Shown here: positions 1 to 64,000 of the stretch, in pieces
Layout: the number at the start of each line of letters is the position of its first letter
Position numbering within the stretch: the stretch's first letter is position 1
NCBI GenBank assembly: GCA_030147525.1
Contig: JASBVF010000020.1
Location: 62,001 to 126,000, forward strand
Origin: Bacteroidota bacterium
GTDB lineage: Bacteria > Bacteroidota > Bacteroidia > Chitinophagales > Saprospiraceae
DNA: 64,000 nucleotides
Reading direction: 5' to 3'
Made by a program: the position numbers and the translations under genes
Notes under the pieces: model-generated
Seen by the model: only the letters and a program-made list of their open reading frames with translations
Database searches by the model: none
What the model was told of the DNA's origin: nothing

Positions 1-36
1 TGCCGTCGGTAGGCCGTTTACTCAAAAAAATCTTAC

Positions 37-1140
37 ATGACACAGCGTTTTATCCATTTAAAACATTCGCTCCTCTTTGCCAGCCTGCTGATTTTCAGCA
101 CGCTCACCGCTCAGAAATACAGCAACGAATTCCTTTCCATCGGCATTGGCGCCAAAGCCCAGGCTCTCGGTAATGCCGTGGTAGCATCTGTCGACGACGT
201 GACGGCAGGCTACTGGAACCCCGCCGGCCTCGCCAACCTCGGCCCCGACAACGGCCTGCAGATCGGCGCCATGCACTCCGAGTGGTTCGCCGGCGTCGGC
301 AAATTTGATTATCTCGGCTTCACCCTGCCCTTCTCCAACAGCGACCGGCGGATCGGCCTTTCACTGATTCGCTTTGGCATCGACGACATCCCGAATACGC
401 TCAGCCTCTACGAAGACGACGGTACCGTGAATTATGACAACATCGTTTCGTTTTCAGCTGCTGACTACGCTTTCATCACCAGCTACGCCCAGCGCCTGAA
501 AGCGAAGGAAGGCCGTGAATTGCTCATTGGCGCCAATTTCAAAGTCGTCAGGCGGGTCATCGGCTCGTTTGCCAACTCCTGGGGTTTCGGCGTTGACCTC
601 GGCGCTCAGTATGCCGTCGGCAGGCTGCGCATCGGCGCCACGGCCCGTGACATTACCACTACTTTCAACGCCTGGCATGTTACTTTCACGGAAAAGGAAA
701 AAGACGTGCTGCTGGCCACCGGCAACGAACTGCCGGACATCAACTCGCTCGAAATCACCAAGCCGCAGCTGCTCCTCGGCGCTGCCTATACTTTTGATAT
801 TAAAAAATTCAGCTTCACTCCCGAATTCAACCTGCTCGCCACCACGGACGGCCGTCGGAACACCCTCGTCTCGGGTGACCCCGTAAGTGTGGATCCAAGT
901 CTTGGCATGGAAGTGAATTACAACAGTTTCCTGTTTTTGCGGGCGGGCATCAGCCAGTTTCAAAAAGAAAAGAATTTCGACGGCAGCGATTACTACATTT
1001 CACGACCGGCACTGGGTATCGGTTTGCAGCTCTACAGCCTGCGGGTCGATTATGCCTATACCAACTTAGGCGACGGTCAAAACCGGTATTCGCACGTCAT
1101 TTCACTTCAGCTCGACCTGAAACCCAAAAAGCAGGGCTAA
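37..1140 (+). CDS. PorV/PorQ-family outer-membrane beta-barrel protein
   Basis: This 367-residue protein begins with a signal peptide ending near LTAQ (about residue 25). It continues with the N-terminal signature of the PorV/PorQ family: GIGAKAQALGNA followed by DDVTAGYWNPAGLA, a FadL-like barrel fold. Alternating aromatic beta-strand sequence runs to the C-terminus. PorV shuttles T9SS cargo to the attachment complex and PorQ binds secreted proteins; many paralogues exist in each Bacteroidota genome, so the exact partner cannot be read here. The gene's stop codon overlaps the stop of the convergent small gene that follows. The first 36 bases of the window do not show a clear promoter, so it may be the last gene of an operon that starts outside. 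Confidence 0.8.
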   Translation: MTQRFIHLKHSLLFASLLIFSTLTAQKYSNEFLSIGIGAKAQALGNAVVASVDDVTAGYWNPAGLANLGPDNGLQIGAMHSEWFAGVGKFDYLGFTLPFSNSDRRIGLSLIRFGIDDIPNTLSLYEDDGTVNYDNIVSFSAADYAFITSYAQRLKAKEGRELLIGANFKVVRRVIGSFANSWGFGVDLGAQYAVGRLRIGATARDITTTFNAWHVTFTEKEKDVLLATGNELPDINSLEITKPQLLLGAAYTFDIKKFSFTPEFNLLATTDGRRNTLVSGDPVSVDPSLGMEVNYNSFLFLRAGISQFQKEKNFDGSDYYISRPALGIGLQLYSLRVDYAYTNLGDGQNRYSHVISLQLDLKPKKQG

Positions 1141-1502
1141 TCCAACCGGCGATGAAAGCGAAGCAGGTGCTTCGGAATGGCTTCGTTGTAGATTTCAAGG
1201 ATGAGGGCCCGCTTTTGACGGGCATCGTTGGGAAAAAGAATTTTGATGGGATTGTGCACGTAGCCATTGTCCTCAAACATCAGTATCTGCCGGTTCCGGG
1301 TCGAAAGGCGAAACATTTTCAACTCTTCCACATCTGCCGGCAGGGGCAGGTGACCAAAACCTTCCTCAGCCAGAAACTGCCGCACCATGTCGTAACTATG
1401 CGCCAGCGTAGCGCCGGCAAAGATGGTTCGATACACGTAGCCATCACTCGTGCCGCCCAGATAATCACTGCCCTCCGGAGGAAACTCGTCTTTCAAAGCC
1501 AT
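1137..1502 (-). CDS. conserved hypothetical small protein
   Basis: A 121-residue soluble protein (begins MALKDEFPPEG, ends HLLRFHRRLD) that I cannot assign to a family. It has no signal peptide and no membrane segment and contains mixed alpha/beta sequence with many charged residues. A longer reading from 1553 is possible, but a good promoter lies at 1525-1554 on this strand, so the longer start would be upstream of the transcript; the ATG at 1502 is preferred. It is convergent with the PorV-like gene and overlaps its stop by a few bases. No functional context is visible. Confidence 0.65.
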   Translation of the reverse strand: MALKDEFPPEGSDYLGGTSDGYVYRTIFAGATLAHSYDMVRQFLAEEGFGHLPLPADVEELKMFRLSTRNRQILMFEDNGYVHNPIKILFPNDARQKRALILEIYNEAIPKHLLRFHRRLD

Positions 1503-1524
1503 CTTTATTATTTTTTTCGGACCG

Positions 1525-1554
1525 CAAAAGTACGCTTGTCTGCCTTTTTTCAAA
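1525..1554 (-). promoter_or_regulatory. Bacteroidota-type promoter for the 1137-1502 gene
   Basis: Read on the minus strand there is a TTTG (-33 element, 1551-1554), 18 nt, then TACTTTTG (-7 element, 1525-1532), matching the TTTG/TAnnTTTG consensus. Transcription would start near 1518, giving a leader of roughly 16 nt before the ATG at 1502. Confidence 0.65.
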
Positions 1555-1572
1555 CTAATTGTTGGAAATGTT

Positions 1573-1601
1573 TTTGTGAAAAATTTCAGGCTTTATTTTT
1601 G
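1573..1601 (+). promoter_or_regulatory. Bacteroidota-type promoter for the CBS-domain gene
   Basis: TTTG at 1573-1576, 17 nt, then TATTTTTG at 1594-1601 match the -33/-7 consensus. The leader to the ATG at 1702 would be about 90 nt. Confidence 0.55.
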
Positions 1602-1701
1602 TAAAAAGTTAACTTTACCGCCATCACCTTTCATAGATAAGTTCATTTCCCTGGAACTGGTAAATGAATCTTGTGCTAACCCATTTTAAACGCTACTCAA
1701 T

Positions 1702-2133
1702 ATGATGAACGAAAGAATTCATTCAATCATGACGAAAGATGTCGTCACTGTAAAGCCAGAAGATTCTTTGGAAGTCGTCAAGGAATTACTCTTCGAAAAA
1801 CACTTCCACCACCTGCCAGTTACGGAAAACGGAAAGCTTGTCGGAATCATTACCTCCTGGGATCTTATCAAATCCAACATGCGGTTTGAAGAATACGGAA
1901 ACGTCAAAGTAAAGGACTTGATGACGAAAAAAGTCGCAACACTCGGACCGAACGAATTAATTGGAGCCGCCGCCATGATTTTCCTGCGCCACCTGTTTCA
2001 CGGCCTGCCTATCGTTGATGACGACGGCCACCTCATCGGCATCATCACTACGCATGACATCCTGAAATATGAATACAACCGGGAATATCCTGACGATCTG
2101 TTTGTGAAGGAAACGCACTGGATTGAAGGGTAA
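1702..2133 (+). CDS. CBS-domain protein
   Basis: A 143-residue cytoplasmic protein made of two CBS motifs and nothing else. The first (about residues 7-60) contains IMTKDVVTVKPEDSL and HHLPVTENGKLVGIIT; the second (about 70-130) contains DLMTKKVATLGPNE and HGLPIVDDDGHLIGIIT. Paired CBS motifs form a Bateman module that usually binds adenine nucleotides and acts as an energy sensor. With no attached catalytic domain, the partner is unknown. It is monocistronic, with its own promoter. Confidence 0.88.
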   Translation: MMNERIHSIMTKDVVTVKPEDSLEVVKELLFEKHFHHLPVTENGKLVGIITSWDLIKSNMRFEEYGNVKVKDLMTKKVATLGPNELIGAAAMIFLRHLFHGLPIVDDDGHLIGIITTHDILKYEYNREYPDDLFVKETHWIEG

Positions 2134-2204
2134 ACAGTCCGGCAGACTGAAAAGCTTGTTTTACTTGATACTTTCTCCGGCAAAAAACTTGTCAACCGGG
2201 TTTT

Positions 2205-2945
2205 TCAATGCCGGTCAAGGCGCTTCGAAGTTTCAATCGTAGCAGCCACTGTGCCGAGCGGCAATGCAAACAAAAATCCGACGAAGGAGAATAGCATCAG
2301 CAGAAATACCACTCCGTTTCCGATAGCAAGACCTCGGTTTTGCTTCACGAAACGGACGCTGTCCCGGTAGCGAAAGTGCCGTTCGAGCGTGTAGTCCATG
2401 TTGCCAAATCCAACGTAGTAGGCTTGTAACAGGAAAATAAGCGCCGTAGTAAAAATTGAAAAGACGGGAATTAATCCCAGTACGAGAAGGAACAACGTGA
2501 GCAGCAATTCCCGCAGAATGTTGCGAAGCGCAATTCGAAGACCACGCAAAATATCAGATATCACCTGGCGGAGGGACAACTTTGTTCCTCCGTTGCTGTT
2601 TCCGGCCAGCTGGTTCTCCACTTTTTCCGATAAAATGCTCATGAACGGAGCCAACAGCACCATGATGAGTTGTTTAAAAATAATCAACCCCGCAAAAAGT
2701 ACCAGCAGGCCGCCAAATACCTGTGCTACGGTCTCCGCCACTCCCCTGCCCCAATCCCATCGCCACAGGTCGTCAATCAGGCCGCCGATTTCATCCGAGA
2801 ATCCCCAGGCTGCGCCAAACACGGCCATGCCGATTAACACACAAAATACGCCGGGAAGAATGATGTAACCCCACATTCTGAATCTGGAAACGTGCCGGAT
2901 GGCTGCAGGGTAAGAACTGATGCCGTCGAGAAAATCTTTAATCAT
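2205..2945 (-). CDS. EI24/CysZ-like integral membrane protein
   Basis: A 246-residue membrane protein with hydrophobic segments at about residues 25-50, 75-105, 145-180 and 205-235. The pattern and the N-terminal FLDGISSYPAAIR region fit the EI24 domain family, which includes the sulfate permease-like CysZ. Whether this copy transports sulfate cannot be told, since no cysteine-biosynthesis gene is adjacent. The ATG at 2945 (MIKDFLDG) is chosen because the -7 box at 2964-2971 covers the alternative start at 2966, which therefore cannot be in the transcript. Confidence 0.75.
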   Translation of the reverse strand: MIKDFLDGISSYPAAIRHVSRFRMWGYIILPGVFCVLIGMAVFGAAWGFSDEIGGLIDDLWRWDWGRGVAETVAQVFGGLLVLFAGLIIFKQLIMVLLAPFMSILSEKVENQLAGNSNGGTKLSLRQVISDILRGLRIALRNILRELLLTLFLLVLGLIPVFSIFTTALIFLLQAYYVGFGNMDYTLERHFRYRDSVRFVKQNRGLAIGNGVVFLLMLFSFVGFLFALPLGTVAATIETSKRLDRH

Positions 2946-2963
2946 GGCTCTTGCTTCTGTTTT

Positions 2964-2995
2964 CAAACATACGGGGATGAAAAGATGGGATCAAA
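2964..2995 (-). promoter_or_regulatory. promoter of the EI24-like gene, decides the start codon
   Basis: On the minus strand TTTG (2992-2995), 20 nt, TATGTTTG (2964-2971) is a near-perfect -33/-7 pair. The predicted transcript begins about 12 nt before the ATG at 2945, so the leader is very short. Confidence 0.7.
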
Positions 2996-3067
2996 ATTAA
3001 CGCCTGTGCCAGAATATCAAAGCAGTCTTTCTACTGACGCCGGTCTTCTTTCGACCGTTGCCGGAAT

Positions 3068-3097
3068 AAAAAAAGGCGGCTGGGAACCCAGACCGCC
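3068..3097 (-). terminator. rho-independent terminator after the 3107-4501 gene
   Basis: On the minus strand a GC-rich stem (GGCGG..CTGGG / CCCAG..CCGCC) with a short loop is followed by a run of seven T. It lies just beyond the stop codon of the upstream minus-strand gene. Confidence 0.8.
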
Positions 3098-3106
3098 ACT
3101 TTATTT

Positions 3107-4501
3107 TTAGTTCGCTGTCGCTTTTCGCTTTCTCCTGGTTTTGAACATTTCCACCACTTCTTTTTCTTTCAAAAAGTTCAAATCCTGGAAAGTTGTGGAT
3201 ACAAATTTCTTGATATCCTGGTAATCCTTTCCACGCTTGTCGGTGTAACGCCGCAGCAGGCGTTTGATGTATCGCATGGACAGGTCCTTGACATCCTGAT
3301 TGAATTGCTGGTTTGCAAAAATGTTGATGTAAACCGTATAAATTTTAGACAACTCGAACAACTCGTGGTAGTCGCCTACTTCGAGGTTATTCAACAAGCG
3401 GGCGAAGTAATGATAAATCGTCATCCGGACGCACTCATTGATAGTCGAAAGCCCTTCATGACGGTTGTAAAAAGCCTTCACTGCCTCCATTGCCTCTTCA
3501 TTCATGTAACCGACGCTATGCACAACGTCCATGAGCTTGTAGTACTCGGTGATATCGTCTTTCACAGATTTATCAACAACGGCAGAAACACGGGCATCGG
3601 CAGCGGCATCGAGGTCCACCCGTTTGCTTTCGTGCATTTCAAGAATGATTTTGAGCCACTGCTCTGTAAAATCAGCGTGTACTTTCCGGGTTTGATTGAA
3701 TTGCTTGGAAAGATGTTTCTGGTCATTTTCATCCAAAGGGAAGAAGTTGGCGTAAATACCCAGAATTTGCAGATGCTCGTCGTGGCCCTGGAAATCCTTG
3801 TTTTCGATAAAGTCCTTCAGGAAAGGGAGCAGGCTGACGTTGTTCAGGTTCTTTTCAACCCGGTAAACCAGAAAATCCTTGAGCGATGACCACATCACTT
3901 TCAACTCGCCTAAATTTTTAGGAAACTCACCGGTCATGTAGTTAAAATGAAGGAATTGCTTTTTGTAAATCTGGTAGCCGCTGATACGACCTTCCAGGGT
4001 GCGGTATTTATCAAGCTTCTGACTCTGAAGGAAATAGCGGATGCGCTTATTCTCGATCGGCGTGATGAGGTTTGTAATCCAGATATCGCTGCTGAGTGCA
4101 AAACCGATCTGGATACTCTGGCCGATGCGCTTTTTCAGAATTTCAAAGTTTGGAGAATTGCAGATCGCCATCAGCACGTCCTTGAAGTGATCCTGCGGGC
4201 GCACGTATTTGTATTGGTCGTTCAGCTCGCCCCTCAATACGGAATAGCCCAGAATACGGGGTAAAAACATGCCCTCAAAATCGTCCTGCATAATCCGCTG
4301 ATCCAGTGAAACCAATTGCAGTGGATTTTCAGCTGCGACCCGGTTGTAAAGTTCTTCAATGGCCGGCTCGAAGCGTTCTTTCATTTGCTCATAATAGGTC
4401 TCCTCCTCTTCGGAAAGGTAATAGGCCAGTTCGTCCGATTCCTGGATATTGCCGGAAATGACTTCCAGTTCGTCGAGGTAAGCTTTGTCAAGTGGTAACA
4501 T
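3107..4501 (-). CDS. conserved hypothetical cytoplasmic protein
   Basis: A 464-residue, strongly charged, predominantly helical protein with no signal peptide or transmembrane segment. I do not recognise the family. It begins MLPLDKAYLDELEVISGNI; an acidic segment (SEEEETYYEQ) follows near residue 30 and the C-terminus is very basic (KTRRKRKATAN). The 40-residue extension up to 4621 is rejected because the promoter at 4586-4616 lies inside it. Gene start, promoter and terminator are all visible, so it is a single-gene transcription unit. The helical, Tyr/Lys-rich composition is compatible with a repeat scaffold, but that is a guess. Confidence 0.65.
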   Translation of the reverse strand: MLPLDKAYLDELEVISGNIQESDELAYYLSEEEETYYEQMKERFEPAIEELYNRVAAENPLQLVSLDQRIMQDDFEGMFLPRILGYSVLRGELNDQYKYVRPQDHFKDVLMAICNSPNFEILKKRIGQSIQIGFALSSDIWITNLITPIENKRIRYFLQSQKLDKYRTLEGRISGYQIYKKQFLHFNYMTGEFPKNLGELKVMWSSLKDFLVYRVEKNLNNVSLLPFLKDFIENKDFQGHDEHLQILGIYANFFPLDENDQKHLSKQFNQTRKVHADFTEQWLKIILEMHESKRVDLDAAADARVSAVVDKSVKDDITEYYKLMDVVHSVGYMNEEAMEAVKAFYNRHEGLSTINECVRMTIYHYFARLLNNLEVGDYHELFELSKIYTVYINIFANQQFNQDVKDLSMRYIKRLLRRYTDKRGKDYQDIKKFVSTTFQDLNFLKEKEVVEMFKTRRKRKATAN

Positions 4502-4585
4502 GATGTCGTTATTTGAAAAGAACCTGGCTGAGCACTTAAGCCCGGCCAGGTTCTTCTTGAAAATGATTTGTCTGAATAAGGGTGG

Positions 4586-4616
4586 CAAAGATAGCTTTTG
4601 CCTGACACAAATCAAA
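4586..4616 (-). promoter_or_regulatory. promoter of the 3107-4501 gene
   Basis: On the minus strand TTTG (4613-4616), 19 nt, TATCTTTG (4586-4593) match the Bacteroidota consensus exactly. The leader to the ATG at 4501 is about 80 nt. Confidence 0.7.
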
Positions 4617-4666
4617 ACCAACAGCCTTTAGATTTTTTAAATGAGTGTAAGATATTTCTGAAAATG

Positions 4667-5434
4667 TTACCCGCCGGTAAAATCCCTGAAAACCGCACAG
4701 ATGATTCCTGCCGCCACCGCAGCATTGAGCGACTCTGCCCCGCCGGTTTTTCCTTTCGGAATGGAAATACGATGATTGAGAAACGGCTGCAAAGTATCTG
4801 AAATCCCTCTACTTTCATTGCCGATGACGATGACGGCCCGTTCTTCCAGATCCGCTTCAAAAACAGGCGCACCGTCCAGTACAGTCCCGTAAACGGCGAG
4901 GTCTGGAAGTGCCTGCCTGAGTTCCGAAAACTCAATCGGCATACATTTCACCCGAAGGAAAGCGCCCATCGAAGCCTGTATTACTTTCGGATTAAACAGC
5001 TCCACACTTTCAGGCGAGCAAAAAACCCAGGGGATACCGAACCAGTCGGCGATGCGGAGAATAGTGCCCAGGTTGCCGGGGTCCCGAATATCTTCAAGGT
5101 AGAGGCTCAGGCCTTGTCCTACAGCGTTTGCATCAAATTGGATGGATGGTTCTTTCACCACCAGCAACACCTGGTTGGGCGTTGAAAGCAACGATATTTT
5201 TTTGAGTTCTTCCGGTGCTATTACGGTCAATGCATCGTTTCTGCCGACCAGAATTCCGCTGTTGGCATCGACCCACTCCGGCAAGGCATAGATTCCCTCT
5301 ACTTCCAGTTCGTTGCCGGAAAGTACCTCTTGGGCTATTTTGGTTCCTTCCACGATGAAATTGTGATACTTTTGGCGGAATTTCCGAAGGTGAAGGGATT
5401 TAATAAATTTTAACTGACTGTTGGACAATTTCAT
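4667..5434 (-). CDS. TrmH/SpoU-family RNA 2'-O-methyltransferase
   Basis: A 255-residue SPOUT methyltransferase that would transfer methyl from S-adenosylmethionine to a ribose 2'-OH of tRNA or rRNA. An N-terminal substrate-binding domain (residues 1-95, with KLSNSQLKFIKSLHLRKFRQ and FIVEG) precedes the knotted catalytic domain. The three family motifs are visible: LEDIRDPGNLGTILRIADW (motif 1), VIVIGNESRGIS (motif 2) and ISIPKGKTGGAESLNAAVA (motif 3). Motif 3 has a small GKTGGAE insertion before SLNAAVA. The start at 5434 is chosen because the family begins with this segment; the longer reading from 5566 would overlap the divergent gene. Substrate (tRNA or rRNA) is undetermined. Confidence 0.88.
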   Translation of the reverse strand: MKLSNSQLKFIKSLHLRKFRQKYHNFIVEGTKIAQEVLSGNELEVEGIYALPEWVDANSGILVGRNDALTVIAPEELKKISLLSTPNQVLLVVKEPSIQFDANAVGQGLSLYLEDIRDPGNLGTILRIADWFGIPWVFCSPESVELFNPKVIQASMGAFLRVKCMPIEFSELRQALPDLAVYGTVLDGAPVFEADLEERAVIVIGNESRGISDTLQPFLNHRISIPKGKTGGAESLNAAVAAGIICAVFRDFTGG

Positions 5435-5607
5435 CTTTGCAGGATGGTTTTTGTTAAAAAACGGCTTGACCTGTTTGTCAAGCGGTTGAAAGGTACATTT
5501 TCCCGAAACCGAGCTATAAAACGACAGTGATGCGGGCATTTGCATTTTACAATAAACTGAAAACAATAAACACCGGCTACCGGACAGACTGGCGTCAACT
5601 CAGGAAG

Positions 5608-8085
5608 ATGTTAGCGGCCGGGCGCCTGTTCAACTGGTGCTTGCCGGCCATCGCTGTCTTGCTGCTCCCCCTGATTCAAAGCTGCAACACGACCCGCTTT
5701 CTCGATTCCGAGAAAAATGAAAAATACCTTGTTAAAAATGTGATCGTTATTGAAAAAAATGCGAACGGCAAGGTAAAAAATCGCTCCAATCTTTCCAATG
5801 AGCTGACAAAACTATACAAGCAACGGCCCAACCGGAAATTTTTTGGCGTGCCCCGTCAGTACTACTATTTCACGGCGCAGGACACCGTCGGAAAATCCAA
5901 ATTCGGCAAAACATTCAGCCGGTTTCAGGCGAAGTCGCTGGCAGAAGAACCGGTACTGCTCGATTCAGCCATCGCAGCGGAGACGGCAGACGCCATGACT
6001 TTTTACCTTCAAAACCGGGGTTATTTTTTTGCTGAAACGGAGCACCAGATTTCCACCAATAAAAAAGAAACCAAAGCCACGGTAACCTACTACGTGCAGC
6101 CGGGAAAACAATTTAAGATTGACAAAATTCAATTCGTCAGCCGTGATACTGCCATTCAGCGCACCCTGCGGGAAATTTCAAACGAATCGCTGCTTAAGCC
6201 CGGCAACCCCATCGACGTCAGGTTGTACGACCAGGAAGTGGCAAGAATTACCCGCTACCTCCGCAACAACGGCTATGCTTATTTTTATCCGCAATACATC
6301 ACCAACCTGGAAGCCACCGACAGCTCGAATGTGGAACATACCGTCAGCCTGAAGCTGGAGGTACTGACACCCACCGGCAAGGAAAAACACCAGAAATATA
6401 ACTTCGGCAACATTTACGTTTACCCTGATTTTGATCCGGCATCTTTTACCAGAAGTAAGCCGGACACACTGATACAGGGCGTATTTTTCGCCACCGGCGG
6501 CAAACCATTCAGCATCAAGCCCCGCACGCTTGTCAACTCCATTTATTTTAAAACAGGCCAGACTTTCAGTCAGGAAAAAGTGGACAATTCGGAGCGGCAG
6601 TTGGGCGCTCTCGGCGTTTTCCGGCCGCTGATCATCACTTATGAAGAAGACACACTGAACCCGGGCGTGCTCAATTTTTACGTACCGCTCACACCGACCA
6701 AAAAATGGGAAATTGGCGCAGACTTCGACCTGAACACCACAGAGCGCAAAGGAATTGTCGGCAACCGGAACCTGATCGGTCTGACCTTTAGCCCCTCGCT
6801 CAGAAACCGGAATTTCCTGAAAGGAGCCGAACTGCTGATCGGAAACGTGGATTTCGGGATTGAACTTGCGCCCTTCAGCGGCCGTCAGGATATCGTTAAT
6901 GCGTTGGACTTCCGATTACAAACGGACCTCTACTTCCCTCGCTTCGTCGACTATTTTAAGTTGTGGAAAGGCTTGCGCAAATTGCATGTGGTTGCCCCTG
7001 ATTTTTATGAAAGCCTGCGCCAGAAAGCGACAAGCCGTTTGTCACTTGGCTACAATTCGCTCATTCTGTTGAATAACTACAAACTGAAGTTTGTCAATAT
7101 GTCCTACGGATACGAGATCCCCGTATCCCCCAACCACCGGGTTTTCCTCAATCATTTTGGCGTGGACCTGGTCATTCCGGAAATTGAGCCGAACTCCCGT
7201 TTCGATACGTTGCTGAACAATATCCCCTCCTTGAGGAACAGCTTCAGCAAACAATTTATCACCGGCCTCGTGCTCAGGGATTTGAACTTCATTTACACAA
7301 CTGCCCCCCGCACAACGGGCTCCTCCTGGTATTTCAGAAGCTACTTTGATGTCTCCGGACTTGAAATCATGGGCGCCAACTCGCTCTACAATGCAATTTT
7401 CAATAAATCGGAAACCTTCGATTTTTTCAATGTCGAGTTTTCACACTACACAAAACTGGAGCTCGACGGCCGCCATTCATGGCACTTCGGCCCCCAGCGC
7501 TCGCTGGTCGCACGGCTCAACACCGGCATTGCAATGCCGTATTACCGTTCAGAAGAAGTGCCGTATGTCAAACAGTTTTACGTTGGCGGCCCCTACAGCA
7601 TCCGTGGCTGGTACGCCCGTGAACTTGGCCCTGGGCTCTACGTCGACCCCATCACGCAGGATGCACGCAACCGGCCGCTGTTTTATCAGTCGGGTAATTT
7701 TAAGCTGGAGTTCAACCTTGAATACCGGTTTTTCATGATGCGTCCGCTAGGCTTGTTCAACCTCTACGGCGCTTTGTTTCTCGACGGCGGCAACGTCTGG
7801 ACCCTGAAGGAAGACGATGCACGCCCCGGCGCTCACCTCGCCTGGAACCGACGGGTAGATGATAGCGGCATTATTACGCAGGATTTGTTTTTGAAAGAAA
7901 TGGCGCTGGCAAGCGGCTTTGGGACCCGCTGGGATTTCACCTACTTTATCCTTCGCCTTGACCTGGGAACCCCCGTCCGCAACAATTTCCCGGACCCTTC
8001 CCGCAACCAGCGCTACTGGACTGATTTTTCAAAATGGCAATTGCGGGATATCCGGTATCAACTTGCGCTTGGCTATCCTTTCTAA
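5608..8085 (+). CDS. tamL: TamL-like BamA/Omp85 outer-membrane lipoprotein
   Basis: The 825-residue product has a signal peptide with a lipobox (PLIQSC, Cys at about residue 26), POTRA-like repeats over about residues 40-370, and a 16-strand Omp85 barrel to a C-terminal aromatic (ALGYPF). The barrel carries the conserved surface-loop motif GGPYSIRGWYARELGP, equivalent to the VRGF/Y motif of BamA and TamA. A lipid-anchored TamA homologue (TamL) is known in Bacteroidota, working with a TamB-like protein in outer-membrane assembly; no tamB is adjacent here. Earlier starts at 5527 (GTG) and 5530 exist, but the ATG at 5608 gives a compact lipoprotein signal peptide. The symbol is inferred from family traits. 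Confidence 0.82.
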   Translation: MLAAGRLFNWCLPAIAVLLLPLIQSCNTTRFLDSEKNEKYLVKNVIVIEKNANGKVKNRSNLSNELTKLYKQRPNRKFFGVPRQYYYFTAQDTVGKSKFGKTFSRFQAKSLAEEPVLLDSAIAAETADAMTFYLQNRGYFFAETEHQISTNKKETKATVTYYVQPGKQFKIDKIQFVSRDTAIQRTLREISNESLLKPGNPIDVRLYDQEVARITRYLRNNGYAYFYPQYITNLEATDSSNVEHTVSLKLEVLTPTGKEKHQKYNFGNIYVYPDFDPASFTRSKPDTLIQGVFFATGGKPFSIKPRTLVNSIYFKTGQTFSQEKVDNSERQLGALGVFRPLIITYEEDTLNPGVLNFYVPLTPTKKWEIGADFDLNTTERKGIVGNRNLIGLTFSPSLRNRNFLKGAELLIGNVDFGIELAPFSGRQDIVNALDFRLQTDLYFPRFVDYFKLWKGLRKLHVVAPDFYESLRQKATSRLSLGYNSLILLNNYKLKFVNMSYGYEIPVSPNHRVFLNHFGVDLVIPEIEPNSRFDTLLNNIPSLRNSFSKQFITGLVLRDLNFIYTTAPRTTGSSWYFRSYFDVSGLEIMGANSLYNAIFNKSETFDFFNVEFSHYTKLELDGRHSWHFGPQRSLVARLNTGIAMPYYRSEEVPYVKQFYVGGPYSIRGWYARELGPGLYVDPITQDARNRPLFYQSGNFKLEFNLEYRFFMMRPLGLFNLYGALFLDGGNVWTLKEDDARPGAHLAWNRRVDDSGIITQDLFLKEMALASGFGTRWDFTYFILRLDLGTPVRNNFPDPSRNQRYWTDFSKWQLRDIRYQLALGYPF

Positions 8086-8134
8086 GCTCCATTCACTCGT
8101 ATTTCTTTGGTTAAATTTCTGCACTTAGCGGCAA

Positions 8135-8191
8135 TTAACCTAAACTTAATATTCCACTAACCAGTGGTTTATATCCTCTCCCGTCTTTTGC
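8135..8191 (+). promoter_or_regulatory. four 11-bp direct repeats plus -7 box (Pho-box-like promoter 1)
   Basis: Hexamers TTAACC (8135), TTAATA (8146), CTAACC (8157) and TTTATA (8168) sit exactly 11 bp apart, followed 18 bp after the last start by TTTTGC (8186-8191). The promoter before the TonB-dependent receptor at 9950-10006 has the same arrangement and distances. Tandem TTAAC-like hexamers at 11-bp pitch are the hallmark of PhoB/PhoP-type response-regulator sites; assignment to phosphate control is inference. Confidence 0.65.
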
Positions 8192-8267
8192 AGTCGAATT
8201 CAAAATTGACCCTGTACAGGCTATCAAATAAAAGAAAACTCATAATCACCAATCAAAAGATTTATTA

Positions 8268-9848
8268 ATGAAACTTTTAAAGCAATTTCTATTTCTGACG
8301 CTTTTGGCAACGACTGTTATGTTCACTGCATGTGGCGACGACGATACACCGACTCCTTCCACTGACCTCATTGACGTGACCGGCACAGTAACTGATGACG
8401 CCGGCGCAGCCGTAGCAGACGTTACTGTTTCTTCAGTAGCTAACAGCTCAAAAACTACCACTACAGGTGCAGACGGCACTTTTTCACTGAACGGTGTTCC
8501 TAAAAATGACATGATCAAGTTTGAAAAGGCAGGTTACGAAACCAAAGAAGTTGCTGCCGCAGCAACGCTGAATACGACACTGAGCCGTGGCCCCGGCGCT
8601 CTCTTTGCAAGTTACTTCACTTCAGCGGGTAACTCCGTTGTTGACCCTGCTTTTGCCTCCGGCACCATTCAGCCGGGCGGAAACCTCGGTGCGCTGAGCA
8701 CTTACCCGGCAACGTTTTTCACCAATGTGAATTACAAAGGTGCCGTTAATCCAACCGGTACCGCCTGGTACGCCGGCTGGTCTTTTTACGACAACCTCAT
8801 CAGCGGACAAACCACTTCCGACCCTATTTCACTTGGAACTATTGAAGTTTGGGACGATGCCAAAATGAGCGCTGCCGGTAACACTGTTAACTGGACGGCT
8901 GACAAAACTTACGTTCTGGACGGTTTTGTATTTGTAAACGACGGCCAGACTTTGAACATCGCTGAAGGAACAGTCATCCAGGGTAAGCCGGGTGAAAACG
9001 TGGCTGCTTCCGCACTCATCATTGCCCGTGGCGGTAAGATTAACGCCAACGGCTCTGCTTCCAAGCCGATTATCTTCACATTTGAAGGTGACACCGGCGG
9101 AACAGACGCTACTACCCGCGGCCAGTGGGGTGGCCTGATCATTCTCGGAAAAGCCGGCCTGAACTCTACTCCTGGCACCACACAGATCGAGGGTATCCCA
9201 ACCAACGAGCCAAGAGGTAACTACGGCGGAACGGACAATGCTGACAACTCAGGTACTCTGCGCTACGTCTCGATCCGCCACGGCGGTACCAACATTGGTG
9301 CAGACAACGAAATCAATGGTCTGACGCTTGGTGGCGTAGGTTCAGGAACTACCATCGAGTACGTTGAAGTTATTGGTAACAAAGACGACGGTATCGAGTG
9401 GTTTGGCGGCACTGTCAATGCAAAATACCTGATCGCTGCCTACTGTGCCGACGACGCCCTTGATTACGACGAGGGATACCGTGGCAACAACCAGTTTGTC
9501 ATCGTTCACCAGGATCCTGCAGCTGATGCAGCTGACCGTGGCGGTGAGCACGATGGCGGTACTACCCCTGAAACCGGCACACCTTACGCAACCCCGGTTT
9601 TCTACAATGTAACTTCAATTGGTAACTCAGGCAGCCGTGCCATCACTTTCCGTGACAACGCAGGCGGCGAATACCACAACAGCATTTTTGTGGGTTACAA
9701 CCGTGGCATCGACATCGAGGACCTCATAGGTCAGGACCAGGACACCTACAAGCAGTGGAAAGATGGTAACCTGAAATTGGAGAACAACGTGTTTTTCAAT
9801 ATCAAAGCAGGTAACACCGGTGCTGACATTTTTAAAATCTCCAACTAA
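8268..9848 (+). CDS. surface-exposed lipoprotein with carboxypeptidase-regulatory and beta-helix regions
   Basis: A 526-residue lipoprotein. The signal peptide ends in the lipobox FTAC (Cys about 22), followed by GDDD, an acidic stretch resembling the lipoprotein export signal that sends Bacteroidota lipoproteins to the cell surface. Residues about 35-100 are a carboxypeptidase-regulatory-like beta-sandwich (VTGTVTDDAGAAVADVTV). Residues about 200-520 are Gly/Asn-rich with recurrent short beta strands (TLNIAEGTVIQGKPG, IEYVEVIGNKDDGIEWFGG), consistent with a right-handed beta-helix. It lies directly before a TonB-dependent receptor, with its own matching promoter, so it is probably the receptor's surface partner. 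The ligand is unknown; Pho-like regulation suggests a phosphorus-containing one (inference). Confidence 0.75.
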   Translation: MKLLKQFLFLTLLATTVMFTACGDDDTPTPSTDLIDVTGTVTDDAGAAVADVTVSSVANSSKTTTTGADGTFSLNGVPKNDMIKFEKAGYETKEVAAAATLNTTLSRGPGALFASYFTSAGNSVVDPAFASGTIQPGGNLGALSTYPATFFTNVNYKGAVNPTGTAWYAGWSFYDNLISGQTTSDPISLGTIEVWDDAKMSAAGNTVNWTADKTYVLDGFVFVNDGQTLNIAEGTVIQGKPGENVAASALIIARGGKINANGSASKPIIFTFEGDTGGTDATTRGQWGGLIILGKAGLNSTPGTTQIEGIPTNEPRGNYGGTDNADNSGTLRYVSIRHGGTNIGADNEINGLTLGGVGSGTTIEYVEVIGNKDDGIEWFGGTVNAKYLIAAYCADDALDYDEGYRGNNQFVIVHQDPAADAADRGGEHDGGTTPETGTPYATPVFYNVTSIGNSGSRAITFRDNAGGEYHNSIFVGYNRGIDIEDLIGQDQDTYKQWKDGNLKLENNVFFNIKAGNTGADIFKISN

Positions 9849-9877
9849 TCGAAAGCAATACCATTTGCTTTTATTAT

Positions 9878-9914
9878 AAAAAAGGCGCTGAGACGATGGT
9901 CCCGGCGCCTTTTT
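9878..9914 (+). terminator. terminator after the surface lipoprotein gene
   Basis: AAAAAGGCGC, a 16-nt loop and GCGCCTTTTT form a stem with a T-tail about 30 bp after the stop. It separates the lipoprotein transcript from the receptor, which has its own promoter. Confidence 0.8.
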
Positions 9915-9949
9915 CAATTAAGCGTACCGTAGTCTTCAACCCTCAAAAT

Positions 9950-10006
9950 TTAACCTAAAGTTCATATTGCATTCATTTGCTGTTAATTCGTAAACCGGAC
10001 TTTTGC
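9950..10006 (+). promoter_or_regulatory. four 11-bp direct repeats plus -7 box (Pho-box-like promoter 2)
   Basis: Hexamers TTAACC (9950), TTCATA (9961), TTCATT (9972) and TTAATT (9983) lie exactly 11 bp apart, and TTTTGC (10001-10006) starts 18 bp after the last hexamer begins. Spacing is identical to promoter 1 at 8135-8191, although the intervening bases differ. This argues for one response regulator controlling both genes. Confidence 0.65.
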
Positions 10007-10041
10007 ATCGAATTTTAACAAGCAAAAATTTTACAAAAACA

Positions 10042-12912
10042 ATGAGAAAGTTATTTCTTTCAATCTTTGGCCTGTTAGCAGGCTCATCTCTTCTTTTTGC
10101 TCAACAAGGTACCATCTCCGGTAAAGTCATTGAAGCCTCCTCAGGTTTCGAAGTTATTGGCGGTACCGTACTTGTAGTCGAGACCGGATCAGGAAACGTG
10201 ACGGACCTCGACGGAACCTATCAAATCAAAATTGCTCCGGGTACTTATTCGCTCGAATTCTCTTACGTGGGATTCGCTACGCAAAGAATCACGGACGTGG
10301 TAGTAACTGCCAATCAGGTAACCAAAATTGATGCTGCCCTGGCCGACCAGGCTGCTCAACTTGACCTTGGCATCACCGTTACGGCAAAAGCTGCCCGTGA
10401 CAACGTGGTCGCTCTGCTGGCACTCCAGCAAAAAGCTCCGGTTGTGCTCGATGGCATTTCTTCTGCTCAAATTTCCCAGACAGGCGACAACGATGTAGCC
10501 TCTGCCGTTCGCCGTGTAACCGGTGTTACCGTGGAAGGCGGCAAATACGTTTACGTTCGTGGCCTTGGCGACCGTTACAGCAAAACCACCATGAACGGTG
10601 GTGAAATTCCCGGCCTCGACCCTAACCGGAACACGGTTCAAATGGACTTGTTCCCGACCAACCTGATTGATAACATCCTTGTTTACAAGACTTTTTCGCC
10701 TAACCTGCCCGGTGATTTCTCCGGCGGTTACGTAGATATCACCACGAAAGATTTCCCGGATCAGCTCACCATCAGTGCTTCTGCTTCTCTGGGTTACAAT
10801 ACGCAGGCAACTTTTAACGATCAATTCCTCAGCTACAAAGGCGGCAAGACCGACTGGCTGGGCATGGATGACGGTACCCGTGCCGTTCCGGATGTAGCTG
10901 TTCTGAACAGAGGTAACTTTCCGGAGTATTCACAGTCACTGAAGGATGGCAACAATGCCACCCAACTGGCTAACCTGACTAATTCATTCGACAATAACTG
11001 GCAACTCACCAACGAGAAGCCGTTCATGAATCAGAACTACAGCCTTTCTTTTGGCAATCAGAAAACACTGTTCGGCAAGCCGCTGGGCTTCATCGGCGCT
11101 CTTACTTATCAGCGCAACTTCAGCAGCTACACCGATGGCGCAAATAATATTTACGAACTCAAAGGCAACGTTGCCAATACAGAATCGCTCGCTCCACAAT
11201 TGGTGCTTAACGAAAGCAGAAGCGACGACGAAGTACTCTGGGGCGCCATGCTGAGCAGCACGCTGAAACTCACTTCCAATCACAAAATCGGCGTGATGGC
11301 TATGCACAATCAGGGCGCACAGCAAACTGCCCGCTATGCTGAAGGTGTGAAATTTGTCGATGATCCGGATGAAATTTACCAGACCCGCACCTGGGATTAC
11401 CTGGAACGCAGCCTGAGCACGGTACAGTTGAATGGCAAACACGTATTCGCCGGCGCTAACAACCTGTCTGTCAACTGGTTGTCTTCTTACTCACTCTCTG
11501 AGCAGGACAACCCTGACGTGCGCTTTTTCACGAACCGCTACATTCCAGAAGACGACCGCTACCGCCTGAAGCCTTCCAGCGACCCGGTTCCATCCCGCTT
11601 CTACCGGAACATGAACCAGTATAACCTGGATAACAAACTCGATATCGCTCTCCCTTTCAACCAGTGGAGCGGATTGAAGTCTGAACTGAAAGCAGGTTTA
11701 TCTTACACCATTCGTGACCGTGAATTCCGGGAGAATCGCTTCAACTTCAACAGCCAGAGCTTCACTTTCCCTGATGGCAATACTTTGGATTACTTCCAGG
11801 ATGCTAACCTCATCCAGGCAAACAATGAAGGTATCGTGAACCCGAACGGTGTTTACGTTTCTGATAACTACGATCCTAAGAACAGCTACGACGCTAATCA
11901 GACAGTTGCTGCCGGTTACCTCATGGCTGAGTTGCCGATTACTTCCCGCCTGCGTGCGGTCACTGGTTTAAGGGTGGAAAAAACCACCATCAACCTGTTG
12001 ACTTACGATACGGATATCACTTTGGTGAAATATCCGTTCCTGAACGGTCAGGACAACCTGCTCGACAACGTGGACCTGCTGCCTTCGCTGAACCTCAACT
12101 ATGAGATGAGCGAAACCATGAAGCTTCGTTTGGCCTACAACAAAACCCTGGCAAGACCTTCTTTCCGGGAATTGGCGCCCTTCGCTGCCTTCGATGTGGC
12201 CGGTGGTTTCATCACCGTTGGTAACCCTGACCTGAAGCGTACGCTGGTTGATAACGTGGACCTGCGCTGGGAAATCTTCCCGAAATCCGGCGAAATGGTT
12301 TCCGTCAGTGCATTTTACAAAAACTTCACGAACCCGATCGAGCGTACCTTCAACCCTGAAGCCGGTAACACCGAGCTGACCTGGAGAAACGTGGATCAGG
12401 CTTCGCTGGTTGGTACGGAAATCGAATTCCGTAAAAACCTCGGAACCTTTACCCCGCTGCTCAACCCGTTCAGCGTAGGCGCCAACTTCGCTTACATCGT
12501 TTCAAGAACCGAAATCGACCCCATGGAAATGGAGTTGATCCGTGCAGACGATCCGAATGCTAAAAACACCCGTGAAATGTTCGGTCAGGCGCCATACGTG
12601 GCCAACTTCCTGCTGTCTTTCAAAAACCAGCGTGGAACGCAGGCCAATGCCTCTTTCAATGTGGTGGGCGAGCGCATCAGCCTCATTTCCGTCGGTGCAA
12701 CGCCTGATTACTACCAGCAGCCGATGCCGATGCTCAACTTCAACATCTCTCAGGAGATCGCAAACGGACTGACAGTTAAACTTTCAGCAAACAACCTGCT
12801 GAACTCAGAATACCGGGAAATCGCCACCTACAAAGGTCAGGAGTATCCCATCATCAGCTATCTGACAGGAAGAACTTTCTCCTTCGGTTTAAGCTACAAT
12901 CTTGCTAACTGA
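10042..12912 (+). CDS. TonB-dependent receptor
   Basis: A 956-residue outer-membrane active transporter. Signal peptide to about residue 20 (LLFAQ), carboxypeptidase-regulatory-like domain about 22-105, plug domain about 115-240 with YVRGLGDRYSKTTMNG and DLFPTNLIDNILVYKTFSPN, then a 22-strand barrel with an outer-membrane-type C-terminus (RTFSFGLSYNLAN). The ATG at 10042 begins the signal peptide; the longer reading from 10003 runs into the promoter. It is paired with the surface lipoprotein upstream, arranged lipoprotein first, unlike SusC-SusD order. Import of a phosphorus source is suggested by the promoter only; ligand specificity cannot be read from the protein. Confidence 0.9.
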   Translation: MRKLFLSIFGLLAGSSLLFAQQGTISGKVIEASSGFEVIGGTVLVVETGSGNVTDLDGTYQIKIAPGTYSLEFSYVGFATQRITDVVVTANQVTKIDAALADQAAQLDLGITVTAKAARDNVVALLALQQKAPVVLDGISSAQISQTGDNDVASAVRRVTGVTVEGGKYVYVRGLGDRYSKTTMNGGEIPGLDPNRNTVQMDLFPTNLIDNILVYKTFSPNLPGDFSGGYVDITTKDFPDQLTISASASLGYNTQATFNDQFLSYKGGKTDWLGMDDGTRAVPDVAVLNRGNFPEYSQSLKDGNNATQLANLTNSFDNNWQLTNEKPFMNQNYSLSFGNQKTLFGKPLGFIGALTYQRNFSSYTDGANNIYELKGNVANTESLAPQLVLNESRSDDEVLWGAMLSSTLKLTSNHKIGVMAMHNQGAQQTARYAEGVKFVDDPDEIYQTRTWDYLERSLSTVQLNGKHVFAGANNLSVNWLSSYSLSEQDNPDVRFFTNRYIPEDDRYRLKPSSDPVPSRFYRNMNQYNLDNKLDIALPFNQWSGLKSELKAGLSYTIRDREFRENRFNFNSQSFTFPDGNTLDYFQDANLIQANNEGIVNPNGVYVSDNYDPKNSYDANQTVAAGYLMAELPITSRLRAVTGLRVEKTTINLLTYDTDITLVKYPFLNGQDNLLDNVDLLPSLNLNYEMSETMKLRLAYNKTLARPSFRELAPFAAFDVAGGFITVGNPDLKRTLVDNVDLRWEIFPKSGEMVSVSAFYKNFTNPIERTFNPEAGNTELTWRNVDQASLVGTEIEFRKNLGTFTPLLNPFSVGANFAYIVSRTEIDPMEMELIRADDPNAKNTREMFGQAPYVANFLLSFKNQRGTQANASFNVVGERISLISVGATPDYYQQPMPMLNFNISQEIANGLTVKLSANNLLNSEYREIATYKGQEYPIISYLTGRTFSFGLSYNLAN

Positions 12913-12938
12913 TCGAAAAGTTTTTGCTGTTAAAATTC

Positions 12939-12970
12939 AAAATGGACTGCTGTCACCAGCGGTCCATTTT
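12939..12970 (+). terminator. terminator after the TonB-dependent receptor
   Basis: AAAATGGAC and GTCCATTTT form an inverted repeat around a short loop, ending in a T-rich tract, about 25 bp after the stop codon. Confidence 0.75.
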
Positions 12971-13004
12971 CTTTTTGGTCAAACCTCTCACCATTCCCTT
13001 GCAG

Positions 13005-13070
13005 CTGACAAAAATCAAACTTTCGCCTTACCAAAAGTCATTTCATTTTTATAAAAAAATGGTTTGATTG
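13005..13070 (+). promoter_or_regulatory. possible Crp/Fnr-type site and weak -7 box
   Basis: CTGACAAAAATCAA (13005-13018) fits TGA-N6-TCA. A TTTGATTG that loosely matches TAnnTTTG lies at 13063-13070, exactly the 55.5-bp offset seen in the 28-44 kb promoters. There is no good second site, so this is a weak member of that set. Confidence 0.3.
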
Positions 13071-13161
13071 GGAAGTCCCGGATACTAAGCCCAAAACTGC
13101 ATTTTGTTCCCACCGCTGTTGCTCACTTCACCCGAAGTACTTTACCAAAATCCTGACCATC

Positions 13162-13758
13162 ATGAAAAATATTCTCGCTAAATCCGGCCATTTTACCCTG
13201 AAAGGGTTGGGCCTGATCTTCCTGTTTTTCCTCTTTAGCGGCCTGGACTGCACGGATGAAGGGGATTACCTGTATTGTACAACATCTGCTCCCAATGAGG
13301 CAAAATGGCCGGGCGAACTCTTTGGTTTTACCTGGGAAAGCAACATCAATTCTTCGACAAATTTTTTCAGGCTTTCCACGGGAGATCACGCAAACATCTG
13401 TCCTACCAAGCCTGTGACTTTAACCGCAAAAGTGGTGGCAAAAGACAATGTGGTAAACCCTCCGCCCTACTACATCAGGGTTTACTGGGAAACAGACCTG
13501 GGGTGGCTTAAATGGAAAAGCTGGACTCCGTTAAAACGTCAATCAAACCTGGATAATATTTGGGAAGCAACCGTACCGCTCGGTAAACTGGTTAAGAATT
13601 TCGACAAAGACCAGCCCGCCAATCTCCGTTGTTGGATTCTGATGGCCTTCCCCTCTATTGATAATACCGAACAGGGCGACTTAATCTGGCTGAACAATGA
13701 ATTTGTGTCCATGGAGGTTAAAGCCGACCTGGTTTTGTATGAAGACAGAGACCCGTAA
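13162..13758 (+). CDS. secreted hypothetical protein
   Basis: A 198-residue exported protein of unknown function. A hydrophobic N-terminal segment (GLGLIFLFFLFSGLDC, residues 16-31) could be a signal peptide or anchor; the residue before the Cys is Asp, which argues against a standard lipobox. The mature part is Trp/Asn-rich with beta-strand character (YYIRVYWETDLGWLKWKSW). The next gene follows after 35 bp on the same strand and encodes an outer-membrane protein, so the two probably form an operon. Confidence 0.65.
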   Translation: MKNILAKSGHFTLKGLGLIFLFFLFSGLDCTDEGDYLYCTTSAPNEAKWPGELFGFTWESNINSSTNFFRLSTGDHANICPTKPVTLTAKVVAKDNVVNPPPYYIRVYWETDLGWLKWKSWTPLKRQSNLDNIWEATVPLGKLVKNFDKDQPANLRCWILMAFPSIDNTEQGDLIWLNNEFVSMEVKADLVLYEDRDP

Positions 13759-13793
13759 GGAGCTATCTTAAGACTTAAAAAAATGAACCCATC

Positions 13794-14906
13794 ATGAAAA
13801 AGATATTTCCAACCATCGTATTCCTGCTGTTTGCCGGCGCTGTGTTTTCGCAGGATTATATTTATAAAAAAGACGGCTCCGACATCGCTGCAAAAGTCGT
13901 CGAAATCACACAGGACCTTATAAAATACAAGCAATTTGACTTCCAGGACGGCCCGGTTTACAGCGTAAAAATCTCGGAGGTAAACATGATCGCCTACGAG
14001 GGTGGCCGCAGAGAGCGGTTTAATCAACCCGTCGAAACACCTCTCTCCCCTGCCGCTGTTTTACCTGAAGATATTGAAACATCGGCCGCCCCGCCGGCCG
14101 CTGATATTCAGACAAATATGGATTCAACGGAAGCAAACGAAGTACCGGAATTAACCTCCGCCAATGCTCCGGAAAAACTTTCACCCGAACCTAAAAACGC
14201 CGCATTCCGCATCGGCATTACCGCAGACATCAATGCAGCTACCCGCATCGCCGACTACAAGGTAGGCGCAAATCCACCCGATAACAGCTACCGCCTGGCC
14301 CCTTCTGCCGGATTTACCTTCGACCTCAGAATCTGGAGAAAATTTTACCTGCAATCTTCCCTGCTCTACAAAGGAAAAGGCGACCGCATCGACATGGGAT
14401 TATGGACGGAGGAATTTAGCTTCCCGGAAGTCGGCTCCGCTGTCTGGGAAGTGCAGGCTGACGGGTTTACCACCACCACGCTCCACTACGCCGAGCTTTC
14501 CATGATGCCGGTTTTTGGTATCGGTGACGATGATATCCAGTTTCAATTCGGAGCTGGCGGTTACGTGGCATACGGTCTCGCAGGCAAGGAAAAACGGGAC
14601 TACACCATTACCTATTACCTTGATTATGAACTGGATAGCGAAGAGATCGTGAAGGAAGAAAAAACCGTTAAGTTCGTCGGATTGATCCAATCGGAAGACA
14701 ACCCCGATGAAATTTATCTGAAAAGTGTGGACTACGGGCTCCTGTTTTACGCAGGCTTCAGGTTGTCAGATATCAACCTCGGCGCTTATCTGGCCAAGGG
14801 TTACCAGCAACTTGAGCAGGATAAGGACAACCTTTTTGTCACGGAAACTCCGGTTGTTACTTCCAAAACTTTTACCTGGACCTTGGCGATGACTTACTTT
14901 TTTTAG
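13794..14906 (+). CDS. outer-membrane beta-barrel protein with N-terminal strand motif
   Basis: The 370-residue product has a clean signal peptide (ending AVFSQ, residue 20). A short beta domain follows (DYIYKKDGSDIAAKVVEITQ), with alternating DGS and KVVE motifs common at the start of Bacteroidota barrel proteins. A Pro/Ala/Glu-rich linker spans about residues 85-135, and a C-terminal 8-12-strand porin-like barrel ends FTWTLAMTYFF. No enzymatic motif was seen. It probably shares a transcript with the secreted protein upstream. Confidence 0.7.
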   Translation: MKKIFPTIVFLLFAGAVFSQDYIYKKDGSDIAAKVVEITQDLIKYKQFDFQDGPVYSVKISEVNMIAYEGGRRERFNQPVETPLSPAAVLPEDIETSAAPPAADIQTNMDSTEANEVPELTSANAPEKLSPEPKNAAFRIGITADINAATRIADYKVGANPPDNSYRLAPSAGFTFDLRIWRKFYLQSSLLYKGKGDRIDMGLWTEEFSFPEVGSAVWEVQADGFTTTTLHYAELSMMPVFGIGDDDIQFQFGAGGYVAYGLAGKEKRDYTITYYLDYELDSEEIVKEEKTVKFVGLIQSEDNPDEIYLKSVDYGLLFYAGFRLSDINLGAYLAKGYQQLEQDKDNLFVTETPVVTSKTFTWTLAMTYFF

Positions 14907-15241
14907 GTAAATCCATTTGCCATTTTTAAGATACGCAGGATTTGCCCCCGGCAAAACAAGGCCGGTAAGTCTGATAAATCTTCTGATGAAACCAGGTAAC
15001 CCGGCGAAATTCGTCATGCGCCCGCCCATCGTTTTACATTAATTTCCTACCTTTAGGCTTCGAGTTATCATTCCCATTTCACAGGAGACTACCCGGTAAC
15101 ATACTTGAAGTAATTTTTGTAAAAACTGATCCGTTTTATGAAAAAGCCCGGATGAGGCACTCTGTGTTGTTGGCTGCCGATGGTTAGCATCTTGCTCCCG
15201 ATACCCAACGGCAAAATGCCGGCATCCAACCTCCTAACGCT

Positions 15242-18200
15242 ATGGTAATGAAGCAAACAAACATAAACCCGACCGTTCTACTCCTTGCACTAAGCTTACT
15301 TGTAAACACTACACAGGCGCAGTTCAACGTAAAAATTACCGTCAACAGCGGCACTTCAACGACCACCTGCACCGATCCGATCAGCTCACCCGACCCTGCC
15401 TGGAGCATCAATATTGCCAATCAGGGTTGGGTGACTTATCCTTCCAGCGGCTCCTGCTACACCAATTTTCCGAATACACAGTTCGATCAGACTTTTCAGT
15501 GTGTTTCCCAAATTCCGCCATCGATCCAGGTTTGTTTCCGGGCATTTGAAAACGATGCCAGCATTCTCAGTCCTTGCTCGCCAGTGACAAGTTGCCTCGC
15601 TGAAATGTGCATGGACGTACCCGTACCGCCACAGGGGAGCCAGAATTTTACCCTTCAGCTTCCCAACGGCTTGCCGTCCGGCGGCTCCGCCAACCTGACC
15701 ATTGCCACCAGCGGCCTGCCGGGCGGCCTGAACGATGGCATTTGCGATGCCTTCGACATTGGCGTAATGTTACCGGGGACCACGGTGGGCGATGCGGACA
15801 CCAGCGTTTTCAACAACTACTGCGCCACCAATATCGGAGACCCGGATCCCGGCACTTTCGGCAATTTCTGGGTAAACAATCAGGGCGTTTGGTTCAAATT
15901 TACCACCAGCGCCAACCCCGCCGCTCAGATCAGTATCACTGCTAAAAACGACCCTTCCAATTTCGGAGACTCCATCAATTTGCAGGTAGGTATATTCACC
16001 TCTTCAGATAATACCTGCACCGGCACCTTCAGTTTTATTGCCCAAAATCACAACCCCGCCGACTGGGATGAATTCGTTCAACTCAATTGTCCAAAGCCCA
16101 ACACCACCTACTTTATCCTGGTGGACGGTGTGTCAGATACACCCGATCAGGTGGATGGCTATTTCGGCATTGAAATCACGGAATCAGATATCTTACCTGC
16201 CCCGGAATACCGTTGCGAAGCGGAAGCTTTGGGCGTCGTCCCTCTGGGCGGGCAGGTTTCAACCAATGGCATGCGCACCAATCGCTGTTCTTCCAACTCA
16301 AATGCGGCGCCGGCCACGGCCTTTGGCGTGCAGAAGTCTGTCTGGTTTTCTTTCGTGGCGCCCCCGACCGGGCATGTCCTCATCACAGGAATCAGCGATT
16401 CGGTTGTTGATCCGATTGGCATTCAACTGGCAGCCTATCGTTCTTCTGACGACTCCTGCTCGGGTGTTTTTACTGAAATAGGTAGTCAATACTCCGCTTC
16501 CAGCAATGATCAAACGCTCGAACTGCACTGCCTCGACCCCGGCAGGCTTTATTTCATCCAGGTGGACGGCGCCATCAGCGACCTGAACATCGGAAACTTC
16601 TCGCTTGCCGTGGAGGATGCAGGCGATGAAACCCCCGTTACCAATCAAATAGTTCTGCTTTGTGACGGTGAAACTTTGACGGTCGGAAACAACGTGTACT
16701 CCGCTACTGGCAATTATAGCGACACCCTTTCCCTGCCCGGCGGTTGCGATAGCATCGTGAATTCCGCTGTAACCCTGCTTACTCCAATTCAAATTAATTT
16801 AAATATTGACAACCAGGGCATTGGAGTAGGTAATACCAACGGACAGGTGTCCGTTTCACCCACTGGTGGCACGGGAAATTACACCGTTAACTGGTCGGAC
16901 GGACAGTCCGGCGCTACCGCCAACAACCTCGTTGGCGGCGACAACTACTGCGTGACGATCACGGATTCGAATTCCTGTGCGCAGGATACCTGTTTTGAAA
17001 TGCCGTACTACATTCATTTTGTTCCCAAAATAGAAACCGATACGCTGAACTGCTACGGCGACACGGACGGCTACATACGCCTGACGGCCAACGGCGGCGT
17101 TCCGCCCTATCAGTTTTCATGGCAAAATGCCGGCAATACCCTGAACGGCACCGGCGCCGTCACCGCTGACGGACAATTCGTGGACATCGACAACCTGCCG
17201 GCCGGAGCCTATTCTTTTCAAATGTCAGATGTACTGTTCGACACCACTTTTACCATTCAGGTGATCGAACCGCAGCCGCTAACTGTTTCCAGCACCGATG
17301 TGACGGACGCCAGCTGCTTCAGCACCTGCGATGGCAGCATCATGGTCAGCATCAGCGGGGGTACGGGGGCTTACCAGTATCTCTGGTCCGGCGGCGAAGT
17401 GAACCCGATGATTTCCGGCGCATGTGCTGGTAATTACCAGCTCACCGTCACCGATTCAAAAGGCTGCACGGCTGCCTTTGATTTCACCATCGGCCAACCG
17501 GCTGAATTTATTGCTACCGCAACACAGGTACAGGCCGTCTCCTGTTTTCAGGGGAGTGACGGACAGGCGACTGTGAGCACAAACGGCACGCCCATCGATT
17601 ACCTTTGGAATAATGGTGAAATCACGCAAAACGTAAGCAATCTCCCCGGCGGTAGCTACTCCGTGACGGTGACAAATACAGACGGCTGCACGGCCGTCGC
17701 CGATGTAAATATTGATACTCCCGCAGCTCCCGTCGCCGTCAGCATCACCACCGAGAGCAACGTGCTTTGCTACGGCGATAACAATGGCAGCCTGAAGGCT
17801 CAGGTCACCGGCCCGGGCGCTGTTTTCAGCTATGCATGGAGTAACGGCAGCATGCAAGAGATAGCCACCGGCCTTGGCGCCGGAAGTTACACCGTCACTG
17901 TGACAAATGAGAAAGGTTGCGAAGCGACTGCCAGCTACCTGCTCGATGAGCCGTCTGAAATTTTGGTGGAAGTTTCAACCAATGCTCTCACTTGCTTCGA
18001 TGCGCCGGATGCAGGCGTAATTACCGTGGAACAAATCAGCGGCGGCGTAGAGCCCTACCTGTTTTCGAATGACGGCATCAATTTTTCAGCATCAACCGCC
18101 ATCAGCGGCTACACGGCAGGCACGCAGACATTTTATGTAAAAGATGCAGGCGGTTGTATCCGGGAGTTTTCGGCAACCATTGAAGGCCCTAAGGAAATTC

Positions 18201-18727
18201 TGGTGGAACTGGACGAAGACATGGTCATCGATTTAGGTGAAACCATCACGCTGGGCGCTTACGTCAATTTGCCGGACCTGAGCTACGCATGGTCGCCGGC
18301 CGAATACCTTTCCTGCGCCGATTGCCTGTCGCCGGAAGCTTTACCGGTGCGCCCGCAGTTGTTCACGCTTACCGTGACGGATGATTTTGGCTGTACGGCC
18401 TCTGCTGATATTTTTATCGATGTCATCAAGAAAAGAAAGGTGTACGTGCCGAATGCTTTCAGCCCGAATGCAGACGGATTTAATGATGAGTTCATTCCTT
18501 TTGGCGGCAAAGATGTGCGCCTGATCCGTGATTTCAAGGTATTTGACCGGCAGGGCAACCTTGTGTTCAGCGCCACAAATTTTGAACCTTCCGACATCAG
18601 CAACGGCTGGAACGGCACCTTCAAAGGCAAAATGATGCAACCCGGCGTGTTCGTCTGGTTTGCCAAAGTCGAGTTTATCGACGACGAAGTGGAAGTTTTC
18701 AAAGGAGATGTGACGCTCTTGCGTTAA
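15242..18727 (+). CDS. SprB-repeat adhesin with T9SS type B (CHU_C) sorting domain
   Basis: This 1161-residue secreted protein has a signal peptide ending NTTQAQ and a beta-rich N-terminal half with two copies of a pre-peptidase-like segment (VWFKFTTSANP and VWFSFVAPPTGH). At least five SprB-type repeats lie between about residues 590 and 970, each opening with a CY/CF-x-GDxDG-like motif and ending in YxxxVTDxxGC. The last 90 residues form the gliding-motility-associated CHU_C domain (VPNAFSPNADGFNDEFIP, FDRQGNLVF), a type B T9SS signal. Proteins of this build are surface adhesins or gliding filaments. An alternative start lies two codons in (15248). About 335 bp upstream holds no gene that I can see. 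Confidence 0.88.
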   Translation: MVMKQTNINPTVLLLALSLLVNTTQAQFNVKITVNSGTSTTTCTDPISSPDPAWSINIANQGWVTYPSSGSCYTNFPNTQFDQTFQCVSQIPPSIQVCFRAFENDASILSPCSPVTSCLAEMCMDVPVPPQGSQNFTLQLPNGLPSGGSANLTIATSGLPGGLNDGICDAFDIGVMLPGTTVGDADTSVFNNYCATNIGDPDPGTFGNFWVNNQGVWFKFTTSANPAAQISITAKNDPSNFGDSINLQVGIFTSSDNTCTGTFSFIAQNHNPADWDEFVQLNCPKPNTTYFILVDGVSDTPDQVDGYFGIEITESDILPAPEYRCEAEALGVVPLGGQVSTNGMRTNRCSSNSNAAPATAFGVQKSVWFSFVAPPTGHVLITGISDSVVDPIGIQLAAYRSSDDSCSGVFTEIGSQYSASSNDQTLELHCLDPGRLYFIQVDGAISDLNIGNFSLAVEDAGDETPVTNQIVLLCDGETLTVGNNVYSATGNYSDTLSLPGGCDSIVNSAVTLLTPIQINLNIDNQGIGVGNTNGQVSVSPTGGTGNYTVNWSDGQSGATANNLVGGDNYCVTITDSNSCAQDTCFEMPYYIHFVPKIETDTLNCYGDTDGYIRLTANGGVPPYQFSWQNAGNTLNGTGAVTADGQFVDIDNLPAGAYSFQMSDVLFDTTFTIQVIEPQPLTVSSTDVTDASCFSTCDGSIMVSISGGTGAYQYLWSGGEVNPMISGACAGNYQLTVTDSKGCTAAFDFTIGQPAEFIATATQVQAVSCFQGSDGQATVSTNGTPIDYLWNNGEITQNVSNLPGGSYSVTVTNTDGCTAVADVNIDTPAAPVAVSITTESNVLCYGDNNGSLKAQVTGPGAVFSYAWSNGSMQEIATGLGAGSYTVTVTNEKGCEATASYLLDEPSEILVEVSTNALTCFDAPDAGVITVEQISGGVEPYLFSNDGINFSASTAISGYTAGTQTFYVKDAGGCIREFSATIEGPKEILVELDEDMVIDLGETITLGAYVNLPDLSYAWSPAEYLSCADCLSPEALPVRPQLFTLTVTDDFGCTASADIFIDVIKKRKVYVPNAFSPNADGFNDEFIPFGGKDVRLIRDFKVFDRQGNLVFSATNFEPSDISNGWNGTFKGKMMQPGVFVWFAKVEFIDDEVEVFKGDVTLLR

Positions 18728-18779
18728 AAAGCCTGTCTAATCTCCTTTTTTCAGCCAAAAACCCTTTGTAATCGGGCAA

Positions 18780-18998
18780 GAATATTCCAAACAGGTGTGC
18801 GGAAAGTGCAAAGGCATTCAGAATATTCCAAACGGGATTGCGAAAACCGCACAGGCGTTTGGAATATTCCAAACAGGTGTGCGGAAATCGCACAGGCGTT
18901 CGGAATATTCCAAACGGGTGTGCGGAAATTGCACAAGCGTTCAGAATATTCCAAACGGGATTGCGAAAACCGCACAGGCGTTTGGAATATTCCAACCA
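18780..18998. repeat. 41-bp tandem palindromic repeat, five units plus a partial
   Basis: GAATATTCC recurs at 18780, 18821, 18862, 18903, 18944 and 18985, exactly 41 bp apart. Each unit contains a second inverted repeat (TGTGCG...CGCACA), and unit junctions form a perfect 20-bp palindrome centred on GGAATATTCC. Two unit types are mixed: one with CAGGTGTGCGG or CGGGTGTGCGG, one with CGGGATTGCGA. Because 41 is not a multiple of three, the stop-free frames on both strands (up to 98 codons) are repeat artefacts. It sits between a terminal adhesin gene and a convergent gene. Confidence 0.9.
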
Positions 18999-19083
18999 AT
19001 TTTGATGTTTTCGGGCTGAGATTTTAACGAAATCCGGGATGGCGCATAACTTGCATTCAGGGGCTCCCCTGAAAAAGTGCTCA

Positions 19084-20649
19084 TCATTTCACCCGCTTCA
19101 ACCTTCTCGACCCGACTTCCACGGCCCGCCAGTTGCTCAGCAGGCTTTCCGTATGGGCACGATTGGCAACAGAAACGGCGTAGGTGTAGATCTTTCCTTT
19201 TGTCACATCCTTATCTTCGATGATTACCTTGTTGTTGTCTGTCAAATGCACTGTTGTCAGGATGTTATTTGGATTGTTGTAATCGCCGGGCAGGCGATCT
19301 TCGAAGCGGTAAACGATGAGGTAAGATGCCGCAGGATGTTTGTCCTTCACGGTACATTCGAAGGTGATGGCGCCATCCTTCAGCTTTGGCTTACCGATGG
19401 AGGGCGGAGCGGGAACCGGCAATTTCAGGTGAGGCATTTCCGGCAACAGGGCCGGTGTTTTAAAATAATGATTGCGCAGCGAGTCCGTCACGCCCAGCGG
19501 GTTTTTTGCCAGTGAATTAGTGTTGTAAAAAATGCTCCCCTGCACTGTGGGCGACTGGCGGTTCATACGGATTTGCTTTGGAATCTCACCGGGCCGTCTC
19601 CAGGCTTCTTCCGGGTTGTTGTTCACTTTGTAGATGGCCTGACCGATGTACAAATGGCGCTCGAAAGAGTTGCGCTCCCACCATTTCAATAACACCTCAT
19701 AGTCAGCGACCGTAAAGCCGATGTTCCAGTATAGCTGCGGCACCACGTAATCAATCCAGCCTTTTTCGAGCCAGCCCCGCACGTCAGCGTAGAGATCGTC
19801 ATAGGTATTGATACCGGCACGGGTGGCCGAGCCGAGCTGGGGGTCTTTGCTGATGTTCCGCCAAACGCCGAAGGGACTGATGCCAAACTTCACGTGCGGC
19901 GCTACCAGTTTGATCATCTGTGAAACCTGGGCAATCATCAGGTCGATGTTTTGACGGCGCCAATCATCGATGCTGAAAAACCCGAAGCCGTAGGTTTTAA
20001 AATCCTTGCTGTCAGGGAATACTTCCCCGGCAGCCGGATACGGGTAAAAATAGTCGTCGTAATGAATGGCATCCACATCGTATTCCATCACAATTTCCAT
20101 GACCACTTCGGTGATGTAGTTGCGGACATCCGGCAAGGCAGGGTTGAAGTACATTTTACCGCCATAGCTCAGAAACCACTCCGGATGGTGCTTATAAGGG
20201 TGCATATCCGACAGGTTGACGGTGCTGGTATCCATCGAAGCACGGTAGGGATTGAGCCATGCGTGAAACTCCATGTTACGCTTGTGGGTCTCTTCGATCA
20301 TGAATCGCATGGGGTCGAAAGCCTCGTCGATGGCCTGCCCCTGCTTGCCGCTGAGGTATTTTGACCAGGGTGAAATTTTACTCAGGTAAAACGCATCGCC
20401 CGCAGGCCGCACCTGTGCAATGACGGCGTTGAAACCTACCTCGTGCAGAAAGTCCAATGTTTTCAACCATTCTTCTGCGAAGCGCTCTTTGCTGAGGCCC
20501 TGTGTGGACGGGAAATCAATATTGGCGACCGTCGCTACCCACGCTCCCCGGAACTCTCGTTTCGGTGGAATTTCCTGTGAAAAAACGGAAGGATGAATGG
20601 CAATAACAGCAACGGAAATGACGAGTAAAATGCGGCAGGCTTTTCTCAT
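19084..20649 (-). CDS. GHL10/DUF187-type glycoside hydrolase
   Basis: A 521-residue secreted glycosidase-like protein. Signal peptide to about residue 25, then a TIM-barrel domain beginning REFRGAWVATVANIDFPS and containing NAVIAQVRPAGDAFY, EFHAWLNPYRA and DAIHYDDYFYPYP, all typical of the GHL10/DUF187 family related to YngK. About the last 90 residues (PAPPSIGKPKLKDGAITFEC) look like a fibronectin III domain. Family members are thought to act on peptidoglycan-linked or other polysaccharides; the substrate here is unknown. The ATG at 20649 starts the signal peptide, and the longer reading to 20721 adds an unlikely leader. Confidence 0.82.
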   Translation of the reverse strand: MRKACRILLVISVAVIAIHPSVFSQEIPPKREFRGAWVATVANIDFPSTQGLSKERFAEEWLKTLDFLHEVGFNAVIAQVRPAGDAFYLSKISPWSKYLSGKQGQAIDEAFDPMRFMIEETHKRNMEFHAWLNPYRASMDTSTVNLSDMHPYKHHPEWFLSYGGKMYFNPALPDVRNYITEVVMEIVMEYDVDAIHYDDYFYPYPAAGEVFPDSKDFKTYGFGFFSIDDWRRQNIDLMIAQVSQMIKLVAPHVKFGISPFGVWRNISKDPQLGSATRAGINTYDDLYADVRGWLEKGWIDYVVPQLYWNIGFTVADYEVLLKWWERNSFERHLYIGQAIYKVNNNPEEAWRRPGEIPKQIRMNRQSPTVQGSIFYNTNSLAKNPLGVTDSLRNHYFKTPALLPEMPHLKLPVPAPPSIGKPKLKDGAITFECTVKDKHPAASYLIVYRFEDRLPGDYNNPNNILTTVHLTDNNKVIIEDKDVTKGKIYTYAVSVANRAHTESLLSNWRAVEVGSRRLKRVK

Positions 20650-20796
20650 GGGTAATAGACCTTGTGTTTTGATGAACGGAAAAGCCGGAGCCATTTTTCT
20701 CCCCGATGGATTGTCAGTCAATCCAATCAGGTAATATACTCGAAGAAAAGTGGTTTGCGAGAAAGTCTGACTTTAAACAATTGAAAATCAGTCCTT

Positions 20797-20830
20797 TTGC
20801 CTACTTGCCTACTCGCAAACTTGCCTACTC
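20797..20830. repeat. 8-bp short tandem repeat (TTGCCTAC)
   Basis: Units TTGCCTAC, TTGCCTAC, TCGCAAAC and TTGCCTAC lie in perfect 8-bp register in the gap between the glycosidase gene and the PDZ gene. It is related to the TAGGCGGG/CCTACCTG array at 29633-29701. Confidence 0.6.
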
Positions 20831-20897
20831 CGGGTATAAATACCCTCCTGCCTTTCAATTCTTACAATTTGTTATCGCCGTAAAGTTATCAAAAATG

Positions 20898-20940
20898 AAA
20901 TGGGACAGCAATACCTCGTATTTATTGCTATCCCATTTTT
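20898..20940 (-). terminator. terminator after the PDZ-protein gene
   Basis: AAATGGGA.AGCAATA and TATTGCT.TCCCATTT form a long stem (one mismatch or G-T pair) around an 11-nt loop; on either strand a T/A tract follows, so it may work bidirectionally. Confidence 0.65.
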
Positions 20941-20965
20941 AAACGGCCTAAGGTCCGAATGTTAC

Positions 20966-22321
20966 TCAGGCACGATTCAACAGCACGATGGATGCTGTCA
21001 CCACCTTTTCGCCCTGCCGGATGCTGAGCAACAACGTACCTGGCGATGCGTCATTAAGGTTGATCTCACGATTATAATAACCATCAAAACTTTTCAGATT
21101 TTCCTGAAAAACTGCCTTCCCGTTAATGTCGCTGATCATTACCGTAGTCGGAACGGCTTCTCCCCGGAATTTAACGTTCAGCATTCCGTAAGTCGGGTTG
21201 GGGAAAGCGTTCAGTTCTTCCAGTTGCAGTGTATTTTCAATCTGCTCGACGGGTTGCGGTTCGGGTTGTACCTCCTCGGTTACAGCTTCTTCGACCGGCT
21301 CTTCCGTCTGCCCGGGGCAGCTTTTGAATCTTGATTCGATATCGATCGGGTAACCATCCCGAAGAATGGTAAAGGTAAATGCTTCGCCGGGCTTGTGCTT
21401 GTCCCGTTCTGTAACCAGCTCGTGGTGGGAATTCACAGGGATGGCATCGATGGCGATGATGCGGTCACCTTTTCTTAAACCGGCAGTTTCGGCAGGCCAT
21501 TCGCCATCTTTTACGATGCCGGAGACACCAACGCCTTCCAGACCTTCGCCGTAGCTACCAACGTACACGCCGTAGAATACTTTGCAGGGGTCTCTTTCGG
21601 CTCTTGCGGAGTGGCTGATCTGGTATCTGTAGCTGTTGCTGTTAGCTTTAGGAGAAGAAAGCGTTACCTGTGCTACCTTCGCTTCGCCGTTTCGGAGAAA
21701 ATCAATATTGACCACGTCATCCGGCTGGTACTTTGCCAGTTCCCGGCGCAGATCGCTGTTGGTGCGGATGGCGTTTCCGTTGATGCTGGTCATCACGTCA
21801 TCGGTCTGCAAACCGGCAGCTTTTGCTCCGGAACCATCAACGACACCGGTAATTTTCACCCCGTTTTCACCGGAAGCAGGGTAAACGCCCAGAAAGGTTT
21901 TCTTATCGTTCTCTCTTTGTACATCTATTTCTGCATGATCCCGGAGGATGATTTTCAGTTCTTCCATGTCATTGTACTGATCAGCCGCAGCATCGCCATG
22001 CCTTTTGGCATTACGCATGAAGAAAATCATCTCTTCCTCGGTTGCCGTAGTCTTATCTTTTTCATCGGTTATGATGACGATTTCCGACTTGCCGGATTCG
22101 TCCTGCAGGTTGAGTTTGTCAAAGTAAGCACGGGCATCCTGCCCTTTTTCAAGGCTTTTCTTTTTGACGGTAACGGTGCCATCATCGTGCTTTGTTTTCT
22201 GGATAATGATGACGTGCCCGCTTTCATTGGAAGGTGTGGTTTGTTGTGCCTTTACTAACGTACTGCCGGAGAACAGCAAAAAAGCCAACAAACAAAGTGC
22301 GGAGGGAAAAAGTCTTTTCAT
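20966..22321 (-). CDS. double-PDZ secreted protein with T9SS type A sorting domain
   Basis: The 451-residue product has a signal peptide ending TLVKAQ. Two PDZ domains follow: PDZ1 at about 140-225 (FLGVYPASGENGVKITGVV, GLQTDDVMTSINGNAI) and PDZ2 at about 245-345 (VSGIVKDGEWPAETAGLRKG, DRIIAIDAIPVNSH). A Glu/Pro/Gln-rich linker comes next, then a T9SS C-terminal domain (LNAFPNPTYGMLNVKFRGE to IVLLNRA). There is no protease domain, unlike DegP-type proteins, so the PDZ pair probably binds C-terminal peptides at the cell surface or on a secreted protein. It has its own upstream region and terminator. Confidence 0.85.
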   Translation of the reverse strand: MKRLFPSALCLLAFLLFSGSTLVKAQQTTPSNESGHVIIIQKTKHDDGTVTVKKKSLEKGQDARAYFDKLNLQDESGKSEIVIITDEKDKTTATEEEMIFFMRNAKRHGDAAADQYNDMEELKIILRDHAEIDVQRENDKKTFLGVYPASGENGVKITGVVDGSGAKAAGLQTDDVMTSINGNAIRTNSDLRRELAKYQPDDVVNIDFLRNGEAKVAQVTLSSPKANSNSYRYQISHSARAERDPCKVFYGVYVGSYGEGLEGVGVSGIVKDGEWPAETAGLRKGDRIIAIDAIPVNSHHELVTERDKHKPGEAFTFTILRDGYPIDIESRFKSCPGQTEEPVEEAVTEEVQPEPQPVEQIENTLQLEELNAFPNPTYGMLNVKFRGEAVPTTVMISDINGKAVFQENLKSFDGYYNREINLNDASPGTLLLSIRQGEKVVTASIVLLNRA

Positions 22322-22540
22322 TTTCGAGTGATTTTGAGTGAAGTAATATGTTCGCTTGCGGAAAGCAACCCGAACAAAGTAGGAACGATGCCAACGACAA
22401 AAAAGTAACAGCAGCGTTGCATTCAGTCTACAAAATGAGAAAGATTTTCCTGTAATGCCAGTAAAAACAGGGTAAATATTTTGAAAATACCGGCTTACAA
22501 ACAGTTTTTACCGGCATTTTTCAGTTTTTGAAAAATAAAT

Positions 22541-24718
22541 TCACGGCGTTATCACCATCACTTTACCCTCGAAAACACGGTTCTTTTTGCCTTCAAAGCC
22601 AACGATCGTGTACAGCCCGGATGACAGCTCGCACAGGTTCAGGTAAGCAGTTTTATCCGTGAATGTCAACTCATGCGTACAAACCAGACGGCCGTCGGAA
22701 GCGTAAATCCGGATGGGTATCTGCCCCTCCACTTCAAATGTTAACTGCACGCCGCAGCTGGCGGGGTTGGGGTAAATACCCATCTTGTAAGGCTCTTGCG
22801 GCACGGGTGTTTTCGTGAAATATTGCTGCGCAAAAGCAAAGGCTTCCACGCCGATTTTCTCCCCGATCAAACGGCCGGGTATGTCGTCGAAGGGCGGGTG
22901 AATACCTCCCCAGATCCTCGACAGGCTGCACTGGTCGGAAGCGTCACGGTAGGTAGCCCATTGCAGGGTCAGGTCAACGCTGGGGCCGTCCTCGAAGACG
23001 AGAAACTGGTTTTTTTCACAAAAAAACTCTCCCATGCCGCCGGGAAAGTAAGCATCGCCCGTGAGGGCCGTCAACACCTCTGCGGCCGCCCGGCTATAAG
23101 TGGAATGCCCGGAAACATAGCCGCCGAAAGGCGGTGTGACGAAGCTGGGCCTTTGAAAAGACCACCATTCTTTGGCCCTGATCCAACCCACGCCCGCAAC
23201 ATCGGTACCGGGGTTGTTGACGAAGTTGGGGCCTTTCCAGGCCAGTATTTTGATGTCGCCGATGTATCGTCCGTTGAGTCCTTGCAGGGTGTCGCCCGGC
23301 TGAATGATTTCAACATAACCGGGAATAAGTTCCAGACCGCCGGGATGGTAGTTGGGCAGGTTCGGGTCGCTGCTTTGCCCCAGTTCTGCCATGCCACGGA
23401 GAGCCGTCACCGGGCGGGAAGAATCGTACCAGCCTTTGATGCCCCAGGCCGCAATGGCCACATCGTGCATGGCGCCGCCGAGGATGAAGTAGGCTTTTAC
23501 GTCCCATTCCAGGTCGTCCAGTACGGGGCCCTGACCCTGCATTTTCTTTTCGAGCATGGGGTGGTCGTTGACGTAATTGAGGATGGAAAACCAATGCCCG
23601 GGCGGCGTTTCGGAGTCGGGGCCATCGGCCCAGAACTCTGCCAATACCCTGGCGTAATCTCCCCTTGGCACGATCTGCGGCTGGTAAGACTCCCCGGTCG
23701 CAGGGTTAAGCGGATGGCCGCTGCTGATGTCTCCGCCTTCGAACAGGTTGTAAAAATCCCGCAGGCCCTCCACGGTTTGCGGGTAGTCCTGAATGTTGCC
23801 GATGGAAGCCGGGGAAATGTCCCACAGCACCCCGTCGGAGGGGTCGAGTTGGGAGGACCAGACCGCTACCAATTCGTGGCCCCATTTGTAGTCTTCCGTA
23901 GGTCCGGTGGTGGTGGTAAGTTCCCATTGCGGCGGCGGCCCGGGGTCGTGGTACACCCAATAGTCGAAGCCGTCCCGGTTGTAAATGCTGGCATCTTCCG
24001 GTTGGAGGGAGAAGGGCAACACCTGCCCCCATTCCGGGCTGAGGGACAGCTGCGTATTGCCAGCTATGGGATTGCCACTTTGGTCGATGATCTGCGCCAG
24101 CTGCAAAGGTTGCCAGCGGTTCAGGTCGTGTACGGAAATGTTGCCGGGGATGGCGACCACCAGCGGCGGATTAACGGGGGTGTAATGAAGGTTTTGATAG
24201 CCGCCGGCTTCATTCGAGCCGTCTTGCAGGCCGTAGGCGATGAGTTGCTGCGCAATGTAGTTGCCCAGTTCCGCCGGTCCGCATTTGAAATTGATGGAAG
24301 CATTGTGACGGTCGTAGCCGAGCGAATCCATGAGGAAATCAATGTGCGCCAGAAAAGGGACCCTTCCCGGCGACTCCGCAAAGCGGTGTTTCAACAACCT
24401 GTAAACAGCATGGCTGATGGCTTCTTCCTGTGCCTCCCTCACGTTGGCGGGCGGCGGCGTGCCGGAGAACGGGGCGCTGAAACCGTGGACCGTTTTACCC
24501 AGCAAATAGGTGTCGGCATGGTCCGTATAAACCGCCCAGGCATCGTACATGGCCACACTGGTGTGAAACAGGTTCCTCGCATGCACGGTGGGCCTTGCGA
24601 AGTCGCCCCGGATGCCCGTCAGCACAGCTTCGTTCCAGCGGCGGGCGATGGAATGTTGCGCCTTTACGGCGTTGATGAAAAAAAGGAGGACAAGGGAAAG
24701 GGCGACGGTTTTTTTCAT
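22541..24718 (-). CDS. vanadium-dependent haloperoxidase-like protein with T9SS sorting domain
   Basis: A 725-residue secreted protein of the PAP2/vanadium haloperoxidase superfamily. The vanadate/phosphate-binding motifs are intact: KGWYDSSRP (about residue 430), GYVSGHSTYS (about 536) and SRIWGGIH (about 601), giving Lys, Arg, Ser-Gly-His and Arg-x5-His ligands. The C-terminal 75 residues (MGIYPNPASCGVQLTFEVEG onward) are a T9SS type A sorting domain, and the signal peptide ends NAVKAQ. Such enzymes oxidise halides with hydrogen peroxide, though related members act as phosphatases; which applies here is not decidable by eye. The gene is GC-rich, giving a long spurious open frame on the other strand. 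Confidence 0.85.
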   Translation of the reverse strand: MKKTVALSLVLLFFINAVKAQHSIARRWNEAVLTGIRGDFARPTVHARNLFHTSVAMYDAWAVYTDHADTYLLGKTVHGFSAPFSGTPPPANVREAQEEAISHAVYRLLKHRFAESPGRVPFLAHIDFLMDSLGYDRHNASINFKCGPAELGNYIAQQLIAYGLQDGSNEAGGYQNLHYTPVNPPLVVAIPGNISVHDLNRWQPLQLAQIIDQSGNPIAGNTQLSLSPEWGQVLPFSLQPEDASIYNRDGFDYWVYHDPGPPPQWELTTTTGPTEDYKWGHELVAVWSSQLDPSDGVLWDISPASIGNIQDYPQTVEGLRDFYNLFEGGDISSGHPLNPATGESYQPQIVPRGDYARVLAEFWADGPDSETPPGHWFSILNYVNDHPMLEKKMQGQGPVLDDLEWDVKAYFILGGAMHDVAIAAWGIKGWYDSSRPVTALRGMAELGQSSDPNLPNYHPGGLELIPGYVEIIQPGDTLQGLNGRYIGDIKILAWKGPNFVNNPGTDVAGVGWIRAKEWWSFQRPSFVTPPFGGYVSGHSTYSRAAAEVLTALTGDAYFPGGMGEFFCEKNQFLVFEDGPSVDLTLQWATYRDASDQCSLSRIWGGIHPPFDDIPGRLIGEKIGVEAFAFAQQYFTKTPVPQEPYKMGIYPNPASCGVQLTFEVEGQIPIRIYASDGRLVCTHELTFTDKTAYLNLCELSSGLYTIVGFEGKKNRVFEGKVMVITP

Positions 24719-24767
24719 GATGTCGTTAGTTCAGGTGAGGATTGGGAGGGCTTGCACATCTGACCTT

Positions 24768-24873
24768 TAATTGAAATTGAGAAATTAATCGATATTATGA
24801 AATCAGATAGTAGCTTGAAAATCAAAGCGAAAGTGTTAATTTCTAATTTCTAATAATTTCACAATTTCAATTA
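24768..24873. repeat. about 105-bp inverted-repeat element, copy 1
   Basis: Ends are AATTGAAATTG and CAATTTCAATT, with internal GAAATTA-type arms and a core containing CTTGAAAATCAAAGCG. Its reverse complement aligns along the whole length with the element at 40149-40271 (shared core CGCTTTGATTTTCAAG). No coding potential. It lies in a 530-bp gap between two convergently arranged transcription units where no gene is visible. Confidence 0.75.
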
Positions 24874-25122
24874 AGCTCAGGAGCGTCCATAAACAACACA
24901 CCCCACAACCGCCCCTCACCAGGACATAACGCTAAAACCATCAAAAAAGCTGGTTTTTACACCATAATAATAACCCGCTGGTACAAGTCACCTCCCCCTG
25001 GATCCATCTGCCACTAATACAAAACATCCCCCGCTACTCCGCACCAGCCAAGGGCAATTTTGCCGGAAATTACAAGCATACTGCAAAGAATTGCAACAAA
25101 TGCGCAACGTCCTTTGAGTTTA

Positions 25123-25155
25123 AGCGATACGATTGCTGCGAGCAATCGTATCGCT
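25123..25155. repeat. perfect 15-bp inverted repeat with 3-nt loop
   Basis: AGCGATACGATTGCT, GCG, then its exact reverse complement AGCAATCGTATCGCT. It lies about 95 bp after the stop of the minus-strand TonB-dependent receptor gene. There is no T-tract on either side, so a standard terminator is unlikely; it may stabilise the 3' end or be an unrelated palindrome. Confidence 0.7.
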
Positions 25156-25248
25156 GGATTGAAGACATGATGCTTTTACAGCATAAAATACTTATGAAAC
25201 AGCGAACCCGGACACAGCCTGACATAAGCAGCGTCCAGCGCCAGCGGA

Positions 25249-27807
25249 TCAAAACTCCACCCGCCACCTCAAATTAATCCGCCGTCCGGTCAAATAATTA
25301 GGAATAGCGAATTGCTGGTTGAAAATGGTTTTGATCCAGGTCCTCGACGCCTCGTTTTGCACTTGCATCAGGTTGAAAATCTCGAGGCTGAGCCAGGAAG
25401 CCCTGGTGAAACGCAGCGGGTGTTTCGGCTTTTCAGCACGGCGGATTTCATCCCATATTTTCAATGAAAAACCGATATCCACCCGGTGGTAGGGTTTGAA
25501 GCGGTAAGTGTTGCGGTACTCCCGGTTGTTGTCCCGCAAGCCGTAAGGCAGGCCCGTGCCGATGAACAGGCTGAGGTTCATTTTAAAATTCTCGTTCTTC
25601 GGCAGGTAATCCTGGAAGAAAATGGACATGGTGAGGAATTGGTCGGTCGGACGAGGGACATAATCCACCGGCACACCCTCCGTGCTGCCAACTTCCCGCT
25701 CCAGATGCTGCACGCCGTCGAGTTTTTCACGGGCCTGAAGCAGCGATAAATTTATCCACGACTCCACGCCTGGCACGAACTCGCCGTTCAGGCGCAGGTC
25801 GAGGCCGGTAACGTAGCCGGTAGCGTCGTTCTCGCCGTAGTAGCGAATGCGCACGTTGTCGATCTCGTAGGACACGACGTCCCACAGCTTTTTATAGTAG
25901 GCCTCCATGATGAGTCGGAACTTCGTGGGGCTGAGTTTGCCCATGAAGAAATCGTAGGTGAAACCACCCACCACGTGAGCCGACTTCTGCGATCTGACGT
26001 CGGGATTTACCACGCCCTCCAGGTTGCGAAGCTCCCGGTAAAACGGCGGTTGGAAGTACAAGCCGGCGGCCAGCCTCCACGAGATATCCCGTTTGCCGTG
26101 CAGGGGTTTGTATAAAAACTGGGCCCGTGGCGTTACGAAAAATTCCTCGTTCAAATCCCAGTATGCTGCCCGTACCCCTGCGGAGAGTTTCAACTCACCG
26201 ACGCTGTCACGGCGCCAGGTGTAAGTGTCCTGCAGGTAGGCGCTGAGGCGGTTGGAGGTCAGTTTGTTTTGGGTTTTTAAAACGGAAAACAGCAACAATT
26301 GCGTGGTGTCGTAACGCAACGAATACCCGGCACTGTCCAGCCGTTCCCACTCATTGATGCGGTCTTCGATGTCTTCCCGCTGGTACTTAAGACTCCATTG
26401 GAGGAAGTGGCTTTTGGTAGGTTCGTTGTTGGTTGTTTGTTGTTCGTTGTTGGTTGGGGCTGTGTTTTGAAACTCGATGCCGCCTTTCACCTCAGCGTTG
26501 GTCACCTGGGCATCGAGGAAGTTGCGGACGTACTGGTGCTGGGTGCCGGCGCCCAGTTCGGCAATCACTTCACCGAAGTCGTCGCTGCCGAGGTCGCTTT
26601 CGATCTGGCGAAGGCTGTAGCGGCCGATGATGTCGAAGCGCTCGTTTTCATCGCTGCGGTAGGTCGAGGCGAGGAATTTCACGAAGAGCGGATTCTTCTC
26701 CCGGTCAGGCAGGTAGGTAAGTGAAACGCCGCCCATCTGGGTGGTGAAATCATCCCGCTCCTGGCCTTCGAAGACGGAGAAAAGTTCGAGGGCAAAATTA
26801 ATGAGTCCGAACGCCGTGCTGCGGGACTGCGGCACGAAGTAAAACGTACTACGGTTGTAATTGCCGATGAGGCCGATTTGCCAGTCCCGGTTGAGGTCGT
26901 AAGTGAGGTAGGCCTGCACGTCGGCGAAGTCGGGGTTGTACTCACCTGCCACGTCGAGGGTGCCGAGCAGGTAGCGGGTGGTTTTGTAGCGGGCGCCCAC
27001 GAGGTAGCGGAGTTTTTTGTACTTGTCGGCGCCGGGTTGGAAGCTGCCTTCGAGGTGGGCCGTACCGCCGAGGAGACTGGCGGAGGCGCTGCCGCCAAAC
27101 TTTTCGGGGCGCTTGTAGCGGATGTCCAGTACGCTGGACTGCTTGTCGCCGTAGCGGGCTTCGAAGCCGCCGGAGGAGAAGGTCAGGTTTTGGATCAAAT
27201 CGATGTTGGGAAAAGTCAAACCCTCCTGCTGCCCGGCCCGGATGAGCTGCGGGCGGTAGATTTCAAAATCGTTGACGTACACGAGGTTTTCATCGTAATT
27301 CCCGCCCCGCACGTTGTACTGGCTGGTCAGTTCGCCGCCGGAGCCACTGCTGGCGCCGAGGGCAATGTGCGGCAGTACGCTTTCGAGGTTGCCCGTGGTG
27401 GTGGGCAACAGTTTCATTTCCGTTAAATCTTCCCGGATCATACCGCCCTGCTCAATGCGGCTTTCCCTGACGACGACCTCCACGTTGGCGTCGTTGGGCG
27501 GCATGGACACGTCGATGCGCTGGCGGGCATTGGCCGGCAGTGGCTCGATGTCAACGGTGGTTTCCTTGAAACCAATGCGGCTGAACACGAGGATAATGCG
27601 CTGATTGGCAGGCACTTCGAGCTGCCATTTGCCATCCAGACCTGACTCGGAGGCGGTAGAGGTATTTTTTATGTAAACAGTTACCAGTTCGACGGGCTGT
27701 TCGGAGAGAATGTCTTTGACGGTGCCGTAAAGCTGGGCTTTCTGGTCCTGGGCAGAGAGCGTGAGCGAACCGAAAATGAGTAAAAAAGTAAGCAGGTGAT
27801 ATTTCAT
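25249..27807 (-). CDS. TonB-dependent receptor with carboxypeptidase-regulatory domain
   Basis: This 852-residue outer-membrane receptor has a signal peptide ending LTLSAQ (about residue 19), a carboxypeptidase-regulatory-like domain (KAQLYGTVKDILSEQPVELV, about 22-110), a plug (VLPHIALGASSGSGGELTSQ, YNVRGGNYDENLVYVNDFEI, about 130-230) and a barrel ending RRINLRWRVEF. The start at 27807 is the first codon of the signal peptide; a 38-codon upstream extension spans the likely promoter. A short-repeat insertion at 26417-26460 encodes an Asn/Gln/Thr-rich loop in the barrel. No SusD-like partner follows. Substrate unknown. Confidence 0.88.
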   Translation of the reverse strand: MKYHLLTFLLIFGSLTLSAQDQKAQLYGTVKDILSEQPVELVTVYIKNTSTASESGLDGKWQLEVPANQRIILVFSRIGFKETTVDIEPLPANARQRIDVSMPPNDANVEVVVRESRIEQGGMIREDLTEMKLLPTTTGNLESVLPHIALGASSGSGGELTSQYNVRGGNYDENLVYVNDFEIYRPQLIRAGQQEGLTFPNIDLIQNLTFSSGGFEARYGDKQSSVLDIRYKRPEKFGGSASASLLGGTAHLEGSFQPGADKYKKLRYLVGARYKTTRYLLGTLDVAGEYNPDFADVQAYLTYDLNRDWQIGLIGNYNRSTFYFVPQSRSTAFGLINFALELFSVFEGQERDDFTTQMGGVSLTYLPDREKNPLFVKFLASTYRSDENERFDIIGRYSLRQIESDLGSDDFGEVIAELGAGTQHQYVRNFLDAQVTNAEVKGGIEFQNTAPTNNEQQTTNNEPTKSHFLQWSLKYQREDIEDRINEWERLDSAGYSLRYDTTQLLLFSVLKTQNKLTSNRLSAYLQDTYTWRRDSVGELKLSAGVRAAYWDLNEEFFVTPRAQFLYKPLHGKRDISWRLAAGLYFQPPFYRELRNLEGVVNPDVRSQKSAHVVGGFTYDFFMGKLSPTKFRLIMEAYYKKLWDVVSYEIDNVRIRYYGENDATGYVTGLDLRLNGEFVPGVESWINLSLLQAREKLDGVQHLEREVGSTEGVPVDYVPRPTDQFLTMSIFFQDYLPKNENFKMNLSLFIGTGLPYGLRDNNREYRNTYRFKPYHRVDIGFSLKIWDEIRRAEKPKHPLRFTRASWLSLEIFNLMQVQNEASRTWIKTIFNQQFAIPNYLTGRRINLRWRVEF
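26417..26460. repeat. in-frame GTTGTTGGTT-type short repeat in a receptor gene
   Basis: Degenerate 7-bp units of GTTGTTG/GTTGGTT type interrupt the barrel region and are read as a PTNNEQQTTNNEPT loop. The resemblance in style to the repeats in the synthetase gene (51-62 kb) suggests the same insertion process. Confidence 0.6.
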
Positions 27808-27836
27808 AAAAAGATTTGGCTGATAAAAGATCCGGG

Positions 27837-27844
27837 CAAATGTA
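27837..27844 (-). promoter_or_regulatory. -7 box upstream of the TonB-dependent receptor
   Basis: On the minus strand TACATTTG matches TAnnTTTG exactly, 30 bp before the ATG at 27807. A matching -33 TTTG is not seen at the usual distance. Confidence 0.45.
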
Positions 27845-27914
27845 CGGGTAAAACGGAAAAGGGTTCGGGTCAGCGTGAATTGAATTCGAGCCTGAATTAC
27901 CGGCTGACAGTTTG

Positions 27915-27980
27915 GTGACAATTGTCACAGGTCATGCTGATTAAGCTCATCTTTTGCACTGTTTCAGCCTGATACATTTG
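27915..27980 (+). promoter_or_regulatory. tandem Crp/Fnr-type sites with -7 box, start of the electron-transfer island
   Basis: Site 1 is the perfect palindrome GTGACAATTGTCAC (27915-27928). Site 2, CTGATTAAGCTCAT (27937-27950), is centred 22 bp further on. TACATTTG (27973-27980) is a perfect -7 box whose TTTG starts 55.5 bp after the centre of site 1 and 33.5 bp after site 2. That puts site 2 near -41 from the start, the class II activator position. A leader of about 55 nt follows before the ATG at 28039. Confidence 0.75.
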
Positions 27981-28038
27981 ACCCTGATAATGAAATGAAC
28001 GGAAAAATCCATTTCACCATTTACACAAATCCTGAATT

Positions 28039-28428
28039 ATGAGGAATTTAAAATTCATCACATCTGCAGCCCTGGCAGGCCTTTTACTTGTCTTTGCGGG
28101 CGGCTGTCAGTACGAAGAAATCATCCCGGAAATGCCTGACCCAGGTGTACAGGTCAGTTTTGCAGTTGATATTGTTCCAATTTTCAATCAGAGCTGTAAC
28201 GCATCCGGGTGTCACTCAAACGGAGGCATCAAGCCCAACCTGACAGCTGACAATGCCTATGAGGCACTCACCACCGGAAACTACCTTGATACGATCACTC
28301 CGGAAAACAGCCTGCTTTATCAGTGGATGTTGGGCAACAAAGGCGCACCGATGCCGATTTCAGGACCCAATCCTACCTACAACGCCAAGGTGCTGCTCTG
28401 GATTCAGCAGGGTGCACAAAATAATTAA
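28039..28428 (+). CDS. lipoprotein with single CX4CH haem-binding-like motif
   Basis: A 129-residue lipoprotein (lipobox AGGC, Cys23). The mature part contains VDIVPIFNQSCNASGCH, in which Cys53 and Cys58-His59 form a CX4CH motif, a spacing used by some Bacteroidota cytochrome-like domains instead of CXXCH. Met residues near GNKGAPMPISG could be the sixth haem ligand. It opens the operon behind the tandem regulatory sites, and the DUF5777 barrel follows after 24 bp. A small periplasm-facing or surface electron carrier is likely; actual haem attachment is unproven, since CX4CH is not a guaranteed substrate for CcsBA-type ligation. Confidence 0.72.
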   Translation: MRNLKFITSAALAGLLLVFAGGCQYEEIIPEMPDPGVQVSFAVDIVPIFNQSCNASGCHSNGGIKPNLTADNAYEALTTGNYLDTITPENSLLYQWMLGNKGAPMPISGPNPTYNAKVLLWIQQGAQNN

Positions 28429-28452
28429 CCGAATCACTTTAAAATTCTTCCG

Positions 28453-29352
28453 ATGAAAAATCATATTCCAACGCTCGTCCGGTTCTTATTAGGCGCATTC
28501 CTCCTGCTGGCTATCAGCAATGTTTCCCTCGCACAGGACGAAGAAGCGGACACCAAAGACTTGCGTCCGGTCAAAAATATGTTTGAAAGTATCTGGTTGA
28601 TTGATAACCAGACGGCCGTTGTACCCTACAAGGGTACGTTCGAATGGGACTTTCAGCACCGGTTCGGCGTCATGAATAATGGCTACGAGGATTTTTTCGG
28701 TCTCTACGCTCCGGCAAATATTCGCATAGGATTCAATTATGTTCCTGTTGAAAAACTGATGGTAGGCTTTGGCGTGACAAGACTTCCCTACACCTGGGAT
28801 GTCAGTGCAAAATACGCCATCCTGCAGCAGGCCCGTATGGGCGGCTCGCCGGTGAACCTGACTTACTACGTAAATGCGGCTTACGACGCCAGACGGGGAA
28901 GCGAGCTCCTGCTCAACAACAACGGTAACCGAATCTCTTACTTCCACCAGTTGATGGTTGCCCGCAAACTGACAGATAATTTCTCCATGCAGGTAGCCGG
29001 AAGCGTTACGCACTTTAATGCTGTGAGGGCGACCAGAGACAGTGGCGGCGAGGTTTTAAAAGAATTTAACAATGACCACATCAACGTATCAGTGGCAGCA
29101 CGCTACCGCGTAGGCGCATGGGTGAACCTGATCGCCAATTTCGATCAGCCCATCACGAAGCATGATCAGGTTGATCCGCAACCCAACATCGCATTCGGTG
29201 TGGAAATGACTTCCAGCGGCCACCAGTTTCAGGTCTTTCTGGGCAATTATTACAACATTCTGCCTCAGCAGAATACGCTTTTTAACAAGAATAAATTTGG
29301 CGATGGCGACATCCTGATCGGCTTCAACATTACCCGTCTGTGGAATTTATGA
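28453..29352 (+). CDS. DUF5777-family outer-membrane beta-barrel protein, copy 1
   Basis: A 299-residue protein with a signal peptide ending VSLAQ and the DUF5777 signature RPVKNMFESIWLIDNQTAVV, WDFQHRFG and LYAPANIRIGFNYVP, followed by regular barrel strands to the C-terminus (GFNITRLWNL). It is closely similar to the protein at 42666-43559. Members typically occur beside cytochromes and YceI proteins, as here, but no function is established. It is the second gene of the operon, 24 bp after the CX4CH lipoprotein. With fewer than 300 residues it is too small to sheath a long haem wire of the MtrB kind. Confidence 0.82.
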   Translation: MKNHIPTLVRFLLGAFLLLAISNVSLAQDEEADTKDLRPVKNMFESIWLIDNQTAVVPYKGTFEWDFQHRFGVMNNGYEDFFGLYAPANIRIGFNYVPVEKLMVGFGVTRLPYTWDVSAKYAILQQARMGGSPVNLTYYVNAAYDARRGSELLLNNNGNRISYFHQLMVARKLTDNFSMQVAGSVTHFNAVRATRDSGGEVLKEFNNDHINVSVAARYRVGAWVNLIANFDQPITKHDQVDPQPNIAFGVEMTSSGHQFQVFLGNYYNILPQQNTLFNKNKFGDGDILIGFNITRLWNL

Positions 29353-29389
29353 TTCAACCTGATTTTTTAAACCTTAATCACTTTAGAAA

Positions 29390-29635
29390 ATGAGCAACTC
29401 AAAAAAAGACAATCCATCCCGCAGGAAATTCTTTTCCCTGGCTCTTTTGGGCGGCGCAAGTTTAATTGCCAGCGAAGCCACTGCTCAAACAACTCCGGAG
29501 AGCGGTGAAAAAGTAAAAATGCTGACGCCAGACGGCAAACTGGTGGAAGTTGACAAAAGTGTTTTGGAACAATCCACAACGCACAAAAAAGCAAGCAATC
29601 AAGATATTTTAAACTGGACAAAAACAGTGAAGTAG
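29390..29635 (+). CDS. small Tat-exported protein sharing the linker module of the Fe-S subunits
   Basis: An 81-residue protein. Residues 1-35 form a twin-arginine signal (SRRKFFSLALLGG ending ATAQ). The mature part is only about 47 residues and contains GEKVKMLTPDGKLVEVDK, which matches GEKVKLLSPDGKLVEVDS in the Fe-S protein encoded 79 bp downstream and GEKVKLLSPDGEIVEIDS in its paralogue at 34192. It has no cysteines and so cannot carry a cluster. It looks like a stand-alone copy of the segment joining the Tat signal to the ferredoxin fold. It may be an assembly or docking factor that arose by partial duplication. Not a known family to me. Confidence 0.75.
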   Translation: MSNSKKDNPSRRKFFSLALLGGASLIASEATAQTTPESGEKVKMLTPDGKLVEVDKSVLEQSTTHKKASNQDILNWTKTVK

Positions 29636-29701
29636 GTAACTAGGCGGGTAGGCAGGCCGGTTAAGCTGCCGCCTACCTGCCTACCCGCCTACTGGCCTAC
29701 T
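29633..29701. repeat. 8-bp tandem repeat with inverted arms (TAGGCGGG / CCTACCTG)
   Basis: TAGGTAAC, TAGGCGGG and TAGGCAGG units are followed by CCTACCTG, CCTACCCG, CCTACTGG and CCTACTC units, so the array folds back on itself. It fills the gap between the small Tat protein and the Fe-S subunit. It could modulate relative expression in the operon. Confidence 0.7.
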
Positions 29702-29713
29702 CAAAATCATATC

Positions 29714-30661
29714 ATGCAGAATTCAGATAAAAATTCAGACAAAAATCGCCGGGACTTTCTTAAACTGGGTGCACTCGGCGCTGCTGCTGCCGCATGCGGC
29801 AGTATGCTTTGCTCCTCTTGCGGTGGTGCGCCTGAAGAAGGTGAAAAAGTCAAGCTTCTCTCTCCCGACGGAAAACTCGTAGAGGTGGATTCCAAACACC
29901 TCAAACATGTTCACCACTTGATAGGGGTTTCCGGTGAAGAGGCCCGTAAGGGGATTCCCGGTCGCAAGTTCGTGATGGTCATCGATTTGGCCCGTTGCAA
30001 AAATGCCCGTAAATGTATTACTGCCTGCCAGAAGATGCACCACATACCGGAAGACAAAGAATGGCTCCAGGTGAAGCTGATGCGAGACAACCCCGAATCA
30101 GCGCCATACTGGTTTCCAAAAACCTGCTTCCACTGCGACAACCCTCCCTGCGTGAAGGTATGTCCGGTAAATGCGACGTTTAAGCGGCAAGATGGCCTCG
30201 TGCTCATCGACAATGAACGTTGTGTCGGATGTAAGTTTTGCATGGCTGCATGCCCCTATTCCACCCGTGTTTTCAACTGGGCTGAACCCGAATTACCCAA
30301 TGAGTTTGAAGATATCCAATACTCTCCTGAGACCAGCTTCCCGAGCAAAGTGGGCACCGTGGAAAAATGCGACTTCTGTCCAGATATGGCCCGCCAGGGT
30401 CTGCTGCCTGACTGTGTGACGGCCTGCCCCAATGGTGTATTCTATTTCGGCGACGAAAACGAGGATGTCGTTTCAAATGGAGAGGAAACCGTGCGTTTCA
30501 GCCAGCTTCTCAAAGACAGGTCAGGCTACCGCTACATGGAAGACCTCGGCACCAAGCCAAGGGTTTGGTACCTGCCTCCTACAGACCGGATCTTCCCGGT
30601 CGAGCGTGGACTGGACGACCTTCCTGACAATATCAAAGATCGTTTTAAAGACGTCATGTAA
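29714..30661 (+). CDS. Tat-exported Fe-S lipoprotein, four-cluster ferredoxin subunit (PsrB/NrfC type), copy 1
   Basis: The 315-residue electron-transfer subunit has a Tat signal (NRRDFLKLGALG), then a lipobox-like AAAAAC28 and a second CSSC region, suggesting a lipid-anchored protein. Cysteines come in four groups: C95-C101-C105; C138-C141-C146-C150; C170-C173-C176-C180; C219-C222-C234-C238. The first group lacks the second Cys of the usual CxxCxxCxxxC (Ala98). Homologues pass electrons between a NrfD-type quinol protein and a periplasmic oxidoreductase. The next gene encodes just such a NrfD protein, but no molybdopterin subunit is present. Confidence 0.88.
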   Translation: MQNSDKNSDKNRRDFLKLGALGAAAAACGSMLCSSCGGAPEEGEKVKLLSPDGKLVEVDSKHLKHVHHLIGVSGEEARKGIPGRKFVMVIDLARCKNARKCITACQKMHHIPEDKEWLQVKLMRDNPESAPYWFPKTCFHCDNPPCVKVCPVNATFKRQDGLVLIDNERCVGCKFCMAACPYSTRVFNWAEPELPNEFEDIQYSPETSFPSKVGTVEKCDFCPDMARQGLLPDCVTACPNGVFYFGDENEDVVSNGEETVRFSQLLKDRSGYRYMEDLGTKPRVWYLPPTDRIFPVERGLDDLPDNIKDRFKDVM

Positions 30662-30668
30662 AATGCAT

Positions 30669-30739
30669 TTAGCTGTTGGCTGTTGGCTGTTGGCTCTAAG
30701 GCCCAGCTAAAAGCCAACGGCTGATTGCCAACAGCTAAC
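30669..30739. repeat. 8-bp tandem repeat with inverted arms (GCTGTTGG / CCAACAGC)
   Basis: Three perfect GCTGTTGG units, a spacer, then AAAGCCAACGGC and GCCAACAGCTAA on the opposite sense, forming a hairpin between the Fe-S and NrfD genes. Same build as the array at 29633-29701. Confidence 0.7.
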
Positions 30740-30743
30740 AAAT

Positions 30744-32111
30744 ATGAAAGCATCAATAGCAGTAAAAGAGCGGTTGAAAAATTTTGCTCCGCAAATTGAG
30801 AGAATCAGCACCATGACAAAAGTCTGGATCGGGCTTCTGGTCCTGGTTATTATCATAGGCTGTGTGGCGCTGTACCAGCAAATAGTCTATGGTCACGTTG
30901 TAACAGGTATGCGGGATCACGTGATCTGGGGGCTTTTCATCGCTAATTTTATTTTCTTTATCGGCATCAGCTATGCCGGCGCCATTCTGTCAGGGACTCT
31001 TTACGTTTTCAATGTGCCCTGGCGCAGGCCCATTGTTCGCATTGCCGGATTACTGACCATCGCTGCCGCCTTTATCGGCCCGATATTTATTTTGCTTTGT
31101 GTTGGGCGTTTTGACCGGCTACACTACCTGTTTATTTATGCCCGCCTGCAATCACCGATCATCTGGGACGTAATGGCGATAACCACTTACCTCGTGGGCG
31201 CCATTTTATATCTGTACCTCACGCTGATCCGTGACTTTTCCATTTACGGTGATGCAGATTTTTTGAAAATACCCGAATGGAAAAGGAAGCTTTATAAAAA
31301 ACTTTCACTGGGGTACAATGGTAAACCCGAGCAGCGCTCACAACTTAAAAATGCAACCCGGACGCTGGCCCTGGTAATGATACCGCTGGTCATCATTATT
31401 TCCTCCGTTCTGTCCTGGATCTTCGGGATGACCCTTCGGCCCGGCTGGCACAGTTCCATTTTCGGCCCCTACTTCGTTATTGCTTCCATTCTGACCGGGG
31501 TGGGTGTCATCATTATTTTAATGTGGACATTCAGACAACGTTACAAACTGGACAACTACCTGACAGACAAGCACTTTAAATACATGGGCTATATCATGTT
31601 GGTACTGTCGGGCATCTACGGATACTTCAGTTTTTCGGAATACCTGACCGGCTGGTATGTCTCTGAAAAATGGGATGCGGAGGTACTCGAAAAGCTTTTC
31701 AGTTTCCATGAATATGGCTGGTGGTTTCTGTTTTCAAACATCTTCGCCGTTGTATTGCCTATCATAGTGGCGGTCATACCAAAACTCAGAAAGCCCGGCC
31801 CTATCACATTTGCCGCAGCTTTCATGGTGTTGGCCATGTGGGTGAAAAGATATTTGATTGTAATTCCTACACTGGAAACACCGCTGGTGCCGATGCAGGA
31901 TACCAGAGAAGCCTGGATTCACTATACGGCAACATGGCAGGAATGGGCTTTGACGGCCACCGGTCTTGCTACCTTGATTTTGATTTACATCGTCTTCTCA
32001 AAATTTGTCACCATCGTACCGGTCTCCGACTACATTGACGACGAAGCTGAAAAAGTCGAAGCTCCGGCAACCGACAGTAAAACCGCTGTACCGGAGGCAA
32101 ACGTGAGTTGA
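30744..32111 (+). CDS. NrfD/PsrC-family 10-TM quinol-interacting membrane subunit, copy 1
   Basis: A 455-residue integral membrane protein with about ten transmembrane helices between residues 25 and 430. It includes the family region WGLFIANFIFFIGISYAG, then WRRPIVRIAG, and LQSPIIWDVMAITTYL in helix 4. The length and helix number fit the long NrfD forms (PsrC, HybB, ActC) that exchange electrons with quinones and hand them to an Fe-S partner. Its partner is the Fe-S lipoprotein gene 82 bp upstream. It has a polar, acidic C-terminal tail. The paralogue at 35198-36544 keeps the same layout. Confidence 0.88.
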   Translation: MKASIAVKERLKNFAPQIERISTMTKVWIGLLVLVIIIGCVALYQQIVYGHVVTGMRDHVIWGLFIANFIFFIGISYAGAILSGTLYVFNVPWRRPIVRIAGLLTIAAAFIGPIFILLCVGRFDRLHYLFIYARLQSPIIWDVMAITTYLVGAILYLYLTLIRDFSIYGDADFLKIPEWKRKLYKKLSLGYNGKPEQRSQLKNATRTLALVMIPLVIIISSVLSWIFGMTLRPGWHSSIFGPYFVIASILTGVGVIIILMWTFRQRYKLDNYLTDKHFKYMGYIMLVLSGIYGYFSFSEYLTGWYVSEKWDAEVLEKLFSFHEYGWWFLFSNIFAVVLPIIVAVIPKLRKPGPITFAAAFMVLAMWVKRYLIVIPTLETPLVPMQDTREAWIHYTATWQEWALTATGLATLILIYIVFSKFVTIVPVSDYIDDEAEKVEAPATDSKTAVPEANVS

Positions 32112-32246
32112 ATCGACCCTGTCACCAATGATAGACTTTCATCGAAATTGAGACATGGGGACTTTGCTAAGCAATTGATTTTCAGCAATCCCGATATTTC
32201 AAGTTTCGCAACAATCTCTACACTTTGACATTTAAAAATAACAGCC

Positions 32247-33188
32247 ATGCTGAATCATAAAATAAAACTGATGGTGGGTATTTTCGGTAAAATGATGCCG
32301 ATCCTGCTACTCATACTTTGGATGGCACCTACCAACTCTCTTTTCGCCCAAAACGAACCCGCCGAAGAGGAAGCCACTGAGGAAACTGAAGAGGAAGAAG
32401 TACCGGAAAAAATTGGCTCACGGGTAAGTCTGAGTATTACCCAACTGCCAGGAGATTCCGTTGAACTGACCGGAACGCTCAGGGCCAAGATTGATGGCGT
32501 CTGGAATAAAATCGATCGCGGGACATTGCAATTCTTTGCCGTAGGCGACGAAGACGAAACACTACTAGGAGAAGCAATCACCAACCCGGCAGGTAACGCT
32601 TCGGTGATCGCCAGTATCAAAGGGATACCTCTCAACAGCGAAGGCTACCAAACTTTTGCAGCCCGCTTTGCAGGCGATGACCAACTGGAAGAAAGCGACG
32701 ATGAAGTAGGTGTCCTGAAAGCGTTGATGACATTGACACCCGTGAAAGGCGACAGTACTTATACCATCTTCATAAAAGCGATGGCTCCAACCCCGGACGG
32801 AGATGTGCCTTTGATGGATGCAGAAGTTGCTGTATTTATCAAGCGCATGGTCGGCAGGCTGAAAGTAGGAGAAGGCATGACCGATGAAAACGGAGAGGCT
32901 GAAATCGAATTTCCGACCGACCTGTCAGGCGATGATCATGGAAACCTTTTCATCACCGCCAGAATCGAAGAGTTTGAGGAATACGGCAACCTTGCTGCTA
33001 CTACGGTACAGCCCTGGGGTAAACCTATTTCATCCGTCATTGAGGAATTACCGAGAGCATTATGGAGTCCTCACCCACCAGCCTGGATGGTTCTTACATT
33101 CTTTGTGCTGATGGGCACCGTTTGGGGAACATATGCAGCGATAGTCTTGAAGCTTAATCAGATAAAAAAAGCTGGCAAAACCGCCTGA
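32247..33188 (+). CDS. membrane-anchored Ig-like protein of the NrfD module, copy 1
   Basis: A 313-residue protein I cannot place in a named family. It has an N-terminal signal or anchor (about 10-35, ending SLFAQ), then a very acidic segment of alternating Glu and Thr residues. Two beta-sandwich-like domains follow (ELTGTLRAKIDGVWNKIDRG, then FIKAMAPTPDGDVPLMDAEV). One C-terminal transmembrane helix (about 275-300, WMVLTFFVLMGTVWGTYAAI) ends in a basic tail. The periplasmic part is thus tethered to the inner membrane. The paralogue at 36647-37546 holds the same slot between NrfD and cytochrome c genes, so it is probably a structural subunit of the complex. Confidence 0.7.
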   Translation: MLNHKIKLMVGIFGKMMPILLLILWMAPTNSLFAQNEPAEEEATEETEEEEVPEKIGSRVSLSITQLPGDSVELTGTLRAKIDGVWNKIDRGTLQFFAVGDEDETLLGEAITNPAGNASVIASIKGIPLNSEGYQTFAARFAGDDQLEESDDEVGVLKALMTLTPVKGDSTYTIFIKAMAPTPDGDVPLMDAEVAVFIKRMVGRLKVGEGMTDENGEAEIEFPTDLSGDDHGNLFITARIEEFEEYGNLAATTVQPWGKPISSVIEELPRALWSPHPPAWMVLTFFVLMGTVWGTYAAIVLKLNQIKKAGKTA

Positions 33189-33195
33189 CATTTAA

Positions 33196-33261
33196 ATGAC
33201 ATTTATCAGTCGGCAGACTGCCTTATGTTATCGAACCAGGATCAGATTGACTGTTATTTTG
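33196..33261 (+). promoter_or_regulatory. Crp/Fnr-type site and -7 box before cytochrome c copy 1
   Basis: ATGACATTTATCAG (33196-33209) is followed, at the island's standard 55.5-bp offset, by TTATTTTG (33254-33261), one mismatch from TAnnTTTG. The second site position (33218-33231) is degenerate. Gives the cytochrome c gene its own promoter at the end of the first module. Confidence 0.55.
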
Positions 33262-33305
33262 CAATAGAAAATTAAACCTCATCACATCATTAAAATCGTT
33301 TAGAC

Positions 33306-33704
33306 ATGAAATCCAAGATTTTTTCAGCTTTCATTTTCATCCTTGCAGCTATCATCGGAATGGCCTTTGTTAATCCAGATCAGCAAACCAAGCCATGGCC
33401 GGTTCCTGACAAGTACAAAAAAATGGAAAACCCTGTGAAGTTTAACAAGTCTGCAGCTTCTGCGCTTTGGACAAAGCATTGTAAATCCTGCCACGGTAAA
33501 GAGGGCATGGGTGATGGACCAAAAGCTGCCCAGTTGGACACTCCTTCCGGCGACTTCACCACTTCCGCTTTCCAAAAACAGAGCGACGGTTCTTTGTTCT
33601 ACAAAACTATAGAAGGAAGGGACGATATGCCAGGTTTTAAAAAGAAAATACCGGATGACGAAGATATTTGGCAACTGGTTCACTACATGAGAACGTTTAA
33701 ATAA
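33306..33704 (+). CDS. membrane-anchored monohaem cytochrome c, copy 1
   Basis: A 132-residue class I cytochrome c. The N-terminal hydrophobic segment (about 5-22) has no clear cleavage site and probably anchors the protein. C59-K-S-C62-H63 is the haem-binding motif (CKSCHG), and a downstream GRDDMPGF Met is the likely sixth ligand. The C-terminal helix (WQLVHYMRTF) is typical of the fold. About 80 percent of visible positions match the protein at 37799-38197. It would accept electrons from the NrfD/Fe-S complex or pass them to a terminal acceptor. Confidence 0.9.
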   Translation: MKSKIFSAFIFILAAIIGMAFVNPDQQTKPWPVPDKYKKMENPVKFNKSAASALWTKHCKSCHGKEGMGDGPKAAQLDTPSGDFTTSAFQKQSDGSLFYKTIEGRDDMPGFKKKIPDDEDIWQLVHYMRTFK

Positions 33705-33783
33705 CTGCAGTTTATTACTTTAGTCAATCGACAATCCCGACCTTAGGAAAATCTTTTGGCGACCAGTATTACTTCAGACTTAC

Positions 33784-33818
33784 GCCTTGAAAGTTTAGCT
33801 ACTTTCAAGGCGTTTTTT
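33784..33818 (+). terminator. terminator closing the first module
   Basis: GCCTTGAAAGT, a 6-nt loop and ACTTTCAAGGC form a perfect 11-bp stem followed by GTTTTTT. Confidence 0.9.
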
Positions 33819-33967
33819 ATTGGTTTCAATTGACCCCGGCCTTTACCGCCTGGAATTTCCGGTTTTCAGCTGCCAATCTCCCTACGACTCCCAATAAAAC
33901 ACCATTGCTACTTGCTCCTTTTATGATTTTTCTATCGAATATTCCATGATTTGTATTTTTTTATCCG

Positions 33968-34033
33968 GTGACAAATATCATCTGCAAAATATTGTACCAA
34001 TGTTAAATTTGACACCTATAAGAAGTACATGTT
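33968..34033 (+). promoter_or_regulatory. Crp/Fnr-type site before the second module (weak promoter match)
   Basis: GTGACAAATATCAT (33968-33981) fits the site-1 consensus. At the standard offset lies TACATGTT (34026-34033), which keeps the TA but not the full TTTG. No second site is visible. The rest of the 470-bp gap between the first and second modules shows only this and the terminator. Confidence 0.4.
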
Positions 34034-34191
34034 TATACAAGAAAACAGAAAATAAGCAATCTTTTTAAAAGCCTGATTATCAATTAATTGCATGAATACT
34101 TAACCCGCCAACCAGTTTTCTTTAAGGTAGAATATAAAATCTCTTTCAGGGAGAAAAAGTATAGGATTTTTCATCCATAAAATCTGAACTT

Positions 34192-35136
34192 ATGTCACAG
34201 AATAACAACGAAGAAAACAATGGTCGCAGAAAGTTCATAGAAAAGGGGCTTCTTGCCGGCGCCCTCTCTGCCGCAACCCTTGCTACCGCTTGCTTTAAGC
34301 AGGATGGAGTGGAAGAAACAGGAGAAAAAGTAAAATTGCTGTCGCCTGACGGGGAAATTGTAGAGATTGATTCAGGTTATGTAAAGCCTATTCCTGATGA
34401 TATGATTGCTTATTCAAATAATATCAGACAAGGAATACCCGGCAGGAAATTCGTTATGGTAATCGACCTTTCCCGCTGCAAGAATTTGCGAAAATGCCAT
34501 GATGCCTGCGAAAAAATCCACTTCCTCCCTCCTGATAAAGAATGGTTGAAAGTACTCAAGATGCAGGACAATGAAGGCGCTTCTCCTTATTGGCAACCCA
34601 CCAACTGTTTTCACTGCGACCGACCGCCATGTGTAAAAGTCTGTCCGGTTAATGCCACTTTCAAAAGAACAGACGGAGTTGTCTTTATCGATACAGAACG
34701 ATGCATAGGTTGCAGGTTTTGCATGGTTGCCTGTCCTTACGGCGCCAGGTCTTTCAATTGGAATGAACCTAACATTCCGGAGGAAATCTACACCCAGCAC
34801 CACCACTCACCTGAGTCGATCATACCCAGAATCGGCACCGTTTCGAAATGTGATTTTTGCCCGGACATGGCCAGAAAGGGAGAACTGCCCCACTGTGTGA
34901 CCGCTTGCCCGAACGGGGTATATTACTTCGGTGATGAAAATGAAGATGCCGTCACAAATGGTTCCGAAACGCTCAAGTTGAGTGAATTGCTCACTGACCG
35001 TGCAGCATACAGATACATGGAAGAACTGGGCCTCGAACCACGTGTATATTACCTTCCACCAGTAAATCGACTCTTTCCTTTTGAAGATGATGAGTATTCT
35101 AAAAATTATGGCACGTTGATAAATCCAGCAGAATAA
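34192..35136 (+). CDS. Tat-exported Fe-S lipoprotein, four-cluster ferredoxin subunit, copy 2
   Basis: A 314-residue paralogue of the 29714 protein. Tat signal GRRKFIEKGLLAG with lipobox LATAC34. Cluster ligands: C96-C102-C106; C139-C142-C147-C151; C171-C174-C177-C181; C220-C223-C235-C239. As in copy 1, the first motif has a non-Cys residue (Leu99) where the second Cys is expected. The linker GEKVKLLSPDGEIVEIDS is also conserved. The NrfD paralogue follows at 61 bp. Codon usage and base composition are slightly more AT-rich than in copy 1, so the duplicates are not recent, identical copies. Confidence 0.88.
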   Translation: MSQNNNEENNGRRKFIEKGLLAGALSAATLATACFKQDGVEETGEKVKLLSPDGEIVEIDSGYVKPIPDDMIAYSNNIRQGIPGRKFVMVIDLSRCKNLRKCHDACEKIHFLPPDKEWLKVLKMQDNEGASPYWQPTNCFHCDRPPCVKVCPVNATFKRTDGVVFIDTERCIGCRFCMVACPYGARSFNWNEPNIPEEIYTQHHHSPESIIPRIGTVSKCDFCPDMARKGELPHCVTACPNGVYYFGDENEDAVTNGSETLKLSELLTDRAAYRYMEELGLEPRVYYLPPVNRLFPFEDDEYSKNYGTLINPAE

Positions 35137-35197
35137 AAATACTGGCTCTTTGGGTAGTTCCAACTAATTTGTCAATGTACCAAAATGATTAAACGTC

Positions 35198-36544
35198 ATG
35201 GCAAACCATTCAACACAACCTGCTTTGTCCCGGTTTGATGAAGAATTAAAATCAATCAGCAATGATCTTTTACCAAGGCCTTTTGGGCGAAAGGGTAAGA
35301 TTTGGACCTGGCTGCTATTGATCATAACCGCAATTGGTATTTTCTTCTATATTCAGCAATTAAAAGACGGACTTATTGTAACTGCCCTGAGGGATTATAC
35401 ACCTTGGGGCATTTATATTTCCAATTTCGTTTTCTTCGTTGCCATCAGCCTTGTCGGATCACTGATCAGTGCCATCCTGAAGCTAACAGGCGCTTCCTGG
35501 CGTACACCTATGACGAGGATTTCGGAAATCATAGCTGTAGCAGCCATTATTTTCGCTGCCATTACGATCACCATAGATATGGGCCGGCCGGACCGGTTTT
35601 TAAATCTTTTCTTTCATGGCAGAATGCAGTCCCCGATTATCTGGGACGTAATTGTCATCACTACCTACCTGATTCTCAGCTTGTTATTTCTTTACATACC
35701 AATGATTCCGGACCTGGCCTACATGAGAGACAATTTTAAAAACGTCCCGAAATGGCAGCAAAAGCTCTATCGGAAATTGGCAATCAACTGGAAAAATTCC
35801 CCAGGACAAAAAGACAGGATGAAGCAAATTATTTTAATCCTGTCTGTCATGATTATTCCGGTAGCATTCGGAATTCACACCGTCACTTCCTGGCTCTTTG
35901 CAGCCACCCTTAGGCCGGGTTGGGATAGCACAAACTTTGGTCCTTATTTTATTTCCGGAGCTTTTGTGGTAGGGGCGGGAGGTGTGATCGTAGCCATGTA
36001 TGTATTCTGGAAGTATCTGGATATGAAAAAATATTTTACGGATGCCCATTTTGATAAAATGGGTAAGCTGCTGGTCTTATTATCCCTGGTGTATTTTTAT
36101 TTCAATATCAATGAATATTTTATTCCGGCTTATAAGTTGAAAGGCATAGACAGTGCACACCTTCAGGAGCTTTTCGTCGGATCTTATGCCTGGTTATTCT
36201 GGTCAACACAATTGATCGGCATGATCATACCAATCATTGTTCTATTGTTCAAGAAAGGAAGAAAACCTTTCCCCATGTTCATTATGTCCTTATTCGTTAT
36301 AGTAGGCGCCTGGACCAAGCGTTTCCTGATTGTGGTTCCAACATTAAACCACCCATATATCCCCATACAACGTGTTCCGGAAGAATGGCTCCATTATATT
36401 CCGACTATACCCGAATGGTTCATCACCATAGGTACATTGACCGGAGCCTTGCTGATCATTACACTTTTTGTGAGGTTATTTCCGGTTGTTCCGATTGTGG
36501 AAACTGCTGAAGAACACGTATCGCATGAGGAAGAGGACAAGTAA
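35198..36544 (+). CDS. NrfD/PsrC-family 10-TM quinol-interacting membrane subunit, copy 2
   Basis: A 448-residue membrane protein with about ten helices, matching the 30744 protein in order and motifs (WGIYISNFVFFVAISLVG, WRTPMTRISE, MQSPIIWDVIVITTYLILSL). It is presumed to oxidise or reduce menaquinone and exchange electrons with the Fe-S lipoprotein encoded immediately upstream. The C-terminal His/Glu-rich tail (EEHVSHEEEDK) differs from copy 1. Paralogues that keep the same neighbours suggest the whole module was duplicated as a unit and then diverged. Confidence 0.88.
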   Translation: MANHSTQPALSRFDEELKSISNDLLPRPFGRKGKIWTWLLLIITAIGIFFYIQQLKDGLIVTALRDYTPWGIYISNFVFFVAISLVGSLISAILKLTGASWRTPMTRISEIIAVAAIIFAAITITIDMGRPDRFLNLFFHGRMQSPIIWDVIVITTYLILSLLFLYIPMIPDLAYMRDNFKNVPKWQQKLYRKLAINWKNSPGQKDRMKQIILILSVMIIPVAFGIHTVTSWLFAATLRPGWDSTNFGPYFISGAFVVGAGGVIVAMYVFWKYLDMKKYFTDAHFDKMGKLLVLLSLVYFYFNINEYFIPAYKLKGIDSAHLQELFVGSYAWLFWSTQLIGMIIPIIVLLFKKGRKPFPMFIMSLFVIVGAWTKRFLIVVPTLNHPYIPIQRVPEEWLHYIPTIPEWFITIGTLTGALLIITLFVRLFPVVPIVETAEEHVSHEEEDK

Positions 36545-36646
36545 AGCTTTAACACTTTCCTGAACCAGAAAGCGCTGATAATCTAATAGTTAGATGTAAG
36601 CAGCACAGAAAACGCCTGCTGTATTTCTTACTAAAAAGTTAGAAAA

Positions 36647-37546
36647 ATGAATATCAATATTTCAAAAATCCGTCATACCCTATGGGTAATGCTGACACTG
36701 GCAATGGTCTGCGGTAGCACATCAACAGCTTTTAACCAGGAGGATGATAGCCCTCCGGAAAAAAACAGAGCAAGGCTAACCCTCAGTTACTACAACATTA
36801 ATAATACTACTCAAAAACTGGCAGCAACCGTTAAAACCAGGGTCGAGGGATTTTACACTCCCGTCAGTGATGTTGAGATTCAATTTTACCGTAATGAGGT
36901 TTCGGAGGAAAATCTGCTTGGAACCACGGCAACCGGCATCAATGGTGAAGCTATACTCGAATTTAAGCCGGATTCAGATACTGCACTATTAACAACATTC
37001 ATAGCTGTTCTCGAAAACAACCCTGAGTTGGAAGATACGGAGGAGGAAATTGAAATCAAAAAAGGAATCCTGAATATGGAAACCGAAGAAGCAGATTCGG
37101 TAAGAACGATCCGCATTTTTGTAGGCGAACCAGATAGCGAAGGAAATATCACGCCTATCTCAGATGTAGAAGTCAGGGCCTATGTAAAACGCCTTTTCGG
37201 ACTGATGGCTGTAACCGAGGAGGCTGAATATACTGATGAAGAAGGGTATCTTGAGGCGGAATTTCCTTATGACATACCCGGGGATGTTAATGGGAATCTC
37301 ACCATCGTCGCCAGGGTGATTGACAACGACGAACTTGGCTATCTGGAGTTCAATAAAACCATTGCCTGGGGAGTTCCCAACACAATCGACCGTGAAAAAT
37401 TAACCAAAGAGTTGTGGCTTTCCCATTCCAACGTTCCCAACATTTTGCTCATTCTCACTAATATTTTGCTGCTCGGCATCTTCGGACTCATTGGCTATGT
37501 CATCTATCAATTATTTAATATTTCGAAACTGGGCTTATCAAATTGA
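36647..37546 (+). CDS. membrane-anchored Ig-like protein of the NrfD module, copy 2
   Basis: A 299-residue paralogue of the 32247 protein. It has a signal segment (about 10-28), two beta-sandwich-like regions (TLSYYNINNTTQKLAATVKT with VEGFYTPVSDVEIQFYRN, then RIFVGEPDSEGNITPISDVE) and a C-terminal membrane helix (ILLILTNILLLGIFGLIGYV) with a short cytoplasmic end. The shared pattern GxMTDENGEAEIEFP / YTDEEGYLEAEFPYD marks the second domain. No enzyme motif or metal-binding Cys/His cluster is visible. Function unknown; a structural role beside the quinol subunit is inferred from conserved synteny. Confidence 0.7.
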   Translation: MNINISKIRHTLWVMLTLAMVCGSTSTAFNQEDDSPPEKNRARLTLSYYNINNTTQKLAATVKTRVEGFYTPVSDVEIQFYRNEVSEENLLGTTATGINGEAILEFKPDSDTALLTTFIAVLENNPELEDTEEEIEIKKGILNMETEEADSVRTIRIFVGEPDSEGNITPISDVEVRAYVKRLFGLMAVTEEAEYTDEEGYLEAEFPYDIPGDVNGNLTIVARVIDNDELGYLEFNKTIAWGVPNTIDREKLTKELWLSHSNVPNILLILTNILLLGIFGLIGYVIYQLFNISKLGLSN

Positions 37547-37798
37547 AAAAGAAGGAAGATTGGAAGGGGTCCAACCAATGGACATTTTTTAAATTAAAAG
37601 TTTCACCTCTGGAAAGTGCCGATTGAAAAATTGAGCTAAATAAAAAAAGGGAAAGCATGTGACTTCCCGTGGTTAATAAGTCAAAAATGTGCAAACAGAC
37701 TGAAAACTCTCTCTTAATAATAGCAGAAAGTAGAAGCCAACTTTGAATCAAGAAAGTGCTTAAATGACTATTTCTTTCCTAATTCACTAAAATTGCTA

Positions 37799-38197
37799 AT
37801 GATGAAAAACAGGATTTTTTCAATGTTTATTCTTTGCGCAGCTGGTATAATCGCATTCGCTTTTACCATGCCTGATCAATCCAAACCATGGCCTGTACCA
37901 GACAAGTACAAGAAAATGGAGAACCCGGTAAAATATGACAAAGCAGCTGCATCTGCGCTTTGGTCAAAACACTGCAAATCTTGCCACGGCAAGGACGGGG
38001 TTGGTGATGGGCCAAAAGCCGCACAATTGGATACGCCTGCAGGCGACTTTACCGTTTCTTCTTTCCAAAAGCAAAGTGATGGTGCTTTGTATTACAAAGT
38101 TTTGGAAGGCCGGGATGACATGCCTTCTTTCAAAAAGAAAATTCCGGATAGTGAGGACCTGTGGCAACTGGTTCACTTCATGAGAACTTTTAAATAA
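37799..38197 (+). CDS. membrane-anchored monohaem cytochrome c, copy 2
   Basis: A 132-residue class I cytochrome c, near-identical in layout to the 33306 protein: N-terminal hydrophobic anchor, conserved SKPWPVPDKYKKMENPVK segment, haem motif CKSCHGKDG, Met in GRDDMPSF and C-terminal WQLVHFMRTF helix. Consecutive in-frame ATGs at 37799 and 37802 are both possible starts. The 245-bp gap before it has no obvious promoter, so it is probably co-transcribed with the second module and ends at the terminator at 38218. Confidence 0.9.
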   Translation: MMKNRIFSMFILCAAGIIAFAFTMPDQSKPWPVPDKYKKMENPVKYDKAAASALWSKHCKSCHGKDGVGDGPKAAQLDTPAGDFTVSSFQKQSDGALYYKVLEGRDDMPSFKKKIPDSEDLWQLVHFMRTFK

Positions 38198-38217
38198 TTT
38201 CACCAATCATTCAAAGA

Positions 38218-38256
38218 AAACGCCGTGGGAGCTGCTCAGCTCCTGCGGCGTTTTTA
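38218..38256 (+). terminator. terminator closing the second module
   Basis: AACGCCG..GGAGCTG and CAGCTCC..CGGCGTTTTT form a long GC-rich stem with a TG/TG internal mismatch, followed by a T-tract. Confidence 0.85.
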
Positions 38257-38277
38257 TTTATTACCCCCTGCCCTCAA

Positions 38278-38343
38278 GTGATAAAGCTCACTTAGGCTGC
38301 TGATAAAACTCACTTTGAAAAGCTGCCGATGCTGGTATTCTTG
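38278..38343 (+). promoter_or_regulatory. tandem Crp/Fnr-type sites with -7 box before ResB-CcsA
   Basis: GTGATAAAGCTCAC (38278-38291) and CTGATAAAACTCAC (38300-38313) have centres 22 bp apart; TATTCTTG (38336-38343) sits exactly at the expected -7 position with one mismatch to TAnnTTTG. It links cytochrome maturation to the same regulator as the cytochromes. Confidence 0.7.
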
Positions 38344-38397
38344 TTGTCTGAAATCAAACTTTATTAATCATCTAACAACTCACGAATACCTCTCGCA

Positions 38398-40137
38398 ATG
38401 GCAGCAAATCACACCAACCGTCTCCAATCAAATCATGGAGAATCACACACTAACGGCAGCCGGGGATTCAAACGGGTAAGCTACCTGCTCTGGCTATTAA
38501 TCCTGTCCGGCCTCGTAGCTCAAAACAGTGAAGTTTTTCTTCAAAAAAATGGTGCATCAGAATGGGTGAGCCTGGCAGCAGGGTTTACGGTACTCGCAGT
38601 CTTTGGGGTGCTTTTTTTCAAACCCGTTTACAAAATCATCGATACGCCGCACTTTGCTATCTCCAGCTTGCTGGTGATAGCCGTTGGCACTGCACTGGGC
38701 ACATTCGTTTCCCAAACTGTGCCTTACGAAGTTTTCACCGAGCGTTACGGAGAAACAGGAAGTGCAGTCCTTCGCTTCTTCCAACTTGACGATGTTTTTC
38801 ACAGCTGGTGGTACGTGTCGTTGTACGCCGCATTGGGACTTAGCCTGGTGAAAATTAGTCTGAAGAAAAAACTGAGCCGGGAAAACATCGGTTTCCACCT
38901 GGCCCACCTCTCCCCTATCATTATACTTTTTGGTTTTTGGGTGGATTATTTTTACGGCTTCCGGGGCATCATTCAATTGGAAGAAGGACAAGCCAAAAAC
39001 GTCGTTCAGGTGTACGACGGCCACACCAATTATCTGAAAGACAGCACGGAACTACCTTTCAGCATCCAACTCGACAAATTTCAATTCGAAAGACACGACC
39101 CTGACTACCGCCTTCAAATCTGGCGCATGGAACAGGAAGCCCATGCCCAGGAAATTTCCCTACACGAAAATCAAAAACCTGCAAAGCCGGAGATTCTCGC
39201 TTCGTTTCCGCTGGAATTGATGAAACCCCGCAAAATATATGGAACGGACATTCGCTTCCGGCTCACGGATTTCTATCCGGATTTCACTTTCGAATACACC
39301 TACCCTGACAATATCGATACCATCGAAGCACGGGACCCCGGGATTCAACTGGAGTTGAAAACGGACTTTGGTGACGCAGCATTGCAATTGCGTGCCAATC
39401 AGCCTGGCAGGGATAAAATCGCAGATGAAGGTATCGTAGGCGCCTGGATGGAATTTTACTGGGAATTGCCTGCCGAGTTGGTTGCGGGGCTGAACAAACA
39501 GCCTGTCGACAAAAAATTGGCAGAAGTGAACCGGGTAATTTTTGCAGGAAACGAACGCAGGATTTACTTTCTCATTGATAAAAAACTGACTGTAGAACCG
39601 CTGGAACCCGGCAAGTTTTACCCCATCGAAAGCAAGGAGGGCGCCGGTTTTACCATTTTCCACTTGTTCCCGGATGCAGCACATCTGCAGGCGATTCCAA
39701 CCACGAAAAGCGAAGAGCTGAACAACCCTGTCGCCATGGTCGAGATTTGGAACAAAACGATACCCGGCTCCAAACAGGCCTACCTCTACCCCGGCAACGC
39801 CGAGCGAAGGAGCGGGAGTTTTGAAATCCCCGGCACCCCTTATTTCCTGGCGCTGGAGTCGTTCAAAGACATGGAAACCAAGTTTTTCAAAAGCGACCTG
39901 ACCGTTTTGGATAAAAATGGCGAAGCCGTACACCAGCAATACGTGAAAGTAAACGAGCCCATGCTGTACAATGGTTACCGTTTTTACCAAACAGACTACG
40001 ACCCGAATCGGCCCACCTACTCAGGCATCGGCGTGAGCCATGAGCCGGGACTTTACGTGATTTACTTTGGATTCTTTATAATGGTCGCAGGTATTGCGCA
40101 GATGTTTTACGGTAAAACACGCAAGCAGGAAGTTTAG
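38398..40137 (+). CDS. ResB-like cytochrome c maturation protein (CcsB)
   Basis: A 579-residue membrane protein of System II cytochrome c biogenesis. Hydrophobic helices lie at about 28-50, 58-80, 90-112, 140-160 and 175-195; a large periplasmic domain follows (about 200-550), with a closing helix near the C-terminus (LYVIYFGFFIMVAGIAQMFY). His residues in IGFHLAHLSPII and MLYNGYRFYQTDYDPN typify ResB-like proteins, which with CcsA carry haem across the membrane and attach it to CXXCH motifs. The CcsA gene follows about 150 bp downstream, so these genes would mature the cytochromes encoded on both sides. Confidence 0.85.
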   Translation: MAANHTNRLQSNHGESHTNGSRGFKRVSYLLWLLILSGLVAQNSEVFLQKNGASEWVSLAAGFTVLAVFGVLFFKPVYKIIDTPHFAISSLLVIAVGTALGTFVSQTVPYEVFTERYGETGSAVLRFFQLDDVFHSWWYVSLYAALGLSLVKISLKKKLSRENIGFHLAHLSPIIILFGFWVDYFYGFRGIIQLEEGQAKNVVQVYDGHTNYLKDSTELPFSIQLDKFQFERHDPDYRLQIWRMEQEAHAQEISLHENQKPAKPEILASFPLELMKPRKIYGTDIRFRLTDFYPDFTFEYTYPDNIDTIEARDPGIQLELKTDFGDAALQLRANQPGRDKIADEGIVGAWMEFYWELPAELVAGLNKQPVDKKLAEVNRVIFAGNERRIYFLIDKKLTVEPLEPGKFYPIESKEGAGFTIFHLFPDAAHLQAIPTTKSEELNNPVAMVEIWNKTIPGSKQAYLYPGNAERRSGSFEIPGTPYFLALESFKDMETKFFKSDLTVLDKNGEAVHQQYVKVNEPMLYNGYRFYQTDYDPNRPTYSGIGVSHEPGLYVIYFGFFIMVAGIAQMFYGKTRKQEV

Positions 40138-40148
40138 CTTAACCACAT

Positions 40149-40271
40149 AGCGCCGGCTTATTGAAATTGAGAAATTTTAGAAATTGGAAATTTGATCTAC
40201 CGCTTTGATTTTCAAGTAGTTACTTAATTTCTTAATGTCAGTTAATTTCTCAATTTCAATGAGCCAGCGCT
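40149..40271. repeat. about 123-bp inverted-repeat element, copy 2
   Basis: Outer arms AGCGCCGGCT and AGCCAGCGCT (one mismatch) enclose TTGAAATTGAGAAATT and its complement AATTTCTCAATTTCAA, with core CGCTTTGATTTTCAAG. The inner part is the reverse complement of the element at 24768-24873. It lies between the ResB-like and CcsA genes without disrupting either. Confidence 0.75.
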
Positions 40272-40290
40272 ACTTTCAATAAAAAAAGCC

Positions 40291-41130
40291 ATGTTCGAAA
40301 GTTTCTATTATACCTCCATGTTGTTCAAGGTCACTTTTGTGCTTTACCTGGTCGCATTGCTGGCCTATTTCGTTGGCACCTTTGCAAAAGGTAAAATATT
40401 CGGCACCATCGCTATTTCACTGTTTGGCATTGCCTTCCTCAGTTGCACCGTTCTCATCGTTGACCGTTGGATCGAGGCAGGTCGGCCGCCGTTTAAAACG
40501 TTTTTCGAATCGCTGATTTTTGCGGTCTGGACGATCTCGCTGGTCAGCATCATTGCGGAGCAAAAATTCAAAGTACGGTTGGTAGGTTTGCTTTCAGCCT
40601 TGAGTATTGCTGGAATATTCCTCTATGCCCTGACCAAACGGGACGTGGAAATCATTGCCCTGCCACCCGCTTTGCAGACGTGGATGTTCATCCCTCACGT
40701 CATTTCCTACTTTCTGGCTTATGGGGCGCTGTTTGTGGCGGGTATTGGCGCTGTGTTATTTTTGGTTTTCCCGAAGGGCATGGCGTCGCACCACACGTTG
40801 GGAGAACAATCGAGGATCGACTTCAGCGTATTTACCTACCAGATTGCGAAGCTTGGATTTCTGTTTCTAACAGCAGGTTTACTGCTCGGCGCCTGGTGGG
40901 GCCAGAGCGCCTGGTCGAACTACTGGGGCTGGGACCCGAAGGAAAACTGGGCCTTGATTACCTGGCTGATCTTTGCTGCCTACCTGCATTTCAGAAATAT
41001 CAAATCGATGGACCAAAAGAAACTTTCCTGGGTCGTTATCATCGGCGTTGCAGCTATTATTTTCACTTACCTGGGTATGGATTATCTGCCTACTGCCAAC
41101 GACAGTATGCACGTTTACTCAAATGGTTGA
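40291..41130 (+). CDS. ccsA: CcsA-family cytochrome c assembly protein
   Basis: A 279-residue membrane protein with about eight helices and the tryptophan-rich haem-handling motif WGQSAWSNYWGWDPKENWAL (about residues 205-224). Conserved histidines (HVISYF, MHVYSNG) are the usual haem ligands. Together with the ResB-like protein it forms the CcsBA haem lyase. It follows the ResB gene on the same strand after a repeat element and ends at a good terminator at 41204. Confidence 0.9.
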   Translation: MFESFYYTSMLFKVTFVLYLVALLAYFVGTFAKGKIFGTIAISLFGIAFLSCTVLIVDRWIEAGRPPFKTFFESLIFAVWTISLVSIIAEQKFKVRLVGLLSALSIAGIFLYALTKRDVEIIALPPALQTWMFIPHVISYFLAYGALFVAGIGAVLFLVFPKGMASHHTLGEQSRIDFSVFTYQIAKLGFLFLTAGLLLGAWWGQSAWSNYWGWDPKENWALITWLIFAAYLHFRNIKSMDQKKLSWVVIIGVAAIIFTYLGMDYLPTANDSMHVYSNG

Positions 41131-41203
41131 AACCGACTAATTTCATAATAAGCTAATAATCAACACATTAAAAACCAATTGTTTTTCCCTTTCAATAGAC
41201 ACA

Positions 41204-41240
41204 GAGGAGCATCGGACAAGATGCTCCTTCTTCTTTTTAC
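41204..41240 (+). terminator. terminator after CcsA
   Basis: AGGAGCATC, a 6-nt loop and GATGCTCCT form a stem followed by TCTTCTTTTT. Confidence 0.8.
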
Positions 41241-41277
41241 CACCACAAATTCCCGGATTTTACGCCCTGACAATATT

Positions 41278-41343
41278 GTGACATTTATCACCCTTCCCCA
41301 TGACTTAGGTCATGAACGTACTTTGAAAAACACCTGACCTTCG
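41278..41343 (+). promoter_or_regulatory. tandem Crp/Fnr-type sites before the hexahaem lipoprotein
   Basis: GTGACATTTATCAC (41278-41291) and ATGACTTAGGTCAT (41300-41313) have centres 22 bp apart. The expected -7 position holds only GACCTTCG (two mismatches); GTACTTTG at 41318-41325 is a better -7 box but is closer than the usual spacing. The sites are convincing; the exact start is not. Confidence 0.65.
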
Positions 41344-41416
41344 TTTTGACAAAAGAATGACACAGTTCACATTGATCGAATGACTTCACTAAATTTTTAA
41401 CTAAAATCCGTCACCA

Positions 41417-42484
41417 ATGAGAGTCAAGATTTCATTTCTCTGGTTACTCAGTTTAGCGCTCGTATTTGCTCTCGCTTCTTGTGAAGGCGATGCTGGCGAT
41501 ATTGGTCCTGCCGGCCCTGCTGGCCCTACCGGCCCCGCCGGCCCCGCTGGCCCCGCAGGTGGAGACCTCGCTCAAAACTGTATTGATTGCCACGGCAATA
41601 ACCAACTCATTACCGCAAAATTGTTCCAGTGGGAACACTCAACGCACGCAACGGGTGGTCACTATGAAAGAAATGCCACCAGCTGCGCAATTTGCCACAC
41701 CAGCCAGGGCTTCCTCGAAAGAGCTGCCACAGGTGCTCAGCAAACAGCTGCTGCTATTGAGAATCCACTGCCACAAAACTGCTACACCTGCCACAAAATC
41801 CACACCACGTACACGGCTGATGACTGGGCTTCAACCCAGCCCAATCCGGTAACATTCTGGGTTGGAGGCGAAACCAAAGATTTGGGTAAAGCAAACATCT
41901 GTATCAGCTGCCACCAGGCACGTGTACCATCTCCGGCACTGCCTGATGCTTCCACGGGAGGATCTATTACCGTCACCAACAAACGTTATGGACCACACCA
42001 TGGTGCACAGGGCATGATGCTTACCGGCGCAGGCGCTTACAGAGTGGGAACCGGCTACGAAAACTCTTCGCACACTACATTAGTCACAAATGGCTGTGTT
42101 ACTTGTCACATGGCAACCGCCCAGGGTACTGCCTCAGGTGGTCACACCTTCAATGTAGCCGATGAAAGCGGCCGCATCAACACAGCAGGATGTGTCGCTT
42201 GTCACTCTGATGCTGCCGCACTCAACACTAAGATTAATGACACACAGGCTGAAATTGCTGATCTGCTTCAACAACTTGAAACCAAGTTGATCGAAAAAGG
42301 CATCCTCAATCCTAACGATCTGCCTTATGCTGCGGCAAGCAGTAGTAACCCGCTTGTATTAACTGAACACCAGGCAGGTGCTTTGTGGAACTATCAATAC
42401 GTACGAGAAGATCAAAGTATGGGCATCCACAACTACAAGCTTGCGAAGAAGCTTTTGCAAAACTCCCTCGCAGCTTTGAACTAA
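41417..42484 (+). CDS. hexahaem cytochrome c lipoprotein with collagen-like stalk
   Basis: A 355-residue lipoprotein (lipobox LASC, Cys about 22). Directly after the Cys is a GPAGPAGPTGPAGPAGPAG collagen-like stretch, followed by six CXXCH motifs: CIDCH, CAICH, CYTCH, CISCH, CVTCH and CVACH, all within about residues 50-260. Several free His residues (HSTHATGGHYE, GPHHGAQGM, HTTL) could be distal ligands. The C-terminal 100 residues are helical. It is probably an outer-membrane-anchored multihaem electron carrier on a stiff stalk, perhaps the terminal exit of the electron-transfer island. The acceptor is unknown. Single-gene transcript with tandem regulatory sites and terminator. Confidence 0.88.
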   Translation: MRVKISFLWLLSLALVFALASCEGDAGDIGPAGPAGPTGPAGPAGPAGGDLAQNCIDCHGNNQLITAKLFQWEHSTHATGGHYERNATSCAICHTSQGFLERAATGAQQTAAAIENPLPQNCYTCHKIHTTYTADDWASTQPNPVTFWVGGETKDLGKANICISCHQARVPSPALPDASTGGSITVTNKRYGPHHGAQGMMLTGAGAYRVGTGYENSSHTTLVTNGCVTCHMATAQGTASGGHTFNVADESGRINTAGCVACHSDAAALNTKINDTQAEIADLLQQLETKLIEKGILNPNDLPYAAASSSNPLVLTEHQAGALWNYQYVREDQSMGIHNYKLAKKLLQNSLAALN

Positions 42485-42562
42485 CATCCAAACTGCCATG
42501 AACGCAAATATGTGCTAAGCACATCTTGACAAACTCATGGAACTTTTGCGAATGCCAATCAG

Positions 42563-42598
42563 AAAAGGTGGAATCTTCTTGAGCCCACCTTTTCTTTT
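42563..42598 (+). terminator. terminator after the hexahaem gene
   Basis: AAAAGGTGG, a 13-nt loop and CCACCTTTT form a stem, with further T-rich sequence behind. Confidence 0.8.
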
Positions 42599-42665
42599 AA
42601 AAACAACTGCTCCCACACTTAGCGAACACTTTTTAAAAGCGATAAATCAATAAAATTTCTTTTTT

Positions 42666-43559
42666 ATGAAACGAACAATTCAAACCGTGTTACTGGCTGC
42701 TATCTGGACAACTCTCCTGATGCTGGGTAGTTTATCGCTTCAGGCTCAGGATGAAGATACCCAGCCGGAAAAAGATACCCGGCCAGTAAGAAATCTGTTC
42801 GAAAGTATTTGGCTGATCGATAACCAAACTGCCGTTGTCCCAATCAAAGGAACATTGGAAATGGATATTCAGCACCGCTTCGGTGCCGTAAACGACAATA
42901 AATTTCATGACCTCTACGGATTATTTGCCGCCTCAAATATCCGTCTCGGATTTAATTATGTGCCGATTGATAAACTACAGGTAGGCTTCGGTTTTACGAA
43001 AGAAAAACTGCTATGGGATTTCAACGCCAAATACGCCATTTTTCAGCAAGGCCGTGAAGGTGGTTCGCCAGTCAGTGTTACCTATTTTGTCAACATGGGC
43101 ATTGATACCAGGCTGGAAAAGCAATATAAATTTGATGAAACAGTTGACCGGTTCACTTACTTCCATCAGTTGATGATAGCCCGGAAGATAACGGATGACT
43201 TCTCGCTACAGGCGTCCGGCAGTCTTTCCTGGTTCAACTTCAGAGAACTTAACTACGATGCAGAGGGAACTCCCCTTGGCAGAGATGGTAACCGGCATTT
43301 TAACGTGGCATTTCTTGGCCGGTACAAAGTTACCCCTACCCTTGGTTTGATTGCCAACGTTGACTTACCGATCACTGACCAGGAGTTCATTGATGAAAAG
43401 CCCAATATCAGCTTCGGGGTCGAAATGGTATCCAGTTCTCACGCATTTCAGATCTTCCTCGGAAGATACAAAAGCCTCGTACCGCAATACAATAACATGC
43501 TCAATCAGAACAGTGATTTCATGATTGGTTTCAACATGACCAGACTTTGGAATTTCTGA
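42666..43559 (+). CDS. DUF5777-family outer-membrane beta-barrel protein, copy 2
   Basis: A 297-residue paralogue of the 28453 protein with the same signature (RPVRNLFESIWLIDNQTAVV, MDIQHRFG, LFAASNIRLGFNYVP) and a C-terminal strand GFNMTRLWNF. Signal peptide ends LSLQAQ. As in copy 1, it follows a haem lipoprotein gene. The 180-bp gap in front includes a terminator; no Crp/Fnr-type site of the standard layout is seen, so its promoter is unclear. Function unknown; a porin or docking role next to surface cytochromes is inferred. Confidence 0.82.
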   Translation: MKRTIQTVLLAAIWTTLLMLGSLSLQAQDEDTQPEKDTRPVRNLFESIWLIDNQTAVVPIKGTLEMDIQHRFGAVNDNKFHDLYGLFAASNIRLGFNYVPIDKLQVGFGFTKEKLLWDFNAKYAIFQQGREGGSPVSVTYFVNMGIDTRLEKQYKFDETVDRFTYFHQLMIARKITDDFSLQASGSLSWFNFRELNYDAEGTPLGRDGNRHFNVAFLGRYKVTPTLGLIANVDLPITDQEFIDEKPNISFGVEMVSSSHAFQIFLGRYKSLVPQYNNMLNQNSDFMIGFNMTRLWNF

Positions 43560-43631
43560 GTGTAAAATGTTAGATTTAGCTTCATACTTATTAAGGTATC
43601 GCCCACTTTGAATTTTCGTGATTTGTGGGCC

Positions 43632-43665
43632 AAAGCCGGCAGGGGCTTCAACCTGCCGGCTTTAA
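43632..43665 (+). terminator. terminator after the second DUF5777 gene
   Basis: AAAGCCGGCAGG, an 8-nt loop and CCTGCCGGCTTT form a perfect 12-bp stem followed by AATTTTG. Confidence 0.85.
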
Positions 43666-43754
43666 TTTTGAACATAGCTCCCCTCCAGTAAATGCGGCAT
43701 TGCCAATCATCTGATTTTTCAGTTTTTTTCAGTTTTCCCTTCTAATTAACTCAA

Positions 43755-43920
43755 CTGACAAAAGTCAGTATAGCCGATTTTAATTTTGATAACAAACATT
43801 TTACAAGATTATTGATTCAAAAACGCCTGATTTCTTAAAATAAATTTCCTGTTAGTGACTTTTATCACTCCTTCCCCTGATTAAGCTCAATTTCCAGGCT
43901 TCTGCCCCGCCCTACTTTTG
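43755..43920 (+). promoter_or_regulatory. three Crp/Fnr-type sites with a perfect -7 box before the YceI-porin operon
   Basis: CTGACAAAAGTCAG (43755-43768) lies 100 bp upstream of GTGACTTTTATCAC (43855-43868). CTGATTAAGCTCAA (43877-43890) is centred 22 bp after that and is almost the same as site 2 at 27937. TACTTTTG (43913-43920) is a perfect -7 box at 55.5 and 33.5 bp from the two proximal site centres, identical to the 27.9-kb promoter. Confidence 0.75.
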
Positions 43921-43943
43921 TAATATCAAAAAAAGAATAGAAA

Positions 43944-44525
43944 ATGAAAAATTTAACCATCCTCCTCACATTAATCACTTGTAGTTTAATACTAAATGCA
44001 CAGGACGATTTTAAGGTCGTCAACAGTAAAATTGAAATGGCCGGAACATCTACTCTTCACGACTGGACGGCTGACGTTACCAAAGCTTATGGCTCAGGAA
44101 AACTGAGTATGACCGCCGGCGAACTGACCGGCATCGATGCGCTCGCTATCACGATGGATGCAAAATCCATCAAAAGTGAAAAAGGTTCTACGATGGATAA
44201 CAACATCTACAAAACCTTGAAAGCTTCCAAATACCCGAGCATCAACTTTACACTGACAAAGGTGAATTCGCTGACCAAAAGAGGCAGCAGCTACGAGATC
44301 AAAGCCGATGGCAAACTGACCATCGCAGGTACTACGAAAACGATTTCACTCCTGGTCACAGGCCAGGAAAGCGGGGGAAACATCATCCTCAAAGGCTCGA
44401 AGACCCTGAAAATGACGGACTACAACCTGGAACCTCCCGTCATGTTCCTGGGCACTTTGAAAACTGCCGATGATGTAACCATCAAATTTGAAACCACCCT
44501 TTCCAAATCAAATCAGATCCGTTAA
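43944..44525 (+). CDS. YceI-family periplasmic lipocalin-like protein, copy 1
   Basis: A 193-residue protein with a signal peptide ending LILNAQ and the YceI fold: FKVVNSKIEMAGTSTLHDWT at the start, KYPSINFTLTKV in the middle (the F-T-L-T strand), and a C-terminal GTLKTADDVTIKFETTLS. YceI proteins bind isoprenoid chains such as quinones in a hydrophobic pocket. Beside quinol-linked NrfD complexes, a quinone-binding or quinone-transport role is plausible. It shares a transcript with the porin gene 47 bp downstream. Confidence 0.88.
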   Translation: MKNLTILLTLITCSLILNAQDDFKVVNSKIEMAGTSTLHDWTADVTKAYGSGKLSMTAGELTGIDALAITMDAKSIKSEKGSTMDNNIYKTLKASKYPSINFTLTKVNSLTKRGSSYEIKADGKLTIAGTTKTISLLVTGQESGGNIILKGSKTLKMTDYNLEPPVMFLGTLKTADDVTIKFETTLSKSNQIR

Positions 44526-44572
44526 TCAATCATATTTTAAAAACACTCCTTTCACAATTAAATAATCGAAAA

Positions 44573-45910
44573 ATGAAAAAATCACTGTTGCTAATCGTAT
44601 CCATGGCTTTTGCCATCTTATTTACCTCACAACTTAACGCACAAAACGACCTCCCGAACTTCCGTCCTTACGACCAGCGTGGCGTGAATGTGTTTGAAAC
44701 ACCTAAGGATAACAACACCTCCGAAGAAGGCCTCAAAGTCAAAGTCGGTGGTAACTTTACCCAGCAATTTCAGGCACTCAGCCACGAAACCAAGGCTGTA
44801 AGCATCGACACTGACGGCGACGGTAAGATCGACATCAACAACGACCTGATCGGATTGTCCAATGGCTTTAACCTGGCCACTGCCAACCTGAACATCGATG
44901 CCTTGCTGATGGACGGTGTGAGACTGAACCTCGTCACTTACCTTTCTTCCAGGCACCACCCGGAAACATGGGTAAAAGGCGGTTACCTGCAATTTGACAA
45001 GCTTCCTTTCCTCAACAGCTCTTTCGCTGACAAGGCAATGGAAAATATTACTATCAAGGCAGGTCACATGGAAATCAACTACGGCGACGCCCACTACCGC
45101 AGAAGCGATAACGGTGCTACACTTTACAACCCTTTCGTTGAAAACTACATCCTCGATGCGTTCACAACTGAAATCGGTGCGGAAGTGATCTACCAGAAAA
45201 ACGGCATCATCGCAGTAGGTTCTGTTACCGGCGGTGAAATCAAAGGCGACGTGCTCGAACAGCCAGCTTTGAATCCTGACGGTCCGGACAACCTGAATAC
45301 CAAAGCTCCATCACTCATTGGTAAACTGGGCTACGACAAGCAGATCAACGACGACCTGAGAGTACGGGTAACAGGCTCTGCTTACTACACTGCCAGCTCC
45401 AAGAGCAATACGCTCTACGGTGGCGACCGTACCGGCTCACGTTACTACCTCGTTATGGAAAATACCGATGCCAAGACTGACACCAAGTTTACCTCCGGCC
45501 GTTACAACCCGGGCTTCAGAGACAAAGTGGCTTCCTTCATGGGTAACGTTTTCCTGAAATACAAAGGCGTTGAATTCTTCGGAACTTACGAAAATGCCAA
45601 CGGACGTGGCTCCAACGAGAGCGAAATGAGAAACGCCACACAATTGGCCGGTGACCTGATCTTCCGCTTCGGTAAAAACGAAAACTTCTACGTCGGTGGC
45701 CGTTACAACACCCTGACCGCAGAAGTCGGAGGCAACGCAGACGATGTTACGATCAACCGGGTAGCAGGTTCTGCAGGCTGGTTCATCAACCAATACATCC
45801 TCGTGAAACTGGAATACGTCAACCAGGAGTACAAAGATTTCGCCCAGACAAGCATCCTGAATGGTGGTAAATTCAACGGTGTAATGTTTGAAGCGGCAAT
45901 TGGCTTCTAA
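44573..45910 (+). CDS. outer-membrane porin-like beta-barrel protein
   Basis: A 445-residue protein with a signal peptide ending SQLNAQ and long runs of alternating polar and aromatic residues (LKVKVGGNFTQQFQALSHET, NITIKAGHMEINYGDAHYRR), ending MFEAAIGF with a terminal Phe, the signature of outer-membrane barrels. DTDGDGKIDINND near residue 80 looks like a calcium-binding loop of EF-hand style. The family is a Bacteroidota porin-like group without assigned substrate. It follows the YceI gene in the operon, so it may supply the outer-membrane channel of the electron-transfer island. Confidence 0.78.
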   Translation: MKKSLLLIVSMAFAILFTSQLNAQNDLPNFRPYDQRGVNVFETPKDNNTSEEGLKVKVGGNFTQQFQALSHETKAVSIDTDGDGKIDINNDLIGLSNGFNLATANLNIDALLMDGVRLNLVTYLSSRHHPETWVKGGYLQFDKLPFLNSSFADKAMENITIKAGHMEINYGDAHYRRSDNGATLYNPFVENYILDAFTTEIGAEVIYQKNGIIAVGSVTGGEIKGDVLEQPALNPDGPDNLNTKAPSLIGKLGYDKQINDDLRVRVTGSAYYTASSKSNTLYGGDRTGSRYYLVMENTDAKTDTKFTSGRYNPGFRDKVASFMGNVFLKYKGVEFFGTYENANGRGSNESEMRNATQLAGDLIFRFGKNENFYVGGRYNTLTAEVGGNADDVTINRVAGSAGWFINQYILVKLEYVNQEYKDFAQTSILNGGKFNGVMFEAAIGF

Positions 45911-45940
45911 GAATAACTTAGAGATGGAATTTTAATGCAG

Positions 45941-45980
45941 AAAAGCTCCGGTTCGTCACATGGATGAACTGGAGCTTTTT
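45941..45980 (+). terminator. terminator after the porin gene
   Basis: AAAAGCTCCGGTTC, an 11-nt loop and GAACTGGAGCTTTTT form a stem with one G-T pair and a T-tail. Confidence 0.85.
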
Positions 45981-46126
45981 ACAACTCAGCAGGCGAGTTT
46001 GCGAGTAGACTCAAAGAGACAGACTGATTTTCAATTGATTAATCCCGGCATTTTCGCAAACCACTTTTTTCTGGATATCATCAGTCAACACTAAATAATT
46101 TCACCATGACACAACAGCCGTCTTTC

Positions 46127-46759
46127 ATGAAATATTTGCAAATTGTAATCCTCAGCGCAATAGTTACGCTGACAATGAACGCACAACCCAGCATTCTAAT
46201 GGTGAAAAAGAGTGCAGATCGTAATTTCCGTATCAGCCGGAACAGTTCCCTCAAACTCGAAGGCCAAACCAACATCAATGGTTTTACCTGCGACTGTAAT
46301 GAGGTGTTTCAGCCCCAGTCTCTTTCCTTCGAAGTGCGGGATGCCAGCGGACTGATTGCTAATTTCAAAGAAACCAGCCTCAATATTTCCGTAAAAAACC
46401 TCGACTGCGGTAACAAACTGATGAATAAGGATTTACAAAAAGCGCTGAATGCCGAAACCCACCCTTTCATCTCCATCGAGTTGCTGCAAATCAAACAGGA
46501 TCATTGCAACAGGTTGACCGAAATGAAAGACTGGATCAAAGTTAAAGCCCTCATTCGCCTCAACATCAACGGATGCAACCAGGACTACTGGCTCGACATT
46601 ACCACCAAAAAACTGGCTGATAACCGCTTCCGTTTCATCGGCAGCAAAAAGTTCTACATGAGTAGTTTTGGCGTCACGCCTCCAACTGCAATGATGGGTA
46701 TGGTGAAAGTGGAAGACGAAATCAAGATCAACCTCGATCTGGAAATTGCGGTCGATTAA
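46127..46759 (+). CDS. YceI-family-like secreted protein, copy 2
   Basis: A 210-residue exported protein with a signal peptide (MKYLQIVILSAIVTLTMNAQ). The mature part resembles YceI: SSLKLEGQTNINGFTCDCNE near the start, NAETHPFISIELLQIKQ in the middle and a C-terminal VKVEDEIKINLDLEIAV. It differs from the 43944 protein by five or more cysteines (CDC near the N-terminus, Cys after LD, DHC, GC), which may form disulfides. An earlier ATG at 46106 would add seven residues. No Crp/Fnr-type site of standard layout is seen in the preceding 195 bp. Confidence 0.72.
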   Translation: MKYLQIVILSAIVTLTMNAQPSILMVKKSADRNFRISRNSSLKLEGQTNINGFTCDCNEVFQPQSLSFEVRDASGLIANFKETSLNISVKNLDCGNKLMNKDLQKALNAETHPFISIELLQIKQDHCNRLTEMKDWIKVKALIRLNINGCNQDYWLDITTKKLADNRFRFIGSKKFYMSSFGVTPPTAMMGMVKVEDEIKINLDLEIAVD

Positions 46760-46777
46760 AAACTAATGAACCGGGAC

Positions 46778-49063
46778 TCACTCAATCATGATTTTCTTCA
46801 CCCGGACTTCTTGCTTGTTTTTAAAAACCAAAAAATAGACGCCTCCGCCCAGGCCGGCCACCTCAAGACTTCCGGATTCCTCCACCCGAAAAGTTTTGAC
46901 AATCTGCCCTGTAAGGTTCAAGAGCTCAACTTTCGTGTTTTTCAGACTGCCATCCGATTCAAAATAAATCCTGTCTTTTGCTGGATTCGGCCATACAGAT
47001 AATTGATTTTCAGCCACTTCTCTCACTTTTACCGGCATTTCATAAAAAACGGAATCCATCACCCCCACGCTCAGATTCCAATACGTCCCGCTGCCGGAAG
47101 TTTCCAGTTTGAGGGTTCTGACGAGGTAGGTCAGCATACCTTCCTCCGGTATTTCATCCTTAAAATATGGGGCAAGAATGGGCCCATTGTGCAGCAACAT
47201 AAACTCACCGGTGGACGCATTGAGTCGGTAAACCCGATAACCTGCCACAGCCTCATTTTGCGGTGCTGACCAGGTCAGTTCCACGGCGTTGGGTGTTGTT
47301 TGAAGGGATAAATTTTCAGGAGGTTTCACCGGATGCAGACGGAGAGTTGGGTCGCCCATCAGGGCAGTATGAACGAGCTGCGGGCCGGGATAGTAGTCGG
47401 CTTCCGTCGAATTCTGGGTGCGCAGCAGACTCAAGCCAATCGGTTCCCCCATCGCCATGTGGTGAAAGGTGAAAGGCGGATTGCCTGCCCAACAGCTCGT
47501 CAGCGTCCAGCCGGGCGAGGCGAGCGGCGCACGGAGGAAGTTGTTGGTGTTGTCCCAGTCACCGAACTGACTGCCCAGCAGCATGGTAAAAATATTCTTC
47601 AACGTATCTTTTGCAAAATCCTGGGTCGAGCCGATGCCGTTGGCGCTGGTGTGCGTGCCGCTGCCGCAGCCGTAAGACCAGAGGTAGCTCTCATTTTTCA
47701 TCGTTGAAAAATAGTCGAGCGCCTCCACATTTTCATGATGAAACATGGGCGCAAAATTCCTCCAGCCACTCGCAGCAGGGCTGGCCAAAACGATGTTCAG
47801 GTTGTCGTCGACAAGGGCACGGCGCTCCACGTTCCGCCGGCCTGTTTTAAAAAGGTGAGCTTTGTTCAGGTAGCGTCGGGTGAGTTCCACGTCGCTCAGC
47901 CCGAAGGCCGGCATGTCATACAAATCCACCCGCCCGACAGCCAACTCAACGACCGAAGGAATGGCCGACTGGTCAAATTTACCATCGCCAGGCACGTTGT
48001 GGTTGTAGCTGAACTGGGCCGTCGTGTTCGTCACCGTTTCATCCGTCCATTCGCCGTCCACATCGCCGTAATAAACATCGGCCGGCCAGGCGCCCCAGTG
48101 GTTTTCAACGTGGCCGTCCGGGTAAATACTGCCGGAATACGGCACCGGTATGTGCCCGAGCAGGTACAACATTTTCAGATCCGGTGTTTCGTCGTACACA
48201 TTGACAATCAAAGACTTAACCGCAGTCGCTGCTTCATTTCGATTCACTTCCCTGCGAATAACTTTCCAGCCATCGCCGGTCAGGTCCTGCTCCAGTTGCT
48301 CGATTTCAGCAGCCAACGGCAACGAGTAAACATCATCCACCAACAGTAAAATTGAGCCACGCTGCTCGACCGCAGGAAGTTGCATTCCGGCAAGGATGTA
48401 GCCATACTTTGGCCGCTCATCCAGCAGGGCGCCGGGCGGGCCGGAGGAGGCCAGTTCTTCACCTTTTGCATTCGTTAGTGTCCAGCGGGAGTTGTTGACC
48501 TGCATGTCAGGGCGGATAGTGATGACGAGCTGTTCGGTAGCATTTCCGTTGTCGCAAACGGTGAAAGTGTCACTTTTTTCAAAGCCAAAATTACTGCCCC
48601 CGGCCACCGTTTCACCGCACACCTGCACGATGTACCAGCCAAAACCGAAGTTGCAGCAGATACCATCGCCGTAGATATTTTTAAAAGTGAAAGTTAGCGT
48701 AGCGCCGGACGGCACTTCCACGGTATCCACGATGTTTTCGAATTCCTTTTTAAAAAAAGCATACTCATACGGCACGCCAACTGCCACGTTTGCATCGGAA
48801 AATTCAGTTGCACCCCAGGGCAATGAAGCAATAGGAACACCCCAGCCAGATTCGTCCGGCGTTTTTCTGTAAATGGTATAGCCCCCGTCCGACCAATCCC
48901 ATTCCCAGGCAAAGTCGAATTTCGGAGGATTTTCCTGTGCAACAGCCGACACCTGGACGGAGCGGTTGAGCGGGTCCTGCGCTGCTGTTTCACCAGAAAA
49001 AATAAAAAAGAGTAAAACCAGCGGCCAGAGCACTGTGCAAGGCCGGAGCATTGAGTTGTTCAT
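46778..49063 (-). CDS. gingipain-fold (C25-like) secreted protein with T9SS sorting domain, catalytic Cys apparently absent
   Basis: The 761-residue product has a signal peptide ending GETAAQ and a beta-rich N-terminal region with a CCNFGFGW loop. A C25-like caspase-fold domain (about 220-540) includes LLVDDVY, LYLLGHIPVPYSG, DVYYGDVDGEW and ELAVGRVDLYD. Then come a fibronectin III domain (about 560-650, VELTWSAPQNEAVAGYRVYR) and a type A T9SS domain (LSVWPNPAKDRIYFESDG to KKIMIE). In the active-site region the His is present (GSGTH), but the usual Cys position reads LLGSQFGDWD, with Ser. It starts 8 bp after the phosphopantetheinyl transferase stop and is therefore the last gene of the synthetase operon. 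Confidence 0.72.
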   Translation of the reverse strand: MNNSMLRPCTVLWPLVLLFFIFSGETAAQDPLNRSVQVSAVAQENPPKFDFAWEWDWSDGGYTIYRKTPDESGWGVPIASLPWGATEFSDANVAVGVPYEYAFFKKEFENIVDTVEVPSGATLTFTFKNIYGDGICCNFGFGWYIVQVCGETVAGGSNFGFEKSDTFTVCDNGNATEQLVITIRPDMQVNNSRWTLTNAKGEELASSGPPGALLDERPKYGYILAGMQLPAVEQRGSILLLVDDVYSLPLAAEIEQLEQDLTGDGWKVIRREVNRNEAATAVKSLIVNVYDETPDLKMLYLLGHIPVPYSGSIYPDGHVENHWGAWPADVYYGDVDGEWTDETVTNTTAQFSYNHNVPGDGKFDQSAIPSVVELAVGRVDLYDMPAFGLSDVELTRRYLNKAHLFKTGRRNVERRALVDDNLNIVLASPAASGWRNFAPMFHHENVEALDYFSTMKNESYLWSYGCGSGTHTSANGIGSTQDFAKDTLKNIFTMLLGSQFGDWDNTNNFLRAPLASPGWTLTSCWAGNPPFTFHHMAMGEPIGLSLLRTQNSTEADYYPGPQLVHTALMGDPTLRLHPVKPPENLSLQTTPNAVELTWSAPQNEAVAGYRVYRLNASTGEFMLLHNGPILAPYFKDEIPEEGMLTYLVRTLKLETSGSGTYWNLSVGVMDSVFYEMPVKVREVAENQLSVWPNPAKDRIYFESDGSLKNTKVELLNLTGQIVKTFRVEESGSLEVAGLGGGVYFLVFKNKQEVRVKKIMIE

Positions 49064-49071
49064 AAATTATT

Positions 49072-49821
49072 TCAGTAAAAATAAACGTGTGTAACTTTTA
49101 CTCCCGCCTGTTGTAGCCCTGTAAGCTGGGCGCCCGACACGGCAAGCGTTACTACAAAGTCCTCATTATCAAAGGTGTAAAGTGTAAATGCCTTATCTTT
49201 GAAAGGCAGCAGCCGCTCATCTGCCACTTTTACCCGGTTCATTTTTCCGGAGAGATCAATTTTGGGTAAATCTTCCACGAGACCAACGCCTGTCACTTTC
49301 AGCAGCGCTTCTTTCATGGTCCAGAACCGGTAAAAGTCCAGGTGATTGAAAACCCGGTCGCACTCTTTGGAAGAAAAATAATGCCCGGCAAGATCCCAGT
49401 ACTCAAAGTTTCGGTTGATTTTCTCGATGTCGACCCCGATTTCCCGTCGTGCAAAATCAAAGGCCAATGCGACCAGGTTGCCGGAGTTGGACAAGTTAAA
49501 TGGCAGGACGCTGCCGTAGTCAGCCAAGCGGGGTTTACCATATTGCCCTTCCTCTACAACCAGGTTGTCAGGCGCAACGCCCAACACCTCCGAGGTCATT
49601 TTACGGAGCATGCCCCTTCCTGCAAGGTAAACCTTGCGGTCTTTCATGAACCGGAACCGGGCTGCCTTGCGCAATTCCGCAGGAGACAGCAGTTTTCCCA
49701 ACTCAAAAATCAATTCGTTCGGCAGTTTCGCCACGTCAAAAAGTAGCAGACGGACTCCTGCCAGGCTAGGGTCGTTCCTCAAGTCGACCAGCTGAATAGC
49801 CTCCTCTGTGAAATGCTTCAT
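49072..49821 (-). CDS. Sfp-type 4'-phosphopantetheinyl transferase
   Basis: A 249-residue enzyme that moves the phosphopantetheine arm of coenzyme A onto carrier-protein serines. Family motifs are present: NLSNSGNLVALAF (substrate strand), REIGVDIEKI (Mg-binding Asp and Glu) and RFWTMKEALLKVTGVGL (the WxxKEA motif). The length fits the Sfp/Gsp class, used for secondary metabolism. It lies 77 bp after the synthetase gene on the same strand, and its obvious targets are the three carrier domains of that synthetase. Confidence 0.93.
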   Translation of the reverse strand: MKHFTEEAIQLVDLRNDPSLAGVRLLLFDVAKLPNELIFELGKLLSPAELRKAARFRFMKDRKVYLAGRGMLRKMTSEVLGVAPDNLVVEEGQYGKPRLADYGSVLPFNLSNSGNLVALAFDFARREIGVDIEKINRNFEYWDLAGHYFSSKECDRVFNHLDFYRFWTMKEALLKVTGVGLVEDLPKIDLSGKMNRVKVADERLLPFKDKAFTLYTFDNEDFVVTLAVSGAQLTGLQQAGVKVTHVYFY

Positions 49822-49898
49822 GTTTGTTCAAAATTTTGGGTTATGTATAGTGTTTGTAATACTCCAGTTTCAGGTTTTTGGGTGTGGTTTCTTCCTGA

Positions 49899-61922
<12,024 letters not shown>

Positions 61923-62125
61923 AGTGATTGCCTTAGGCGCAGACGTTAGCCAGCCTGACAAGGATTAAAACCGTCAGAATGAGGGGGGGAGGAAAAATAT
62001 CTGAAACTTCTGTTTGAGTGAAGACCAGAATACGAAACCAGTTTGGAGGTACAATTTTCTGATTGTATCGCCTGCCGGTGGGTAGATACCCGAGATAAAA
62101 TAAAGGGGGAGAATACTAAGGGCTA

Positions 62126-62156
62126 CAAAAATACGAGAAAAATTGCTGGGGCACAA
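62126..62156 (-). promoter_or_regulatory. promoter of the synthetase operon
   Basis: On the minus strand TTG (62154-62156), 20 nt, TATTTTTG (62126-62133) match the -33/-7 consensus. The leader is about 200 nt; I saw no obvious hairpin or riboswitch in it. Confidence 0.6.
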
Positions 62157-62295
62157 CCGCTTTGCCTTAGTTTTACGAATTCTTTTGTGACACCCTTTGC
62201 TCACACGCTATGGCCTGATTGTTGAAATTTAACAAATCAAACCGCCAATGACTCTGCTGAATACAAAATCAGACGAGTCTACAACTATCTTCCAG

Positions 62296-63051
62296 ATGAT
62301 ACTTTATCGGAAAATACTGATAATCAAGCCCATAGTTATTTTCTTCATTTTGTTCGGTGAAGCTGTCACTACCTTCGGCCAAACGATTGATTTCAATCAG
62401 GTCGTAACGCCTGAGGGCCAGCGACCTATCAGTTTTGAAGACTACCTCGTTCAGCTTGCGTGGCTTAACAATCCGCAAACGCAAATCCTGGCTTTTGAAA
62501 AAATGAAGGCACAAAAAGAAGTCGATCTGCAAAGAATGGACTGGATGAATGATGTGAAATTTAACTTCAACATCAACGAAGTAAGCCTTGCCAATGTCCT
62601 GCAGCCAAACCAGGATAACCTGGTGCTGTACCCGCTTTACCAGTTTTCCACCGGTGTGAGCCTGGGTAGTTTTACGACCAACAAAAAGAAACGGGAAATT
62701 GAGGAGATGGATGTGAAAATTTCAGAAATGGAAGGTAACCAGCACAAGCTGAGAATCAGGGCAGAGACGCTGGCCCGGTACAGAAAACTGCTGCTCTCCA
62801 TCGAAACGCTCAAGGTACGAGCTAAGGCAGAAGAGGACTCCCGCAACATTTACAACCTGTCTCAGCAACGATTTAAAAATGCCGAACTCGACCTTGAGGA
62901 TCTCCTGCGGGCTTCCGAGGCTTACAACAATGCACAGGAAAAACGCTTGGCAGCCGAGACCGATATCGAGCTTTCCAAATTGTCGCTGGAAGAAATCATC
63001 GGGGTGAAATGGGAGGTGGCGAAGCGGTACGAGGAGCGGCTGAAGAAATAA
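62296..63051 (+). CDS. TolC-like outer-membrane protein, short form
   Basis: A 251-residue protein with a signal peptide (ending TTFGQ). It has a long coiled-coil region (about residues 100-240; EMEGNQHKLRIRAETLARYR, RFKNAELDLEDLLRASEAYN) of the kind found in TolC-family proteins. It is about half the usual TolC length, with only one helical hairpin, so it is not a complete efflux channel. Such short forms occur beside exopolysaccharide or gliding loci in Bacteroidota. An alternative start at 62248 adds 16 residues without signal character. It is divergent from the synthetase operon, with a 370-bp intergenic region. Confidence 0.65.
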   Translation: MILYRKILIIKPIVIFFILFGEAVTTFGQTIDFNQVVTPEGQRPISFEDYLVQLAWLNNPQTQILAFEKMKAQKEVDLQRMDWMNDVKFNFNINEVSLANVLQPNQDNLVLYPLYQFSTGVSLGSFTTNKKKREIEEMDVKISEMEGNQHKLRIRAETLARYRKLLLSIETLKVRAKAEEDSRNIYNLSQQRFKNAELDLEDLLRASEAYNNAQEKRLAAETDIELSKLSLEEIIGVKWEVAKRYEERLKK

Positions 63052-63052
63052 A

Positions 63053-63949
63053 CTACCGACTGCTAAGATCTTCTGGCAATTCCAGGATACCGTCCTTCAT
63101 CAACCTGTCCAGGTATTCCTTCGCACCTGTTTTATTTAAATGCTGGTAATCGCCAAAGCCGTCGACACCGGAAATAGAGTTGGAATAGTCGTGTACCGGT
63201 AGCCCGGTTGATTTTTCGATCGCCATTTTCAGCGCCGGCAGGTTGCCGATTTTTTGCGCAAAGGGTGGAAAATAAGGATTCACCACCAGTTCCACCCGCA
63301 CGCCTTTTTGCCGGGCAAATTCTACTACTGCTGCCAGACTTTCCAGCATTTCAGGGGTGAAATCGTAATCAAAAACGCCTTGATTTTCCACGTCTTTCTG
63401 AAGGCTGGGTGAAATGACCCGGTCGAGCAGCCAATCCTCATCTGATTTTTTCAGATAATAGAAAGCCCGTTGAAATACCTCGCTGTTGTAGCGGTAAAGA
63501 TGAGTGACTTTTCCCGCGTAATAATCGTTGGGGAAACTGTCCCGCATTAAATCCGATAGTCGCTCAGAGTAGGGTGTGTAACAGTTGAAGCCGGTCAGCA
63601 GGCGACGGTCCATGCGCTGGTCGAGCAGAGTAACGTCCAGTACGAGTACTTTTGGCGGTTCGTGGCGGTCAAGATGGTCTTTGATCAACGCTGCTGCCAA
63701 GTCCATGGGCATGCCGTTGTAGCTGAGATTGAAGGTGGAAACGCCCGTCTTTTCCTCAATGTAAGGCTGGTAAAAAATCAAGCCCCTTGAATTGCCGGCG
63801 AACAGCAGGTCGCAGTCAGCATTATTGCGGTATAGCCGGGAGTAGCGGAACTCGCTGTTTTCAACAACACTGCCCAGCACCCAACCGCCCAAACGGTCGC
63901 CTAAAAAGACTAAAACAAGAACAGCAATGACCCAGATGATATTTTTCAT
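63053..63949 (-). CDS. SGNH-fold membrane-anchored protein
   Basis: A 298-residue protein with an N-terminal membrane helix (IIWVIAVLVLVFLGDRLGGW) and an SGNH/DltD-like periplasmic domain. Block I is CDLLFAGNSRGLIF (nucleophile Ser in GNSR), and the C-terminal DYQHLNKTGAKEY supplies an Asp-x-x-His-like pair. Proteins of this build often partner with MBOAT acyltransferases to acetylate polysaccharides, but no MBOAT gene is in view because the window ends here. The ATG at 63949 starts the helix; 16 earlier codons reach 63997. It is convergent with the TolC-like gene, stops 2 bp apart. Confidence 0.68.
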   Translation of the reverse strand: MKNIIWVIAVLVLVFLGDRLGGWVLGSVVENSEFRYSRLYRNNADCDLLFAGNSRGLIFYQPYIEEKTGVSTFNLSYNGMPMDLAAALIKDHLDRHEPPKVLVLDVTLLDQRMDRRLLTGFNCYTPYSERLSDLMRDSFPNDYYAGKVTHLYRYNSEVFQRAFYYLKKSDEDWLLDRVISPSLQKDVENQGVFDYDFTPEMLESLAAVVEFARQKGVRVELVVNPYFPPFAQKIGNLPALKMAIEKSTGLPVHDYSNSISGVDGFGDYQHLNKTGAKEYLDRLMKDGILELPEDLSSR

Positions 63950-64000
63950 TTTATAAAATTGCTCAATACCCGGATGGTTGGATTGCTGGTTTGTCATTTA

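Follow-up and report, generated by a model that had tools for sequence, protein, structure and literature searches.

In Geobacter, the parallel inner-membrane quinol oxidoreductases ImcH, CbcL and Cbc4 feed one periplasmic cytochrome pool, and Cbc4 uses an Fe-S protein together with NrfD. NrfD subunits are also present in ACIII (ActABCDEF) and in the Nrf, Nhc, Dsr and Mcc complexes, which have no molybdopterin catalytic subunit according to the available part of PMC8076601. An earlier paper had drawn attention to Mo-free NrfCD complexes (PMC3534657, available in part). The initial annotation of the present locus stated that NrfD and an Fe-S protein normally serve a molybdopterin enzyme, which was too narrow, since the NrfD is ActC-like and Mo-free NrfD complexes exist (PMC8076601, same part).

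The locus lies in a window (the whole stretch of DNA analysed) of 64,000 nucleotides and carries two sets of genes for an Fe-S protein, NrfD, an Ig-like protein and a cytochrome c. Like ACIII, this module combines an NrfD of the ActC branch, with the quinone-site Ser and Asp and an equivalent of Arg395, with a periplasmic four-cluster Fe-S protein and a monohaem cytochrome c, and it has no active Mo centre. Unlike ACIII, the module operon is devoid of the pentahaem ActA, the molybdopterin-like domain of ActB, ActD and ActF; a small TAT protein and a membrane-bound Ig-like subunit are additional. The position of the odd cluster motif also differs: in the module it comes first (CX5CX3CX3H), in the ActB of the same genome third (CIGTRYC).

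As in NrfABCD, DsrMKJOP, NhcABCD and MccACD, an Fe-S protein and NrfD would together exchange electrons with c-type cytochromes. In contrast to these complexes, the cytochrome c is monohaem, the NrfD is ActC-like and the Ig subunit is the module's own. The scores of copy 1 were below the NCBIfam cut-offs for DsrO (180.9 of 200), NrfC (127.1 of 377.6) and DsrP (78.5 of 350 bits), and the hexahaem protein of the island was far below that of nitrite reductase (PRK11125, 24 bits against 595). On these scores the module does not qualify as DsrMKJOP or NrfABCD. A haem lipoprotein gene is paired with a gene for a predicted outer-membrane-type barrel, as in the MtrCAB-type porin-cytochrome conduits. 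Unlike these, the pair, known here from genes and a barrel model, consists of a 12-strand barrel and a monohaem lipoprotein, with no decahaem protein. Several parallel quinol-oxidising modules would serve one cytochrome pool as in Geobacter, but the conserved module has no multihaem subunit.

No description or name for this make-up was found in the open-access literature searched, and the module is not described in the available parts of PMC8076601, PMC3534657 and PMC13374861. In the open literature searched, DUF5777 was not named, alone or with NrfD, and no paper was found on NrfD, YceI and cytochrome c together in Bacteroidetes.

Layout of the island

All the genes named in the initial annotation were confirmed as open frames, and they lie on the forward strand. 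The 19 kb probably form four transcription units, divided by three hairpins with T-rich tails. The island starts with a gene for a haem lipoprotein of outer-membrane type (28039..28428), which has one haem c motif (CX4CH at residue 53) and no Pfam match, followed by the DUF5777 beta-barrel copy a (28453..29352, assigned by Pfam). The next gene, for a small TAT-signal protein of 81 aa (29390..29632), was read from the DNA and had been overlooked in the earlier gene list. Set A (29714-33704) comprises the four-cluster Fe-S protein 1 with its TAT signal (29714..30661; Pfam Fer4_11 and others), NrfD 1, the quinone-site membrane subunit of type 1 (30744..32111; PF03916, 5e-29), the Ig-like subunit 1 (32247..33188) and the monohaem cytochrome c 1 (33306..33704; PF13442/PF00034). 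A terminator-like hairpin at 33782..33813 (13-pair stem, T tail, fold z -7.1) marks the border between the two modules. Set B (34192-38197) comprises the four-cluster Fe-S protein 2 (34192..35136; Pfam), NrfD 2 of type 2 (35198..36544; PF03916, 4.8e-33), the Ig-like subunit 2 (36647..37546) and the monohaem cytochrome c 2 (37793..38197; Pfam), with a second hairpin at its 3' side (38216..38255; 18-pair stem, T tail).

The genes for ResB (38398..40137; PF05140, 6.6e-39) and the CcsA/CcsB haem lyase (40291..41130; PF01578, Cytochrom_C_asm, 2.8e-39) belong to system II cytochrome c maturation. The latter protein scored 168.7 bits with NCBIfam CcsB, under the cut-off of 187.6. A weaker terminator-like hairpin (41204..41229; 10-pair stem, T-rich tail) lies 3' of CcsA. 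It is followed by genes for a hexahaem lipoprotein with a collagen-like linker (41417..42484; six CXXCH, lipobox Cys followed by EGDAGD), the DUF5777 barrel copy b (42666..43559; PF19089, 4.7e-61), YceI protein a (43944..44525; PF04264, 4e-17), a porin-like protein of 445 aa (44573..45910) and YceI protein b (46106..46759; PF04264, 1.2e-8). The gene flanked by the two YceI genes had been called a porin; the open frame was confirmed, and the product, with no Pfam match, is a porin only putatively. Both sets sit amid ResB/CcsA, haem lipoproteins, DUF5777 barrels, YceI and the porin-like protein. As initially described, no PF00384 catalytic gene was found in 28039-46759 by a Pfam scan of the operon genes. 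The terminator scan flagged 33 sites where shuffled sequences would give 20.7; the unit borders were therefore placed from the long stems and are to be read as probable.

Conservation of the module and its subunits

The gene order of the module, which had been proposed for a synteny check, was found to recur in other Bacteroidota. Among the 65 well-flanked NrfD genes (36 of the 101 had too little flank), same-strand neighbours were the Fe-S protein in 64, the Ig-like protein in 64, the cytochrome c in 58, the CX4CH lipoprotein in 50, DUF5777 in 49 and the small TAT gene in 41. In the related loci the inner-membrane cassette runs from the small TAT protein through Fe-S protein, NrfD and Ig-like protein to cytochrome c. 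Loci L024-L037 were chosen by the Ig protein, which favours the Ig counts, and L038-L117 by NrfD; L027 and L044 are apparently the same contig, so that no more than 93 of the 94 loci are independent. Neither a catalytic nor an extracellular terminal protein was conserved with the module. ActA, the Mo-like domain of ActB, ActD and ActF were absent among the window genes scanned, and their families were absent from the first 30 recurrent neighbour clusters of the 94 loci.

The family is widespread: at E 1e-8 the module was detected in 20 of 198 genomes of the class, and the less sensitive single query with Ig copy 1 found 6/61 genomes of the family and 10/395 of the phylum. Named hosts include Niastella and Chryseolinea, which are mainly aerobic genera.

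PF00384 was looked for in the 15 genomes known at that point to bear the module, except G054 (72% complete), which leaves 14. A protein over the cut-off was present in 11/14 and absent from 3/14, and the test thus rests on those three. Two of these genomes, G441 and G205, gave no PF00384 match at E 0.001, while G185 has a single match, below the cut-off and 2.3 kb from its own ACIII-type NrfD. Quinol-linked electron transfer without a molybdopterin partner, as initially suggested, is supported by G441 and G205. The initial annotation had named a co-purifying molybdopterin or other terminal enzyme from elsewhere as the refuting case; a PF00384 partner is not required, and an obligate Mo partner elsewhere in the genome is ruled out as a requirement by these PF00384-free genomes.

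Both membrane subunits belong to the NrfD family, with PF03916 scores of 102.3 and 115.5 bits (cut-off 25.8). They are ActC-like: the profile scored 253 bits to R. marinus ActC (6f0k_C) versus 57 to ActF, and 6f0k_C was the best PDB match of NrfD 1 (1.4e-43). Ser145 and Asp150, corresponding to Ser164 and Asp169 of ActC, are kept in 94/94 module NrfDs and the equivalent of Arg395 in 93/94, although the Ser is also found in the ActF of the same genome and does not discriminate. Asp253 of ActC is not kept in the alignment. The position of ActC His139 is occupied by Asp in 88/94 sequences, including NrfD 2 (Asp127 by alignment), and by Cys in NrfD 1.

Filtering by length and discarding five cut loci left 92 of the 101 locus NrfDs for a tree, in which the module NrfDs grouped with ActC and ActF (support 0.90) and formed no clade with ActC alone. 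A nearest-relative pairing of ActC with ActF was not resolved in it (support 0.43). The two NrfDs of the window fell into different deep clades. Two sets do exist, as the description of a duplicated module implied, but they are old paralogues, with identities of 37% for NrfD, 31% for Ig, 58% for Fe-S and 78% for cytochrome c; a recent duplication of the whole module is ruled out by the tree and these identities. A recent copying event may have involved only the cytochrome c genes, whose products resemble each other more than they do any family member under 160 aa (at most 68% identity).

The motif CX5CX3CX3H was the first one in 94/94 full-length Fe-S proteins (95 labelled), including both copies of the window, and 2/94 also fit a classic first-motif pattern. 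The invariant His is residue 109 in copy 1. The N-terminus of the Fe-S protein and the small TAT protein, whose family is present in 59/94 loci, have in common the motif GEKVK-L-PDGKLVEVD. The Ig-like subunit 1 gave only a weak, sub-threshold Pfam match (Big_3_5, E 5e-4) and subunit 2 none. The AlphaFold2 model of subunit 2 (pLDDT 91.0) displayed beta-sandwich domains and a C-terminal helix (265-298), predicted to be a membrane helix; copy 1 could be aligned with it and by analogy would have the same helix. The cytochrome c matched cytochrome c552 in the PDB (9vr0, 5.3e-17), and ActE with an E value of 9e-4 only.

Outer-membrane cassette

In related Bacteroidota loci the cassette often consists of EB_dh or YceI, then the haem lipoprotein and then the DUF5777 barrel, and in many of them it immediately precedes the module, in the same orientation. 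The CX4CH family was directly 5' of DUF5777 in 77/82 cases; DUF5777 was directly 3' of a CX4CH-family or hexahaem gene in 80/82, of which 79 had a haem motif. All 34 genes labelled EB_dh had the CX4CH gene next to them on the 3' side. The lipobox Cys23 is kept in 98% of the 77 aligned CX4CH family members. A single-chain prediction modelled DUF5777 as a 12-strand barrel. DUF5777 was present in 179/198 class genomes, being near-universal even without the module, and need not be tied to it; there it usually occurs with a haem lipoprotein and YceI. YceI protein a of the island matched the YceI profile of this common cassette (2e-13).

The hexahaem protein displayed Pfam matches to Cytochrome_C7 and, weakly, to the C-terminal part of Cytochrom_C552. 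Its family was found in 7/94 loci, a count in which one contig appears twice. The family of the 445-aa protein was found in 2/94 loci, and the trio with its two YceI genes recurs in L032 and L058. Acidic residues (Asp/Glu) at +3 to +7 past the lipobox Cys averaged 1.62 in YceI-like, 1.29 in hexahaem, 1.24 in EB_dh and 0.95 in CX4CH proteins, versus 0.54 in other lipobox-like ORFs. This surface-export signal was not relied on, because the control includes false lipoboxes and the pattern misses many family members (detected in 60/86 CX4CH, 21/34 EB_dh and 24/36 YceI-like proteins).

Proposed electron route and alternative explanations

It is likely that the module constitutes a minimal Mo-free quinol:cytochrome c oxidoreductase. 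In each set quinol, probably menaquinol, would be oxidised at a P-side site in the NrfD of the ActC branch. Electrons would then cross the four periplasmic clusters, one of which has an unusual ligand set of three Cys (+ His), and reduce the small cytochrome c, kept close by the membrane-anchored Ig-like subunit; set A would also include the small TAT protein encoded before it. With an Asp-type site in one copy and a Cys-type site in the other, the two sets would draw on different quinone sites and supply the same cytochrome pool.

The next carriers after the cytochrome c would probably be the haem lipoproteins that are paired, at the outer membrane, with DUF5777 barrels; the final step would lead to a putative acceptor there or outside. 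That electrons travel as far as the outer membrane or past it is a plausible but tentative proposal, suggested by gene association with haem lipoproteins and barrels, and the single haem of the CX4CH lipoprotein is too few to span the outer membrane, unlike in known porin-cytochrome complexes. For the pathway as a whole, from quinol through module and cytochrome c to, probably, the haem lipoproteins and DUF5777, the arguments are evenly balanced. A wider version, in which a stripped Mo-free ACIII relative and the outer-membrane cassette form a phylum-wide unnamed trans-envelope pathway, is rather doubtful. There the distal cluster (three Cys and an invariant His) would be tuned to the monohaem cytochrome c, the outer cassette would combine the haem lipoprotein with the 12-strand barrel and with lipoproteins that bind quinone or haem (YceI, EB_dh), and in two-module genomes the Cys-type or Asp-type site might select the quinol oxidation regime. 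The rarity of the hexahaem protein and a cytochrome c nearer to c552 than to ActE were counted against the best reading, as were the lack of a conserved terminal protein, the occurrence of DUF5777 without the module, the loss of the ActC Asp253, the non-discriminating Ser, the unresolved ActC-ActF relationship in the tree and the mainly aerobic named hosts.

In the main rival reading, the module would act as a second complex III and supply periplasmic enzymes (N2O reductase, cbb3 oxidase, others) through cytochrome c, with the outer cassette separate and adjacent by chance; this reading is considered unlikely, about as much as the trans-envelope version. NosZ was found in 15/20 module genomes versus 55/178 without the module (198 class genomes; Fisher p 2.6e-4), a p value that is too small, as are those below, since the genomes are related. 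In cbb3-negative genomes the counts were 6/7 versus 12/79, but four of these six belong to one genus (g243), and in cbb3-positive genomes they were 9/13 versus 43/99 (p 0.14); the co-occurrence is partly confounded. The module was not associated with cbb3 (13/20 versus 99/178, p 0.48), and NirK over the cut-off occurred in 0/20 versus 14/178 genomes (p 0.37; 14/198 overall). Five of six nos regions were examined (L185 left out) and contained no module, with weak matches (12-19 bits) to its cytochrome in three. In the genome of the island, the ACIII operon adjoins genes that by eye encode an aa3-type oxidase (L119), which makes a second quinol:cytochrome c branch plausible. DUF5777 cassettes without the module are consistent with chance adjacency, while the frequent position of the cassette directly upstream of the module argues against it.

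Reverse flow is improbable. An outside or periplasmic donor would be oxidised by the haem proteins, and electrons would reach the quinone pool via Fe-S protein and NrfD, as in Qrc, where quinone is reduced from cytochrome c3 by a complex with an NrfD-like subunit (PMC8076601, available part). EB_dh and CX4CH proteins upstream of the module would suit this direction, but the nearest NrfD relative of known function is ActC, from a quinol-oxidising complex, and no donor enzyme is conserved in the first 30 neighbour clusters of the 94 loci. Slightly less probable still is that the hexahaem lipoprotein (41417) is a terminal reductase, with both modules as its quinol dehydrogenases in the manner of NrfABCD. 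Its location in the island fits this idea, as does a weak resemblance to cytochrome c552 nitrite reductase in the C-terminal part of the latter, while its rarity, its nitrite reductase score and the terminator-like hairpins between the modules and its gene argue against it. It is very improbable that these subunits serve a catalytic enzyme, of the molybdopterin or another type, that is encoded elsewhere in the genome: five PF00384 matches are present, but those in C54 (by eye Nap-type) and C48 (by eye PsrA/PhsA-type) are each provided with Fe-S and NrfD genes of their own, that in C59 is an ACIII subunit, that in C50 lies ~2.4 kb from an Fe-S-NrfD fusion, the 915-aa frame in C56 lacks a TAT-like start and lies in a 4.3-kb locus that gave no match to the Fe-S or NrfD families, and G441 and G205 do without PF00384, a result that concerns this family and not other catalytic ones.

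The likely function of the module as a Mo-free quinol:cytochrome c oxidoreductase bears on the Bacteroidota, which are abundant in soils, waters and wastewater. Since the module occurs in about a tenth of the class genomes, including PF00384-free ones, NrfD with an Fe-S protein should not be taken to indicate a missing Mo reductase. The pairing of the module with DUF5777 opens a direct route to the function of this near-universal barrel.

Organization of the island

The window (G000:C49:62001-126000) belongs to a genome of 7.08 Mb in 59 contigs, a Bacteroidota to judge from its closest relatives. As read from the sequence, the whole island (28039-46759) lies on the plus strand. It opens with genes for a haem lipoprotein of the CX4CH type, a DUF5777 barrel and a small TAT protein (29390-29632). 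These are followed by module A (29714-33704) and module B (34192-38197), both in the order Fe-S, NrfD, Ig-like and cytochrome c, and by the maturation genes ResB and CcsA. Next come genes for a hexahaem lipoprotein and another DUF5777 barrel, after which two YceI genes flank one for a porin-like protein. The DUF5777-bearing stretches are 28039-29352 and 41417-44525. The genes named in the initial annotation were present; the small TAT gene, located between the DUF5777 barrel and the module A Fe-S gene, had been overlooked. Long hairpins with T-rich tails were found 3' of each module and a weaker one 3' of CcsA, positions which suggest four transcription units. The scan gave 33 terminator-like sites versus 20.7 in shuffles, so the shorter ones carry little meaning.

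Other genes of the window were also inspected. On the minus strand, a 725-aa protein (22541-24718) that has a Por secretion tail and a domain resembling vanadium chloroperoxidase is likely a secreted haloperoxidase/phosphatase-type enzyme. A 761-aa protein (46778-49063, minus) combines a sub-threshold peptidase C25 match with the same type of tail. By eye, the 4020-aa frame at 49899-61961 (minus) resembles a hybrid peptide/polyketide synthase, and the adjacent frame at 49072-49821 a phosphopantetheinyl transferase. A 1161-aa protein (15242-18727) carries SprB repeats together with a type IX secretion signal of the CHU_C kind.

Conservation and age of the modules

A NrfD-alignment scan of genome contigs confirmed at least 411 relatives among at least 588 pattern matches. 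Of the 80 kept, 79 were recorded as Bacteroidota and one only as 'uncultured bacterium'. The related loci (94) contained 101 NrfD genes, 65 of which had sufficient flank for a synteny count. The operon proved to be conserved, as the proposed check had asked: neighbours were Fe-S (64), Ig (64), cytochrome c (58), CX4CH (50), DUF5777 (49) and small TAT (41) genes.

Two cassettes were distinguished. The inner-membrane cassette reads (cytochrome c) - small TAT - Fe-S - NrfD - Ig - (cytochrome c), and the outer-membrane cassette EB_dh or YceI-like lipoprotein - CX4CH lipoprotein - DUF5777. The CX4CH gene came next after the EB_dh-labelled gene in 34/34 cases and after the YceI-labelled gene in 23/39. 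The EB_dh assignment was backed by Pfam in all three representatives scanned; PF09459 (EB_dh) had no match in the source genome. Directly 5' of DUF5777, the gene was CX4CH-family in 77/82 cases and hexahaem in 3/82, with a haem motif in 79 of these 80. The hexahaem family occurred in only 7/94 loci, and two outer cassettes each were present in L040, L042, L047, L054, L077 and L089.

The duplication described initially stands insofar as two sets are present; the copies are, however, old. The two cytochromes c are 78% identical, the Fe-S proteins 58%, the NrfDs 37% and the Ig proteins 31%. In a FastTree phylogeny of 110 NrfDs, the 94 module NrfDs formed a single clade (support 0.985), in which NrfD1 of the window shared a small, deeply branching clade with those of L024, L025 and L026 and one L053 copy (support 1.0) and NrfD2 grouped with the common type. 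The two window cytochromes c are closer to one another than to any family member below 160 aa in the loci, and therefore both membrane modules probably serve a single cytochrome pool.

Quinone site and Fe-S clusters

The profile of 16 module NrfDs scored 253 bits against R. marinus ActC versus 57 against ActF, making the module NrfD ActC-like by sequence. The ActC quinone-site Ser and Asp were conserved in 94/94 module NrfDs (the Ser also in the ActF of the source genome) and the Arg395 equivalent in 93/94; ActC Asp253 was not conserved.

The first Fe-S motif was CX5CX3CX3H in all 94 full-length family members of the loci and in both window copies, and 12 more invariant Cys were arranged as three 4-Cys motifs. 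The ActB of the source genome has a classic first motif, the gap being instead in the third (CIGTRYC); the Nap-linked Fe-S protein of that genome shares CX5CX3C with the module proteins and lacks the His. Since the first-motif cluster presumably lies far from the membrane, by the PsrB/NarH arrangement, the altered cluster would be the distal one, facing cytochrome c.

One further quinone-site position was Cys in the five type 1 NrfDs, Asp in 88/94 module NrfDs and His in the eight ActC sequences; it is apparently needed for quinone protonation (PMC8076601).

Electron destination and relation to known systems

With fairly good confidence, the inner part can be regarded as a minimal quinol:cytochrome c oxidoreductase. 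An outward path, with electrons passing to the outer membrane or beyond, is plausible but less likely than not. The regular association with haem lipoproteins and barrels speaks for an outer-membrane destination. Against this path, a lipoprotein with one haem is small for a conduit, and DUF5777 cassettes also exist without the module. DUF5777, of which no mention was found in the literature searched, occurred in 179/198 class genomes; the usual order in the 30 best loci (L154-L183) was haem lipoprotein, (tRNA_anti-like OB protein), YceI, DUF5777.

Among the 198 class genomes, NosZ was present in 15/20 with the module versus 55/178 without it (p 2.6e-4). In cbb3-positive genomes the counts were 9/13 versus 43/99 (p 0.14), and in cbb3-negative genomes 6/7 versus 12/79, four of those six belonging to one genus. 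NirK exceeded the cut-off in 0/20 module genomes and 14/198 overall (p 0.37). In the source genome, about 7 kb separates a match to FixO (cbb3 oxidase) from one to NosZ (L184, contig C19).

An obligate molybdopterin partner (PF00384) encoded elsewhere is rejected: the module needs no molybdenum enzyme of this family. Of 14 module-bearing genomes searched, 11 had PF00384 matches over the cut-off, G441 and G205 had none, and the single match in G185 was below the cut-off and near its ACIII-type NrfD. In the source genome, the Nap-type and PsrA/PhsA-type enzymes (named by eye) possess their own Fe-S and NrfD genes, and the ACIII operon adjoins oxidase genes. The PF00384 match on contig C56, a 915-aa frame, has no Fe-S/NrfD neighbours within its 4.3-kb locus; the one on C50 has an Fe-S-NrfD fusion about 2.4 kb away. 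That fusion (L005) is a single 540-aa chain adjoining a flavoprotein, sulfide:quinone-type by eye. The Nap-type enzyme is the PF00384 protein of locus L118 (C54), where it is accompanied by a pair of 4-haem cytochromes, by an Fe-S protein whose first motif is CX5CX3C and by a NrfD from another branch.

Mo-free NrfCD complexes have been remarked on previously (PMC3534657). Section 5 of PMC8076601 names no group of this make-up, and its ActC/F class may include some. Copy 1 fell below the NCBIfam cut-offs for DsrO, DsrP, NrfC and QrcC/D, and no name for the module was found in the portions of the literature searched. The module is not ACIII, because its operon lacks ActA, the ActB Mo-like domain, ActD and ActF. 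It probably acts like a small quinol:cytochrome c oxidoreductase, kin to ACIII yet distinct from it.
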